This document shows positions 1 to 64,000 of a DNA stretch of 64,000 nucleotides, piece by piece. Under the pieces are notes generated by a model. It worked only from the letters and a program-made list of their open reading frames with translations, had not been told where the DNA came from and ran no database searches. The DNA lies in the NCBI RefSeq assembly GCF_036010325.1, contig NZ_CP108549.1:6944001-7008000 (forward strand), given 5' to 3'. The position numbers were made by a program, and so were the translations under genes. Every line of letters begins with the position of its first letter. The stretch's first letter is position 1. The stretch comes from Streptomyces sp. NBC_01210. GTDB taxonomy: Bacteria; Actinomycetota; Actinomycetes; Streptomycetales; Streptomycetaceae.

Positions 1-1912
1 TGCACCAGGCGAAGTCCTCCTGGTGCTCTCCATCGCGGGCGTGTCGGCCTACCGCTTCAGCCCCTGGATCGCGCTCGCCGTCGTAGTTCTGATGTTCACC
101 GTCGTCGCCTCCTACCGTCAGAACGTGCGTGCCTACCCGAGCGGCGGCGGCGACTACGAGGTCGCTACCACCAACCTCGGGCCCAAGGCCGGCCTCACCG
201 TCGCCAGCGCCCTGCTGGTGGACTACGTCCTCACGGTCGCGGTCTCGATCGCCTCCGGAGTGGAGAACCTCGGCTCCGCGGTCCCCTTCGTCGTCGAGCA
301 CAAGGTTCTCTGCGCCATCGGGACAATCGTCCTGCTGACGCTGATGAACCTGCGCGGCGTGAAGGAGTCGGGCAAGCTCTTCGCCATCCCGACGTACGTC
401 TTCGTCGCCGGCGTCTTCGTCATGATCGCCTGGGGCGCCTTCAAGGGCCTGGTGCTCGACGAGACCATGAAGGCCCCCACCGCCGGTTTCGAGATCAAGG
501 CCGAGCACCAGGGACTGGCCGGCTTCGCCCTCGTCTTCCTGCTGCTGCGGGCCTTCTCCTCCGGCTGTGCCGCGCTCACCGGCGTCGAGGCGATCAGCAA
601 CGGCGTGCCCGCCTTCCGCAAGCCGAAGAGCAAGAACGCCGCGACCACGCTGGCCCTGATGGGCGGTCTCGCCGTGACCATGTTCTGCGGCATCATCGGC
701 CTGGCCATGGCCACCGATGTGAAGATGGCCGAGCAGCCCGCGCAGGACCTGCTGAACAACGGCAGCCCGGTCGGCGAAAGCTATGTTCAGAACCCGGTGA
801 TCTCACAGGTCGCCGCCGCCGTCTTCGGTGACGGAACGTTCTTCTTCGTGGTGCTCGCCGCAGCGACCGCGCTGGTCCTGTTCCTGGCCGCCAACACCGC
901 GTACAACGGCTTCCCGCTGCTCGGCTCGATCCTCGCCCAGGACCGCTATCTGCCGCGCCAGCTGCACACCCGCGGCGACCGGCTCGCCTTCTCCAACGGC
1001 ATCGTGCTGCTGTCGGGCGCTGCCGTACTCCTGATCTGGCTGTACGGCGCCGACTCGACCAAGCTCATCCAGCTCTACATCGTCGGCGTCTTCGTCTCCT
1101 TCACGCTCAGCCAGACCGGCATGGTGCGGCACTGGAACCGCCATCTGAAGACCGAGAAGGAGCCGGCCAAGCGCCGCCATATGATCCGCTCCCGCGCGAT
1201 CAACACCTTCGGCGCCTTCTTCACGGGCCTGGTGCTGGTCGTCGTGCTCGCCACCAAGTTCACGCACGGCGCCTGGGTGGCGCTGCTGGGCATGGTGATC
1301 TTCTACGGGACGATGACCGCGATCCGTAAGCACTACGACCGGGTGTCGGAGGAGATCGCCGCGGCGGAGGAGCGTCCCGACGACTATGTGCGCCCGTCGC
1401 GCGTGCACTCCATCGTCCTGGTCTCCAAGATCCACAAGCCGACCCTGCGCGCCCTCGCGTACGCCAAGCTGATGCGCTCCGACAAGCTCGAAGCGCTCAG
1501 CATCAGCGTCGACCCGGCCGAGACCAAGGCGCTCAAGGACGAGTGGGAGCGACGCGGCATCAATGTGCCGCTGAAGATCCTCGACTCTCCGTACCGAGAG
1601 ATCACCCGGCCTGTCATCGAGTACGTCAAGGGGCTGCGGCGCGAGAGCCCGCGGGACGTGGTCAGCGTCATCATTCCCGAGTACGTGGTGGGGCACTGGT
1701 ACGAGCATCTGCTGCACAACCAGAGCGCGCTGCGCCTCAAGGGCCGGCTGCTGTTCACGCCCGGAGTGATGGTGACCTCGGTGCCGTACCAGCTGGAGTC
1801 CTCGGAGGCCGCGAAGCAGCGGGCGAGGAAGCGCCAGGAGTGGAACGCGCCCGGTTCGGTACGGCGCGGGCCCGTGGACCAGCGGCCCAAGGAGCCCACC
1901 AGCAAGAGCTGA
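1..1912 (+). CDS. APC-superfamily amino acid/cation permease, 5' end outside window
   Basis: An integral membrane transporter of the APC superfamily, probably importing amino acids or cations by secondary transport. The reading frame is open to the left edge (frame starts at base 2, reading A-P-G-E-V-L-L before the GTG at 23), so the true start is upstream and that GTG is not a credible start. About ten hydrophobic segments fill residues 1-440, with the early helix-break YPSGGGDYEVA and the segment GCAALTGVEAISNGVPAF typical of the family. A hydrophilic C-terminal domain of about 170 residues follows (from RVHSIVLVSKIHKPTLRAL), as in large actinobacterial APC permeases with a cytosolic regulatory tail. 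It ends 169 bp before the RNA methyltransferase on the same strand. Substrate cannot be read from sequence. Confidence 0.9.
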   Translation, partial: APGEVLLVLSIAGVSAYRFSPWIALAVVVLMFTVVASYRQNVRAYPSGGGDYEVATTNLGPKAGLTVASALLVDYVLTVAVSIASGVENLGSAVPFVVEHKVLCAIGTIVLLTLMNLRGVKESGKLFAIPTYVFVAGVFVMIAWGAFKGLVLDETMKAPTAGFEIKAEHQGLAGFALVFLLLRAFSSGCAALTGVEAISNGVPAFRKPKSKNAATTLALMGGLAVTMFCGIIGLAMATDVKMAEQPAQDLLNNGSPVGESYVQNPVISQVAAAVFGDGTFFFVVLAAATALVLFLAANTAYNGFPLLGSILAQDRYLPRQLHTRGDRLAFSNGIVLLSGAAVLLIWLYGADSTKLIQLYIVGVFVSFTLSQTGMVRHWNRHLKTEKEPAKRRHMIRSRAINTFGAFFTGLVLVVVLATKFTHGAWVALLGMVIFYGTMTAIRKHYDRVSEEIAAAEERPDDYVRPSRVHSIVLVSKIHKPTLRALAYAKLMRSDKLEALSISVDPAETKALKDEWERRGINVPLKILDSPYREITRPVIEYVKGLRRESPRDVVSVIIPEYVVGHWYEHLLHNQSALRLKGRLLFTPGVMVTSVPYQLESSEAAKQRARKRQEWNAPGSVRRGPVDQRPKEPTSKS

Positions 1913-2081
1913 GGCGCGAGTCTGCGGGTCTTCGTGTCTGCGCGTCTTCAGGTCTTCGAGCCCTCGCGCACGAGCTGAGGCTTCCGCTCGAACGTTCATG
2001 GCAGGCGGCCGGTCGACACCCACGTAGAGTGGTGGGTTGTTGTCCGGCCGTTTTCCTTTGATCCTCTGGAGTCACCCCGCC

Positions 2082-3410
2082 ATGCAGAACGCATCTGAGT
2101 CTTCGCTGGTCGGGGAGGAGTACGAGGTCGAGGTCGGGCCCGTCGCACACGGCGGCCACTGCATCGCCCGCACCGAGGAGGGGCGGGTGCTGTTCGTACG
2201 GCACACGCTGCCCGGTGAGAAGGTCGTCGCCCGTATCACCGAGGGCGAGGAGGACTCCCGCTTCCTGCGCGCCGACGCCGTACGGATCCTCGAGGCATCC
2301 AAGGACCGCGTCGAGGCCCCGTGCCCGTACTCCGGCCCCGGGAACTGCGGCGGCTGCGACTGGCAGCACGCCAAGCCGGGCGCCCAGCGGCGGCTCAAGG
2401 GCGAGGTGATCGCCGAGCAGCTGCAGCGGCTCGCGGGCCTCACCCCTGAGGAGGCCGGCTGGGACGGCACGGTCATGCCCGCGGAGGGCGACAAGCTTCC
2501 GAAGGGCGAAGTGCCGGCCTGGCGGACGCGCGTGCAGTACGCGATCGACACGGAGGGCCGCGCCGGGCTGCGCAAGCACCGCTCGCACGATGTCCAGCCG
2601 ATCGACCACTGCATGATCGCCGCCCCGGGGGTCACCGAGCTCGGCATCGAGAAGCAGGACTGGTCCCAGATGGCCACGGTCGAGGCGATCGCCGCGACTG
2701 GATCCAGCGACCGCCAGGTCATCCTCACCCCGCGACCCGGCGGCCGACTGCCACTGGTCGAACTGGACAAGCCGGTCTCGGTGCTGCGCGTCGACGAGCG
2801 CGACGGCGGAGTGCACCGGGTGCACGGCCGCGCCTTCGTGCGGGAGCGCGCCGACGACCGTACGTACCGCGTCGGCAACGGCGGCTTCTGGCAGGTGCAT
2901 CCCCAGGCCGCTGACACCCTGGTGAAGGCCGTGATGCAGGGCCTGCTGCCGCGCAAGGGCGACATGGCACTCGATCTGTACTGCGGGGTCGGCCTGTTCG
3001 CGGGCGCCATCGCCGACCGGGTGGGCGAGAAGGGCGCGGTGCTCGGCATCGAGTCGGGCAAGCGCGCCGTCGAGGACGCGCGCCACAACCTGCAGGGCTT
3101 CGAGCGCGTACGCATCGAACACGGCAAGGTGGAACAGGTGCTGCCGCGCACGCAGATCACCGAGGTGGACCTGATCGTGCTCGACCCGCCGCGCGCGGGA
3201 GCGGGCAAGCAGACGGTGAAGCAGCTGGCGGGCCTGGGCGCGCGGCGCATCGCGTATGTGGCCTGCGACCCGGCGGCGCTCGCGCGCGACCTGGCGTACT
3301 TCCGCGACAACGGCTACAAGCCGCGCACGCTGCGGGCGTTCGACCTGTTCCCGATGACCTCGCACGTGGAGTGCGTGGCTATTCTTGAGCCTGCGGCAAA
3401 GGGCCTCTGA
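2082..3410 (+). CDS. TrmA/RumA-family class I SAM-dependent RNA (uracil-C5) methyltransferase
   Basis: Predicted to methylate C5 of a uracil in tRNA or rRNA using SAM; the exact target base is unknown. The start is ATG 2082 with CTGGAG about 10 nt upstream; an in-frame extension to 2037 has no better ribosome site. The protein has 442 aa. An N-terminal TRAM-like beta domain (GEEYEVEVGPVAHGG) is followed by a 4Fe-4S type cysteine set (C81, C89, C92 in CPYSGPGNCGGC). The SAM site is LDLYCGVGLFAG, then LIVLDPPRAG, the catalytic nucleophile in VACDPAAL (C395) and the general base in HVECV (E430). All expected active-site residues are present. The last 60 bp of this gene recur at 21158-21217, so the 3' end appears to have been used as an integration site with the gene left intact. 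Confidence 0.93.
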   Translation: MQNASESSLVGEEYEVEVGPVAHGGHCIARTEEGRVLFVRHTLPGEKVVARITEGEEDSRFLRADAVRILEASKDRVEAPCPYSGPGNCGGCDWQHAKPGAQRRLKGEVIAEQLQRLAGLTPEEAGWDGTVMPAEGDKLPKGEVPAWRTRVQYAIDTEGRAGLRKHRSHDVQPIDHCMIAAPGVTELGIEKQDWSQMATVEAIAATGSSDRQVILTPRPGGRLPLVELDKPVSVLRVDERDGGVHRVHGRAFVRERADDRTYRVGNGGFWQVHPQAADTLVKAVMQGLLPRKGDMALDLYCGVGLFAGAIADRVGEKGAVLGIESGKRAVEDARHNLQGFERVRIEHGKVEQVLPRTQITEVDLIVLDPPRAGAGKQTVKQLAGLGARRIAYVACDPAALARDLAYFRDNGYKPRTLRAFDLFPMTSHVECVAILEPAAKGL

Positions 3411-3414
3411 CCTG
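3348..3414 (+). repeat. Left copy of 67-bp direct repeat (attL-like, 3' end of RNA methyltransferase gene)
   Basis: This block covers the last 20 codons and stop of the methyltransferase plus 4 bases beyond. It aligns without gaps to 21158-21224, matching 55 of 67 positions, with a 17-bp perfect core (CACGTGGAGTGCGTGGC). Most differences are synonymous, and the encoded tail stays F-P-M-T-x-H-V-E-C-V-A-I-L-E-P-A. A protein-preserving duplicated 3' end is what integration of a mobile element into a gene terminus leaves behind. Confidence 0.75.
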
Positions 3415-4287
3415 TATTTCTTCTAGATTTTGAGGCTTCGGGTGGGCTGGCTCGACCTGTTTTGATGAGTGCACGACGTGGACCGTCTTCTGTGACCAGG
3501 AAATGCGGCTGGCCTGCAGCTTTGTGGATGGCGTACGAGGGGGTGGACGGCTTGTCCTGACTTCGCGATCGCAGAAGGCAAGTGGTGTGACGCTCGTCTG
3601 ACGCTGGTTCCGACGGAGCGTCAGGAGTGCCCGGGTGGTACCAGCTGCCCCTAGTTGCCACTACGTGCGGTCGCCCCAGCCAGACACTGAGGGGCCGGGC
3701 CGCACACCGGTGAAACGGCAATCTGCTGTCCGTCGTGATGGAGCCGGGAAACGGCTCGACGGTTTTGTGCTCCTGGCGCTTGCGACCGGGCAGAAGAACG
3801 ATGCAGGGAGCTGCGTCCAGCGATCCGGCCGGAATCTTTCCATGGCGGTGTAGTGGTTCTACCGCCGCGCCGTCCACCGCACCCTGACGTGGTCGGAACC
3901 ACCAGCACAGTGACCATCCCCCTGTGCGTCACTGCTGCGGTGCAGTCCCTCATCTTCGGAGTCGGCGCGGGCCAAAAGGTCTACCGAATCGGCGACTCCC
4001 GAGCCAAAGCCGCCTGGCACGACAGCTGCTCATCCGCCGCCCAGCCCGACCGAGGTCTGAAACGAACGGTGTAACCAGGGTGGTTGGGTTACTGGCGGGC
4101 GACTCGCGGGCCGCCGCTGCTACGGGTGGATCAGGTCAGGCGCAAGGGTGACGGCACGGGGCCACATGAGACACTGCGTAGGCACGTGGCTACTTGGAGT
4201 ACTGTCTCCCTCTTGGAAGTAGGCAGGGCTTTCTGCTCCGGTTGCCCAAGCGGCTCCCGGTCCGTGTCCGAAGTCAAGGGTGGAAAA
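3411..4287. other. 877-bp gene-poor left end of the island
   Basis: No convincing gene was found in any frame. The short ORFs here have no recognisable motif and no good ribosome site. The stretch carries an inverted repeat TGACGCTC...GAGCGTCA (3588-3623), and the sequence GTGACGCTCGTCTGACGCT (3587-3605) that recurs near the other end of the island at 21059-21077. The promoter of the KAS III gene must lie in the right half, but no clear -35/-10 pair could be picked. No integrase or excisionase remnant was recognised. Confidence 0.5.
3587..3605 (+). repeat. Subterminal 19-bp direct repeat, left copy
   Basis: GTGACGCTCGTCTGACGCT matches 21059-21077 at 18 of 19 positions in the same orientation. 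It sits 172 bp inside the left 67-bp repeat, and the partner sits 80 bp inside the right one. The left copy also opens an inverted repeat (TGACGCTC / GAGCGTCA, 3588-3623). It could be a protein-binding arm site of an integration system or an operator; that is inference. Confidence 0.45.
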
Positions 4288-5298
4288 GTGAGGGATCGGA
4301 GAGTCCCGGCGTCCGTCCTGGTAGGTGCCGGGTCGTGCTTGCCACCACGCCGGGTGGCCAATGAAGACCTGGTCGAGCGCCTGGGTCGGTCGCCCGAATG
4401 GATGTTTCAGCGCTCCGGCATCCGGTTCCGGCACATCGTTGAGCCGGGTACCACCAGTGGGGACCTGGCGGTCGCGGCCGGCCGGGAGGCTCTGGCCCGT
4501 TCCGCGGTCGGCGATGTCGCAGCCGTGGTCGTCGCCACCACGTCGCCGGACAGGCCGTGCCCCGGTACCGCTCCAAGCGTCGCGTCACGGCTGGGCATGA
4601 CTGGGGTGGCCGCGCTGGACGTCCAGGCCGTGTGCGCCGGTTTCATCTATGGCTTGGGTGTCGCGCAGGGCCTGATTGCCGCGGGCACGGCTGACAGCGT
4701 TCTGGTGATCGGGACAGACGCGCTGTCGCTGAGCGTCGCCCCGGATGACCCGACGAGCATGCTCTTCGGCGACGGAGCCGGCGCTGTCGTTCTGCGTTCG
4801 GGCCACCACGAGGAACCCGGTGCCCTGGGGCCTTGCGTGCTGGGCAGCGATGGCGGTGGCCGCGACCTGATCACTGTACGTGGCGGCGGATCTGAGGAAC
4901 GCTCAGCGATCGGCGGTACCCCGGCGGACTCGTATCTGCGTCTGGAGGGGCAAGAAGTGTTCTGGCGAGCAGTGGAGCATATGACTTCCGCCTCCCGAGC
5001 AGCTCTGGACGCCGCGGAATGGAAGCCGCAGGACGTGGACCGGATTGTCTCCCACCAGGCGAACGCACGGATCATCTCCATGCTCGCAGGGCGGTTGGGC
5101 ATCACGGCGGAGGGCGCACTGTCCAATATCGAGCAGGTCGGCAACACCTCGGCCGCGTCGATCCCGATCCTCCTTGATCACGCCAACCGCGCAGGGAGCC
5201 TCAAGCCTGGACACCGCGTCCTGCTGACGGCCTTCGGCGGCGGCTTGGCTTGGGGCGCCACCACCGTCGTGTGGCCGCACCTCGCCCGCCCGCACTAA
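4288..5298 (+). CDS. Ketoacyl-ACP synthase III (FabH-like), cluster-associated
   Basis: A thiolase-fold condensing enzyme expected either to join a CoA-bound starter to malonyl-ACP or to transfer an acyl group. GTG 4288 (V-R-D-R-R-V-P) is chosen because it follows an AAGGGTGG ribosome site and gives the usual 336 aa. The upstream in-frame extension to 4084 is low-complexity and unlike the family. The catalytic triad is complete: Cys116 in QAVCAGF, His256 in SHQAN, Asn286 in GNTSAA. The C-terminus has the family sequence LTAFGGGLAWGA. It is followed after 18 bp by an acyl carrier protein, so the two probably work as a pair making or loading the acyl chain used by the neighbouring NRPS. Whether it condenses or only transfers cannot be told from motifs. 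Confidence 0.88.
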   Translation: MRDRRVPASVLVGAGSCLPPRRVANEDLVERLGRSPEWMFQRSGIRFRHIVEPGTTSGDLAVAAGREALARSAVGDVAAVVVATTSPDRPCPGTAPSVASRLGMTGVAALDVQAVCAGFIYGLGVAQGLIAAGTADSVLVIGTDALSLSVAPDDPTSMLFGDGAGAVVLRSGHHEEPGALGPCVLGSDGGGRDLITVRGGGSEERSAIGGTPADSYLRLEGQEVFWRAVEHMTSASRAALDAAEWKPQDVDRIVSHQANARIISMLAGRLGITAEGALSNIEQVGNTSAASIPILLDHANRAGSLKPGHRVLLTAFGGGLAWGATTVVWPHLARPH

Positions 5299-5316
5299 CT
5301 CATTCGGAGAAGCGGT

Positions 5317-5550
5317 ATGTACGACATCTTGGTCAGCATCCTGACCGACAAGTTCCAGGTGCAGCCCGGGCTGGTCTCCCCGGAAGCCACGCCGACGGCC
5401 CTCGGCCTGGACTCACTGTTCGTGGTGGAACTGTCCCTCGTGCTGGAAGGCGACCCCGGATTGCAGATCAGCTTTGACGAACTCGCGGAAGCGAGCACCC
5501 TGGCCGAGATCGCGCAATTGATGCACGATAGGCAAGATGCGTCGGTCTGA
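5317..5550 (+). CDS. Free-standing acyl carrier protein
   Basis: A 77-residue carrier protein with the phosphopantetheine attachment motif GLDSLFVVEL, the modified serine being Ser33. Size and single-domain structure are typical of discrete type II ACPs. It starts 18 bp after the KAS III stop, with CGGAGAAG as ribosome site, and is almost certainly cotranscribed with it. It is a likely acceptor for the KAS III product and donor of the acyl group to the first condensation domain of the NRPS. A Sfp-type PPTase at 40736 could modify it. Confidence 0.9.
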   Translation: MYDILVSILTDKFQVQPGLVSPEATPTALGLDSLFVVELSLVLEGDPGLQISFDELAEASTLAEIAQLMHDRQDASV

Positions 5551-5682
5551 AGATCTACGATCTCCGCGGTAGTACACGACCACCAGCAGGATCGTTCGGC
5601 AGTTGCACCGCGTGGCCAAACCGGGGCGGTAGCCCGCCGCGGCTCAAGCACTTATCGAGGGATCGCTGGGGCGGTTGTGGTC

Positions 5683-5719
5683 CGGATGGGCCCGCCGAGA
5701 GATTCGGCGAGCCCATCCG
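5683..5719. terminator. Bidirectional hairpin between convergent genes
   Basis: An inverted repeat CGGATGGGC ... GCCCATCCG has a second stem inside it (CGCCGA ... TCGGCG), giving a long GC-rich hairpin. It lies between the stop of the ACP gene (5550, +) and the stop of the methyltransferase (5752, -). There is no T-run, as is common for streptomycete terminators. Confidence 0.65.
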
Positions 5720-5751
5720 CTCCGATGTTGTCAGGTAGCGCCGAAGCGATG

Positions 5752-6585
5752 TCAGCGGCCTGTGGCGTTCCCGGGGCGCCGGAACATCAGGGCGTGCACC
5801 GTGAAGCGCGACCCGTCGAATTCCGCTCGGCCCGTTGCTCGCCGTTCTTTCAGCAGGGTCAGCATGGTCTCCTTGTGCTCGGCGTACGCCAGGAGCGGGA
5901 TGTCCATCTCGAAGATCTCAAGCGTCTCGGTCTCATAGCCACGCGTGGTGAGTTCCGTGACGGTCCGGGGAATGTCGGCGAGTGAGGAGTGCGCCATGAG
6001 TAGCGTGCCGCCTGGCGCGAGGAGCGTGTCCATGCGCTCGACGACGGAGTCGTACACCGCGCGGCCGCCTCTCCGGGCGACGAGAGCTGTTTCCAGCCCG
6101 TCCTTCCTTGCATAACTCGGGTCGTAGGGCAGGTGCGGCGGATTGGTCATCACCAGATCGAACCGCTCGTCCGGTGTGTACTCCTCCAGCGGCGAAGTGA
6201 CACAGGTCAGCCGCGTGGCGTCGAGACCATTGGCCACCACGTTCACCGCGGTCTGGGCGGCTGAGGCGGGGTTGATGTCCAGAGCGGTCACCCGATCGGC
6301 GCCGGCCGCGAGCAGGGCGACGCTGTAGAGACCGGAACCGGCCCCGATGTCCAGGGCGTTGGCACCCTCCAGGCCAGGAGCGCTGTCACCGTTGAGAGCG
6401 GCGATCAGGCTCAGCCCGCAGTCGGTCGGGAACAGGACCTCCGCGGGGTCCTCCACCGTGAGCCGCAGACGCATGCCGCGGAACTCGAAGATCCCGCACG
6501 AGGGCCGAGCCTCCCACAGCGAGCCGTTCTCGCCGACGGGCAGGACACGACGCCGCGTCAGCGTCGGGATCGGAGTATCGGTCAT
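5752..6585 (-). CDS. SAM-dependent methyltransferase with NPP(Y/H) motif (PrmC/HemK-like fold)
   Basis: A 277-aa class I methyltransferase. The SAM site is LDIGAGSGLYSVALL followed by TALDINP. The later motif TNPPHLPYDP is the Asn-Pro-Pro-(Tyr/Phe) type signature that in PrmC/HemK and N6-adenine methyltransferases positions a planar nitrogen for methylation; the fourth residue here is His. It is the last gene of the minus-strand NRPS run, 97 bp after the FAD-monooxygenase fusion. A role in N-methylation of the cluster product is plausible but unproven; a self-protective modification of a cell component is an alternative. The start ATG 6585 gives M-T-D-T-P-I-P and sits after GAAAGG. Confidence 0.8.
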   Translation of the reverse strand: MTDTPIPTLTRRRVLPVGENGSLWEARPSCGIFEFRGMRLRLTVEDPAEVLFPTDCGLSLIAALNGDSAPGLEGANALDIGAGSGLYSVALLAAGADRVTALDINPASAAQTAVNVVANGLDATRLTCVTSPLEEYTPDERFDLVMTNPPHLPYDPSYARKDGLETALVARRGGRAVYDSVVERMDTLLAPGGTLLMAHSSLADIPRTVTELTTRGYETETLEIFEMDIPLLAYAEHKETMLTLLKERRATGRAEFDGSRFTVHALMFRRPGNATGR

Positions 6586-6682
6586 CGGGGCGGAACCTTT
6601 CGATGGGAAGCAGGCAGCCAGGGGTTGGAGGAGCGGGAACCATGGGGATCCGCGAGATCCGGCACGTATTCGGCTCGACCGG

Positions 6683-9223
6683 TCACTCGACGAGGGCGGA
6701 GAGCATGGTGCGGACGGAGTCGTCAGCGATGCGCCGTGCGCGCAGCGCCGGGATGAGGCCCTCGACGTAGCAGAAGTTCCAGGCGAGTTGGGTGTGACTG
6801 GTGGTCGCCGTCGCCACGATGGCTCCCATCACCGAGACGCCCGTGAGGAACTGGGCCTCACCGACTCGCCACGAGCCCGCCTGGTCGGGGAACTCGTAGC
6901 GGCCGACGTTGGACAGGCACAGGTTGATCGGCCCCTCCTCGTCCATGAAACGCATGAATGGCTCGCTGTCCGCCAGTGACTTCGGTCCGGTCCAGCGCGG
7001 CAGGCTGATCGTGGCCAGGTGCTCCTGGCGTCTCCGGCGCCACACCAGGTCCTGGCTGATGGCCCGGGCCATCAGCCACAGCGGTCGGCCGGGCTCGTAA
7101 CGGACGCGGGAGGGAACCGTGGCCACGTAGGTGCCGACCTCGTCGGGGCAGACGGCTGGTTCAAGATCATTACGGAAGTCGACCGGCGAGCCGATCGAGA
7201 AGTGTGCCGTCGCCGAGGTTCCCGCGTCCTGGGCGACCGCCGTCACCATCGCGGCGGCCAGAACTCCGTGGACCGTGGTGCCGTGCCGTTTGGCCGCAGT
7301 CACTAGCAGATCCAACTGCTCGGCGGTGAGGAACCTGTGCACCATCCGGGTGCGTCGCTGCTCGAACGGCACCTGATGACTGGGGACGACCCGCTGTGCG
7401 GGGCGCCGCCGGGCCGCCTGCTGTTCCCGGCGCATCATGGCCTTGAACCCAGCGACACCCGCAGCGCCACGGTGGCGAAGAGGGAGAAGATCATCCGTCG
7501 CGGGCAGTGCCCGTCGCGGGGTGGCTTGAGGCCGCGTGCCGCAGTCCAGTTGCGCGGCCAGTTCGATCCACTCCCGGACCAGGGACAGGCACGTCTTGCC
7601 GTCGGCGATGATGTGCGAGGCCGTCAACAGCAGGTCATGGACGTGCCCTTCATTCTCGCCGCCCGTTCCTCCCGAGGTGATCACCACCGCGCGCAGCAGC
7701 GGACCGGCGCGCCAGTCCACACTCCCCACGAGCTCGCGGTCGTTCACCTCGCGCTCCCACCGCGTGTCGGCCGTGGGATCGTCCGGCGGCACGTGGACGT
7801 ACCGAAGCGGGATCTGCCGCCCGTCCAATGGGACGAAGGCGGGGTGCGCTCCGGTGCCGTCGTCGGTGATCGCGACGCGCAGCAAGGGGTGCCGGAGCTG
7901 GAGGGTGTCCAGTGCGCGGCGGTGCAGCGACGTGGGCAGGTGTCCGTGGACGCGGGCGCGGGCGATGACGTTGAGCGGTGAGGTCCGGTCGGCGATCCAG
8001 TACAGGCGCTCCAAGGGGCTCAGCTCACGCTGGACGTTGCTGGATCCGGTGGCCGAACCGTCCGGATAGGCGAGGGCCTGGGCGGTCTGCCGGGCGAGGA
8101 CGTGGCGGGGTACCAAGCGGAAGTAGGCATTACGGACCAGGCGACTCCGGGGGGTGGCCCCCTGAGTCAGTTCGCTCATCCGGCGGGAACCGGCCACCAT
8201 CGCCCTGGTGCGGTCGCGGCGCCGCTCCTCGTAGGCGCGCAGAGCCAGCGCCGGGTCATCACCCGTCATCGGCTCGGCCAGCGTCCGTGCCAGTGCGACG
8301 GCGTCCTCCATGGCCATGCCGGCCCCCTGGGCGAGCGTGGTCAACATGGGGTGGGCGGCGTCGCCGAGCAGGGTAAGGGGGCCGTCGCCCCACCGTTCCA
8401 GGAAGGCCCGGTCACGCGAAGACACGGTGAGGATGTCTGCCTGCGGGGTGGCGTCGATCACGGCCCGCACCTCGTCGGCCCAGCCCTCGTATGCCCGTCG
8501 GAGGAGGTCCTTGACCCGGTTCGGTGCGGGCGTGTCCTCGGGCGTGCTCATGGCCGCCCACCAGTAACAGCGGCCGTGGCCGATGTCGATGAGGCCGAAA
8601 CGCTGTCCGCTGCCCCAGTAGTGGCGCACGGCGCCCGTGGTGAGGCATGGGTGCCGGAAGGGGACGATGCCGAGCCGGAAGAGGTATCCGCTGTCCCACG
8701 CCGGCTCGGGGCCGACGAGGTGGCGCCGTACGGCCGAGTTGAAGCCGTCGGCGCCGATCAGGATGTCACCGCTCGCCGAACGGCCGTCCTCGAAGTGGGC
8801 GGTGACCCCCACGTCGACGGCATCGAAGCCAATGGCGGTCGCCCCCAGGTGGACTGGGCAATTTCCGATCTCCGCCAGCAGAGCCTCCTGGAGGTCCGCG
8901 CGGCTGAGGCAGAAGCTTGGCACGCCCACCTGGTCGCAGGCGTCCTTGAACGGCAGGTCTCTGATCCGTCGGCCGCGCCGGTCCATGATCCTGAACGACT
9001 CCACGGCCTGACCGCGCTTGTCCAGTCCCAGGTCGATGCCGAAACCGGCCAGGGCAGTAACCGCGTTGCTCATGACCGACAGACCGGAGCCGACGTCGCG
9101 CAGCTCGGTGGCGCGCTCGTACACCTCAACGTCGATACCGACGCGCCTCAGCGCGACCGCACACGTCAGACCGCCGATACCGGCACCAACGACCAGGGCT
9201 TTCACACGCCGTCCCGATGGCAT
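6683..9223 (-). CDS. FAD-dependent monooxygenase fused to a condensation/PapA-type acyltransferase domain
   Basis: A single 846-aa frame encodes two enzymes. Residues 1 to about 390 are a group A flavin monooxygenase (salicylate-hydroxylase/zeaxanthin-epoxidase type): dinucleotide fold VVGAGIGGLTCAVAL, mid-motif ILIGADGFNSAVRRHL, and FAD-binding GDAAHPMLTTLAQGAGMAMEDA. From about residue 395 the sequence becomes a condensation-superfamily domain of the PapA/alcohol-acyltransferase kind: entry PLERLYWIADR, catalytic HxxxDG in SHIIADGKT (near residue 538), and a DFGW-equivalent region replaced by NLCLSNVGRYEF. No carrier domain is attached. The NRPS stop lies 4 bp upstream, so translation is coupled. 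In related Ser-Pro systems a flavin enzyme performs a Baeyer-Villiger step after peptide release. The fused half could acylate a hydroxyl or amine of that product. No frameshift separates the halves. Confidence 0.88.
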   Translation of the reverse strand: MPSGRRVKALVVGAGIGGLTCAVALRRVGIDVEVYERATELRDVGSGLSVMSNAVTALAGFGIDLGLDKRGQAVESFRIMDRRGRRIRDLPFKDACDQVGVPSFCLSRADLQEALLAEIGNCPVHLGATAIGFDAVDVGVTAHFEDGRSASGDILIGADGFNSAVRRHLVGPEPAWDSGYLFRLGIVPFRHPCLTTGAVRHYWGSGQRFGLIDIGHGRCYWWAAMSTPEDTPAPNRVKDLLRRAYEGWADEVRAVIDATPQADILTVSSRDRAFLERWGDGPLTLLGDAAHPMLTTLAQGAGMAMEDAVALARTLAEPMTGDDPALALRAYEERRRDRTRAMVAGSRRMSELTQGATPRSRLVRNAYFRLVPRHVLARQTAQALAYPDGSATGSSNVQRELSPLERLYWIADRTSPLNVIARARVHGHLPTSLHRRALDTLQLRHPLLRVAITDDGTGAHPAFVPLDGRQIPLRYVHVPPDDPTADTRWEREVNDRELVGSVDWRAGPLLRAVVITSGGTGGENEGHVHDLLLTASHIIADGKTCLSLVREWIELAAQLDCGTRPQATPRRALPATDDLLPLRHRGAAGVAGFKAMMRREQQAARRRPAQRVVPSHQVPFEQRRTRMVHRFLTAEQLDLLVTAAKRHGTTVHGVLAAAMVTAVAQDAGTSATAHFSIGSPVDFRNDLEPAVCPDEVGTYVATVPSRVRYEPGRPLWLMARAISQDLVWRRRRQEHLATISLPRWTGPKSLADSEPFMRFMDEEGPINLCLSNVGRYEFPDQAGSWRVGEAQFLTGVSVMGAIVATATTSHTQLAWNFCYVEGLIPALRARRIADDSVRTMLSALVE

Positions 9224-9227
9224 GACG

Positions 9228-12200
9228 TCAGCTCTCCCGGCCGGTTCGGGTGAAGGCGGTGCTGATCAACTCCGCGACGGTACCGGCCAGGTGGGCCACG
9301 TGCGGTTCTTCCATGATCGTCAGGTGGTCGCCGGGGACACGGATGATCTGGATCCGCCCGCTGGTCATGGCGCTCCAACCGTTGCAGGGGTCTTGATGAC
9401 GGGTTCGGGCGGCGCTGTGCATGGCGGACAGGACGGCGGGCAGCGGCTCCGCGGCGCGGAGCAGCGTGAGGTCCTGATCCTCGCGCGGGGGCCGGTAGGC
9501 CAGAGTTGCCTGCCAGTGCGCCCGGTAGACGCCGAACAGGCGGCGGATGACGGCCCCCGAGCTGCCGGCTGGCAGGACGCCCCGCTCGCTCGCGACGCGG
9601 GCCATGAACGCGAACTTCTCCTCCAGCGAGCCAAGTCCGTCAGGAAGCACCCGTGCGGGTGCCCCGCCGCCGTCCCGCAGCCAGAGCAACTCGCGGAAGA
9701 ACCACTCCAGCAAGCCGTCGTCGTCGTGCGCGACGCGCGGCCCCTGCTCCAGGGCGGTGGTGTCCAGCACCAGCAGGGCGGCCTGCTCGTCCGCCGCCCG
9801 CAGCCGACGGGCCATCTCGAAGGCGACGAAGCCGCCAAATGACCATCCGCCGATCGCGTAAGGGCCGTGTGGCTGAGCCGTCCGCAGCGCCGTGAGGTAG
9901 CTGTCCGCCAGGTCCTCCACCGTGCACAGCGGTGTGGTGCCGGGCTCGGCGCCGGCGGCCTGAAGCGCGTACAGCGGCTGGGCGTCCGGAAGATGCCGGG
10001 CGAACCCGACGTAGCATAGTACGTTGCCGCCCATCGGGTGGACCATGAACAGCGGCGGGCGGGTGCCCTGCGGGCGGATCGGCACCAGGGGCTCGAACGT
10101 GGCTTTCGCCCCGCCCTGACGCAGCCGGGCCGCGAGTCGGGCGGGGGTGGGTGTCGCGATGAACTCCGACAGGGGGATGTGCACCCGGTAGCGCTGTTCG
10201 ATCCGGACCACCAGCCGCATCGCGGTCAAAGAGGTGCCGCCGAGGTCGAAGAGGCTGTCGTGCACCCCCACCGAGTCCAGGCACAGCACGTCCGCCACCA
10301 TCTCCGTCAGCGCCCGCTCGTAGGCGTCGCGCGGCGCGGCGGCCGGGGCGCGGCCGGGGACGGTCAGCGGGGCGCGGCGCAGTGCCGCGTCGTCGCGCTT
10401 GCCGCTGGGGGTCAGAGGCCACTGGGAGACCCATTGCAGGTGCGAGGGGACCATGTAGTCGGGCAAGGTGGCCCGCAACCGCTCACGGACGCCGACCAGG
10501 TCCTCGTCCGTGCCCTCACCGAGGAGGAAGGCGGCGAGGAATACCTCGCCGTCCGTGCGCCGACGAGCCACGACCGCTGCGTCACGCAGGCCCGGGTACC
10601 GCTCAGCCAGGCCGGTGACGGCCAGTTCTACCTCGGCCGGCTCCACGCGAAAGCCCCGTACCTTGACCTGTGCGTCGTCGCGTCCGAGGAAGACGACATC
10701 TCCGCCGGAAAGCACCATGCCGATGTCGCCCGTGTAGTAGAGCCTGTGGTCTCCGTCCGCGAAGGGATGGGGGACGAAACGCTCCTTGGTCAGGTCCGGG
10801 CGGCCCTCGTAGCCGTCGGCCAGGCAGCCGCCGCCCAGGTAGATGTCGCCCCGCGCCCCGACCGGCACCGGACGCATCCGCTTGTCCAGGACGTGCACCT
10901 CGGCCCCGTCGATGGCGCGGCCGATCGGCGGCAGCGCGGGGAAGGCTGCGGGGTCACCGGTCATGGTGTATGCGGTGACCACGTGGGTCTCCGTCGGACC
11001 GTACTGGTTCTCCAGCACGGCTCCCGGGAGTCTGGCGCACAGCGCGCGGATCTCGGGAGTGACGCGCAGCTGCTCACCGCAGGTGATCATCACCCGCAGG
11101 GCCCGTGGGGTGATGCCTAGCGTGCCGGCGGCTTCGGCCAGTTGGTGAAGGGCCACCGGGGGGAGGAAGACCTGCTCGACGCGCTCGCGGTCGAGCAGGC
11201 GCAGCAGCGCGGGCATGTCGCGCCGCTCCGCGTCGCCGACCAGGCACAAGGTGCCGCCGAAGCACAGTGTGGAGAAGATCTCCTGGAAGGAGATGTCGAA
11301 GCTCAGCGGTGCGTACTGCAGAGTTACACCGCCCACGGCCGCGCTGGGCGCCTCGGCCTGCCAGGCCACCAAGGCGGCCAGGGGGCGATGCGGCATGGCG
11401 ACGCCCTTGGGGGTCCCGGTGGAGCCCGACGTGAAGAGGACGTACGCGGTGCTCTCCGCGTCCGTCCCGCTTCTCGCCCGGCACACCGGCTCTGGCGCGG
11501 CCACCGACTCGGCGGGCAGCAGCAGCGCCGGGTCACCGGCGAGGTGGGCGTACGGGGCTTCGGCCACGACGCGGAAGGGCTGGACCTGCTCGACCATCGT
11601 GGCCAGCCGGGAAGCGGGGTAGCTGACGTCCATCGGGACGACCGCGCAGCCAGCCCGCATGACACCCAGGAGCACCGCCATGGTCAGCGGGGACCGGTTC
11701 ATCGCGATCCCGATCCGGGCGTTCGCCGGGGCGCCGAGCGCGCCCAGCCGCCCGGCCACGTTCTCTACGGCCTCGGCGAGCCGGGCGTAGCTCCACCGCT
11801 CCTCGCCCATCACCATGGCAGTCGCGTCCGGCGTGCGCGCGGCCTGTTCGAGGAAGCGCGCCACGACCGTGGGGCACTCCGCGGGCGAGGCGAGGACGGG
11901 TCGTGAGGCGAGGAAGGCGAAGTCCGCTGTGTCGTGCGGCTGTTCCACCATACGGCGCAGGATGCTCAGGTAGCCGGCCGCGAAGAGATCGCCCTGCTCG
12001 GCCGAGAACGTCGCACCGTCGCAGTCGATTCGCAGCCACATGCCGGCGCCGTCCGGTTCGGTGACCGCGTTCACCATCAGACGGAAGTCGTTCTCCTCCC
12101 AGCTGCAGAACTCCCTGAGCCGCAGACCGGGGAGCCCGAGGACATGGGACAGCTGACGGAAGTGCACGTAGTTGAAGGCGGTGTCGAGGACGGGCCCACC

Positions 12201-15200
12201 GTGGTCCTCCTGGATCGCGCTCAGCGGGTAGCGGCGGTGGGGATGGCCGTCCTGCTCCTGGCGGAAGCCTTCGCGTGCCACGTCCAGCCAACTGTCCCGT
12301 GCGGTGTTCAGGCGGACGGGCACCGTGTTCAGGAAGAGCCCGGCGATGCGTTCGGCTCCGGCCAGTTCGGGCCGGCCGTGGGTGATCAGGCCGGTGGTCA
12401 CGTCACGGGTGCCGGCGAGCATGGCCAGCGTCAGGGCGTGCGCTGCGAAGAGCACGGACTTCACGGGCAGGGAGTGTTCGGCCGCGAAGTGCCGGGCCCG
12501 CTCGACAAGGGGGCCGGGCAGGTCGACCCGCCGCGAGGCCGGCTGGTGGCCGGTACCGGGCAGATGGGGCGAAAATGCCTCGATGGGCACGGGCTCGCAG
12601 CCGGCCAGCTTTTCCCGCCAGTAGCGCCGGGCCTCCTGCGAACGCAGGGCGCTCTGCTCCAGCCGCACGTGGGCCGCCGGCGAAGGAGGCGCCGAGCCCT
12701 CGACGGGGCCGATGTCCAGGCCGAGGCCGTGGGCGTAGTCCTGGAGCAGCTCCTGGAGCAGGGTGGCGACGCTGCCGCCGTCGAGGAGCGCGTGGTGGAA
12801 GCTGAGGACCAGGTCGACGGTGGCGGGCCTCACATGGGCGCGGAACAGGTACAGCGGCGCCCGGTCGAACACGTAGGGGTGGTGGCGGCGTGCCTCGATG
12901 TGCGCGCGTACCTCGGCCTCGGCCGCCGCGCTGTCGAGCGGACACAAATCGGCGATCTCCAGGCCGCCGTACACCTGAGGGCGGACCACCTGCAACGGTT
13001 CTGCGCCGGCCAGGTCGAAGGCCGTGCGCAGCGCCGGGTGCCGTGCCGTCAGCCGGTCGAAGGCACGACGGAACTGCTCCTCATTCCACGGCATCTCCAG
13101 GGTGTACCGGAAGACGTCCCGGTACCTGGCCGACGTTTCGTGCCTGCGGCTGTGGTACAGCAAGCCGAGCTGGATCCGGGTCAGCGGGTAAGCGTCCTCG
13201 GCATCCCGCAGACGGGCCCGGTCGACATCGGCCACCAGGGCGAACGGGGCCAGGGCGGCCTCGGTCCCGGATGCGTCGCACTCCTCGGTGCACGTGGCAA
13301 GGCCGGCCACCGTCGGGTTGCGCAGGAGGTCGGTGAGCGAGAAGCGCAGGCCCCGGGCCTCCGCCTCGGCACGCACCTTGAGCATCGTGATCGAGTCGCC
13401 GCCGAGGGCGGAGTAGTCGTCGTGGATCCCAACGGTCTCATGGCCCAGGACACGGGCCCAGACCTCGGCCAGTACGGTCTCGGTCCGGTTGCGCGGCTGC
13501 CCGCCCGCGGTGGCCTCCGGGACGTCGTGCGGTGGTGGCAGCGCGTCGCGGTCTGCCTTGCCGTTGGGGGTCAGCGGAATGCCGTCGATCCGGGTGAAGG
13601 AGGCCGGAACCATGAACGCCGGCAGTGTCTGCCCGAGCCGTTCGCGCAACAGTGCCGTGTCGATCGGGGCCTCGGCGACGTAGTAGCCGGCCAGGACGGT
13701 TCCCCGGTCGGGGGTGGTACGGCCCACCACGATGGCGTCCCGTACCCCGGGGACGGCGAGCAGGACGGCGGTCACCTCGTCGGGTTCGACGCGGTTGCCC
13801 CGGATCTTGACCTGGCCGTCGATTCGTCCGAGGTACTCCAGGGCGCCGTCCGCGAGCCACCGCGCCAGGTCCCCGCTGCGGTAGAGGCGGCCGCCCGGCA
13901 CGAACGGGTCGGTGCCGAACTTCTCGGTGGTCAGCTCCGGGCGGTCGAGATACCCACGGGCGACACCAACCCCGCCGATGCACAGCTCCCCGGCGACACC
14001 GACGGGTTGCGGCAGGTCGTAGGCGCCCAGCACGTACAGCCTGGTGTTGTCGATCGGCCGGCCGATGGGCACCCGCGCGATGCCGTGAGCGGGGTCGCCC
14101 GGGCAGTCGTAGGACGAGACGTCGACCGTCGCCTCGGTCGGGCCGTACAGGTTCACCAGCCGTACCGGCTGCTTGGTGCCGCTCTCACGGCGCCACCGGT
14201 CGACCAGGCGGTTGAACTGCTCGACCCGGGTGCCGGGCAGGGCCTCGCCGCTGCAGAAGACGTACCGCAGGGTCCGGATGCCCGCGCGGGCCGCTGCCGA
14301 CTCCTCCAGCAGGTCGAGGAACGGGCCGAGCATCGAGGGGACGAAGTGCACGGCGCTGACCTGGTGCTCGCGGATCGCCCGCAGGACCTCGCGCGGGTCC
14401 CGCTGGCCGCCGGGCGGTAGCAGGGCCACGGCGGCGCCCTCAATGGCCCACCAGAACAGCTCCCACACCGAGACATCGAAGGAGACCGGCGTCTTCTGCA
14501 GCAGGACGTCCCGTCCTCCGAGCGGGTAGCGGCGCTGCATCCAGGCGAGGCGGTTGACCACGCTGCGGTGCTCGACCGTGACCCCCTTGGGTTGTCCGGT
14601 CGAGCCGGAGGTGTAGATGACGTACGCCAGGTCACGGGAGGTGGCGAGCGGCTCGACCGGGGCGCCGCTGCCGGTGAGCAGGCCGCCGACGCGCCGCACC
14701 GTCGCGTCCGCGGGAAGGCCGGCGGGAGCGTCGTCATCGACGATCACCACCTTGGCACGGCTGTCACGCAGCAGAAATTGCACCCGCTCGGCCGGGTAGC
14801 CGGGGTCCACCGGTACGTAGGCGCCGCCGGACTTCAGGATGCCGAGCAACGCGACCAGCAACCGCGGCCCCCGCTCCATCATCACCGCGACACGGTCGTC
14901 CGGACCGACGCCCTCCGCCCGCAGGGCCCGCGCGACACGGTTGGCCCGCTCGTCGAGTTCGACGTAGGTCAGCGTCTCCCCGGACGCCGCGATGACGGCG
15001 GTCCGGTCCGGCCGGTGGGCGGCCTGCGCCTCGAACAGTCCGTGCAGGGTGGCCTGATCCGCGTAAGGCACCTGCCGGCCAAGGGCATGCCCGGCGGTGA
15101 GGTCCTGGTACTCGGCCGGGGAGAGCATGGGGACGTCGGACAGAGGCCGGTCCAACAGGTCCAGACCGTGCTCCAAGAGCGTCGTGAGGTGACCCGCCAC

Positions 15201-16421
15201 GGAGGCGATGGGAAGGTCCTCGTCGAAAACGTCACGGGCGTAGTCCAGGTCGACACGGATGTCGGCCGTGTCGTCGAAGGCGGACACCAGGACACCCAGT
15301 GCGTCCTGGTCGTGCGAGGGGGCCATCAGGGTGCCCCGCCGCACCACTCCCGGGACTTCCGGCCGGGACCAGTTCATGTAGGAAAGCGTCACGTCGAAGA
15401 GCTGCCGTGGGCCCTGAGCCGCTGTGGGCACTTCCCGCAGGATGTCGCCGAGCGCGAGCCGCTCATGACGCCGGAGCGAGCGCGTCGTGCCCTGGATTCC
15501 GGTGAGCAGTTCCCGAACGGTCAGCGCGCCGGGTGCTGCGACCCGTAGCGGCAGGGTGTTGGCGAACTGACCGAGAACGTCCCTGTGTCGCTCCGTCGGA
15601 CGGTTGAGGAAGGGTACGCCTAGGACCACCTCTTCGCTCCTGTGCAGGCGCGTCAGGTAGGTACCGAGCATGGCCGCGACGTACGTGAACGGCCAGTAGC
15701 CCGCGGCGCGAACCCGACCGATGAGGGCACCGTCGATCACGAAAGAGTGGCGACCGCGGCCACGCGGACCGCTGTCCGTGGTACGGGTGAAGAGCGCGGG
15801 TGCCAGTCCGTGGAGATATTCCCGGTAGAAGGCACGGTCACGGTCGCCGTCCGTCCCGCTGCGGTAGGCGGCGTCCTCCTCGACGAACGCCAGGTAGGAA
15901 GGTGTTTCTCGAGCGCTCCTCTGCGGATCGCCGTGCGGCGCCCGGGCGTATTCTTGGAGGATCTCGTGGCTCAGCCGGTCGAGGGTCCAGCCGTCGGCGA
16001 CGATGTGGTGTGCCTTGATGTGCAGATGCGTGATATCCGGGCTCTCCAGGAGGAGTGTGGCTTCTACGAGGGGGCTGCTGCTGAGTGGCAGGGCGCCGGC
16101 CATCGATCTGTGCATCCACTCCGCGCAGGCGGTGTCCGGCCCGGGCTCGTGCGAGAGGTCGATCACGGGGACGGGAACATGGTCCTCGGCCACCCGTTGG
16201 AAGGGCACGCCGGCGCGTTCGGCGAACTGCAGCCGGAACGTCTCATGGCGGTGCAACACGCGCTCCGCGCAGACGGCAAGCCGCTCGTGGTCGACGCCGC
16301 CGTCCAGACGCTCGTGGAGAACGCAGTTGAACTGTGGTGACTCCGGAGCCTGGGAGCCGACGGACCATACATCGCGCTGATACGCCGTCAAGGGGTACGG
16401 CGTGTGGTGGTTCATGTTCAA
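9228..16421 (-). CDS. Two-module nonribosomal peptide synthetase C-A-T-C-A-T-TE, predicted Ser then Pro-like
   Basis: A 2397-aa synthetase. Domains in order: C1 (about 1-430, HHIVADGW), A1 (about 450-960, [11 protein letters not shown]), T1 (GGDSITML, Ser near 1008), C2 (about 1075-1500, HHALLDGGS), A2 (about 1510-1990, [11 protein letters not shown]), T2 (LGGTSLTAM, near 2063) and TE (about 2110-2390, GGWSFGG, His in PGDHLTI). Read against GrsA positions, A1 gives DVWHFSLVDK, the same as the EntF serine code. A2 gives DIQFICQVVK, close to the proline code DVQLIAHVVK with changes at 236, 278, 301 and 322. The initial C domain with no loading module implies acylation of Ser. The start is TTG 16421 (11 nt after AAGGA, overlapping the P450 stop as TTGA) or ATG 16415 (17 nt after it). 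There is no epimerase or MT domain. Confidence 0.95.
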
Positions 16422-17680
16422 CTGTTGGGGTTTCCTTCGAGCCGTACAGGGATCTCTCGGTGCCCGTTGAAGATGAGGGAAGGCAGCGGAGACAGACAGT
16501 CGAGTCCTACGGCGAGTTCGAGAGTGGGGAACCGGGAGAAGAGCGCGGACAGAGCGATGCGGCCTTCGAGACGGGCGAGTTCGGCGCCCAGGCAGTAGGT
16601 CGGGCCGTGGCTGAAAGCCAGGTGCTCACGGGCGGTGGCGCGGGTGATGTCGAAGAGCTCGGCGTCTTCACCGTGGACCCCAGGGTCACGGCCGACCGCA
16701 GCGTAGTTGATGACGAGGGCCTCGCCCCGCGAGAACGTCAGCCCGGTCGCCTCGTCGTACAGGTCCTCGGTAGGGAAGCGCATCATGAAGTTGGCCACCG
16801 GAGCCTGGTGGCGCAGGGTTTCCTCCACGACCTGGTCCCAGCCGACCCGGCCCGACATGGCCAGGTCCAGCTGGGCCGGGCGCGTGAGCAGGTTGACCAC
16901 GGCGTGGTCCAGCAGGTTCGCCGTGGTCCCATAGCCGGCGCCGAGCACCATCCAGATGTTGTCGGCCAGCTCCCGCTCATTGAGCCGGCCCTCGCGGTGG
17001 GCGCCGACCAAAGCGCTGGCGATGTCGTCGCCGGGACGCTCGGTCTTGATTACGAGTAGGTCCGCGAGGAGCTGTGCCGCCTCGGCTGCGGTGGCGTCGG
17101 CCTGCTCGGCACTCAGATTTGTGGTGAAGACAGTGTCGTTGACGGCCTGGAATCTGTCGTGCATGACCTCTGGCAGGCCGACCAGTGCGGTGACCGTCAG
17201 CCAAGGCAGCCGCGAGGCGAAGTGCTTCCGCAGGTCCACCACTCCGCCGGGAGCGGCGGCAGCCGCATCCGCAAGGTCGTCCAGCAGCGCGGCGGTGGTC
17301 TTCTCGATCCACGGAGCGAGCGCCCGTACGCGGCGGGCGGTGAACGCGGGGACCAATGGATGGCGCAGTCGGCTGTGATCGGGTCCGTAGGCGGTCTGGA
17401 CGGTGCGGATGTCGACCCAGATCCGCAGCGGCCAGTCGGCGGGAAGGTCACCATTAACGAAGGCGGGCCAGTGCCGGTGGGCGTCCTTGGATACCCAGGG
17501 GTGGATCAATAACCGCCGGACAAGGCCCGGGTCGGTGACCGACCATGCCGGTACGCCACCGGGCAGCTCGACCCGGGCGGCGGGCCCCAGAGCACGCAGC
17601 GCCGCTGCTTCGCCGTGGACGTCCGCGGCGCTGCCGTCCAAGCGGTAGGGGCAGCGGTTCCGGAAGGGCAGAGAGGACAT
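16418..17680 (-). CDS. Cytochrome P450 with altered I-helix motif
   Basis: A 420-aa bacterial P450, probably oxidising the NRPS product or a carrier-bound intermediate. The start ATG 17680 (M-S-S-L-P-F-R-N) gives the usual class length; the longer frame to 17869 is not family-like. The K-helix is EETLR and the heme site is [14 protein letters not shown], with the axial Cys near residue 363. The I-helix reads [11 protein letters not shown] near residue 248. The acid of the usual AG-x-(D/E)-T-T is glycine here, so proton delivery must differ from the textbook case. The stop codon overlaps the NRPS start, and the gene follows the methyltransferase by 32 bp, within one operon. Confidence 0.92.
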
Positions 17681-17712
17681 GGGTGTAGGACCTCGGCGGC
17701 ACCAGTCGGGAC

Positions 17713-18537
17713 TCAAGGGCGAACGGCGGTCAGGAGTCCGTACCGCAGCTGTGGGACCGCACCGAAGAACCACTCGCCGAGGTCGGCCGCTGTTTCCATT
17801 TCGCGCGCCTCCTGGCCATCGAGATCGCGTGCGGCATTCCGCCAGCCGCAGATCATGCTGTCGTAGCACCGCCGGACGTTCTCGGTGATGTCGGTGTAGT
17901 CCGCCACCTCCAGGCCGGCCTCCCGCAGCAGCTTCCGGTATACGTCAGTACTCAGCGAGAACTTGAAGAAGGCGTACGCGTCGGCCATGCGGGCGGCGTC
18001 CGGGAGAGCGAGCTCACCTTCGAGGCTGTGCTCGGCGATGACCAGCCGCCCACCAGGACGCAGGACCCGTGCGATGTGGCCGATGGCCGCCCCCTTGTCC
18101 TTCATGTGCATCAAGGACTCGATGGCGTACGCGCCGTCGAACGACTCGTCCGGGAGGGGAAGTTCCATGGCATCGGACAACTGGAACGTGGCCCGTCCGG
18201 GAAGCTCCGGCGGCTGCGGACGGCTGTTGGCCAGTTCGACCTGGTAGTCGCTGACACTGACCCCGGTGATCCGCACGGCATGGTGCGCGACGATGCGCGC
18301 CGCGGTGCTCCCGTGTCCACAGCCCACGTCGAGCAGGTGCTGGCCCTCGACCGGGGCGAGGCGTTCGGCGACGAGGTCCGTCAGCCGGTCGGTCGCCACC
18401 TGCATGGGGCTGTCGTCCGCTTCGTCATCCCAGTAGCCGACGTGGATGTTTCCGCCGAGCGCATGGTCGTAGACATCCGTGTGGCGGTTGTAGAAGGTCC
18501 CCACTTCGCCGGAGGTGTGGGGGGGTTGCGTCAGCAT
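17713..18537 (-). CDS. SAM-dependent methyltransferase (small-molecule type)
   Basis: First gene of the minus-strand NRPS operon. It is a 274-aa class I methyltransferase resembling natural-product O/N/C-methyltransferases: [22 protein letters not shown] at the N-terminus, SAM motif [15 protein letters not shown], then [16 protein letters not shown] and [15 protein letters not shown] 18537 (M-L-T-Q-P-P) is preferred over GTG 18552 because AAAGG lies 7-8 nt before it. The P450 follows after 32 bp. A promoter for the whole run must lie in 18538-18937, where an AT-rich patch at 18630-18650 stands out. The atom methylated is not predictable. Confidence 0.88.
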
Positions 18538-18937
18538 GACGTGGCCTTTCACGGTGCGTTGAGTCGTTCGCTGGGGTCGTGGACGCGTCCGGCCAGCCCA
18601 CGCGAAAGCTCCTGCGACGAAGCGGGGGCAAACATATTCAATAAGTAAAAGCAGGCAGTTGAGACGGGGCCGCGAACGGCGGGTTCATCCGATCCCCCGG
18701 ACATACCGTCCGCTGACCCAAAATCACCGCTGAAGAAGCCCTTCGGGGGGCGCTACTGAACACCAAAGGGCGGTACTGCAACCGCACTCGGAGAGCTACC
18801 GCCGATAGGGGGTATACGCCACACAGTGACCTGGCCCCCGGACGTGATCGCCCCGCCACCCAGGTGCTATTACGGCGCATTGCTCAGCCGGGCCCATTCC
18901 GGGAACGCGATTGCAGTACCAGCTCACGCGGATCCGC
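18538..18937. other. 400-bp intergenic region, probable promoter of the NRPS operon
   Basis: No gene is seen. An AT-rich patch (18630-18650, reading TTTTACTTATTGAATATG on the minus strand) is the only sharply AT-rich sequence here and is the best candidate for the operon promoter. The stretch 18790-18830 contains GATAGGGGGTATAC, which resembles the TAGGGG-type half-sites found upstream of the type II thioesterase at 32794. The left part is the leader of the methyltransferase; the right part lies beyond the end of the EF-hand gene. Confidence 0.4.
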
Positions 18938-19489
18938 TCACACACGCCCGAAGAACAGGCTGCCCGGCGCATCCGGGTCGTTCGAGAGGAAGTGCTCGCG
19001 CACCGCGCGGATGAACTCGTGGCGCGAGATCGCGCCGTCTCCATCGGTGTCCAGCTTGGTGAACATGTCCATCGCGTCGGGCGCGTCGCTCTTCCACACG
19101 TCCCTCAGGAACCGCGCGAACTCGTCCTTGCTGATCTCGTTGTCGCCGTCGACGTCGATGACGTCGAAGATCGCGTGGCCGCCGCCCTCGGTCACGTTGA
19201 GCCGGCTGGTGTCGATCACCGCAAGGCGGTTGGCCGTAACGAACTGGTCCTTCGTGAGCCGGTCCCCGTCGACGCCAGCGTGACGGAGCAGCTCCAGCCA
19301 GTAGATCTGGCAGAAGGACTGGAGCGCCCTGGCTCGGCGGTCGTCCTTGGCAAGCTTGTACGCCGTGATGTAGCGGTCGGCGAGCTTCTGATAGTCCGTC
19401 CAATCCAGGTAGCCGTCCTGGTTGGCATCCATGGTCTCGAACGTGCGCTCGAGCTTGATAGTGATGACGTCCTGCGCCGCAGCGGTCAC
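18938..19489 (-). CDS. EF-hand calcium-binding protein (calerythrin-like)
   Basis: A 183-aa soluble protein with calcium-binding helix-loop-helix motifs. GTG 19489 is chosen for the strong ribosome site AAGGAGG 4 nt before it. Three loops are canonical: DANQDGYLDWTD (residues about 21-32), DVDGDNEISKDE and DTDGDGAISRHE. A fourth, AGVDGDRLTKDQ, is degenerate at the first position. Four EF-hands in about 20 kDa match the calerythrin/CabD type of actinobacterial calcium sensors or buffers. There is no signal peptide or transmembrane segment, so it is cytosolic. It lies alone between the NRPS operon and the divergent SDR gene inside the island. Its role in the cluster is unknown. Confidence 0.9.
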   Translation of the reverse strand: MTAAAQDVITIKLERTFETMDANQDGYLDWTDYQKLADRYITAYKLAKDDRRARALQSFCQIYWLELLRHAGVDGDRLTKDQFVTANRLAVIDTSRLNVTEGGGHAIFDVIDVDGDNEISKDEFARFLRDVWKSDAPDAMDMFTKLDTDGDGAISRHEFIRAVREHFLSNDPDAPGSLFFGRV

Positions 19490-19898
19490 GTGTCCTCCTT
19501 GAGGGGAATGTCGCAATCACCATCTCTTGACCCATGAAATGGGACAACTTGACGAAAGGTTCCTGTTCTTCCTTTTCATCCGTTCGGACGCACTCGCCTG
19601 TGGAACGCATTTGCCGCGGCGGACCACCGTGCCTGGCGCGCTCGGTCAACCGCGTGTGCGCCATCGGTCGGCAGGACGTCGCGGCGCGATTGGTCTCCGG
19701 TCGTCCTCCCATGCGAGTTCATCGCGAGCCTTTCCTACGGCGCCCTCGACTCTGGGATGGCAAATACCGACTACAGGCGGAGAGACCCGAAACCGTTCGG
19801 TTGTCATGGGGGTTATCACGGCGAGCAGGCGCAGCGACTCGCCGACGGATGGCTGGCGCGGTCCTGTCTGCCTCCAAGTCCTGAACTGGAGTGAACAA
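19490..19898. promoter_or_regulatory. 409-bp divergent intergenic region between EF-hand and SDR genes
   Basis: This region must hold promoters for two diverging genes. Two interrupted palindromes are visible: CCCAT-GAA-ATGGG (19531-19543) and AACCG-TT-CGGTT (19791-19802). Either could be an operator. Reading frames in it show no family features. It also holds the SDR ribosome site ACTGGAG just before GTG 19899. Confidence 0.4.
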
Positions 19899-20792
19899 GT
19901 GTCGAAATCGTCGGGTCCGACGTCACCCGCAGGCCGGTCCGTGCTGATCACCGGAACCTCATCCGGACTGGGGGAAGCCTGCGCGCTGCACATGTCCCGG
20001 GTGGGCTTCCACGTCATCGCCGGAGTCCGCCGGCCCGAGCACGGAGAACGGCTGCAAGGAGCCGCCACCGGACGGCTGACCCCGGTGATCATGGACGTGA
20101 CGGACGAGAAGTCAGTCAAGGCGGCCGTGCACGAGGTCACCGAGCTGACCGGTGAGGCGGGGCTGTGGGGGCTGGTCAACAACGCGGGCATCGCGGTCAC
20201 GGCTCCGCTGGAGTGCGTGCCGATGGAGCTGATGCACCGGCAGCTCGACATCAATGTGATCGGTCAATTGCAGGTGACCCAGGGGTTCCTGCCGCTGCTG
20301 CGAGCCGGCGCTGGGCGGGTCGTCAACATTTCCTCGGGCCTCGGGAACGTCGCTCTCCCCTTTCTCGGTGCCTACGCCGCTTCTCAGTTCGCCAAGGAGG
20401 CGATCAGCGACACGATGCGCCGCGAGCTCGCTCCGCAGCGGATCCCTGTCGTGGTGATTCAGCCGGGCGCCGTCCTGACCCCGCTCTGGGGCAAGATGTC
20501 CGGCGAGGGCAACCGGGCACTGGACGGCGTCCCGGAGCCGGTCCAGGAGCTTTACCGCCACCCGTTCCAGCAGTTCATGAAGGACAACGAGACCTCGGCC
20601 CGGACCAGCCGCACGACCCCCGACGACGTCGCCCGGGTGATCTTCCGCGCGCTCGTCGCCCAGCGGCCCAAAACCCGCTACACCGTCGGCCGAGACGCAA
20701 CCGGCAGTCGCGTGCTGGCCAGGCTGATGCCCGACCGGGCGTTGGACCGGATCTTCGGCGGATCATCAGCCTGGACACACCTCAGGAGCTGA
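19899..20792 (+). CDS. Short-chain dehydrogenase/reductase with Lys-to-Gln change at the catalytic site
   Basis: A 297-aa classical SDR (retinol-dehydrogenase-like group) expected to use NAD(P). The start GTG 19899 follows ACTGGAG. Cofactor motif LITGTSSGLG, then NNAG in GLVNNAGIAV, catalytic Ser in VNISSGLG, and Tyr159 in YAASQFAKE. The residue four after the tyrosine, normally the lysine that lowers its pKa, is Gln163 (codon CAG at 20385). A single A-to-C change from AAG would give this. It may therefore be inactive, use another base, or the next lysine (K166). It is the last gene before the right end of the island and probably tailors the NRPS product or is a passenger. Confidence 0.88.
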   Translation: MSKSSGPTSPAGRSVLITGTSSGLGEACALHMSRVGFHVIAGVRRPEHGERLQGAATGRLTPVIMDVTDEKSVKAAVHEVTELTGEAGLWGLVNNAGIAVTAPLECVPMELMHRQLDINVIGQLQVTQGFLPLLRAGAGRVVNISSGLGNVALPFLGAYAASQFAKEAISDTMRRELAPQRIPVVVIQPGAVLTPLWGKMSGEGNRALDGVPEPVQELYRHPFQQFMKDNETSARTSRTTPDDVARVIFRALVAQRPKTRYTVGRDATGSRVLARLMPDRALDRIFGGSSAWTHLRS

Positions 20793-21157
20793 CGAACCTC
20801 TTCACGAGGCCGGACCACCTGATCGCAGCCCGCCCTGTCAGCCGGCCGGGGCACGCAGGAGTCGACCCTGTGTGTATCGGGCAATACTCACCGCAGAACT
20901 GGTGCGGTGGAGCTGAGGGAGGCTGCGAACGTGGCGACGAGGTCGTGCGACACGCGGTTCCGAAGATTGCGGCTCGGCCAACCCCAGAGCGGCGCTCATC
21001 CGAGGCTCGATGTCGGCGATCACCCCGGACTTTGGCGGGGCTGGCCTCCGTGTTGGCCGTGACGCTCGTTTGACGCTCGGGGCCCCAAGTTGTCGCCTCC
21101 CGACCCGAGAACCCGGTCCTGACCTGCGGTTTCTTCGGCCTCGCTCTCTGTGACGTC
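20793..21157. other. Gene-poor right end of the island
   Basis: No gene was recognised between the SDR stop and the right 67-bp repeat. It contains the subterminal repeat at 21059-21077. Short minus-strand frames (for example 20838-21023) have no known motif. If an integrase once lay here, no recognisable part remains. Confidence 0.45.
21059..21077 (+). repeat. Subterminal 19-bp direct repeat, right copy
   Basis: GTGACGCTCGTTTGACGCT differs from 3587-3605 at one base. It lies 80 bp inside the right 67-bp repeat. Both ends of the island thus carry the same inner motif as well as the same outer one. Confidence 0.45.
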
Positions 21158-21224
21158 TTCCCTATGACGCATCACGTGGAGTGCGTGGCGATCCTTGAGC
21201 CTGCCACAAAGGGTGCCTGACCTG
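21158..21224 (+). repeat. Right copy of 67-bp direct repeat (attR-like fragment of RNA methyltransferase 3' end)
   Basis: A fragment encoding only the tail FPMTHHVECVAILEPATKGA and a stop, with no upstream gene body. It is collinear with 3348-3414 (55/67). After the stop both copies continue TGACCTG. The following 42 bp run to the end of a convergent gene fragment. This is the layout expected when an element inserts into the end of a gene and displaces the old 3' end. Confidence 0.75.
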
Positions 21225-21266
21225 CTGTTTTAGGTCGTGTGCGCGATGTGTGCTGTGGGCGACCCG

Positions 21267-21515
21267 TCAGCGGGCCAGGACTGCCAGTGCCAGGAAGTGG
21301 GCCTCGGCGTCGTACTCCGGCAGGTGCCAGCCGGCTGTCCGGAGTGCCGGCTCCAGGTTCGGTCGGGCCAGTGGGGCGTCGGGGCTCAGCGGGCGGCCGT
21401 GGCGGGCGGCGCGTTCCGCGCGGCCGGAGGGGTGAAAGAGCGCCAAGATGCCGTCGGCGGCTGTGACGCGGGCCCACTCCTGCAGGGCGGCACCGGGGTC
21501 TGGCAGGTGACCGCG
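21267..21515 (-). pseudogene. C-terminal fragment of a SAM-dependent methyltransferase
   Basis: The minus-strand frame reads LPDPGAALQEWARVTA, then GILALFHPSGRAE and ends PEYDAEAHFLALAVLAR-stop. This is the typical C-terminal third of a class I methyltransferase (strand 4-5 region DPGAALxEWARVxxxGGxLALFHPSGR). The SAM-binding N-terminal part is missing. Upstream of about 21515 the frame continues only as a shadow of the amidotransferase fragment, so a deletion removed the rest. It ends 42 bp from the right repeat of the island. Confidence 0.65.
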
Positions 21516-21751
21516 GCCGGGGCGGCCCGCAGCAGTGCCAGTTCCGCATCGCGCGTGGGGAACCCGTTGTCGCTGTACGCCGACATCGGCCCGCCCATCA
21601 CCACCAGCGCCTCGACCCCGGAGAGGCCGTCCGGCAGGGGATCGCCCTCCCATACCCGGCACAGTCGCGTGCGCAGCCCTGCCCACTCCAGCGCCGTGGC
21701 GATCGCATAGGGGGCCTCGCCGGGCACGTGTTGCACGACTACGACGCTCAT
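21514..21751 (-). pseudogene. N-terminal fragment of a class I glutamine amidotransferase-like protein
   Basis: From ATG 21751 the frame reads MSVVVVQHVPGEAPYAIATA, then the oxyanion-strand region VEALVVMGGPMSAYSDNGFP and RDAELALLRAA. This is the start of a GMP-synthase-like amidotransferase. After about 79 residues homology stops, before the catalytic GVCLG motif, and the frame runs on as nonsense to 21386 while methyltransferase sequence continues in another frame. One deletion joining two formerly separate minus-strand genes explains both fragments. Confidence 0.65.
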
Positions 21752-21988
21752 TGCGCCATCCCTCGTCTGCCCGATCAACAGATGCATCCTGCATGGCGTG
21801 AATACGCGGCACATGCAAAAGCGTGCCGCAGTTTCACTTCGCACATGCACGATTCTGCTCATCTCACAGTGCTGGTCCAGCGGGTGTGTGACGGGCGTTA
21901 CCGCCCATGATCGGCCGAGGTCACATCGGCGTAATGGGCATTTCGTACCGTCGGGGGGGCACGATCCGATCCACAGGGAGGCCACCCG

Positions 21989-24900
21989 GTGACCACACAG
22001 GAGTCGCGGACCGGTAGCGCCCAGGTGCGGACGGTCTGCTCGTACTGCGGTGTGGGCTGCGGGATGGTCCTCGACATCGCGTCCGGTCCCGACGGTCGCC
22101 GCAAGGTCCTCAAGGCATCGGGCGACAAGGCACACCCGGCCAACTTCGGTCGGCTCTGCACCAAGGGCGCGACAACGGCCGACATGCTCGCCGCCCCCGG
22201 CCGGCTGACCACCGCACTCGTGCGCACCGAGCGCGAGGCTGAGCCGATATCCGCTGGTGTGGACGAGGCGATCACCAGCACGGCGCAGAGGCTGCGGACG
22301 ATCATCGACGAGCATGGGCCCGACGCCTTCGCGCTCTACGTGTCCGGGCAGATGAGCCTGGAGGCGCAGTACCTGGCGAACAAGCTGGCCAAGGGCTTCG
22401 TCCGCACCAATCAGATCGAGTCCAACTCCCGGCTGTGCATGGCGAGCGCGGGCACCGGTTACAAGCTCTCCCTCGGCGCCGACGGCCCGCCGGGTTCGTA
22501 TCAGGATTTCGAGAAGGCGGACGTCTTCTTCGTCATCGGCTCCAACATGGCGGACTGCCATCCGATCCTGTTCCTGCGACTGATGGAACGGGTGAAGGCG
22601 GGCGCCAGGCTGATCGTCGTCGACCCGCGGCGCAGCGCCACCGCGGACAAGGCCGACCTCTTCCTGCAGATCAGGCCCGGCACGGATCTGGCGCTGCTGA
22701 ACGGACTGCTGCACCTCCTGTACGAGAACGGGCACACGAACCCCGCCTTCATCGCCGAGCGCACCGAGGGCTGGGAGGCGATGCCGGAATTCCTCGCGGA
22801 CTACCCGCCCGCGACGGTCGCCGGGATCACCGGCATCCCGGAGGCGGACATCCGCCGGGCGGCGGAGTGGATCGGCGCGGCGGGGGAGTGGATGAGCTGC
22901 TGGACCATGGGGCTCAACCAGTCCACCCATGGCACCTGGAACACCAATGCCCTGATCAATCTGCACCTGGCGACCGGCGCGATATGCCGCCCTGGCAGCG
23001 GCCCCTTCTCGCTCACAGGTCAGCCCAACGCGATGGGCGGGCGGGAGATGGGCTATATGGGGCCGGGGCTGCCCGGTCAGCGGTCGGTGCTTGTGGATGA
23101 GGACCGCGCCTTCGTCGAGGAGTTGTGGGACCTCGAGCCCGGCACCGTACGCAAGGACGGATCGGGCAAGGGCACCGTCGAGATGTTCCAGCGGATGGCG
23201 GACGGCGAGATCAAAGCCTGCTGGATCATCTGCACCAACCCGGTCGCCTCGGTCGCCAACCGCAGAACCGTCATCGAAGGGTTGGAGCGGGCCGAACTCG
23301 TCATCACTCAGGATGTGTTCGCCGACACCGAGACCAACGCCTACGCCGACGTCGTGCTGCCCGGCGCCCTGTGGACCGAGGCCGAGGGCGTACTGATCAA
23401 CAGCGAGCGCAATCTCACCCTCGCTCAGCTGGCTGTGGACCCGCCGGGGGAGGCGCTCGCGGACTGGCGGATCATCGCGCGTATCGCCTGCGAGATGGGC
23501 TACGAGCATGCCTTCTCCTACGACAGCGCCGAGCAGATCTTCGAGGAGATCAAGCGCGCCGCGAATCCGAAGACCGGCTATGACCTGCGCGGTGTGACGT
23601 ACGAGCGGCTGCGCACCACACCTGTCCAGTGGCCTGCCGCGTCCGTCGACGGCCCGGACCGCAACCCGATCCGCTATCTGGATGAGGACGGCGGTCCGGT
23701 GTTCCCGACGGCGAGCGGTCGCGCGGTCTTCTTCGCCCGTCCGCACATTCCGGCTGCCGAAATGCCCGACGACGACTACCCGTTCGTCCTCAACACCGGG
23801 CGGCTCCAGCATCAATGGCACACCCTCACCAAGACCGCAAAGGTCGCGAAGCTCAACAAGCTGAACCCGACGCCGTTCGTCGAGTTGCATCCGGAGGACG
23901 CCGAACGGCTGGGGATCGGGGAGGGTGACTCGGTCGAGATCGCGTCCCGGCGCGGCCGGGCCGTGCTGCCGGCCGTGCTGACGGACCGGGTGCGGCCGGG
24001 GTGCTGCTTCGCACCGTTCCACTGGAACGACCTGTTCGGGGAGTACCTGAGTGTCAATGCGGTGACGAGCGACGCCGTCGATCCGATCTCCTTCCAGCCC
24101 GAGTTCAAGGTGTGCGCGGTGACGCTGGCGAAGGTCGCCACTCCGGTAGCGATCGCTCCGGCGCCCGTTGCCGCCCCTGCTGAGGAGTCGGCCGCGATCG
24201 TGCCGACCGCCGTCCAGCCCGGCGCGGCAGCCGTCTTCGGGCTGGAGAGCACGCCACCACCGGTGCTCGCCGAGCACGAACGTCAGTACCTGGTCGGCTT
24301 CCTGGCCGGACTGGAATCAGGCGCTCCTGGCGTTCCCGTGCTGCCGGCCGGTGCGCCGTTCAGCGAGGAGCACGCGCGGTGGGTGAACGGTGTCCTCGCC
24401 GGCATGTACTCGCGCGCCCCGCAGACCACAGCGGAATCGACGACGACGCAGGCCACTTCTCAGGGCCGTGAGGTGGTGGTGCTGTGGGCCTCGCAGACCG
24501 GCAATGCCGAGGAGTTCGCCGTCGCCGCCGCCGACCGACTCACCGCAACCGGACACCGTGCCGAGCTCGTCGGCATGGACGACGCGGACCCGCGCGCCCT
24601 CCCTCCCGCTGCCGACCTGCTGTTGATCACCAGTACCTTCGGCGACGGCGACGCGCCCGACAACGGGTCCGGGTTCTGGGACGCGCTGACCGCTGCCGAC
24701 ATCCCGCCCATGGACGGCAGGCGGTACGCGGTCCTGGCCTTCGGCGACTCGTCGTACGACGACTTCTGCGGCCACGGCCGACGCCTGGACCAGCGTCTGG
24801 ACGAGCTGGGGGCCGTACGCCTGGCCCCGCGCACCGACTGCGAACCCGACTACGAGCCCTCCGCCCACGCATGGCTCGACCAGGTCCTCACCAACCTCAC

Positions 24901-26077
24901 CGCGCAGCCGGCGAGCGACGCGGCCCCGGCCCCGGCTGCCGCACCTGTCCGCAGCGCCAAGCAGCCCCCCGCCGCAGCCCGGCTGACCGGCAACCGGCTT
25001 CTCAGCCTCCCCGGCGCGGGCAAGGAGGTCCGCCGGTTCACCTTCGACACGAGCGACAGCGGGACTCCGCTTGCCTACGAGGCCGGTGACGCTCTCGGCG
25101 TGCACCCCGTCAACTGCCCTGATCTCGTGACCGAATGGCTGGCCGTCACCGGTCTCGACCCTGCCGCCGCTGTCGACGTCGCCGACATCGGCGAGATCCC
25201 CCTGACCGACGCGTTTCACCGGCACCTGGACATCACCAAGCTCACCCCGGCCCTGCTGGGCTTCATCACCGAGCGCACCGGCGACCGCGACCTGAAGAAG
25301 ATGCTGCGCCCCGACAACAAGGGCGAGCTCGCCCGGTGGTCCTGGGGCCGCCAGGCCGTAGACGTCATTACCGAGCACCCCGTGCGCGCCACACCGCAAG
25401 AGTGGGCAGACGTCCTCAAACGCCTGCAGCCCCGCCTGTACTCGATATCCTCCAGCCCGCTCACCGACCCCCACCAGGTGTCACTGACGGTCTCCGTAGT
25501 CCGGTACGAGAACCTGAGCGGCCGCCTCCGCAAGGGCGTGTGCTCGCCGTTCCTCGCCGATGCCACGGATGACGCCACGGTGCCGATCTTCGTCCAGCGC
25601 TCCCCGCACTTCCGGCCTCCGGCGGACCCCGACACCCCGATGGTGATGGTCGGCCCCGGGACCGGAGTGGCTCCCTTCATCGGCTTCCTCGAGGAACGCC
25701 GAGCCCGTGGCCACCGAGCCCCCAGCTGGCTCTTCTTCGGCGAACAGCACCGCGCCACCGACTTCTACTACGAGGACGAGCTGACCGCCTTCCTCGCCGA
25801 CGGCACCCTCACCCGCCTCGACACAGCCTTCTCGCGCGACCAGCGCGCCAAGATCTATGTCCAGGACCGGATGCGCGAACACGGTCCCCAGCTCTGGTCC
25901 TGGCTCCAGGACGGCGCACACTTCTCCGTCTGCGGCGATGCCGCTCGGATGGCCAAGGACGTCGACCAGGCGCTGCGCGACATCGCCGTCACCCACGGCG
26001 GGCTCGACCAGGACGCGGCGGCTCTGTACGTCAAGCAGCTCGCCGCCGACAAGCGGTATGTCCGCGACGTCTACTGA
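21989..26077 (+). CDS. Fused assimilatory nitrate reductase / CysJ-type flavoprotein reductase
   Basis: A 1362-aa fusion predicted to reduce nitrate to nitrite with electrons from NADPH in one polypeptide. GTG 21989 follows CAGGGAGG. N-terminal part: 4Fe-4S site C17-x2-C20-x3-C24 with a fourth Cys in GRLCTKG; bis-MGD molybdopterin fold ([38 protein letters not shown]) to about residue 540; and molydopterin dinucleotide-binding domain (about 595-700, [13 protein letters not shown]). A variable linker (about 705-820) joins a flavodoxin domain ([14 protein letters not shown], about 828-970). FAD-binding (RLYSISSSP) and NADPH-binding parts ([20 protein letters not shown]) run to the C-terminus (DKRYVRDVY), as in CysJ. 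No signal peptide, so cytosolic and assimilatory. The HTH-TOBE gene nearby fits a molybdenum context. Confidence 0.92.
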
Positions 26078-26461
26078 GCCGTGATGGTCGAGCAGGAGTG
26101 GGCTCCGAGCGGCGGTCAAGGCCCCAGCAACTGCCTGTCCCAGACACCCTGGTGAATCGGGTAGAGGATGAGCACCCTTGCAGGAGGGCGGCCGTGGGGG
26201 TCCACCGTGGAGAGCGTCATGGCGTGCAGCGCCCGCACCCAGGCCCTTACCGCTGCCGGCAGCCACTCGACGAACAGTCCGAGTCGTTCCTGTGGCTCAT
26301 ACTGTGGCCTGCCGTCCCGAGGCGATACGCCCCTCAGGCAGCGGGCACGCGAGGCAGCGGGCACGCGCCGATCCAGATGGTGGTGATCGCGCTGATGTAC
26401 CGCCTCGACCACAAGCTCGACCCGCGTGCCGCGTTGCTCTGCCGCTGACACGTCTCGCTGG
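26078..26461. other. 384-bp intergenic region with gene debris
   Basis: No intact gene. The minus strand carries a fragment similar to pyridoxamine-phosphate oxidase-type flavoproteins (listed separately). On the plus strand the end of one frame (about 26377-26448, MVVIALMYRLDHKLDPRA) looks like the C-terminal helix of a membrane protein without its body. Both suggest deletions in this stretch. Confidence 0.4.
26116..26300 (-). pseudogene. Fragment resembling PdxH-type pyridoxamine 5'-phosphate oxidase
   Basis: The minus-strand frame reads EWLPAAVRAWVRALHAM then TLSTVDPHGRPPARVLIL. This matches the N-terminal core of the PdxH family (EPHAMTLSTVDxxGRPxARVVL-type motif). It is cut after about 40 residues, replaced by unrelated sequence to a stop at 26116, and lacks the FMN-binding remainder. 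The upstream part of the frame (to 26451) is arginine-rich shadow. A decayed remnant is the best reading; a short expressed protein is unlikely. Confidence 0.5.
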
Positions 26462-26857
26462 TCACGCGAGGTCGATGTGGACGTTCGTCGACTTCACCCT
26501 CGCCGTGACGGTGACTCCGACGTCGATGCCGAGTTCCTCGACGGATTCCCGGGTCACCAGCGAGACCAGCCGGTGCGGACCGGACTGGATCTCCACCTGG
26601 GCGGCCACATCGTCGACGCGTACGGCGGTCACGATCCCGGCGAACGAGTTGCGCACGGAGGTGGATACAGCGTCCGATACCGGATGCATGCCCGCGGCCC
26701 GCTCCTTCGCGAACGCCGCCAGGCTCACGCCGTCGATCACCCGGTTGCCCGAGCCGTCCCGGTCCATGCGCAGCCGCCCGCCGTCCGCCCACCGGCGAAC
26801 GGTCTCCGAACTCACACCCAGCAGCCCTGCTGCCTGCCCAATGCTGTACGACGGCAC
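26462..26857 (-). CDS. HTH-TOBE protein (molybdate-type regulator or molybdate-binding protein)
   Basis: A 131-aa two-domain protein. Residues about 1-55 form an excisionase/MerR-like winged helix (YSIGQAAGLLGVSSETVRRW, RMDRDGSGNRVIDG). Residues about 62-131 form a TOBE/molbindin domain (SVRNSFAGIVTAVRVDDVAA, ending ARVKSTNVHIDLA) that binds molybdate oxyanions in ModE and molbindins. The start is GTG 26857. It lies next to the molybdenum-dependent nitrate reductase, which points to regulation or sensing of molybdate for that enzyme. The two are convergent, so they are not in one operon. Confidence 0.85.
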   Translation of the reverse strand: MPSYSIGQAAGLLGVSSETVRRWADGGRLRMDRDGSGNRVIDGVSLAAFAKERAAGMHPVSDAVSTSVRNSFAGIVTAVRVDDVAAQVEIQSGPHRLVSLVTRESVEELGIDVGVTVTARVKSTNVHIDLA

Positions 26858-26941
26858 ACCCGCACTCTAGGCCAGTGCGTGCCGGCAGCGGCCGCTGAGA
26901 CGGCCGACGGGAGCGGGCTTCTCTCTGGGCAAACCAAGATC

Positions 26942-26960
26942 GTGGTGGGCGGCCCACCAC
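26942..26960. promoter_or_regulatory. 19-bp near-perfect palindrome
   Basis: GTGGTGGGC-G-GCCCACCAC is a palindrome with a one-base centre, too tight for an RNA hairpin and more like a protein-binding site. It lies 85 bp before the HTH-TOBE start (upstream on its strand) and 90 bp beyond the TetR gene's stop. It may be the operator of the HTH-TOBE gene; that is inference. Confidence 0.35.
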
Positions 26961-27049
26961 TGGCGGAAGTGCGGCTCCTGCACCGACAGTTCGCCCGACG
27001 TGCGGCCGGATCTCCGACCTGTGGGGCCGCGAGCCGGCCTTCGCGGAGG

Positions 27050-27718
27050 TCAGCGCTGCTGTCGCAGGGCGTGCAGCCCCTCGATGAGCAGGCGCAGACC
27101 GAACTCGAAGTGGGCGGTGAAGTCCGTGCTGGTGAGCACGGGCAGGGTGGCCGTGAGGTGCGGGTACGACCCGGCCGCCACGGCGTCGCGCAGGCGACCC
27201 GGGTCTGCGGGGGCCTCTGCGTCCGGTTCCAGAGCGGCTTGCTCTTCCAGGGTGTGGCCGACGGTGAAATTGGCCACCGCCATCAGGGCGCGCGCCGCGT
27301 CCGCATCGTCGAAGCCGGCTTCACGCAGGACGCCGATCGCGGTGTCGGCGAAGTGCAGGGTGTGCGCCCCGGTCGAGTGCGTGCCGGCGAAGACGCGGGC
27401 GCCGTCGCGGTGGGCGAGCAGCGCTGTACGCATCGCTCCGGCCAGGTCGGCCAGCCGCTCGCTCCAGTCTCCGCCGACGGGACCCCTTGGCGCGCTCACG
27501 TCGGAGAGCATCCGCTCCGCCATCGCGGTCAGCAGGTCCTGCTTGGTGGCGAAGTAGCGGTAGAGCGCGCCGGCTTGGACGCCCATCGCATCAGCCAGAC
27601 GCCGCATGGTCAGCGCGTCGAGCCCGGCCTTGTCCAGCAGGTCCAGGGCTGTCTCGACGGTGCGCGCCCGGTCCAGCCGTGCGGGGCGCCCACGTGTGGG
27701 GGTTGACGGGTTGCTCAT
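27050..27718 (-). CDS. TetR-family repressor
   Basis: A 222-aa regulator with an N-terminal HTH (LTMRRLADAMGVQAGALYRYFATKQDLL) and a C-terminal ligand domain of the TetR_C type (FTVGHTLEEQAAL; FEFGLRLLIEGL). ATG 27718 (M-S-N-P-S-T-P) is taken; in-frame ATG 27727 is also possible. It is transcribed divergently from a FAD monooxygenase, with two adjacent palindromes between them (27732-27761) that overlap the likely promoters of both. By family logic it represses itself and the monooxygenase until a ligand, perhaps the monooxygenase substrate, releases it. Confidence 0.92.
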   Translation of the reverse strand: MSNPSTPTRGRPARLDRARTVETALDLLDKAGLDALTMRRLADAMGVQAGALYRYFATKQDLLTAMAERMLSDVSAPRGPVGGDWSERLADLAGAMRTALLAHRDGARVFAGTHSTGAHTLHFADTAIGVLREAGFDDADAARALMAVANFTVGHTLEEQAALEPDAEAPADPGRLRDAVAAGSYPHLTATLPVLTSTDFTAHFEFGLRLLIEGLHALRQQR

Positions 27719-27731
27719 GCGCGCCATTATA

Positions 27732-27761
27732 GTGAACACCGTTCACGTGAACGCTGTTCAC
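27732..27761. promoter_or_regulatory. Double palindromic TetR operator
   Basis: Two abutting 15-bp palindromes, GTGAAC-ACC-GTTCAC (27732-27746) and GTGAAC-GCT-GTTCAC (27747-27761), share identical arms. They fill the gap between the TetR start and the monooxygenase ribosome site. This spacing and symmetry fit two TetR dimers on DNA controlling both divergent genes. Confidence 0.85.
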
Positions 27762-27782
27762 TAAATGGTGGAGGTCATTCTG

Positions 27783-29312
27783 ATGGACACCGACGTGCTT
27801 GTCGTGGGTGCGGGCCCGACCGGGCTGATGCTCGCCTGCGAGCTGGCGCTGGCGGGCGTACGGACCCGGATCGTGGAGCGGCGCACCGAGCCGCAGCGTG
27901 ATTCACGGGCGCTGACCCTGCACCCGCGCAGTGTGGAACTGATGGACATGAGGGGTCTCGCGCCCCGCTTCCTCGCTTTCGGAAAGCCGGTGCCGGGCTG
28001 GCACTTCGCCGGCCTCGACACCCGGCTGGACTTCGCCGCGCTCGACTCCCGCCACGGCTATACCCTCTTCCTGGCCCAGGCCCGCACCGAGGCGCTGCTG
28101 GAGGAGCGGGCGGGCGAGCTGGACGTCCGCATCAGCCGCGGATACGAGATCACCGGGCTGCGCCAGGACGCCACTGGCGTCGAGGCGGAGGTGCGCGGGC
28201 CCGGCGGTGCCGTCGACACCGTACGGGCGCAGTACGCGGTCGGCTGCGACGGCGGGCGCAGCCTGGTGCGGCAGGTCGCCGGCATCGGCTTCCCGGGCAC
28301 CGACGAGACACTGACCGGCATGCTCGGGGACTTCGCGGACGTCGACGCAGATCCTGCCGTCCTTGCTGCCGCACGGGCCCGTGGCGTGCTGGTCGTCCCG
28401 CTGGAGGGCGGGCTCACCCGGTTCGTCTGCATCGATCCGGAGCGGATGCGGATCCCGGCCGGGCAGCCGGTGTCCTTGGAGGAGTTCCGTACCTCGCTGA
28501 CGCGGATCTGCGGCTCCGACTGCGGGGTCGCGCGGCCGCGCTGGCTTTCGCGCTTCGGCAATGCCACCCGCCTTGCCGCCGCCTATCGGTCCGGCCGCAT
28601 CCTGCTCGCCGGGGACGCCGCCCACATTCATTTCCCCGCGGCCGGTCAGGGACTGAACACAGGCCTCCAGGACGCCATGAATCTGGGCTGGAAGCTGGCC
28701 GCCACCGTCAACGGCTGGGCTCCGCCCGGGCTCCTCGACACATACGACGCCGAACGCCGCCCCGTCGGGCAGGCGGTCACCGAGAACACCGAAGTCCAGA
28801 CCCTGCTCGCCGAGTTGACCCTCGTACCGCAATACCAGGTGCCCGCCGTCGCCCTGCGCAGGCTCCTCGACGAACTCCTGTCCCTCGAGGACGTCAACCG
28901 ACTGCTCGCGGGACGGGTCTCCGCGCTGAGCACCTTCTACCCGCCCGTGACCGCCGACGCTGACCCGCTGGTGGGACGGCGGGTGCCCGACATAGGTCTG
29001 ACCGCCGTCGGTTCGGAGGCGATACGCGTCTACGAACTGCTGCCCCGGGGCCGCTTCGTCCTCCTCGACCTCGCCGGGGACGCGAATCTGCCGCAGGACC
29101 TCGCGCCCGGATGGCGCTCACGGGTCACTGCTCATGCCGTCACGAAGCACGACGAACACGCGGACCTGCACGGCGTGACCGAAGTGCTCGTCCGCCCCGA
29201 CGGGCACATCGCCTGGTCCACCCGCGCCACCGATGCCGACATCCGCAGTTCGGAGCGGATCGCCGCACTGGCCGCATGGGCAGGCCCACCCGCGGGAGGC
29301 GACGTCTCATGA
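27783..29312 (+). CDS. FAD-dependent aromatic monooxygenase (PheA/TfdB or rifampicin-monooxygenase type)
   Basis: A 509-aa group A flavoprotein hydroxylase. ATG 27783 (M-D-T-D-V-L-V-V-G) lies 9 nt after GGAGG and is preferred to the upstream ATG 27765. Motifs: GAGPTGLMLACELALAG (FAD), RVVER-type RTRIVERRTEPQ, GCDGGRSLVRQVAGIGF, and GRILLAGDAAHIHFPAAGQG with NTGLQDAMNLGWKLA. A thioredoxin-like C-terminal domain (GRFVLLDLAGD... VLVRPDGHIAWST) matches the phenol-hydroxylase/Rox group. Under TetR control it is more likely a detoxification or resistance enzyme for aromatic or polyketide compounds than a core biosynthetic gene. The final codons overlap a short ATGA frame with no recognisable product. 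Confidence 0.92.
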   Translation: MDTDVLVVGAGPTGLMLACELALAGVRTRIVERRTEPQRDSRALTLHPRSVELMDMRGLAPRFLAFGKPVPGWHFAGLDTRLDFAALDSRHGYTLFLAQARTEALLEERAGELDVRISRGYEITGLRQDATGVEAEVRGPGGAVDTVRAQYAVGCDGGRSLVRQVAGIGFPGTDETLTGMLGDFADVDADPAVLAAARARGVLVVPLEGGLTRFVCIDPERMRIPAGQPVSLEEFRTSLTRICGSDCGVARPRWLSRFGNATRLAAAYRSGRILLAGDAAHIHFPAAGQGLNTGLQDAMNLGWKLAATVNGWAPPGLLDTYDAERRPVGQAVTENTEVQTLLAELTLVPQYQVPAVALRRLLDELLSLEDVNRLLAGRVSALSTFYPPVTADADPLVGRRVPDIGLTAVGSEAIRVYELLPRGRFVLLDLAGDANLPQDLAPGWRSRVTAHAVTKHDEHADLHGVTEVLVRPDGHIAWSTRATDADIRSSERIAALAAWAGPPAGGDVS

Positions 29313-29828
29313 CCGTGGCCCGCATCAACACCCGTCCGCGACCTGCCCTTCCGGCCGGATCAGCCAGATCGTCAGCGTCGAGGACACCCGGCTCGCGCAT
29401 CTGGGGGCGGTCCGGCATCGGTTGACCGGCCCCCGGGAGCCGACGGAGGACGTGGCACCGGGCGCTGGGGGTGATGCAGATGACGAACAAGCCCAGCGCG
29501 AGGAACGTCATGCCCAAGACGAAGGCGACGATGATGCCGAAGCGGCGACCAACGAGCGTTGTGGAGTGTCCAGGCGGACGGACGCCGGTTTTCTGTTGCC
29601 GGACGGGTCAGTCGTGCGAGTGGTGCCCGGGGCGGAACATGGTCTCGATACCCTGGCGGCGTTCGCCGAGGACCCGCTCGCCTCCGACTCCACGTAACTG
29701 CCCACGCCCAAGGGTGTTCCACGGTCGTCAGGCCAAGTTCCGCCCCGGGCAAGATCGATTCAGGGCCGCCTTGCGTCCGGCGGCTTGGAACCCGCGGCGG
29801 CGAGATGCGACGAAGCCCGGTCAGCGCG
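29313..29828. other. 516-bp region without a convincing gene; contains a 19-bp inverted-repeat pair
   Basis: Short frames on both strands lack family motifs. One minus-strand frame has a hydrophobic stretch (GIIVAFVLGMTFLALGLFVI, about 29480-29540) that may be the remains of a small membrane protein. The inverted repeat pair at 29624-29642 and 29733-29751 is listed separately. The region separates the convergent ends of the monooxygenase and the histidine kinase. Confidence 0.4.
29624..29751. repeat. 128-bp segment bounded by 19-bp imperfect inverted repeats
   Basis: TGCCCGGGGCGGAACATGG at 29624-29642 is the reverse complement of CCAAGTTCCGCCCCGGGCA at 29733-29751 except at one position. The 90-bp interior has no gene. 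Short elements with such ends can be MITE-like remnants of insertion sequences; a long-stem terminator for the convergent flanking genes is the alternative. Confidence 0.45.
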
Positions 29829-30986
29829 TCACTCGGGTACTTCGGCCGTCACGGCCCAACGCGTGTCGCCGTCCAGGCGGTTCGCCACGAGCGAGCCGCC
29901 GACGAGAGCCAGGCGCTCCCGCATACCTGTGAGGCCGTACCCGGGCGCATGGTCCGGATCGGGGAGACTCGAGGTCGGGGTGGCGTTCTCCACGGTGAGC
30001 CGCAGTGCGTCCGCGCGGTACTCCACCGTCACCCCGACGGTCTCCCCGGGGGCGTGCTTGGCGGCGTTGGTCAATGCCTCGCGCGCCGTCTGCACCAGCG
30101 AGACCGTGGCCGCGGGCGAGATCGGCCGAAGCTCGCCCAGGATGTCCATGTGGACCTCGCTGGGATGGTTGGAGCGGTGCTGCACAGCGAGGCTCTTCAG
30201 CGCTTCGGGGAGCGAAGGCACATCTCCACGCAGGGCGGCCACCGCGTTGCGGGCTTCTATCAGGCCCTCGTCCGCCAGCCGGTTGGACCGGCGCACCCGG
30301 GTCAGGGCACCGGCTGCGTCGCCCTTCTCGATCAGCGCGGTGGCGACCTTGAGCTGGACGCTCAGCGCGCCCAGCGAGTGCGCGAGCACATCGTGCATCT
30401 CCCTTGCGATCCTGCTGCGTTCACCCAGTGCCGCGGCCCGCGCCTGCTCCTGCTGGATGAGCTGGTTCTGTGCCAGCAGTTGCTCGGCCTGCTTGGCTCG
30501 GCCCTCGTACTGGCGCCGGTTGAGGCCGAACAGCGTCAGCACAAGAGCGAGCATCGTGTAGCCGAGTACGTCGGTGAGCGGCTGCCCGGCCAGCGCGCAA
30601 CTGATCCAGATGGCCACCAGGCACGCGCATGTCACCACCGTGAGCATGCGCGCGGAGGAGGTGATCATCGAGGTGAATCTCCCGAGCAGTACGCCCAGCA
30701 TGATCACAGCGGTCGAGTCGTCGGAGAACCCCACGACCAGGGCGGGCAGCAGCGCGCTCAACGCCAGCATGGAACTGGCGGCCTCGGGCCGGACGGGATG
30801 CAGGACCATGAACAGGGTCCAGCACAGAAGGCTCGCGGCGTACACACCCCAGATCCAGAGGGTGTCCTCCCTGGCCGTCACCATGGCCACGACGAGCACG
30901 GCCGTGCCGAGGAACTGCACCACCAGCCAGGCAGGTGCGAGCCGGTCCACGATGCGCCAACTACCGCGTGCGGGTGCCTTGTTCAC
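29829..30986 (-). CDS. NarL-family sensor histidine kinase (HisKA_3)
   Basis: A 385-aa membrane kinase. GTG 30986 (V-N-K-A-P-A-R-G) is chosen for GGAG 6 nt upstream; longer frames to 31118 overlap an unlikely leader. About five hydrophobic segments span residues 20-165. A short coiled region (AKQAEQLLAQNQLIQQEQ) leads to the dimerisation/phosphoacceptor box RSRIAREMHDVLAHSLG, the His being in EMHDVLAHS. The HATPase ends with NAAKHAPGETV and APGYGLTGMRERLALVGG. The matching response regulator is transcribed divergently from 31748. Two tiny membrane proteins precede the kinase on the same strand, 47 bp away, suggesting a membrane signalling unit. The input signal is unknown. Confidence 0.92.
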   Translation of the reverse strand: MNKAPARGSWRIVDRLAPAWLVVQFLGTAVLVVAMVTAREDTLWIWGVYAASLLCWTLFMVLHPVRPEAASSMLALSALLPALVVGFSDDSTAVIMLGVLLGRFTSMITSSARMLTVVTCACLVAIWISCALAGQPLTDVLGYTMLALVLTLFGLNRRQYEGRAKQAEQLLAQNQLIQQEQARAAALGERSRIAREMHDVLAHSLGALSVQLKVATALIEKGDAAGALTRVRRSNRLADEGLIEARNAVAALRGDVPSLPEALKSLAVQHRSNHPSEVHMDILGELRPISPAATVSLVQTAREALTNAAKHAPGETVGVTVEYRADALRLTVENATPTSSLPDPDHAPGYGLTGMRERLALVGGSLVANRLDGDTRWAVTAEVPE

Positions 30987-31033
30987 CTTGCTCCAACGAT
31001 GTCGTGCGGTGGCCGTGAGTGATGCGGGCAAGC

Positions 31034-31216
31034 CTATTTGGTGCCCGTTCTCCGATAGATGATGATCATGGCCGTCAGCACGAGAATAGCTGCTGCCACC
31101 ACGATGCCCATTTTCCACAGACGGTCCAGCAGCACATCGAAGAGGATGTCTCCCGCCTTCTCACCCCCTGACTGACCGGCCATGACCGTCTGTGCTGTCT
31201 GGATCGTCCGACTCAT
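31034..31216 (-). CDS. Small single-pass membrane protein, 60 aa
   Basis: A 60-residue protein with an N-terminal polar part (MSRTIQTAQTVMAGQSGGEK), a short amphipathic stretch and one C-terminal transmembrane helix (GIVVAAAILVLTAMIIIY), then R-R-T-G-T-K. It starts inside the stop of the 94-aa protein (ATGA overlap at 31213-31216) and ends 47 bp before the kinase. It is not a recognised family. Translational coupling and conserved order with a kinase suggest an accessory or sensor subunit; that is inference. Confidence 0.75.
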   Translation of the reverse strand: MSRTIQTAQTVMAGQSGGEKAGDILFDVLLDRLWKMGIVVAAAILVLTAMIIIYRRTGTK

Positions 31217-31497
31217 GTGCGGCCACCGCCCTTGGTGATGCGGTCCAGGGCCGAGAGAACCCCTCGGCGCCCCGGGGTCGGACGGTCGGTGGGCGGGCCC
31301 GCGGCCCGCTGGGCGCGTAGCTGATTCCGCACGACGGCCTCCACGCGCCTTCTGACGGCGGCGAGTTGGCCGCCGCGCTTGAGAACGATCAGAATCGTGA
31401 AGGCGATGATCACAAGTACGGAGACGGCGGCGACGATCAGGGCGAAGCGAATCAACAGAATGGTCATGACCGTATCGAGGTCCAGGGCCAGGCTCAT
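31213..31497 (-). CDS. Small membrane protein with basic tail, 94 aa
   Basis: ATG 31497 (M-S-L-A-L-D-L-D-T) follows AAGGAACGC. One hydrophobic segment (residues about 13-39, LLIRFALIVAAVSVLVIIAF and on) is followed by a strongly basic tail (RRRVEAVVRNQLRAQRA). It is the first gene of a three-gene minus-strand run: this protein, the 60-aa protein and the histidine kinase. No family was recognised. It may anchor or modulate the kinase. Confidence 0.75.
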   Translation of the reverse strand: MSLALDLDTVMTILLIRFALIVAAVSVLVIIAFTILIVLKRGGQLAAVRRRVEAVVRNQLRAQRAAGPPTDRPTPGRRGVLSALDRITKGGGRT

Positions 31498-31747
31498 GTG
31501 CGTTCCTTCCGGGGAATGCCCAGAGGGTAGGAACGAGAACCCTTCGGCGGGCCCACCCTGTGGTGGAGATCCGGGCGGAGATCCTCGTCTCTGTGCGTTG
31601 CGGCCTGGTCGGTGACGCTCCCCGCGGTCACACACAGTGCCGAACCGCTCTGCGGGTTGCGGGTAGGTTGGGTCGGGAAAGGAGAGCGGGGAACGCCTGG
31701 TTGGGCGATCGCGCTCGGATCGCAGAGGTGTGTGGGGGGTTGCCGGC

Positions 31748-32467
31748 GTGGACGCTGAGCCCGGATCGGCGCGGATTCGCGTACTGGTCGTGGATGATCA
31801 GCAGATCGTTCGTGAAGGTCTGGTGTCGTTGCTCGATCTGATGGACGACATCGAGGTGGTGGGAGACGCAGCCGACGGCGCGGAGGCGGTTCGCCTGGTC
31901 GGCGTGACCTCACCCCAGGTGGTGCTCATGGATCTACGCATGCCGGGAATGGGCGGTGCGGAGGCCACGAGGAAGATTCTCTCCGAACACCCGGACGTGG
32001 CCGTGCTGGTGCTGTCGACCTTCGCTGACGACGAGTCCCTGGTCGCCGCGCTGAACGCCGGGGCGTGCGGCTATCTGACGAAGGACGCCAATCAGGAGCA
32101 GATCGCGGTGGCCATCCGCAGCTCCGCCCATGGCCAGTCCACCTTCGACCCGGCGGTGACCCGTCGGCTGGCCGCGGCGCTCAGCGTGCCCGCAGCCCCC
32201 GCGGCCGCCACGAAACAGGCCCAACAGCCGCCGCCCGCCGTGGCCCCGGCCCGGCGCCGGGTCAACCCCGACGGCCTGACCGGCCGGGAAGTCGATGTGC
32301 TCAAGCTGATCGCCCAGGGCCTGAGCAATGGGGAGATCGCCTCGTCACTCTTCATCGAGGAGACGACGGTCAAGACGCACATCAACAACGCGTTCGCCAA
32401 GATCAACGCGCGCAATCGGGCCGATGCCGTGCGCTACGCCTATCAGCAGGGGCTGGCTCAACCCTGA
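31748..32467 (+). CDS. NarL/LuxR-type response regulator
   Basis: A 239-aa two-domain regulator. The receiver domain (about 12-130) has the acidic pair in VVDDQQIVREG, the phosphorylated Asp in VVLMDLRMPG, the Thr/Ser switch in LVLSTFADDES and the Lys in GYLTKDANQE. A proline/alanine-rich linker of about 40 residues leads to the LuxR HTH (LTGREVDVLKLIAQGLSNGE, SLFIEETTVKTHINNAFAKI). GTG 31748 after a G-rich ribosome site is the best start; GTG 31730 is possible. It is divergent from the kinase operon and very likely its partner. Confidence 0.93.
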   Translation: MDAEPGSARIRVLVVDDQQIVREGLVSLLDLMDDIEVVGDAADGAEAVRLVGVTSPQVVLMDLRMPGMGGAEATRKILSEHPDVAVLVLSTFADDESLVAALNAGACGYLTKDANQEQIAVAIRSSAHGQSTFDPAVTRRLAAALSVPAAPAAATKQAQQPPPAVAPARRRVNPDGLTGREVDVLKLIAQGLSNGEIASSLFIEETTVKTHINNAFAKINARNRADAVRYAYQQGLAQP

Positions 32468-32896
32468 GCCGCACGGCCGGGGTGCGCACATCCGGTAACA
32501 CGCCGATGCTGTTCCACGTCGGGTACACCGGTCACTGCTGGGGCCGCCCGCGGGTTGCTGTCCCGGGCAGCGTTCTGCCTGCCATGGGAAAGCCGTTGGC
32601 ACCCCGAACCCCTACTGTCTGAGGTTCATTTGAGGTTTGCGGGCCCGGGGGATGGGCATGGCGTAAATCACGTTGGCAATCAATCGGCGTCGCCCGAGGC
32701 GGCGTACCCCTCGTGGAACTCGGCCTTTGCGCCCCCGGGCCCGTATGTCAACCCCATTGCCGGGCGGCTCAACCCCTCGTCGCGGCCGCGCAGCCCCTAA
32801 ATAGGGGTACCCCCTACTTTCATCAAGCTGTCTACTATTGCTGCCATCGGCGGGTACGTCGCATCGAGCACTGAATTGAAGGCGGAACGGCAGCCA
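32468..32896. promoter_or_regulatory. 429-bp upstream region of the thioesterase with CCCCTA/TAGGGG operator array
   Basis: No gene is seen. At 32794-32816 the half-sites alternate: CCCCTA-AA-TAGGGG-TAC-CCCCTA. This is two overlapping palindromes sharing the central TAGGGG. About 80 bp downstream the thioesterase starts at 32897. The array is a good candidate site for a pathway regulator, such as one of the LAL proteins encoded next door. Confidence 0.55.
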
Positions 32897-33643
32897 ATGA
32901 TTGAACCCTTGACCAACACGCCCTGGCTGATACGGTTCCGGCCATCCCCACAGGCCAGAACTCGCCTCATCTGCCTGCCTCACGCGGGTGGTTCAGCCTC
33001 TTTTTACTTTCCTATGACCAGGGCGGTCGCCCCCGATACGGACGTCCTTGCGGTGCAATACCCCGGACGTCAGGATCGCCGGTCCGAGCCCTGTATCACG
33101 GATTTGGGAGCTCTCGCCGACGGGATTGCGACAGCTCTTCAGCCGTGGCTCGATCTGCCCACCGTGCTTTTCGGCCACAGCATGGGGGCGACGCTTGCCT
33201 TTGAGGTGGCGCGACGACTCGAGCGGGACCCGGAGTTCACCCCGCGAAGAATCGTCGCCTCGGGCCGGCGTGCACCCTCCGCGCACCGTGACGAGACGGT
33301 GCACCAGCGTGACGACGACGGCATCATCGCCGAGATGCGCCTGCTCAGCGGCACTGATGCGCGTATCCTGGCCGACGAGGAGTTCCTTCGGATGGCGATG
33401 CCGGCCATCCGGGGCGACTACACGGCGGTTGAAACGTACCGGGTCGAACCGGGCGCCACCGTGCGCGCGCCGATCACTGTGCTCACCGGCGACACCGACG
33501 TACGGACGAGCGCGGAGGAGGCCGAGGCGTGGCGGCGACACACCATCGGCGACTTCGAACTGCACACTTTCACAGGCGGCCACTTCTTCCTGACTGACCA
33601 TCAGGAGAAGATCGGCAGAATCGTTTCCGGCTGTCTGCTCTAG
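32897..33643 (+). CDS. Type II (editing) thioesterase
   Basis: A 248-aa alpha/beta hydrolase of the type II thioesterase family that clears stalled or wrong acyl groups from PKS/NRPS carrier domains. ATG 32897 (M-I-E-P-L-T-N-T) gives the family length; an in-frame TTG at 32876 adds seven residues. Motifs: LICLPHAGGSASFY near the N-terminus, nucleophile GHSMGATLAFE, acid in TVLTGDTD-type ITVLTGDTDVRT, and His in FTGGHFFL. It begins the PKS-associated block, followed 120 bp later by the first LAL regulator. Confidence 0.93.
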   Translation: MIEPLTNTPWLIRFRPSPQARTRLICLPHAGGSASFYFPMTRAVAPDTDVLAVQYPGRQDRRSEPCITDLGALADGIATALQPWLDLPTVLFGHSMGATLAFEVARRLERDPEFTPRRIVASGRRAPSAHRDETVHQRDDDGIIAEMRLLSGTDARILADEEFLRMAMPAIRGDYTAVETYRVEPGATVRAPITVLTGDTDVRTSAEEAEAWRRHTIGDFELHTFTGGHFFLTDHQEKIGRIVSGCLL

Positions 33644-33763
33644 CACTCACCGTCCGCTCAACCGGCATGCAACAGTGCGTTCGTGGTTCGCATTCATTGA
33701 CATAATATTCGCCGTTGGACTTTCCATTTGATTGCGAAAGTCCCGGCGGCTCGGGGGAGAGAT

Positions 33764-36625
33764 ATGTTGTTGGAGGCTCACTATGTCGAGCGAGAAAATC
33801 AGCGGACCCTGCTGAGGGAGCTCCTGGAAAGCGCGAGAGAGGGGCGAGGGCAGGTCGCACTGCTCAGTGGAGCGGTCGCCAGCGGGAAAACGGCGCTTTT
33901 GATGAATTGCGCCGATCAAGCACTGGCGGAGGGCGCGCTCCTGTTGGACACGGCGGGAGTCCGCGCCGAGCGCACCCGGCCTTTCGGTCTCCTCGGGAGG
34001 ATCTTCGCGAGTGCACCGCTGACCTCGGCGGCGCACGCCGAAGTGGCACGGCTGATCGACGGAGTGTCCGGAGCCGAGTCATCGGTGCATGACCAGATGT
34101 TGGCCATGCCTCAACTGAGCGCCGCCCTCCTCGACTTGGCCAAGGAGAACCTGGTGGTGATCGCGGTCGATGATGTGCATGACGGCGATCAGGCCTCTCT
34201 TCGGTTTCTGCTCTATCTGACCCGCCGCATTCGCCACGTCCGGATGCTGGTCGTACTGACCGAACCCGCCAGGCTCGAATCGAGCAAGCGCAGTTTCCAC
34301 GCGGAACTCGCGCACCTGCCGCACTGCACCTGGCTGCGTCTGAAGTTGCTGTCGCCGATCGGGACTGTGGGGCTCCTGAGCGAACACTTCACGCCCTCAA
34401 CGGCCGCGCGCCTCGCCCCGGAACTGCATGACATCACCGGCGGCAGTCCGCTCCTGCTCCGGGCACTGGTCGAGGACCGCCTCGCCGCCACCGAGGCGGG
34501 CGACCCGTTCCAGCCGCTCGTACGAGGCGAGAACTACGCACAGGCCGTGATCGACTGCCTGCACCGGTGCGGCCCCGAACCGCTGGAGATCGCCCAGGGC
34601 ATCGCCATCCTGGGATCCCATACCGACCCCGGGCTGCTCGGCCGCCTTCTCGGCATTCATCTCAGGAGTGTCGAGCAGGCCGTCGCGGACCTGGGACAGT
34701 GCGGACTCCTGAGTGACGGCCGCTTCCGTGACGAAGAGGCCGCCTCGGTCGTGCGGGACGCCATGTCGGCGGACCGGCTGTCGCAGCTGCACACCCGCGC
34801 CGCCGAGCTGCTTCACCAGAACGGCTCGGCCGCGTACGACATCGCCCACCACCTCGTCGTGGCCCGGGACACGGCGGACCTCTGGGCAGTGCCGGTGCTC
34901 CAGGAAGCGGCCGAGTACGCGCTGGCGGACGGCGACATGGAATTCGCCCGCCGCTGTCTCGCCCTCGCCCAGGACTCCTGCGAGGACGACCGGCTGCGCG
35001 CCTCACTCACCGTCAAGCTGGCCGGTGTCGTCTGGCGCACCGATCCTGCGGCCGTGGAGGTCAAGGCGTCGACGCTCCTGCTGGACGCGACGGCGGCCCG
35101 GCTCTCGCCCAGCGATCTGGTGGTGTCCTTGTCGTATCTCGCCTGGTCGGGCCGGCTGGTCGAGGCGAGGGAGGTGCTGGAGGCCCTCGAAGCGGCCGAC
35201 GGCTGGTCCGGGCGTGAGGAACGGACGGCTCTGACGGCCGCCCGCCGCTGGCTGACCGTGCTCAGTCCCTCGCTGGGCATGGAGCCGGGCGGCGAGGAGC
35301 CGATGCGCCCCGGGCCTGCCGACACCCTTGCCGGAGACGCGGAAATCGCCCATCTTCACGCCTCGTCCGCGGTGGCAGCCGCTCTGTCGGAGAGCAGGCG
35401 CGAGGACGCGGTCTCCGAAGCCACTCGTGTGCTGCAGCGCTACCGGCTCAACGACGGCTATGTGCAGCCCCTGGTCGTCGCCCTCTGGGCGCTGGTGTAC
35501 GCCGACCGGCTGGATCTCGCCGTGCCCTGGTGCGAGCGGCTGCTCAACGAGTCCGCGGACCACCATGCCCCGGCCTGGCAGGCCATGTTCACCTCCGTAC
35601 GGTCCGAGATAGCGCTACGGCAGGGCGACTTGCCCGGGGCGAAGGTGCACGCCGAGTCGGCACTGCGGCAGATGGGGCCGAGGAGCTGGTCTCTCGCCCG
35701 TTCCTTCCCGCTCGCCACGCTGATCCAGGCACACACGGGCATGGGGCAGTTCGACGAGGCGGAGAGCCTGCTCGGCCAGACCGTGCCCGACGCCTTCCTG
35801 CACACCCTGCCCGGTCTGCACTACGCACGCGCCAGGGGCCGGTGGAACCTGGCCACCGGCCGCTACCACGCCGCTCTCGGGGACTTTCTGGCCTGCGGCG
35901 AGGCGCTCGAGGAGTGGGGTGTCGACGCCCCTGAGCTGGTGCCGTGGCGGCTCGACGCGGCGGAGACCTGGCTCGCCCTCGGCCACCCCGAAAAGGCCCG
36001 GAGCCTGGCCGAGCAGCAACTGCTGCGCAGCCCTGATCGGGCACGCGGTACGGCTCTGCGGCTGATTGGCGCCACCGGTGAGGGCCGGCGCGGCCTCCAG
36101 CAGCTCCAGGAGGCGGTGGAGATCCTGGAGAACGGCGGGGACCGGCTGCAACTGGCTTTGGCTCTCGGCGAGTTGGGGCGCCTCTGCCGGGTGATGGACG
36201 ATGTCAACCGCGCCCGGATGCTGGTTCGGAAGGCATGGCATGTCGCCAAGTCCTGTGGTGCCGAACCGCTGTGCCGCCAGCTGATACCCGGCGGCACGGA
36301 TCCCGACTTCGAAGCACCGCGCCATGAGCCGGTACTGCCGCAGAACACGGCTTCGCTGACCGAGGCGGAGAGCCGTGTGGCCGTGCTGGCCGCCCATGGC
36401 AACACCAACCGGGAGATCGCCGCCAGGCTGTACGTCACCGTGAGCACGGTGGAGCAGCATCTGACGCGCATCTACCGTAAGTTGAAGGTGAACCGGCGAC
36501 GCGAGCTGCCGACGAGGCTGGCAGGCAACAGTGACCATTCACAGCTCGCACTGAACGGCAGGCAAACAGTCGGTGACCTTGTTCCGATGGAGGTGACGTC
36601 CTGCGGAACTGGCCGGCACAACTAG
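33764..36625 (+). CDS. LAL-family (large ATP-binding LuxR) transcriptional regulator 1
   Basis: A 953-aa pathway-type regulator. ATG 33764 (M-L-L-E-A-H-Y) follows GGGGAGAG; the upstream in-frame start at 33728 lacks a ribosome site. The N-terminal AAA/NB domain has Walker A GAVASGKTALL and a Walker B-like VIAVDDVHDGD. A long helical TPR-like middle part follows. The C-terminal LuxR HTH reads LTEAESRVAVLAAHGNTNRE and LYVTVSTVEQHLTRIYRKL. LAL proteins usually activate macrolide and polyene PKS clusters. It lies 300 bp before a second LAL of almost equal length on the same strand. Confidence 0.93.
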   Translation: MLLEAHYVERENQRTLLRELLESAREGRGQVALLSGAVASGKTALLMNCADQALAEGALLLDTAGVRAERTRPFGLLGRIFASAPLTSAAHAEVARLIDGVSGAESSVHDQMLAMPQLSAALLDLAKENLVVIAVDDVHDGDQASLRFLLYLTRRIRHVRMLVVLTEPARLESSKRSFHAELAHLPHCTWLRLKLLSPIGTVGLLSEHFTPSTAARLAPELHDITGGSPLLLRALVEDRLAATEAGDPFQPLVRGENYAQAVIDCLHRCGPEPLEIAQGIAILGSHTDPGLLGRLLGIHLRSVEQAVADLGQCGLLSDGRFRDEEAASVVRDAMSADRLSQLHTRAAELLHQNGSAAYDIAHHLVVARDTADLWAVPVLQEAAEYALADGDMEFARRCLALAQDSCEDDRLRASLTVKLAGVVWRTDPAAVEVKASTLLLDATAARLSPSDLVVSLSYLAWSGRLVEAREVLEALEAADGWSGREERTALTAARRWLTVLSPSLGMEPGGEEPMRPGPADTLAGDAEIAHLHASSAVAAALSESRREDAVSEATRVLQRYRLNDGYVQPLVVALWALVYADRLDLAVPWCERLLNESADHHAPAWQAMFTSVRSEIALRQGDLPGAKVHAESALRQMGPRSWSLARSFPLATLIQAHTGMGQFDEAESLLGQTVPDAFLHTLPGLHYARARGRWNLATGRYHAALGDFLACGEALEEWGVDAPELVPWRLDAAETWLALGHPEKARSLAEQQLLRSPDRARGTALRLIGATGEGRRGLQQLQEAVEILENGGDRLQLALALGELGRLCRVMDDVNRARMLVRKAWHVAKSCGAEPLCRQLIPGGTDPDFEAPRHEPVLPQNTASLTEAESRVAVLAAHGNTNREIAARLYVTVSTVEQHLTRIYRKLKVNRRRELPTRLAGNSDHSQLALNGRQTVGDLVPMEVTSCGTGRHN

Positions 36626-36925
36626 CTTGATCTCTATATGACCTTGACATCCTTCTGATGTCCTGACCGGAGATGATGGTCCGGTCACCCCAACCACTCC
36701 GCGGGGCCGCCGCGGAGCAACCGGGGGCAGTACCCCCGCACGGCGGGGTCGCAACGGGGAAGCGCAAGTGGCAGTCGGATCCCGGCCTCGGCCGGGACAG
36801 CGGCCTCGGCCGGCACAGCGCACATCGCAACGGGGAAGCACGAAGTACATGATCGACCAGCCGACCGCTGGCGTGTCCGTACCTCATCGCCACTCGCGTG
36901 CGACGAAGGGGAAGGACACGTGGCC
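36626..36925. promoter_or_regulatory. 300-bp inter-LAL region with hairpins and short direct repeats
   Basis: After LAL 1 two inverted repeats follow in series: TGACCGGA...TCCGGTCA (36664-36687) and CTCCGCGG...CCGCGGAG (36697-36717), a likely terminator pair. Then CGGGGG-x-CCCCCG (around 36722-36740), two tandem copies of an 18-nt unit (CGGCCTCGGCCGGNACAG, 36783-36818) and a direct repeat TCGCAACGGGGAAGC (36749-36763 and 36825-36839). The direct repeats, 76 bp apart, could be regulator sites of the second LAL gene. Confidence 0.55.
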
Positions 36926-39787
36926 ATGGGGATGCATCGGGACAACGAATCGGCACAACTCCGCGAGTTTCTCGAGGCGAATCTCCGGGCGACAAGACCC
37001 TGCCCCCGTCTCGCGGTCATCAGCGGCGCGGCCGGTATCGGCAAGACCGAACTCCTGCACGCGCTGACGGACTTCGCCGCGGCGAACCAGGTCACCGTCG
37101 TGAGCGCGGTGGCCGCACCCACGGAGCAGAGCCTGCCGTACGCGGTCCTGGAACAGCTCCAGCAGGGCATGCCGCCGGAGGCGGAGCAGGGGTACCGGAC
37201 AGCCCGGGACTGCGAGGGAGCCACGGACCCCTCCGCGCCGGCCTCCCAGGTTCCCCTGCGGGTACTGCGTGAACTGACGCGCAGGTTCGGCGGACCGGCC
37301 GCTGCCGGGCATCTGCTGATCGCCGTCGACGACATCCAGTTCGCGGACGTCCAGTCCCTCCAGGTCCTGCGGTATCTGCTGCGGCACTCCGGCCTGACCG
37401 CCCTGTCCGTGGTGGTGACAGAAGGGCCCGCGCCGACCGGGGCGGCCTTCTCCGCCGACGAGTTGCTGGAGCGTGACCAACTGCTGCGCGTCCGGCTCGG
37501 CCCGCTCGGCGTCGAGGGCGTCGGCCGGGTACTCTCCGACCGGTTTCCCTCCGCCGAGGCCGCCCGGCTGGCACCGGACTTCCATCACGCAACGGGTGGC
37601 AACCCGCTGCTGGTCAGGGCGCTGGCCGCGGACCAGTTCGTGCCGTCGGCCGCCCGCCGGGAAGGCGGGACTCCACAGGCCGGTGACCTCTTCCGGCAGG
37701 CCGCGCTGCGATGTGTCCAGCGCAGCGGTCACAACGCCCTGGCCGTCGCGCGCGGTCTCGCACTGCTCCAGGAGCCGTCGACCTCGCCGAACGTGGGTCT
37801 GCTTCTCAACGTCGAGGACGACACGGTCCGGCCGGCCGCGGCCGCCCTCGAGGAGGCGGGCATCCTCCAGGACCAGCAGTTCCGCCACGAAGCCATGGAG
37901 AAGGCCGTACTGGAGGACCTTCCGGCCGAGGAGGCCGCGCAGCTGCGTTACTGGGCGGCCAAGCTGCTGCACCAGCGCGGCGCGAGCTCCGTGCGGGTCG
38001 CCACCCAGCTACTGGCCCAGGATCTGCGGGGGCAGGCGGAGGAGGCATGGGTGTGCCGAGTCCTCCATGACGCCTCGCACCAGGCGCTGGCCGCCGCCGA
38101 GCCGGACTTCGCGATGCGATGCCTGCAGATGGCCGAGCGCTGCTGCCGCGACGAGCCGACCCGGCTGTCCATCAGGGCCCAACTGGCCGAGCTCAACTGG
38201 CGTCATCAGCCGGCGACCGCCGCACAACAGGTGCAGTCGCTGGCCCTGCCGGCCCGCGGCGGTCAGCTGCCGCTGCGTTACACGCTGCGGCTGGTGCCAC
38301 AGCTGATGTGGTACGGGTACGTGGACGAGGCTACCGCTGCCTTCCGGGTGGCGAGCGCCACCGTGGCCGCCACGCACGCACCGCGCCTCGACGACGAAAT
38401 CAACGCCACCCGGCTGCAGATGGCCGGCACCTACCCGGGTGCGCTCACCGCAAGCGACCAGGTGCCGCACGACGAACAGCGGTCCGAACCGAAGTTCTCC
38501 ACCACCAGCTCCACCTCCACCACTGATGCTGTGGTCAGCGCGCCGGTGAAGGCGTTCGGCGCGCTGAATTCCGTACTCGGTCTGCGGGCGGAGGCGTCCG
38601 CGGTGTCGGACGCCGAACAGACCCTGCGGTCCACCGTGCTGACCGAGGCCACCGTCGAGACGCTGCTGGCCGCGCTGAGCACCATCGTCCTCAGTGATCT
38701 GCTCAGCTCCTCGGCCCGCTGGTGCGACCGACTGCTCGTGCAGGCCCGCAGCGGGCGAGCCCTGGCCCTGCTCACGGCCTTCCGGGCGCTCATCTCCCTG
38801 CGGCAGGGCAATCTCACCGAGGCGGTGGAGCAGGCCGAGTCATCACTGGAGCGGCTGCCCGCGCACGGATGGGGCGTAGGCATCGGACTGCCCGTGTCGG
38901 TGCTGGTGGGGGCCCGCACACACATGGGGCACCACGAGGTGGCGGCCGAGCTGCTTGACCGGCCCGTACCCGACTCGATGTTCCGGACCCGCTACGGACT
39001 TTCCTACCTCCACGCGCGCGGCGTACTGCAACTGCGGACAGGGCGCCACCATGCCGCGCTCGCCGACTTCATGGAGTGCGGCGAACTCATGAAGGCCTGG
39101 GGCATGGACTCACCCACCCTGGTGCCGTGGCGGACCGGGGCGGCGGAGACCTGGCTGAAACTGAAGAACCCCGAGCGGGCCGTCGCTCTGCTCGACGACG
39201 AACTGTCCCGTACGCATCCCAAGCATCTGCGGACCCGGGGCGCCGCTCTGCGGGTGCTGGCGGCCACGCGTCCCCTCCCGCACCGGCCCGCACTGCTGGA
39301 GGAGGCCGTCCGACTGCTTCGCGACGTCGGCGACTCGTACACCATGGCCCTGGCCATGACCGACCTCGGCCAGGCCTACAAGCGGCTCGGGGAACCGGTC
39401 AAGGGGCGTGGGCTGGTACGGCAGGCGGGACAGGTGGCGGACATCTGCGGTGCGTACGAACTGTTCCGGGCGCCCCAGCCCACCACGGCCCGCGTGGCTC
39501 CGTCCGGGCCGGGCACCGTCCCCGCCGGGCCGGAGCACACCATACGGACGGAGGACTGTGCGGATAACCGTGCGGAGAACCGCGCGGAGGAGGCCCTGAC
39601 GGAGGCCGAGCGCCGGGTCGCCAGGCTGGCCGCACTTGGCCACACCAACCGCGAGATTTCCAGCAAGCTCTTCATCACCGTCAGCACGGTGGAACAGCAC
39701 CTCACCCGGGTCTACCGGAAGATCAACATCAGGCGCCGCCAGGACCTGCCGACCAGTTTGGACTTCGATGTCGCCGATTGCGCCTGA
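36926..39787 (+). CDS. LAL-family transcriptional regulator 2
   Basis: A 953-aa paralogue of the preceding regulator. ATG 36926 is 9 nt after AAGGA; GTG 36920 and ATG 36932 are alternatives. Walker A is GAAGIGKTELLHAL and Walker B-like is LLIAVDDIQFAD. The middle part is helical, with a Ser/Thr-rich insert (FSTTSSTSTTDAVV, about residue 523) absent from LAL 1. The C-terminal HTH is LTEAERRVARLAALGHTNRE and LFITVSTVEQHLTRVYRKI. The stop overlaps the start of the metallophosphoesterase by 20 bp, so the regulator, phosphoesterase and PPTase are probably one transcript. Confidence 0.93.
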   Translation: MGMHRDNESAQLREFLEANLRATRPCPRLAVISGAAGIGKTELLHALTDFAAANQVTVVSAVAAPTEQSLPYAVLEQLQQGMPPEAEQGYRTARDCEGATDPSAPASQVPLRVLRELTRRFGGPAAAGHLLIAVDDIQFADVQSLQVLRYLLRHSGLTALSVVVTEGPAPTGAAFSADELLERDQLLRVRLGPLGVEGVGRVLSDRFPSAEAARLAPDFHHATGGNPLLVRALAADQFVPSAARREGGTPQAGDLFRQAALRCVQRSGHNALAVARGLALLQEPSTSPNVGLLLNVEDDTVRPAAAALEEAGILQDQQFRHEAMEKAVLEDLPAEEAAQLRYWAAKLLHQRGASSVRVATQLLAQDLRGQAEEAWVCRVLHDASHQALAAAEPDFAMRCLQMAERCCRDEPTRLSIRAQLAELNWRHQPATAAQQVQSLALPARGGQLPLRYTLRLVPQLMWYGYVDEATAAFRVASATVAATHAPRLDDEINATRLQMAGTYPGALTASDQVPHDEQRSEPKFSTTSSTSTTDAVVSAPVKAFGALNSVLGLRAEASAVSDAEQTLRSTVLTEATVETLLAALSTIVLSDLLSSSARWCDRLLVQARSGRALALLTAFRALISLRQGNLTEAVEQAESSLERLPAHGWGVGIGLPVSVLVGARTHMGHHEVAAELLDRPVPDSMFRTRYGLSYLHARGVLQLRTGRHHAALADFMECGELMKAWGMDSPTLVPWRTGAAETWLKLKNPERAVALLDDELSRTHPKHLRTRGAALRVLAATRPLPHRPALLEEAVRLLRDVGDSYTMALAMTDLGQAYKRLGEPVKGRGLVRQAGQVADICGAYELFRAPQPTTARVAPSGPGTVPAGPEHTIRTEDCADNRAENRAEEALTEAERRVARLAALGHTNREISSKLFITVSTVEQHLTRVYRKINIRRRQDLPTSLDFDVADCA

Positions 39788-40739
39788 ACTCTCCACTCCT
39801 GAACCCGCCGTGTCAGAAGCCTCCGCGCCCGGGCGGGCGCCCGCTCCGTCCGAGGGCGCCGGACGGCAGCTCCTTGCCGTGAGTGACCTGCATGTCGGGA
39901 TGGCCGACAACTGGCCGATCACCGAATCGCTGCGCCCTGGCGGCGACGACGACTGGCTGATCGTGGCCGGAGACGTCGCCGAACTGACGCAGGACATCGA
40001 GCGGGCACTGCGCATGCTGGCCGACCGGTTCGCCAAGGTGATCTGGGCGCCGGGCAACCACGAACTGTGGACACCTCGCGAGGAACCGGTCCAACTGCGC
40101 GGCGAGGCCCGCTACCGGCATCTGGTGGAGCTCTGCAGAAGCCTGGGCGTGGTGACGCCGGAGGATCCGTACCCCGTGTGGGACGGCCCGGGCGGGCCCG
40201 TCGCCGTCGCCCCGCTCTTCGTGCTCTACGACTACACCTTCCGGACACCCGGAGCCTCCACCGAGGAGGAGTCGCTGGCGCGCGCCTACGAGGCGGGCGT
40301 GGTGTGCACGGACGAGTTCCTGCTCCATCCCGACCCCTACCCCGGCCGAGCCGCCTGGTGCCGGGCGCGCGTGGCGGAGACAGAACGCCGACTGGCAGCC
40401 CACGACCCGGACGTCCCCCTCGTACTCGTGAACCACTTCCCGCTGGTGCGGCAGCCCACGGACATACTGTGGCACCCGGAGTTCGCCCAGTGGTGCGGCA
40501 CCGAGCTGACCGCCGACTGGCACATACGCTTCAACACCGCCGCCGTCGTCTACGGGCATCTGCACATCCCGCGCACCACCTGGTATGACGGGGTCCGCTT
40601 CGAGGAGGTCTCGATCGGCTATCCCCGCGAGTGGCGCAAACGCGGCCACCCGCGGGGGCTGCTGCGCCGGATCGCTCCGTTCACGGAAGAGCCTCCGGCC
40701 CAGGCGGGCGTCACGGGCCGGCTGAAGGGCCGGGCATGA
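39768..40739 (+). CDS. Calcineurin-like metallophosphoesterase
   Basis: A 323-aa enzyme of the binuclear-metal phosphoesterase superfamily. ATG 39768 lies inside the 3' end of LAL 2. Metal ligands are seen in AVSDLHVGM, LIVAGDVAEL, WAPGNHELW, VLVNHFPL and VVYGHLHIPR, the complete D-x-H / G-D / G-N-H-E / H / G-H-x-H set. The 4-bp ATGA overlap with the PPTase gene couples their translation; this pairing is common in streptomycetes. Substrate unknown; it might act on a nucleotide or phosphopantetheine-related compound, but that is speculation from context. Confidence 0.9.
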   Translation: MSPIAPELSTPEPAVSEASAPGRAPAPSEGAGRQLLAVSDLHVGMADNWPITESLRPGGDDDWLIVAGDVAELTQDIERALRMLADRFAKVIWAPGNHELWTPREEPVQLRGEARYRHLVELCRSLGVVTPEDPYPVWDGPGGPVAVAPLFVLYDYTFRTPGASTEEESLARAYEAGVVCTDEFLLHPDPYPGRAAWCRARVAETERRLAAHDPDVPLVLVNHFPLVRQPTDILWHPEFAQWCGTELTADWHIRFNTAAVVYGHLHIPRTTWYDGVRFEEVSIGYPREWRKRGHPRGLLRRIAPFTEEPPAQAGVTGRLKGRA

Positions 40740-41422
40740 TCGACGAGTTGCTGCCGAAGACGGTCGTCTGCGCCGAGGCGTTCGAGGACGGGGACGAGCC
40801 CGAGGCCGGTCTGTATCCGCAGGAGGCGGCCCTGGTCGCGTCCACGGTGGCCGAGCGGCGTGCGGAGTTCGCGACCGTACGGGCGTGTGCGCGGCGCGCG
40901 CTCGCCGGTCTGGGGCTGCTGCCCTCGCCGGTGATGCCAGGGGTGCGCAATGTGCCCCTGTGGCCGACGGGCGTGGTGGGGAGCATGACGCACTGCGCTG
41001 GCTATCGCGCGGCGGCGCTGGCCATGGCGGACGACATCCTGGCGATCGGAATCGACGCGGAACCCGACGGGCCGCTGCCCGACGGGGTGCTGGAGGCGAT
41101 CGCGCTGCCGCGTGAGGCCGCATGGGCGCTGTCCCCGGCGACGATCGGCCCCGCGCACCGGGACCGGTTGCTGTTCAGCGCCAAGGAGTGCGTCTACAAG
41201 ACCTGGTTCCCGCTCACCTGGCGGGAGATCGACTTCGACGACGCGGAGATCACCTTCAGCTATGACACCGAATCGTCCGGACTGTTCTCGGCGCGGATCC
41301 TGCGCCCGGGGCGCCTGCCCGACGGGGGACCGCTGACGGGCTTCACCGGCCGCTGGCTCGCCAGGGACGGGCTGCTCATCACCGCGATCGCACGGGAGGC
41401 CCAGGTACCTGCGGACTGTTAG
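40736..41422 (+). CDS. Sfp/EntD-type 4'-phosphopantetheinyl transferase
   Basis: A 228-aa transferase that moves phosphopantetheine from CoA to the serine of carrier domains, making apo-ACP/PCP active. ATG 40736 overlaps the phosphoesterase stop (ATGA). Motifs: FATVRACARRAL (CoA-binding Arg), GSMTHCAGYRAAA, Mg-binding LAIGIDAEPD and FSAKECVYKTWFPLT (the WSxKE(A/S)-x-x-K equivalent). These place it in the EntD-like branch. It could serve both the PKS cluster and the NRPS/ACP of the island at 4288-20792. Confidence 0.93.
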   Translation: MIDELLPKTVVCAEAFEDGDEPEAGLYPQEAALVASTVAERRAEFATVRACARRALAGLGLLPSPVMPGVRNVPLWPTGVVGSMTHCAGYRAAALAMADDILAIGIDAEPDGPLPDGVLEAIALPREAAWALSPATIGPAHRDRLLFSAKECVYKTWFPLTWREIDFDDAEITFSYDTESSGLFSARILRPGRLPDGGPLTGFTGRWLARDGLLITAIAREAQVPADC

Positions 41423-41650
41423 CCAGGGGCGCAGCCGGGCGGCCAGGCCCTCGAAGCAGCTGCGGTGCACCAGATCCACCTGCTCGGGGTCGAGCAGCCA
41501 CAGCAGGTGCGCACCCTCGAAGAACGCGACGGTCTCGGCAGCCGGAGTCGCCGGGTCGAGGTCGGCATGCGCCGAGCCTCCGGCGGACCGGACTGATCTG
41601 CGAGCCCGCGCCAGCTCGCAGACCATCGCCGGCTCGTTCTCACCACGGCT
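41423..41650 (-). pseudogene. C-terminal fragment of a TetR-type regulator
   Basis: The minus strand reads DLDPATPAAETVAFFEGAHL then LWLLDPEQVDLV and FEGLAARLRPWL. This looks like the last 60 residues of a TetR regulator (xPATxAAExxAFxEGLxxxxLLDP...). There is no HTH part and no stop where the family ends; the frame runs on through the antisense of the PPTase gene. A decayed remnant is likely. The PPTase gene on the other strand ends at its edge. Confidence 0.4.
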
Positions 41651-41922
41651 CTGCCGTGCCCGTAACACCACCGTCCAGCACCTGCCCCCGAGCACCCGAA
41701 CCACCCCGCCACCAGCACATATACCCAACTGAAGCGGAATCCGGCACTAGGCGGCCGACAGCGGCCTGTGAATACCCGGACGCGCCGGTAAAGGTTCGAA
41801 GTCTGCAGAACGTTCAACCGGCAAACTGTCGCGCACGGTCAGCGTGCCGGTCTCGTTCCAGTGCGGCGGATCGCTGTCTTTGCGTTCCTGGGGCGCTTGC
41901 GCCCGCGACGAGAGGGACTTCT
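41651..41922. other. Upstream region of the secreted metalloprotease gene
   Basis: No gene. It should contain the promoter of the gene at 41923, whose ribosome site GAGAGGG lies at 41910-41916. No clear operator was seen. Confidence 0.35.
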
Positions 41923-44900
41923 ATGCGACGAACCGCGAAGCGGCTGCGAGCCATGGCCGCCCTGGCGGGGTTTGCGCTCCTACCGGCATTCATGCCGGCC
42001 CCGGCACAGGCCGCGGGCACCCGCCCGTTCTCGGTCACCATCACCCATGTCGAGTGCGTCGATCCGTGTTCCGCCGAGGGGCTCGAGGCCGCGTTGGAAG
42101 GCCACCCCGACTTCTACGCGAAGGTGTTCATCAACGGCGTCGAGCACCGGACGCCCACCATCGACAACGTCTTCGGCATCGACCCGTACTGGGTCGTCTC
42201 CACCGAGCTGCCCGACACCATCCAGAACGTTCCCGTCACGATCCAGATCTGGGACGCGGACGACACCTCGGGCGACGACCTGGGCGACGACACCCCGCAC
42301 GACCACGACAACAACCTCGACTTCACCGTCTCCTACATCGACGGGAAGTGGCGCGACACCGCCACCAACAAAACCGACAATGTGAACTGGCCGCAGTCCT
42401 GTTCGTCGGGCGACGGCGGGGACGACGACGAACCTGCCGTCAAGGTGTGCTGGGATGTCAGCACGACATCGACGAGCGGTGACGCAGACGGCGACGGCCT
42501 GCTCGACGGCTGGGAGCTCAACGGGTACAACGACGACGGTGACGGCACCATCGATGTGAACCTGCCGACGATGGGAGCCAAGCCCGACCACAAGGACGTC
42601 TTCCTCGAACTGGACTGGGAGGCGGGGCGCGCGCCCACCCGCGCGGACATCCAGGCCATGAAGAAGGCGTTCGCCGCCGCGCCGCCCAACGCCGGTGCAA
42701 GCGCGGCGAGCAGGCAGGCGGACAACGGCGGTTCCGGTGTGAACGCACCACCGAATCCCGACGGCAGGCCCGGCATCAATCTCCATGTCGACACCGGCGG
42801 CCTACTCGACCCCGCGGGCCGTGAGGGTGGGCCGGTCGGCACCTGCTCCGACGGCATCGACAACGGTGCGGACGGGCTGATCGACGGCAACGACCCCACG
42901 TGCAACAGGGCGCTGACCGACTACCTCGACGCGACCGTCGAGAACCCGCAGCCGACCAACTGCGGGGACAACATGAACAACGACGGCGACACCTTCACCG
43001 ACACCCAGGACCCCGACTGCCTCGTCGGCGACAACCTCGGCGGCGGCAGCGTCATCGCCCCGCCCGGTGCGTGCGGCCTCGACACGACCTTCTACGCCTC
43101 CAGGAACCTGAACTTCACCAGGAACCGACGGCTGATCTTCCACTACGGGCAGATCGCCGCCCAGCCAGGTGTGGCCACATGCCCGCAACAGAGCGGTGGT
43201 CAGGGCGAAATCGGGGGCAACGACTTCACCGTCTTCAACCCCGACGCCGGCACGATCATGCATGAGCTCGGGCACAACCTGAACCTGCGCCACGGCGGCT
43301 TCCAGGACCGGCCCAACTGCAAGCCGAACTATGTGAGCATCATGAACTACGACCTGCAGGGCGGCATCCCCCGCGTCCGCGGCGGGACCGTCCTCGACTA
43401 CTCGCCGCCCAGGACCGCGGTCGACGGCACATCGCGCGGGCGCGCTCCTTTGGGCACTCTCGTGGAGAACGCCCTCACCGAACCGACCATCCTCGACGCG
43501 ACCGACACGGTCAACCGGTTCGTGTTCGTCGACAGTACGGGCCAGAAGGTCCCGAACAACCTCAACACCAGCCCGGACTGGAACAACGACGGCGATCCGC
43601 CGTTCGAGTCGAACGTGCCCGCCACGAACCTCGACAACGCCGGCCCCGGCCCCATGCCCACACCCCCCGCCTGCATCAACACCTCGACCAACGAGACTCT
43701 GCAGGGCTCCGACGACTGGACCTTCGTGTCGCTGCCGTTCCGTCAGTTCGGCGACTCCGCGAACGCCGCGGTCAACCCGGAGAGCGACGACGTCCCCACC
43801 ACCAACGAGCTGCTCGCGATGCACGAGCAGCAGAACACCACCGACGTCGGGGTCACCGTCACCGACAACCCTGACCCGGTCGCGGCCGGAACGGATGTCG
43901 TCTACACCGCCGTCGTCACCAACCGCGGCTCCAAGCCGGCCGCCGCGGTGACACTGGTTGACACCCTGCCGTCGCAGGTCTCCTACGCCGGCGACGACGC
44001 GGCATGCCACCCGTCCGGTGCGACGGTGACCTGCGGCGTCGGCGACCTCGTCGCCGGTGCCACGCGCACCGTCACAATCACCGCTCATGTGCCGGCGGAC
44101 CTCGTGTACAACGCCGGCGGCCCGGTCACCCTCACCAACCGGGCGACGGTGGACAACCTCGCGGGTCCCGATCCGGTTGCGGGCAACGACAGCGTCACCA
44201 CCAGCACCACGGTGGTCGCCGTCGCCGACCTCGCCGTCACGTCCTTCGCCGCCACGACACCGCCCACGCAGGTGCTCATCGGGCAGACCCTGGATGTCAC
44301 ACTGCGCGGCACGGTGGCGAACAACGGGCCGTCCAGCCCGATGGACGCCGTGGTCGTCACTGCTGCCACGGCCGACCCGGGGGCCACGGTGACGCCTTCC
44401 TCGTCAACCCGGAACACCCCCGCACTCGCGGTAGGGACTCCGCAGTCGTTCGACAGCACCTTCACCGTCGGCTGTGCGCAGCCCGGATCGCACACCTACC
44501 GGTTCACCGCGTCCATCACGCCGGCCCGGTCGGACGACACCGACCCCGTCGCGGCCAACAACCACCGGCCGAGCGAGTTCACCCTCGACTGCGTCGTGCC
44601 CGTCGCGATCAACATCAAGCCGGGCAGCAACCCCAACTCCGTCAACATCCCCGCCGACACCGTCCCCGTCGGCATCCTGACGACCAAGGCCGGCGAATAC
44701 GCACTCCCGCTGGACTTCAACGCCACCACCATCCAGCCGCTGACCGTCCGCTTCGGACCGCGCAGCGTCGTCTATGGCGGTACGGGCGGGAGCACGGAAG
44801 TGCACAACAGGGGCCACCTCCAGGACGTGGTCGAACGCACCACCACTCCGGTGGAGCACGTCAGGGACGGCGACCTCGACATGATGCTCCACTTCGCCTC

Positions 44901-45036
44901 GGCGACCTCCGGTCTCCAGCGGGGAGACACCGAGGCCTGCGCGAAGGGTTCGTTCATCGACGGCGCCACCGGACGGACCTATCGTTTCTTCGGCTGCGAC
45001 GCGGTGAGGGTCGTACAGTCCCAGCTAGTCACCTGA
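41923..45036 (+). CDS. Secreted metzincin-like metalloprotease with DUF11/CARDB-type repeats
   Basis: A 1037-aa exported protein. The signal peptide is residues 1 to about 30: RRTAKRLR then AALAGFALLPAF and cleavage near PAPAQAA. An N-terminal domain (to about 180) precedes an Asp-rich calcium-type loop (DADGDGLLDGWE). The central domain has the zinc motif HELGHNLNLRH, an HExxHxxxxxH metzincin signature, and a Met-turn-like SIMNY 35-40 residues later, both needed for activity. Two Asp-rich Cys-containing inserts (SDGIDNGADGLIDG, GDNMNNDGDTFTD) interrupt it. Two DUF11/CARDB-like beta domains follow (from about 640, VTVTDNPDPVAAGTDVVYT), then a C-terminal domain beginning VAINIKPGSNPNSVNIP. ATG 41923 follows GAGAGGG. 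It may act on cell-surface or environmental protein; no link to the PKS product is visible. Confidence 0.85.
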   Translation: MRRTAKRLRAMAALAGFALLPAFMPAPAQAAGTRPFSVTITHVECVDPCSAEGLEAALEGHPDFYAKVFINGVEHRTPTIDNVFGIDPYWVVSTELPDTIQNVPVTIQIWDADDTSGDDLGDDTPHDHDNNLDFTVSYIDGKWRDTATNKTDNVNWPQSCSSGDGGDDDEPAVKVCWDVSTTSTSGDADGDGLLDGWELNGYNDDGDGTIDVNLPTMGAKPDHKDVFLELDWEAGRAPTRADIQAMKKAFAAAPPNAGASAASRQADNGGSGVNAPPNPDGRPGINLHVDTGGLLDPAGREGGPVGTCSDGIDNGADGLIDGNDPTCNRALTDYLDATVENPQPTNCGDNMNNDGDTFTDTQDPDCLVGDNLGGGSVIAPPGACGLDTTFYASRNLNFTRNRRLIFHYGQIAAQPGVATCPQQSGGQGEIGGNDFTVFNPDAGTIMHELGHNLNLRHGGFQDRPNCKPNYVSIMNYDLQGGIPRVRGGTVLDYSPPRTAVDGTSRGRAPLGTLVENALTEPTILDATDTVNRFVFVDSTGQKVPNNLNTSPDWNNDGDPPFESNVPATNLDNAGPGPMPTPPACINTSTNETLQGSDDWTFVSLPFRQFGDSANAAVNPESDDVPTTNELLAMHEQQNTTDVGVTVTDNPDPVAAGTDVVYTAVVTNRGSKPAAAVTLVDTLPSQVSYAGDDAACHPSGATVTCGVGDLVAGATRTVTITAHVPADLVYNAGGPVTLTNRATVDNLAGPDPVAGNDSVTTSTTVVAVADLAVTSFAATTPPTQVLIGQTLDVTLRGTVANNGPSSPMDAVVVTAATADPGATVTPSSSTRNTPALAVGTPQSFDSTFTVGCAQPGSHTYRFTASITPARSDDTDPVAANNHRPSEFTLDCVVPVAINIKPGSNPNSVNIPADTVPVGILTTKAGEYALPLDFNATTIQPLTVRFGPRSVVYGGTGGSTEVHNRGHLQDVVERTTTPVEHVRDGDLDMMLHFASATSGLQRGDTEACAKGSFIDGATGRTYRFFGCDAVRVVQSQLVT

Positions 45037-45066
45037 GTCACAGAATTCTCGTTGGTTGGGTGTGAA

Positions 45067-45175
45067 TCGTCCTGGCTGAACCTGGTGGAGCGGTGGTTCG
45101 CCGAGCTCGCAACCAAGCGGCCTCGACAAAGTCGCCGCCTACTGCCACCGAATCTCTGACTCAGGTCACCAGCAG
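45067..45175 (+). pseudogene. IS630-family transposase remnant
   Basis: One frame reads SSWLNLVERWFAELATKR (45067-45120), the conserved stretch around the catalytic Glu of IS630-type DDE transposases. A +1-shifted frame from 45122 reads LDKVAAYCHRISDSGH, the usual C-terminal end. The section between them is missing, and the first 250 or so residues are gone. No terminal inverted repeats were identified. It marks a former insertion between the metalloprotease gene and the glycosyltransferase end of the PKS operon. Confidence 0.7.
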
Positions 45176-45193
45176 TCCGCAGGCACGCAGAAG

Positions 45194-45233
45194 GCGGGCG
45201 CCGGTTCCGATGGTCAATCGGACCGGCGCCCGC
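45194..45233. terminator. Strong hairpin between convergent genes
   Basis: GCGGGCGCCGGTTCCGAT pairs with ATCGGACCGGCGCCCGC around a short loop, with one mismatch. A second hairpin follows at 45239-45262 (GCTGCCGG / CCGGCAGC). They lie between the metalloprotease (+) and the glycosyltransferase (-) and probably end both transcripts. Confidence 0.75.
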
Positions 45234-45298
45234 CGGACGCTGCCGGACGGGGGGCCGGCAGCGGGCTTGTGCGAACCTGACGTGATATCAGGCTCTGG

Positions 45299-46519
45299 TC
45301 ATGAGGTGTGTGCGGCGACGAGCGACTCGAGATGGGTGACGACCTCGTCGATACCGGGAAGACCGAGCATCTGCCGGTGCGCGCTGCGGATGCCCGCTTG
45401 GATCCGGTCGTCGCCGAGCACCTGCTTGCAGGCCATGGCGACGCCCTCGGGAGTCACATCGGTGACATGGGCGCCGAGGCCCAGCTCCGCCAGCCGCTCG
45501 GAGTTGTGGAGATGGTCGCCGAACTGCGGCAGCGACACCATGGGCACACCCTGCCGGATGGCCTCGCGGACGCTGTTGTAACCACCGTGCGTCACGAACA
45601 GCTGTGCACACTCAAGGAGTTGCTGCTGCGGAAGCCAGTCCATCACGATCACGTTGTCCCCGACGGTGACGCCGTCGACGGGGAAGCCGGCGGTGCCCAC
45701 GACGGCGTAGCAGTCGAGTGCGGAGAGCCCTTCGATGATGGCTCGCAGCGTGTCGGAGGGATGGAGCATGCCCTCGGGCGGTTCGATGCCCTGCTCCTTC
45801 ATGCCCATCACCGTGGGCAGCGCGCTGCCCACCGAGGCCACCACCAGCGGGCGGTCGCCCGGCAGTTCGGCCAGCTCGGCGGGAAGACTCTGCGTTCCGT
45901 GCAGCGCCGCGGGCTGCTGATAGGCGAACGCCTCCGGCGCCGGGTACCGGGTGAAGGAGAACGTCTCGGGGACGCAGTCGATGCGGTCGAGGGGGTAGAC
46001 CGACCACGGCTCCGACTGGGGCGCGAGCCCGACTTCCACCCGCCGCTCGTTCAGGAAGGGCAGCAGACCTTCGGGATCGATGACATTCGTCGGTCCCGAA
46101 GGGCATGAGACATGCGGAATACCGAGTGCCTCGGCAACCAGCACACCGGTCAGTTCGCCGCCGTCCCGCAGTACCAGATCGGGATTCCATTCCCTGGCGA
46201 TCGGAATAATCCGCTCAAAGGTGGTGGTGATATGCGGGCCGCCGCCCCAAAGGATCATCTGCAGCCTGTTGTCGACGACGATCTCTTCGCCCGGATTGCT
46301 GTCCTTGAAGCGGTCCCGCAGAGAGAAGATGGAGTGCATGATCTCCGGAATGCTCGGCATCACCGGCTTCACGGTGACAGGCGCGCCTTCGAATACGGGA
46401 ACCAAATGCTCAGGCACCGTGGCCAGAACCTCGTGGCCCGCCTCGGCCAGCGCCCGGGCCAGCGGCAGCACCTCATTGGCGTGCCCCTGTGTTCCGGTCA
46501 CCGTACAGAAAACTCGCAT
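45299..46519 (-). CDS. Macrolide-type (MGT family) glycosyltransferase
   Basis: A 406-aa GT-B enzyme of family GT1. ATG 46519 (M-R-V-F-C-T-V-T-G) lies after GGGAGA; an in-frame TTG at 46525 adds two residues. Acceptor-domain start TVTGTQGHANEVLPLARAL; sugar-nucleotide domain VIVMDWLPQQQLL, FVTHGGYNSVREAIRQGVPM and LPQFGDHLHNSERLAELG, the PSPG-like loop of this family. It could attach a sugar to the polyketide or inactivate it for self-protection, as OleI/OleD-type enzymes do. No deoxysugar genes are in the window, which leaves either UDP-glucose use or sugar genes outside. It follows the small membrane-protein gene by 114 bp in the PKS direction. Confidence 0.92.
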   Translation of the reverse strand: MRVFCTVTGTQGHANEVLPLARALAEAGHEVLATVPEHLVPVFEGAPVTVKPVMPSIPEIMHSIFSLRDRFKDSNPGEEIVVDNRLQMILWGGGPHITTTFERIIPIAREWNPDLVLRDGGELTGVLVAEALGIPHVSCPSGPTNVIDPEGLLPFLNERRVEVGLAPQSEPWSVYPLDRIDCVPETFSFTRYPAPEAFAYQQPAALHGTQSLPAELAELPGDRPLVVASVGSALPTVMGMKEQGIEPPEGMLHPSDTLRAIIEGLSALDCYAVVGTAGFPVDGVTVGDNVIVMDWLPQQQLLECAQLFVTHGGYNSVREAIRQGVPMVSLPQFGDHLHNSERLAELGLGAHVTDVTPEGVAMACKQVLGDDRIQAGIRSAHRQMLGLPGIDEVVTHLESLVAAHTS

Positions 46520-46633
46520 TTCCAAATCTCCCTGACGTTCAGTGTGTTCCGCACCGGCCGAATTTCCTGGAGTGAATAATTCCGGCCGGCGGGAGGGGGC
46601 GACAACCCCTATCCGCCCCTCCCGTTACCCGGG

Positions 46634-47185
46634 TCAGACTGCGCTGGGCTGCCTGGTCCGCTGCGCGGGAGCCACGTGCCGCGGGCGACGCATCCAGCGA
46701 ATGGCGACGCCAACCGTGCGGACCAGAACCATCGCCATGGCCATCAGGACGAAGAAGGCAGCCACCCCGTCGGGGTCGATCTGCTGCTCAACGGTCCACT
46801 TGCCGAAATCGGCCCGGAATGAATCGATGTTCTCCAGCGACCAGATGAAGCTGAGGCGACCGACGAGTACCGCCATCCAGATGGCGAGGTAGCTCCAACC
46901 GGCCCGGGTGTAGGTCTTTCCGGTGGCCGCATCGTTCTCGACCCGCATTGTGTAGAGCAGTCCGACACCGATTGCCGCACCAATGGCGATGCCGACGCCG
47001 GCCGACGTGAGATTGGGCTGCGTCGCCTTGAGGTTGTGCAGCATGTCATAGGCGAAATAGGCCACAAGTCCAAGTGGCATGAGCAGCTTGAGGACTCCGA
47101 AGCGATGCCGCCCCACCTGGGTGGTAAGGACGATGGTGATCAGGATTCCGCTCAGGAACAGAGCATCCAACATGGCGTCAGTCAC
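46634..47185 (-). CDS. Multi-pass membrane protein of unknown function
   Basis: A 183-aa protein with about five predicted transmembrane helices (for example MLDALFLSGILITIVLTT, LLMPLGLVAYFAYDML, VGIAIGAAIGVGLLYTM, SYLAIWMAVLVGRLSFIW, VAAFFVLMAMAMVLVRTVG). GTG 47185 after GGAGG is used; the frame to 47305 is an artefact. The fold recalls CcdC/DUF1453-like proteins, but this is a weak resemblance. It lies between the terminal PKS and the glycosyltransferase, co-directional with both. It may be an export or immunity factor by context only. Confidence 0.75.
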   Translation of the reverse strand: MTDAMLDALFLSGILITIVLTTQVGRHRFGVLKLLMPLGLVAYFAYDMLHNLKATQPNLTSAGVGIAIGAAIGVGLLYTMRVENDAATGKTYTRAGWSYLAIWMAVLVGRLSFIWSLENIDSFRADFGKWTVEQQIDPDGVAAFFVLMAMAMVLVRTVGVAIRWMRRPRHVAPAQRTRQPSAV

Positions 47186-47335
47186 TGCGTACCTCCGATT
47201 CGTTCTTGGGTGTATTGAAAGACTAGGATCCGCGCGGCCTTCGGTCCTGAGTTCACGGGTGGAGAAAGGGGGTGGAGACCGAGACTTCGGTTTCCACCCC
47301 CTCATGCCCTCCGCAGGGAGGACCCGGGCAGACCG

Positions 47336-50300
47336 CTACGCCGACGGGTCGAGTTGCGACAGCCAGTCGTGCACGGTCCGCGCGGTCCTGCCGGCGTGCT
47401 CCTCCATCATGGAGAAGTGATCGCCCGCGGTGTCGAGCGCGCTGTGCTCCAGCCGCCAGGAGGACTGCCAGTCCTCTGTGTGCCGCCAGTTCGGCAGTGG
47501 CTCGGAAGCCCTCACCAGCAGCGTCGGTGTGGCGATGGCCTGCGGCTCCCAGTCGCCGAAGATGCGGAAGTAGCCCGCCATCGCGGTGAGCCGCACATCG
47601 CCGAGCGCCCCCAGACCGCCTGCCGTCGCACCCGAGCCGGAGTCCGGTCCCGGGCCCGGCCTGTCTTCGCCGTCGGGCGTCCCGGCGCCCCCGATCCGCG
47701 CCTGAACCCCCGTGAACGCCCGCGCATCGAGCGGATAGATGTCCATCAGCACCAGCGCCTGCGGCCGTACGCCCAAGGACTCCAGCCGGCTCACCAGCGA
47801 ATGCGCCAGCATGCCTCCCGAGGAGTGCGCAGCCAACACGAACGGCTTCCCGTCCGTATGGGCTAGCAACGATTCGGCGTGTGCCACGGCCAGCGTGTCC
47901 ACATCCGCCGGCAGCGGCTCCCCGGGTACGAAACCGGGCGCCGGCAGCACCGATACATTGCGGACATCACGGAGCGCGGCGGCGAAGCGGGCGTACTCGT
48001 GCGGCCCCGACATCGGCAGGACCGACGGGATGCAGATCAGTTCGGCGCCGGACTCGCCCTTGGCCAGCCGGACCATGTCCAGCTCGCCCGAGAGCTCCGC
48101 GGACGACTCGAACGACGGCCTGAACTCCGAGGCGCTGGTGAGGAGAGTGACGAACTCCTGCAACCGTCCCACCTCGCCCGCACGACGCGCCATCGCCCCG
48201 AACACACTCTCCTGCCCGGCGCCCACAGCGGGCGCGCCCCCTTCTGCGGGACGCGGCTCAGCCGCGGACCCCATCGCCCGGGTGAGATAGGCGGCCAGCG
48301 CTTCCGAGGTCGGGTTCTCGAAGGCGACGGTCGCAGGCAGCCGTACTCCGGTCGCGGCGCCGAGCCGGTTGCGCAGTTCGACGGCGCTCAGCGAGTCGAA
48401 ACCCATCTCCAGGAACCGGCGGGTGGGCGCCACCGCATCCGCGTCGGCGTAGCCGAGGACGGAAGCAGCCTGCGTACGGACGTACTCCAGCATCGCCGCG
48501 CCACGCTCGTGCTCCGGCAGCCCGGCCAGCCGCTCCGCCAGCGACGGGCCCGAGGTCTGCGCCCCGCTGCCGGAGCGCCGCGCGACGGTCCTGACGAGAC
48601 CGCGCAACAGCGGCGGCACACCTTCCGGATCTGCCTGAGCGCGCAGTTCGGCCAGATCCAGCCGCATCGGTACGAACAGGGTGCGCTCGTGGTGCCACGC
48701 CGCGTCGAACAGCTCCAGTCCCTCCTGCGAACTGAGGCCGGGTATCCGGTTGCCGGTGCGCGCGGCAGCTTCCTCGCCGTTGGCCTCGCCGATCACGCCG
48801 AGGCTGTCCAGCCACAGGCCCCAGGCCATCGAGGTGGCCGGCAGCCCCCTGATACGCCGGTGCTGGGCGAGGGCGTCGACGAAGGCGTTGGCGGCCGCGT
48901 AGTTGGCCTGGCCAGGGTTGCCCATCACACCGGCCGCGGACGAGAACAGTACGAAGGCGGAGAGGTCCAGGCCCTCGGTCAGCTCGTGCAGATGGAGCGC
49001 GGCGTCCACCTTGGGGCGCATGACCTTCGCCAGCCGCTCAGGAGTGAGCCCGTCGATGACACCGTCGTCCAGCACTCCGGCGCTGTGTACGACCGCCGTC
49101 AGCGGACGGTCGACAGGCACACCGGCGAACAGCGCTTCGAGCGCGGCCCGGTCCGAGGTGTCGCAGGCCACCAGCTGGACATCGGCGCCCAGCCCGGTGA
49201 GTTCGGCCGTCAGCTCGGCGGCCCCCGCGGCATCGGCGCCGCGCCTGCTGGTCAGCAGCAGACGGCGCGCGCCGTGCTCGGTCACCAGATGGCGAGCCAC
49301 CAGGGCGCCGAGAGTGCCGGTGCCGCCGGTGATCAGCACGGTCCCGTCGGGGTCGAGGACCGTGCTGTCCGTCCCCTGCGCCTGGGCTGCCGGGTCCGTC
49401 TCCGGGCCGGTCTCGCCGGCCACCGGAACCCGCGCCAGCCGCGGGGCCAGCGCGCTGCCCGCACGCAGCGCGATCTCCGGCTCCCCGGAGGCCGCCGCGG
49501 CCCACAGCGCTTGGGCCGAGGACTGCTCACCGTCGAGGTCGACAGTGATGAACCGGTCCGGATTCTCCGCACGGGCGGAGCGCAGCAGGCCCCACACAGG
49601 GGAGTGGGCCAGGCCCGGTACGTCCTCGTCGGGTCCGGTGGCAACCGCGTTCCGGGTCACGACGACAAGACGCGCATCTGCGAGACGCTGGTCCGCCAGC
49701 CACGCCTGGACCAGCTCGAGCGCTTCACGGGCCGCGAGGTGCGCGGCCGCGGCGGTACCGCCCGTACTGCCGGATTCCGCGCCGGCCTCCAGGCCGAACG
49801 GCGCGAAAACCAGCTCCGGAACCGGGCCGCCCGCCGCCAACGCGGCAGTCAGGGCGCCGAGATCGGCGTGACTTGCGCCCACCGCACCGGCCAGACCCTC
49901 ACCGATCACTGCGTACGACGCCTTCGCGCCGACCGCCGACAGCGGCAGCGGCACCCAGTCGACCTGGAACAGCGACTCGTGGTGGCGCGTACTCGCCGCA
50001 CTCAGTTTCTCGGCCGAGATCTGCCGCACCACCAGCGCGTCGGCGGCCACGACCGGACGCCCGGTGGCGTCACCGACCTGGAGGGAGAGCGCATCCTCGC
50101 CCTCGACCGGAGCGAAACGGACTCGCAGGGCCTTCGCACCCGTCGCGTACAGGCTGACGCCACGCCACGAGAAGGGCAGCCACAGCCCGCCCGGCTCCGC
50201 CCCGTCCGATCCGTCGACCGTCCCGGCCGCCGCGGCGTGCATCGCCGCGTCCAGCAAAGCGGGGTGTACACCGAACTCCTCTGCCGCAGAGTGCAGTTCC

Positions 50301-53300
50301 TCCGGAAGGTCGATCTCCGCGAAGATCTCCGAACCGCGCCGCCACACACCGCGCAGCCCCTGGAACGCCGGTCCGTAGCCGATTCCGGCGGCGTGGAACT
50401 CGTCGTACAGCCCGTCGACGGGCACTTCCTCGCCGCCCTCGGGCGGCCAGACCGTGAAGTCGAACGACGCCGGCGCGGCGGATCCGGCGAGGGTGCCCGT
50501 GGCGTGCCGGGTCCACGGCTGTTCGCCGGGGACATCGTCGGCGCGGGCGTGGATGCTGACACTGCGCCGCCCCGTACCGTCCGGGACACCGACCACGAGC
50601 TGCACCGCGACGCCGCCCTGCTCGGGCAGGATCAGCGGGGCCTCGAACGTCAGCTCCTCCAGCACACCGCAGCCGACCCGGTCGCCGGCATGCAGGGCCA
50701 GCTCCACGAAGGCCGTTCCGGGCAGCAGCACCGTGTCCAGCGCGGCATGGTCCGCGAGCCAGGGATGCGTCCGTAGGGAGAGCCGCCCCGAGAGCAACAG
50801 ACCGTCCTCGTCGGCTCGTTCGATGGCAGCGGCCAGCAGCGGATGACCGGCCGGAACGAGGCCGGCGGAGGTCACATCACCGTCGTACAGCCCCGGCTCC
50901 AGCCAGTACCGGCTGCGCTGGAACGCATACGTCGGCAGCTCCACCCGCCCCTCACCGCCGGGGGTGATCACGGCGTCCCAGGTGGGCTCGGCGCCTGCGA
51001 TATGTGCGGTGGCCAGGGCGGTGAGGAAGCGCTGCGAGCCGCCCTCGTCGCGTCGCAGCGTGCCGAAGACGGCGGCTTCGCTGCCGGCGCTCTCGAGGAT
51101 GCCCTGGAGCGGCACTGTCAGCACCGGATGCGGGCTGACCTCAATGAACATCTGGTGACCGGTCGCCAGCAACTCACGCACGGTGCGGTCGAATTCAACC
51201 GTCCGCCGCATGTTCTCGTACCAGTACTCGGCATCCATGGTGCCGGTGTCGAGCAGCTCACCGGTGACGGTCGAGTACAGCGGCACCCGAGCCGCGCGCG
51301 GCACGACCGGGCCAAGATCGGCAAGGATCTCTTCGCGCAGCGGCTCGACCTGCGCGGAGTGTCCGGCACCGAGCGCACCCGGCACCCGCCGGACCCGTAT
51401 CTCCGCGGCCTCCATCGTGGCGACGAACTCGTCGACGGCGTCCGGCACACCGGCCACCACGCACGCGCCGGGTCCGTTGACCACCGCGACCGACAGCCGG
51501 TCGCCATAGGGCGCGATCTGCTCCTGTACGGACTCCACCGGGGCCAGCACGGACGCCATCGCGCCCTTGCCGATCAGCGCCAGCAGCGCCTTGCTGCGCA
51601 GCGCGACAATGCGGGAGGCATCCTGGAGCGAGAGCGCGCCCGCGACGTGCGCGGCGGCGACTTCGCCCTGCGAATGGCCCACGACGGCAGCGGGCTCGAC
51701 GCCGCAGGAACGCCACAGCGCGGCAAGCGACACCATTGTGGTGAACAGCATCGGCTGGAGCACATCGAGGCGTTCGGCGTCCGGTGTGCCCGGCGACCCG
51801 CGCAGCGCGTCTGCGACCGACCAGTCCAGGAACTCGGCGAAGGCCGCGTCACATTCGGCGACGGAGGCCGCGAACACCGGCGACGCTTCGAGCAGGCCGG
51901 CGGCCATGCCGAGCCACTGCGAGCCCTGCCCCGGGAAGACGAAGGCAATCTTCCGGTCGGGGCGGGCCATGCCCTGGACGAGCTGCACACCCTCGGGCTG
52001 CTCCCCGGCTTCCGCAGTCTCGTCGGCGAGCGCCGCGAGACCGCGCAGCAGCCCTTCACGGTCGTCGGCGACCACGGCGGCCCGGTAGTCGAACGAAGCG
52101 CGCGTGGCCACCAGGGAGTGCGCCACATCCGCCGGGTCCAGCTCGGGGCGGGCGGCGACATGGGCTCGAAGGCGCCCGGCCTGGCCGCGCAGTGCCTGCT
52201 CGGACTTGGCGGACAGGAGCCAGGGCGCCGGGGCCTGCGGGAGCGGGCGGGCGGCGGCCGGCGGGGAGTTCTCCACGACAGTGGCTGTGTCGGCCTGGGG
52301 CACCGGTGCGGCTGCCGCGCTCGCCGGCTCCGGGGCCTGCTCCAGGATCACATGCGCATTGGTGCCGCTGACCCCGAACGAGGAGACACCCGCGCGACGG
52401 GGCTCATCCGATTCCGGCCACGGTCGCGCCTCGGTGAGCACCGCGACCGAACCGCCGGACCAGTCGACCTTCCGCGTCACCTCGCCGACATGCAGCGTCT
52501 TCGGCAGCACGCCGTGCCGCATGGCCATCACCATCTTGATGACGCCGCCGACACCCGCCGCAGCCTGCGTATGACCCACGTTGGACTTGAACGAGCCGAG
52601 CCACAAGGGCCGTTCTGCGTCGCGCCCCTGCCCGTACGTGGCGATCAGCGCCTGCGCCTCGATCGGATCGCCGAGCGTGGTCCCGGTGCCGTGCGCCTCC
52701 ACCGCGTCCACCTGCTGGGGCGCAAGACGGGCGTTTGCCAGCGCCTCCTGGATGACGCGCTGCTGGGAGGGGCCGTTCGGGGAGGTCAGGCCGTTGGACG
52801 CGCCGTCCTGATTTACCGCCGTACCGCGAATGACGCCAAGGATCCGGCGGCCATTACGGCGCGCGTCGGAGAGCCGCTCCAACAGAAGCATGCCCGCACC
52901 CTCGGAGAAGCCCGCGCCGTCCGCGTCCTCCGAGAACGCCTTGCACCGGCCGTCCGCTGCCAGCCCCTGCTGCTTACTGACCTCGATGAAGGTGCCCGGC
53001 GCGCACATGACGGTCGCGCCGCCCGACAGCGCCATGGAGCACTCGCCGTTGCGCAGCGCCTGAACAGCCAGATGCAGCGTCACCAGCGAGGACGAGCACG
53101 CGGTGTCCACCGTCACGGCCGGGCCGACAAGACCGAAGGTGTACGAGACTCGGCCGGAGGCGACGCTCCCGGACGTGCCCGTACTCAGAAAGCCGCCGAC
53201 GCCCTCCGGCAGCACGGGAGCCTGCGCCAGATAGTCGGTGTTGTTCATCAGACCCGCGAACACACCGGTCCTGCTGCCACGCAGCTCGGCGGGGTTGATA

Positions 53301-53719
53301 CCCGCGCTCTCGAACGCCTCCCAGGAGGCTTCGAGCAGCAGTCGCTGCTGCGGCTCCGTCGCGAGCGCCTCACGCGGCGAAATGCCGAAGAATGCGGGGT
53401 CGAATTCGGCGGCGCCGTGTACGAATCCGCCGTACACGGTGTCGGAGGTGTATCCCTCGTCCCCCTTGCCGGAGCCCTGCAGCGCCGCAATGTCCCAGCC
53501 GCGGTCGGTGGGGAATTCCGTGACGCCGTCGCGGCCGTCGCGCACCAACTCCCAGAGCCCGTCGGGGTCTTCGACCCCGCCCGGGAAACGGCAGCTCATG
53601 CCGACGATCGCGATGGGCTCGTGCGCGCCGGCCTCCAGCTCGCCGAGGCGCTGGCGGGTCTGGTGCAGATCGGCCGTGACCTGCTTAAGGAAGTGACGGA
53701 GCTTTTCCTCGTTGGACAT
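47336..53719 (-). CDS. Type I PKS, terminal module KS-AT-DH-KR-ACP-TE
   Basis: A 2127-aa final polyketide synthase. Residues 1-33 form an N-terminal docking coil ([20 protein letters not shown]). KS (about 34-460): DTACSSS near 206, [17 protein letters not shown] (about 590-900): GHSQGE near 678 with RLDVLQ upstream and GAGHS near 784, unlike malonyl HAFH or methylmalonyl YASH. DH (about 960-1230): [35 protein letters not shown] near 1463, LDD in AGVLDDGV (B-type stereochemistry), Ser-Tyr in FSSAAGV and [21 protein letters not shown] near 1774. TE: nucleophile in [10 protein letters not shown] near 1963 and His in GDHFSMM near 2101. It has no ER. It follows the upstream PKS by 24 bp and releases the finished chain. 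Confidence 0.95.
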
Positions 53720-53743
53720 GGTGACGTCTCTTCTCCTAGCGGG

Positions 53744-64000
<10,257 letters not shown>

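Follow-up and report, generated by a model that had tools for sequence, protein, structure and literature searches.

A probable integrative island with no detected integrase at the 3′ end of a rumA/rlmD-type gene in Streptomyces

How does a nonribosomal peptide synthetase (NRPS) cluster of Streptomyces sp. NBC_01210 come to lie between two copies of the 3′ end of a methylase gene? Movement of antibiotic-type clusters between streptomycetes is often inferred with the mechanism left unspecified. We analyzed a window of 64,000 nt (the whole stretch of DNA studied; NZ_CP108549.1, positions 6,944,001 to 7,008,000) from this 9.2-Mb genome, in which a sequence-only reading had proposed an integrative island that moved as a unit. 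The gene content of the island (Table 1) agrees with the description given there, and an integrase remnant was looked for in the island and not found. Within the NRPS gene, the domain search gave two AMP-binding, two Condensation, two PP-binding, and one thioesterase stretches, the best stretch of each being located.

Table 1. Features of the island and its borders (positions in the window)
Feature	Position	Strand	Basis
RumA/RlmD-type rRNA (uracil-5) methyltransferase gene, 3′ end = attachment site	2082..3410	+	Pfam TRAM + tRNA_U5-meth_tr; TIGR00479
Left core (attL-like), 73 nt, final codons of methylase gene + TGACCTG	3342..3414	+	repeat alignment
Left arm pair TGACGCTCGTCTGACGCTG, +246 from left core start	3588..3606	+	pattern search
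Inverted GAGCGTCA after left arm pair	3616-3623		
Beta-ketoacyl-ACP synthase III-like (KAS) gene, start uncertain	4084..5298	+	domain search
Class I methyltransferase	5752..6585	-	domain search
FAD monooxygenase fused to PapA-like/condensation acyltransferase	6683..9223	-	domain search
Two-module NRPS, C-A-T-C-A-T-TE (order inferred)	9228..16421	-	domain search
Cytochrome P450, start uncertain, overlaps next gene	16418..17869	-	domain search
Methyltransferase	17713..18552	-	domain search
EF-hand calcium-binding protein	18938..19516	-	domain search
Short-chain dehydrogenase/reductase, start uncertain	19527..20792	+	domain search
Right arm pair TGACGCTCGTTTGACGCTC, -92 from right core	21060..21078	+	pattern search
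Right core (attR-like), orphan gene 3′ end, in frame with stop	21152..21224	+	repeat alignment
Decayed chimera, chromosomal right flank	21267..21760	-	names from reading translation
Molybdopterin oxidoreductase/flavodoxin reductase fusion, outside island	21989..26077	+	domain search

The best fit of the methylase gene is RumA/RlmD (TIGR00479, 212.9 bits against a cut-off of 183.55). rumA is reportedly mentioned in papers on streptococcal ICEs/IMEs (PMC7563491, PMC9652813, PMC4701971), from another phylum, in line with the earlier statement that such genes are insertion hot spots in other bacteria. The direct repeat first noticed at this gene is confirmed, with positions 3348-3414 and 21158-21224 identical at 55 of 67 bases without gaps around a 17-bp perfect core (CACGTGGAGTGCGTGGC), and it reaches 6 bp further left, to 59 of 73 for the cores of Table 1. 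The right copy indeed has no gene body; it keeps the in-frame tail DVFPMTHHVECVAILEPATKGA with its stop, and upstream of the tail there is no likeness to the methylase gene, whose protein matched, within its own genome, the gene itself and the orphan tail only. Both borders show the direct repeat of a gene 3′ end that is expected of integrative islands with attachment sites of the tyrosine-recombinase type. The two core copies differ at 14 of the 73 bases, so the insertion in the window is not recent. No host tRNA site was found in the window or in the 31 loci around the candidate integrase described below. A third, diverged copy of the core lies at 1.37 Mb in the same genome, on the opposite strand.

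A direct arm pair, TGACGCTC-N3-TGACGCTC, overlooked by the sequence-only reading, is also present at each end of the island. With at most one mismatch allowed, the pair occurs at three places in the genome, two of them the ends of the island (reversed-pattern control, none), and over 19 genomes at 83 places (6 with the control pattern). Read by eye from their positions, over half of the 83 places cluster around cores. At both ends of the window's island the arm-type repeats lie on the island side of the core, as they do in relatives. The repeat belongs to a larger attachment site made up of core and arms. An arm pair without a core was also seen in 11 viral contigs, probably by chance.

This attachment architecture recurs in relatives with other cargo, often in tandem, as in the array-bearing strains G136, G246, and G379, and the search of the methylase 3′ end elsewhere that had been suggested as a check returned many different cargoes, with a candidate integrase in other islands at such ends. 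The fetched loci held 167 distinct cores, 96 of them orphan and 71 filed as gene attached. An arm pair lies upstream of 77 of the 96 orphan cores and downstream of 47 of the 71 gene-attached cores, a preceding pair being scored in just one of the latter, and 27 cores are flanked on either side by arm pairs, the pattern of a tandem array. Nearly all orphan cores (94/96) keep the in-frame gene tail with its stop (at most four substitutions), and core variation peaks at third codon positions. Bracketed islands range from 1.4 to 30.5 kb, very short ones of 1.4 to 3 kb among them. At the window's own locus no tandem array was seen.

The candidate integrase family, IntT, consists of tyrosine recombinases with 30% identity to the integrase of phage VWB; unlike VWB-type integrases, it is found near the right ends of islands whose core is of the rumA type. 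A same-strand downstream arm pair was present in 18 of 20 IntT loci, in 16 of these together with a core, and in the single locus examined for it IntT stands beside an excisionase-like HTH gene. IntT had no match on public plasmids, which we count against the interpretation favored below, and none in viral contigs, and its phage matches were at most 37% identical among the matches listed. A 389-aa tyrosine recombinase of genome G136, TR389, was rejected as the general enzyme. Its relatives at E <= 1e-20 occur in 30 of 392 genomes, and core plus arms accompanied it in one of 30 loci with short flanks (G160) and in the same one among nine with wider flanks; an arm pair lay near it in one of nine loci, or two of 10 counting its source. 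TR389 adjoins an end of this type in G160 and also, in degraded form, in G136, and we retain it as a second enzyme rather than the main one. Another tyrosine recombinase lies inside an island of G280, and with TR389 this suggests that IntT is perhaps not the sole enzyme. A plasmid or phage origin was likewise set aside: the right end matches three Streptomyces plasmids (two of them near-identical and with tandem copies) and no phage. The plasmids NBC_01201 and Alt3, 99.9% identical over 20,164 bp, failed as an insertion/empty pair, since they diverge inside and just past the core with no clean insertion.

Homologues of the NRPS cluster, at 77 to 90% identity, are present in seven named genomes, and their KAS-side flanks match neither one another nor the window, which supports the earlier proposal that the cluster moved as a unit. 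Sequence comparison shows the ends, the site, the different cargoes, the tandem arrays, the proximity of IntT, and that the cluster moved as one unit, and we consider it probable that the window holds an integrative island that lacks an integrase and has both attachment ends complete, inserted at the 3′ end of a rumA/rlmD (trmA-like) gene. The integrative-island interpretation is thereby upheld and extended to that of an old island now without an integrase. A tyrosine recombinase would join a circular form of the island to the gene tail, with crossover inside the conserved center of the 73-bp core. The final codons and the stop of the methylase gene would then come from the core brought in by the island (attL), and the original gene end would be left at the far side (attR). 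At both ends the arm pairs would serve as binding sites for the N-terminal arm domain of the recombinase, which probably belongs to the IntT family, coded near the right end in a minority of islands. The window's island may have entered with an integrase gene and then lost it, or may have been mobilized in trans, which seems to have happened recently to integrase-free islands elsewhere.

These two histories are best weighed as separate readings. It is possible, at somewhat under even chances, that the island never needed an integrase of its own and moved in trans, or together with a neighbor in cis, as a member of a cassette-like pool served by IntT-type enzymes of other islands. A tyrosine recombinase was detected in three of 53 bracketed islands and in none of the other 50, although this set favors short islands, so that the integrase-free share may be overestimated. 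The many cores with arm pairs on both sides point the same way, as does a block of 8,676 bp with no detected integrase that is 99.77% identical between two species (G359 and G379). The methylase gene of these two is 94.27% identical over 1,100 bp, and in the printed junctions the identity of the block starts at core position 10, the DNA to the left being unrelated, which also supports the crossover inside the core proposed above. A second block without a detected integrase is 96.4% identical across species at such a site (G197 and G306), judged by block identity alone. Against mobilization in trans or in cis, IntT relatives of at least 64% identity occur in just 49 of 392 genomes (in three as short pieces only), and the present genome is not among the 49.

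The balance tilts a little against the converse history, in which an old autonomous element lost its integrase and is now fixed, its ends being fossils on which nothing acts. The divergence of the two cores, the decayed right flank, and the very short islands elsewhere are what such an element might leave, and among the five of 29 candidates scored in the host genome, none proved to be an IntT relative at E <= 1e-40, a result that also counts against the main interpretation. On the other side stand the arms and core kept at both ends of the window's island and the closely matching blocks, with no integrase detected, that are shared across species; in view of these blocks, absence of an integrase does not imply a fixed island.

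A third possibility, which we regard as less likely than not, is that homologous recombination or transposition brought the cluster into an older island, so that the ends predate it. The cluster adjoins this attachment system in three genomes. Relative to the ends, it has the window's orientation in G119 and the opposite one in G278 and G395; cargo and ends are therefore not in rigid linkage. Capture would, however, concern the loading of cargo rather than insertion of the island and is compatible with an integrative island, and no transposase was detected among the island ORFs scanned. Chance, or a scar left at the gene end by gene conversion or duplication without any mobile element, could appeal to a shared stretch of just 73 bp without a gene body, but is highly improbable, given that orphan cores in many relatives are accompanied by an arm pair, located at -89 to -96, with differing content between and that the runner-up ungapped match to the 67-mer on either strand of the window reaches 34/67 (mean 18.2, SD 3.6).

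At the right flank, where a convergent methyltransferase gene had been proposed, reading of the frames suggests a decayed chimera, with an amidotransferase-like start running out of frame into a methyltransferase-like end, and ORF 21267-21818 has no Pfam match. The immediate right flank matched nothing in the fetched loci outside its own genome, which again counts against the main interpretation, and no empty site with this flank was found among the fetched relatives. In G267 and G108, relatives of the next gene lie 17 kb and 9 kb downstream, respectively, and on the opposite strand; the right flank is thus not conserved. When the DNA following gene-attached cores was compared with that following orphan cores, the matches were common left ends or duplicates, and no pair stood out clearly as an empty and an occupied site.

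Several known systems resemble this one in part. Streptomyces CIMEs and defective AICEs, which form by accretion at one integration site, are described in the available text as integrase-free islands between direct repeats, with tandem elements and proposed cis-mobilization (PMC9513070). Like a CIME, the window's island keeps att ends, with no integrase and no transfer genes detected in a Pfam scan of its ORFs; the AICE set of int, replication gene, and TraB-type transfer gene was not represented among the Pfam domains of the island ORFs scanned. The same text gives tRNA genes and rlmN as sites and traB and rep as AICE genes carried, whereas the present islands have a rumA/rlmD-type site, arm pairs at fixed distances, and cargo that includes biosynthetic clusters. 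PAISt of Streptomyces turgidiscabies, as far as its description was accessible, shares a site-specific integrase, the use of a gene 3′ end (that of bacA) for insertion, modular excision, and tandem arrays, captures att-bearing plasmids, and is likened to an integron by its authors; it differs in its 8-bp palindromic site, in the gene used, and in being one very large ICE, in contrast to the small integrase-free island and 73-bp core of the window (PMC4057263). In the accessible account of the ssrA-specific islands of Dehalococcoides, these also lie in tandem after one gene with 3′-end repeats, only in part carry an integration module, bear niche-gene cargo, and are thought to move with neighbors, but they use serine recombinases and a 20-bp tmRNA-gene repeat (PMC3146451).

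Taken across the genus, the data would fit, at just short of an even chance, an integron-like system of Streptomyces at the rumA/rlmD 3′ end, in which cassettes of 1.4 to 30 kb, mostly recombinase free and of one architecture, would be shuffled in trans by IntT-type recombinases encoded by a minority, the last codons being swapped at each insertion. Cassette cargo in such a reading includes biosynthetic clusters, defense and toxin genes, and single operons. Integron cassettes proper are different, an IntT member scoring 41.5 bits against TIGR02249 (integron IntI), below the cut-off of 265, and the islands reaching 30.5 kb.

We found no description of this site in Streptomyces among the matches listed in the literature searched, the available parts of which were mostly open access. 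A defined site, defined ends, a candidate recombinase, and a cluster present in eight genomes (that of the window and the seven named) with different flanks make transfer directly testable. A search for core plus arms offers a way to delimit islands and spot unrecognized clusters, and the methylase 3′ end is a possible new site for vector integration. In S. coelicolor, SCO5901 is listed as TrmA in the accessible part of one source (PMC4932002), and homology to the prodigiosin cluster reaches SCO5899 according to that of another (PMC8102152); as a lead, the prodigiosin cluster may therefore adjoin the same site.

The sequence-only reading had held that the 3' end of a methylase gene recurs at both borders of the NRPS-bearing island, and that the right copy has no gene body attached; both points are borne out. 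The two copies of this 73-nt repeat, the core, share a perfect 17-bp centre, CACGTGGAGTGCGTGGC, and for a 67-mer from the repeat the second-best ungapped match anywhere in the window is 34/67. The right core still codes in frame for the gene tail DVFPMTHHVECVAILEPATKGA and its stop, no gene body lies upstream of it, and a search of the window's own genome, G000, with the methylase protein returned one gene plus this tail. The gene, which we call rumA/rlmD-type as a working name, scores above the cut-off of the RumA/RlmD model TIGR00479; in a Streptomyces paper, SCO5901 is listed as TrmA (PMC4932002). On the island side of both borders lies a direct short repeat, the arm pair, of the form TGACGCTC-N3-TGACGCTC. 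With at most one mismatch, it occurs at three places in the genome (9.2 Mb); two of these are the island ends, and a control, the same pattern read backwards, occurs at none. In 19 relatives, selected since most had several cores, the corresponding counts were 83 and 6; judged by position, more than half of the 83 places cluster around cores, and those elsewhere include TGACGCTTTCTTGACGCTC, a repeatedly found variant with one mismatch, which looks unrelated. In the attachment sites of lambda-type tyrosine recombinases, arm repeats accompany a core on its island-facing side. The ends described here share this geometry, and the arms are putative binding sites.

Features of the island borders in the window
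Feature	Position	Strand	Remark
Left core	3342-3414	+	59/73 identical to right core
Left arm pair	3588-3606		+246 from left core start; inverted GAGCGTCA further in
Right arm pair	21060-21078		-92 from right core
Right core	21152-21224	+	59/73 identical to left core
Chimeric ORF	21267-21760	-	amidotransferase-like start passing into out-of-frame methyltransferase-like end

Across the genus, the core was matched in 375 of 392 genomes (two candidates scored per genome), and in at least 21 genomes two copies lie on the same contig and strand, 1.7 to 153 kb apart. Among 40 further 20-kb loci, which come from the top of a similarity-ranked list of cores and are not a random sample, 33 start at the methylase gene itself, 22 of these have an arm pair (at most two mismatches) within 400 bp downstream, and just two arm pairs in all 40 loci lie away from cores. 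Pooling the fetched loci of at least 2.5 kb at a core threshold of 46/73, with remote cluster hits (L268-L308) excluded, gave 167 distinct cores, of which 71 were classed as gene-attached and 96 as orphans depending on whether an open frame longer than 80 codons lies upstream, with at least one orphan (G136, L043) wrongly classed as gene-attached. An arm pair precedes 77 of the 96 orphan cores, and in 27 of these 77 a second pair follows, marking tandem junctions; 10 further orphans have a pair after only, and 9 have none. Gene-attached cores are followed by a pair in 47/71 cases and have none in 23, a preceding pair being scored in one. Where a pair precedes the core, its offset is between -96 and -89 in all but one of 78 cases. 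This asymmetry between gene-attached and orphan cores is the pattern of attL-like versus attR-like ends. In G379, at least 1.37 kb following the gene-attached core (G379:C1:5660578) is repeated at 99.4% identity after an orphan core 153 kb away (5813501), a duplicated island start inside one array. A third, diverged core in the window's own genome (G000:C1:1369885-1369956, minus strand; L003, L084/L085) has a different left end, with arms at about +124; an AbiEii-like gene 440 bp away is 90% identical to one in G218, and a search for a right core there found none. A second island, distant from the methylase gene, has probably left this remnant.

Orphan cores begin with the consensus GACATCTTT and gene-attached cores with GACCTGTTC, and from about core position 10 the two consensuses differ at a few scattered positions only, which places the predicted crossover inside the core. 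This is seen most clearly in an 8,676-bp block that is 99.77% identical in G359 and G379; over 1,100 bp, the methylase genes of these two genomes share 94.27% identity. The block, which carries genes for an ABC-transporter ATPase, a CHAT-domain protein and a DUF7676 protein, directly follows the gene in G359 and follows another island in G379; the junctions are identical from core position 10 onward, with unrelated DNA to the left. G379 has an additional stretch of about 0.4 kb soon after the left core, and no PF00589 match was found on the G359 contig carrying the block. G197 and G306 provide a second, weaker case, a common block of 5.2 kb (96.4% identical), and in seven more pairs with shared upstream or downstream DNA the switch falls around or inside the core, less sharply. 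The gene tail is in frame and ends in a stop (at most four substitutions) in 94 of the 96 orphan cores, with information at codon positions 1, 2 and 3 of 1.45, 1.60 and 1.08 bits. Such a usable tail is what would be expected if island cores regularly end up as the gene end. Tandem copies of these attachment ends are also carried by linear plasmids of Streptomyces sp. NBC_01201 and Alt3 (L055/L056/L062), which are 99.9% identical across 20,164 bp and then diverge at the core.

Following the suggestion to look at this 3' end elsewhere for an integrase and other cargo, a candidate enzyme and different cargoes came to light. In 15 genomes with paired cores, PF00589 matches, compared by position, lie outside the islands except in G136. 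A second set yielded a candidate integrase, IntT, a 365-aa tyrosine recombinase. It lies close to right ends in G159 and G225; judged by position, the same holds for G228 (frameshifted) and G379. Relatives at E <= 1e-40 occur in 53 of 392 genomes: 46 have one of at least 64% identity over about 200 residues or more, three have short pieces only, and four have only remote homologues (32-37%). In the window's genome, 5 of 29 candidates were scored, none at E <= 1e-40. Flanks of 1.5 kb held core and arm in one of 30 IntT loci. For 20 loci (G379 and all but one of the 20 at ranks 2-21), wider flanks showed a same-strand arm pair 0.3-13 kb downstream in 18, with a core too in 16 of these; G105 and G112 have the arm pair and no recognised core, while both are missing in G237 and G109. 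For a comparison family, the 389-aa recombinase TR389 of G136, such an end was found in one of nine wider loci, or two of ten counting its source. TR389, a second tyrosine recombinase family, adjoins ends in L076 (G136:C1:5658171-5673489) and L099 (G160:C127), with arms at about +124/+144; G136 has one degraded copy near the end and an intact one at a distance of about 14 kb from the core. Ahead of IntT in G112 lie a small HTH_17 protein, a probable excisionase, and a shorter PF00589 protein, and in several loci an AbiEii-type gene (PF08843) lies between IntT and the end. Among 53 islands of 1.4-30.5 kb bracketed by both cores (one plasmid island entered twice, from two records), a tyrosine-recombinase profile was positive in three (G136, G159 and G280) and two serine-recombinase seeds matched none; because both cores must fall in the fetched stretch, long islands, including most of those bearing IntT, are missing, and the integrase-free share may therefore be too high. 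A 2-bp deletion in its right core kept the G359 block out of this set. The G280 island (L190, 974-12004) contains a tyrosine recombinase, and for this genome the IntT search listed no relative at E <= 1e-40.

These sequence comparisons are best read as site-specific insertion mediated by an IntT-type tyrosine recombinase. The candidate recombinase would insert the island at the 3' end of the methylase gene, the island's own core would restore the gene end, and the window island is predicted either to have lost its integrase or to have been provided with one in trans. The 14 core differences and the decayed right flank indicate that the window insertion is old. The immediate right flank was absent from every fetched relative, so no empty site was found there; in G267 and G108, relatives of the next gene are on the opposite strand at distances of 17 kb and 9 kb, respectively, and the chimeric ORF adjoining the island is a probable deletion scar. 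Defective elements are known to accrete at one site in Streptomyces (PMC9513070), PAISt shows modular excision and capture (PMC4057263), and Dehalococcoides ssrA islands are tandem and in part integrase-free (PMC3146451). In an earlier survey, the tyrosine integrases of AICEs were mainly located at tRNA genes (PMC3218068). Among the matches listed in literature searches, none described the methylase-gene site, the core/arm ends or IntT in Streptomyces.

The window island encodes a KAS III, two methyltransferases, an FAD monooxygenase fused to a PapA-like domain, a two-module NRPS, a P450, an EF-hand protein and an SDR. Homologous clusters are present in S. goshikiensis (monooxygenase 90%), S. 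sp. TBY4, SID3343, S. echinoruber, S. actuosus, WM4235 and S. cellostaticus (77%), and, in the genus set, additionally in G119 and G130. Beyond the KAS gene, the DNA of the seven named genomes gave no blastn match (>150 bp) to one another or to the window, in agreement with the earlier proposal that the cluster moved as a unit. Descent and cluster similarity are uncoupled, since SID3343 has a methylase gene 60% and an NRPS 86% identical to those of the window, and G119 has the closest methylase gene of the set (88%) but an NRPS that is among the least similar (81%). Two cores 24.2 kb apart enclose the cluster in TBY4 (G278), and in S. echinoruber (G395) it starts about 0.5 kb past a core that has a left arm, no right core being seen; both are opposite in orientation to the window. 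The methylase gene is on a different contig from these cores, so such islands occupy other places too. In G119 the cluster lies about 14 kb downstream of the methylase gene, behind a left end and with no core between, and the fetched cluster flanks of the remaining five named genomes contained no core. Other cargoes seen in such islands include amidase/TetR/MFS and esterase/LuxR sets, an operon that we liken to a conservon, and, in G080 (L252, 1316-12323), two helicases with an MmeI/Eco57I-type methylase, which we take to resemble a DISARM defence set. In G159 (L174, 8171-15109), a complete IntT-bearing island encodes an RHS-repeat protein of 2,312 aa with a DddA-like deaminase domain at its end.
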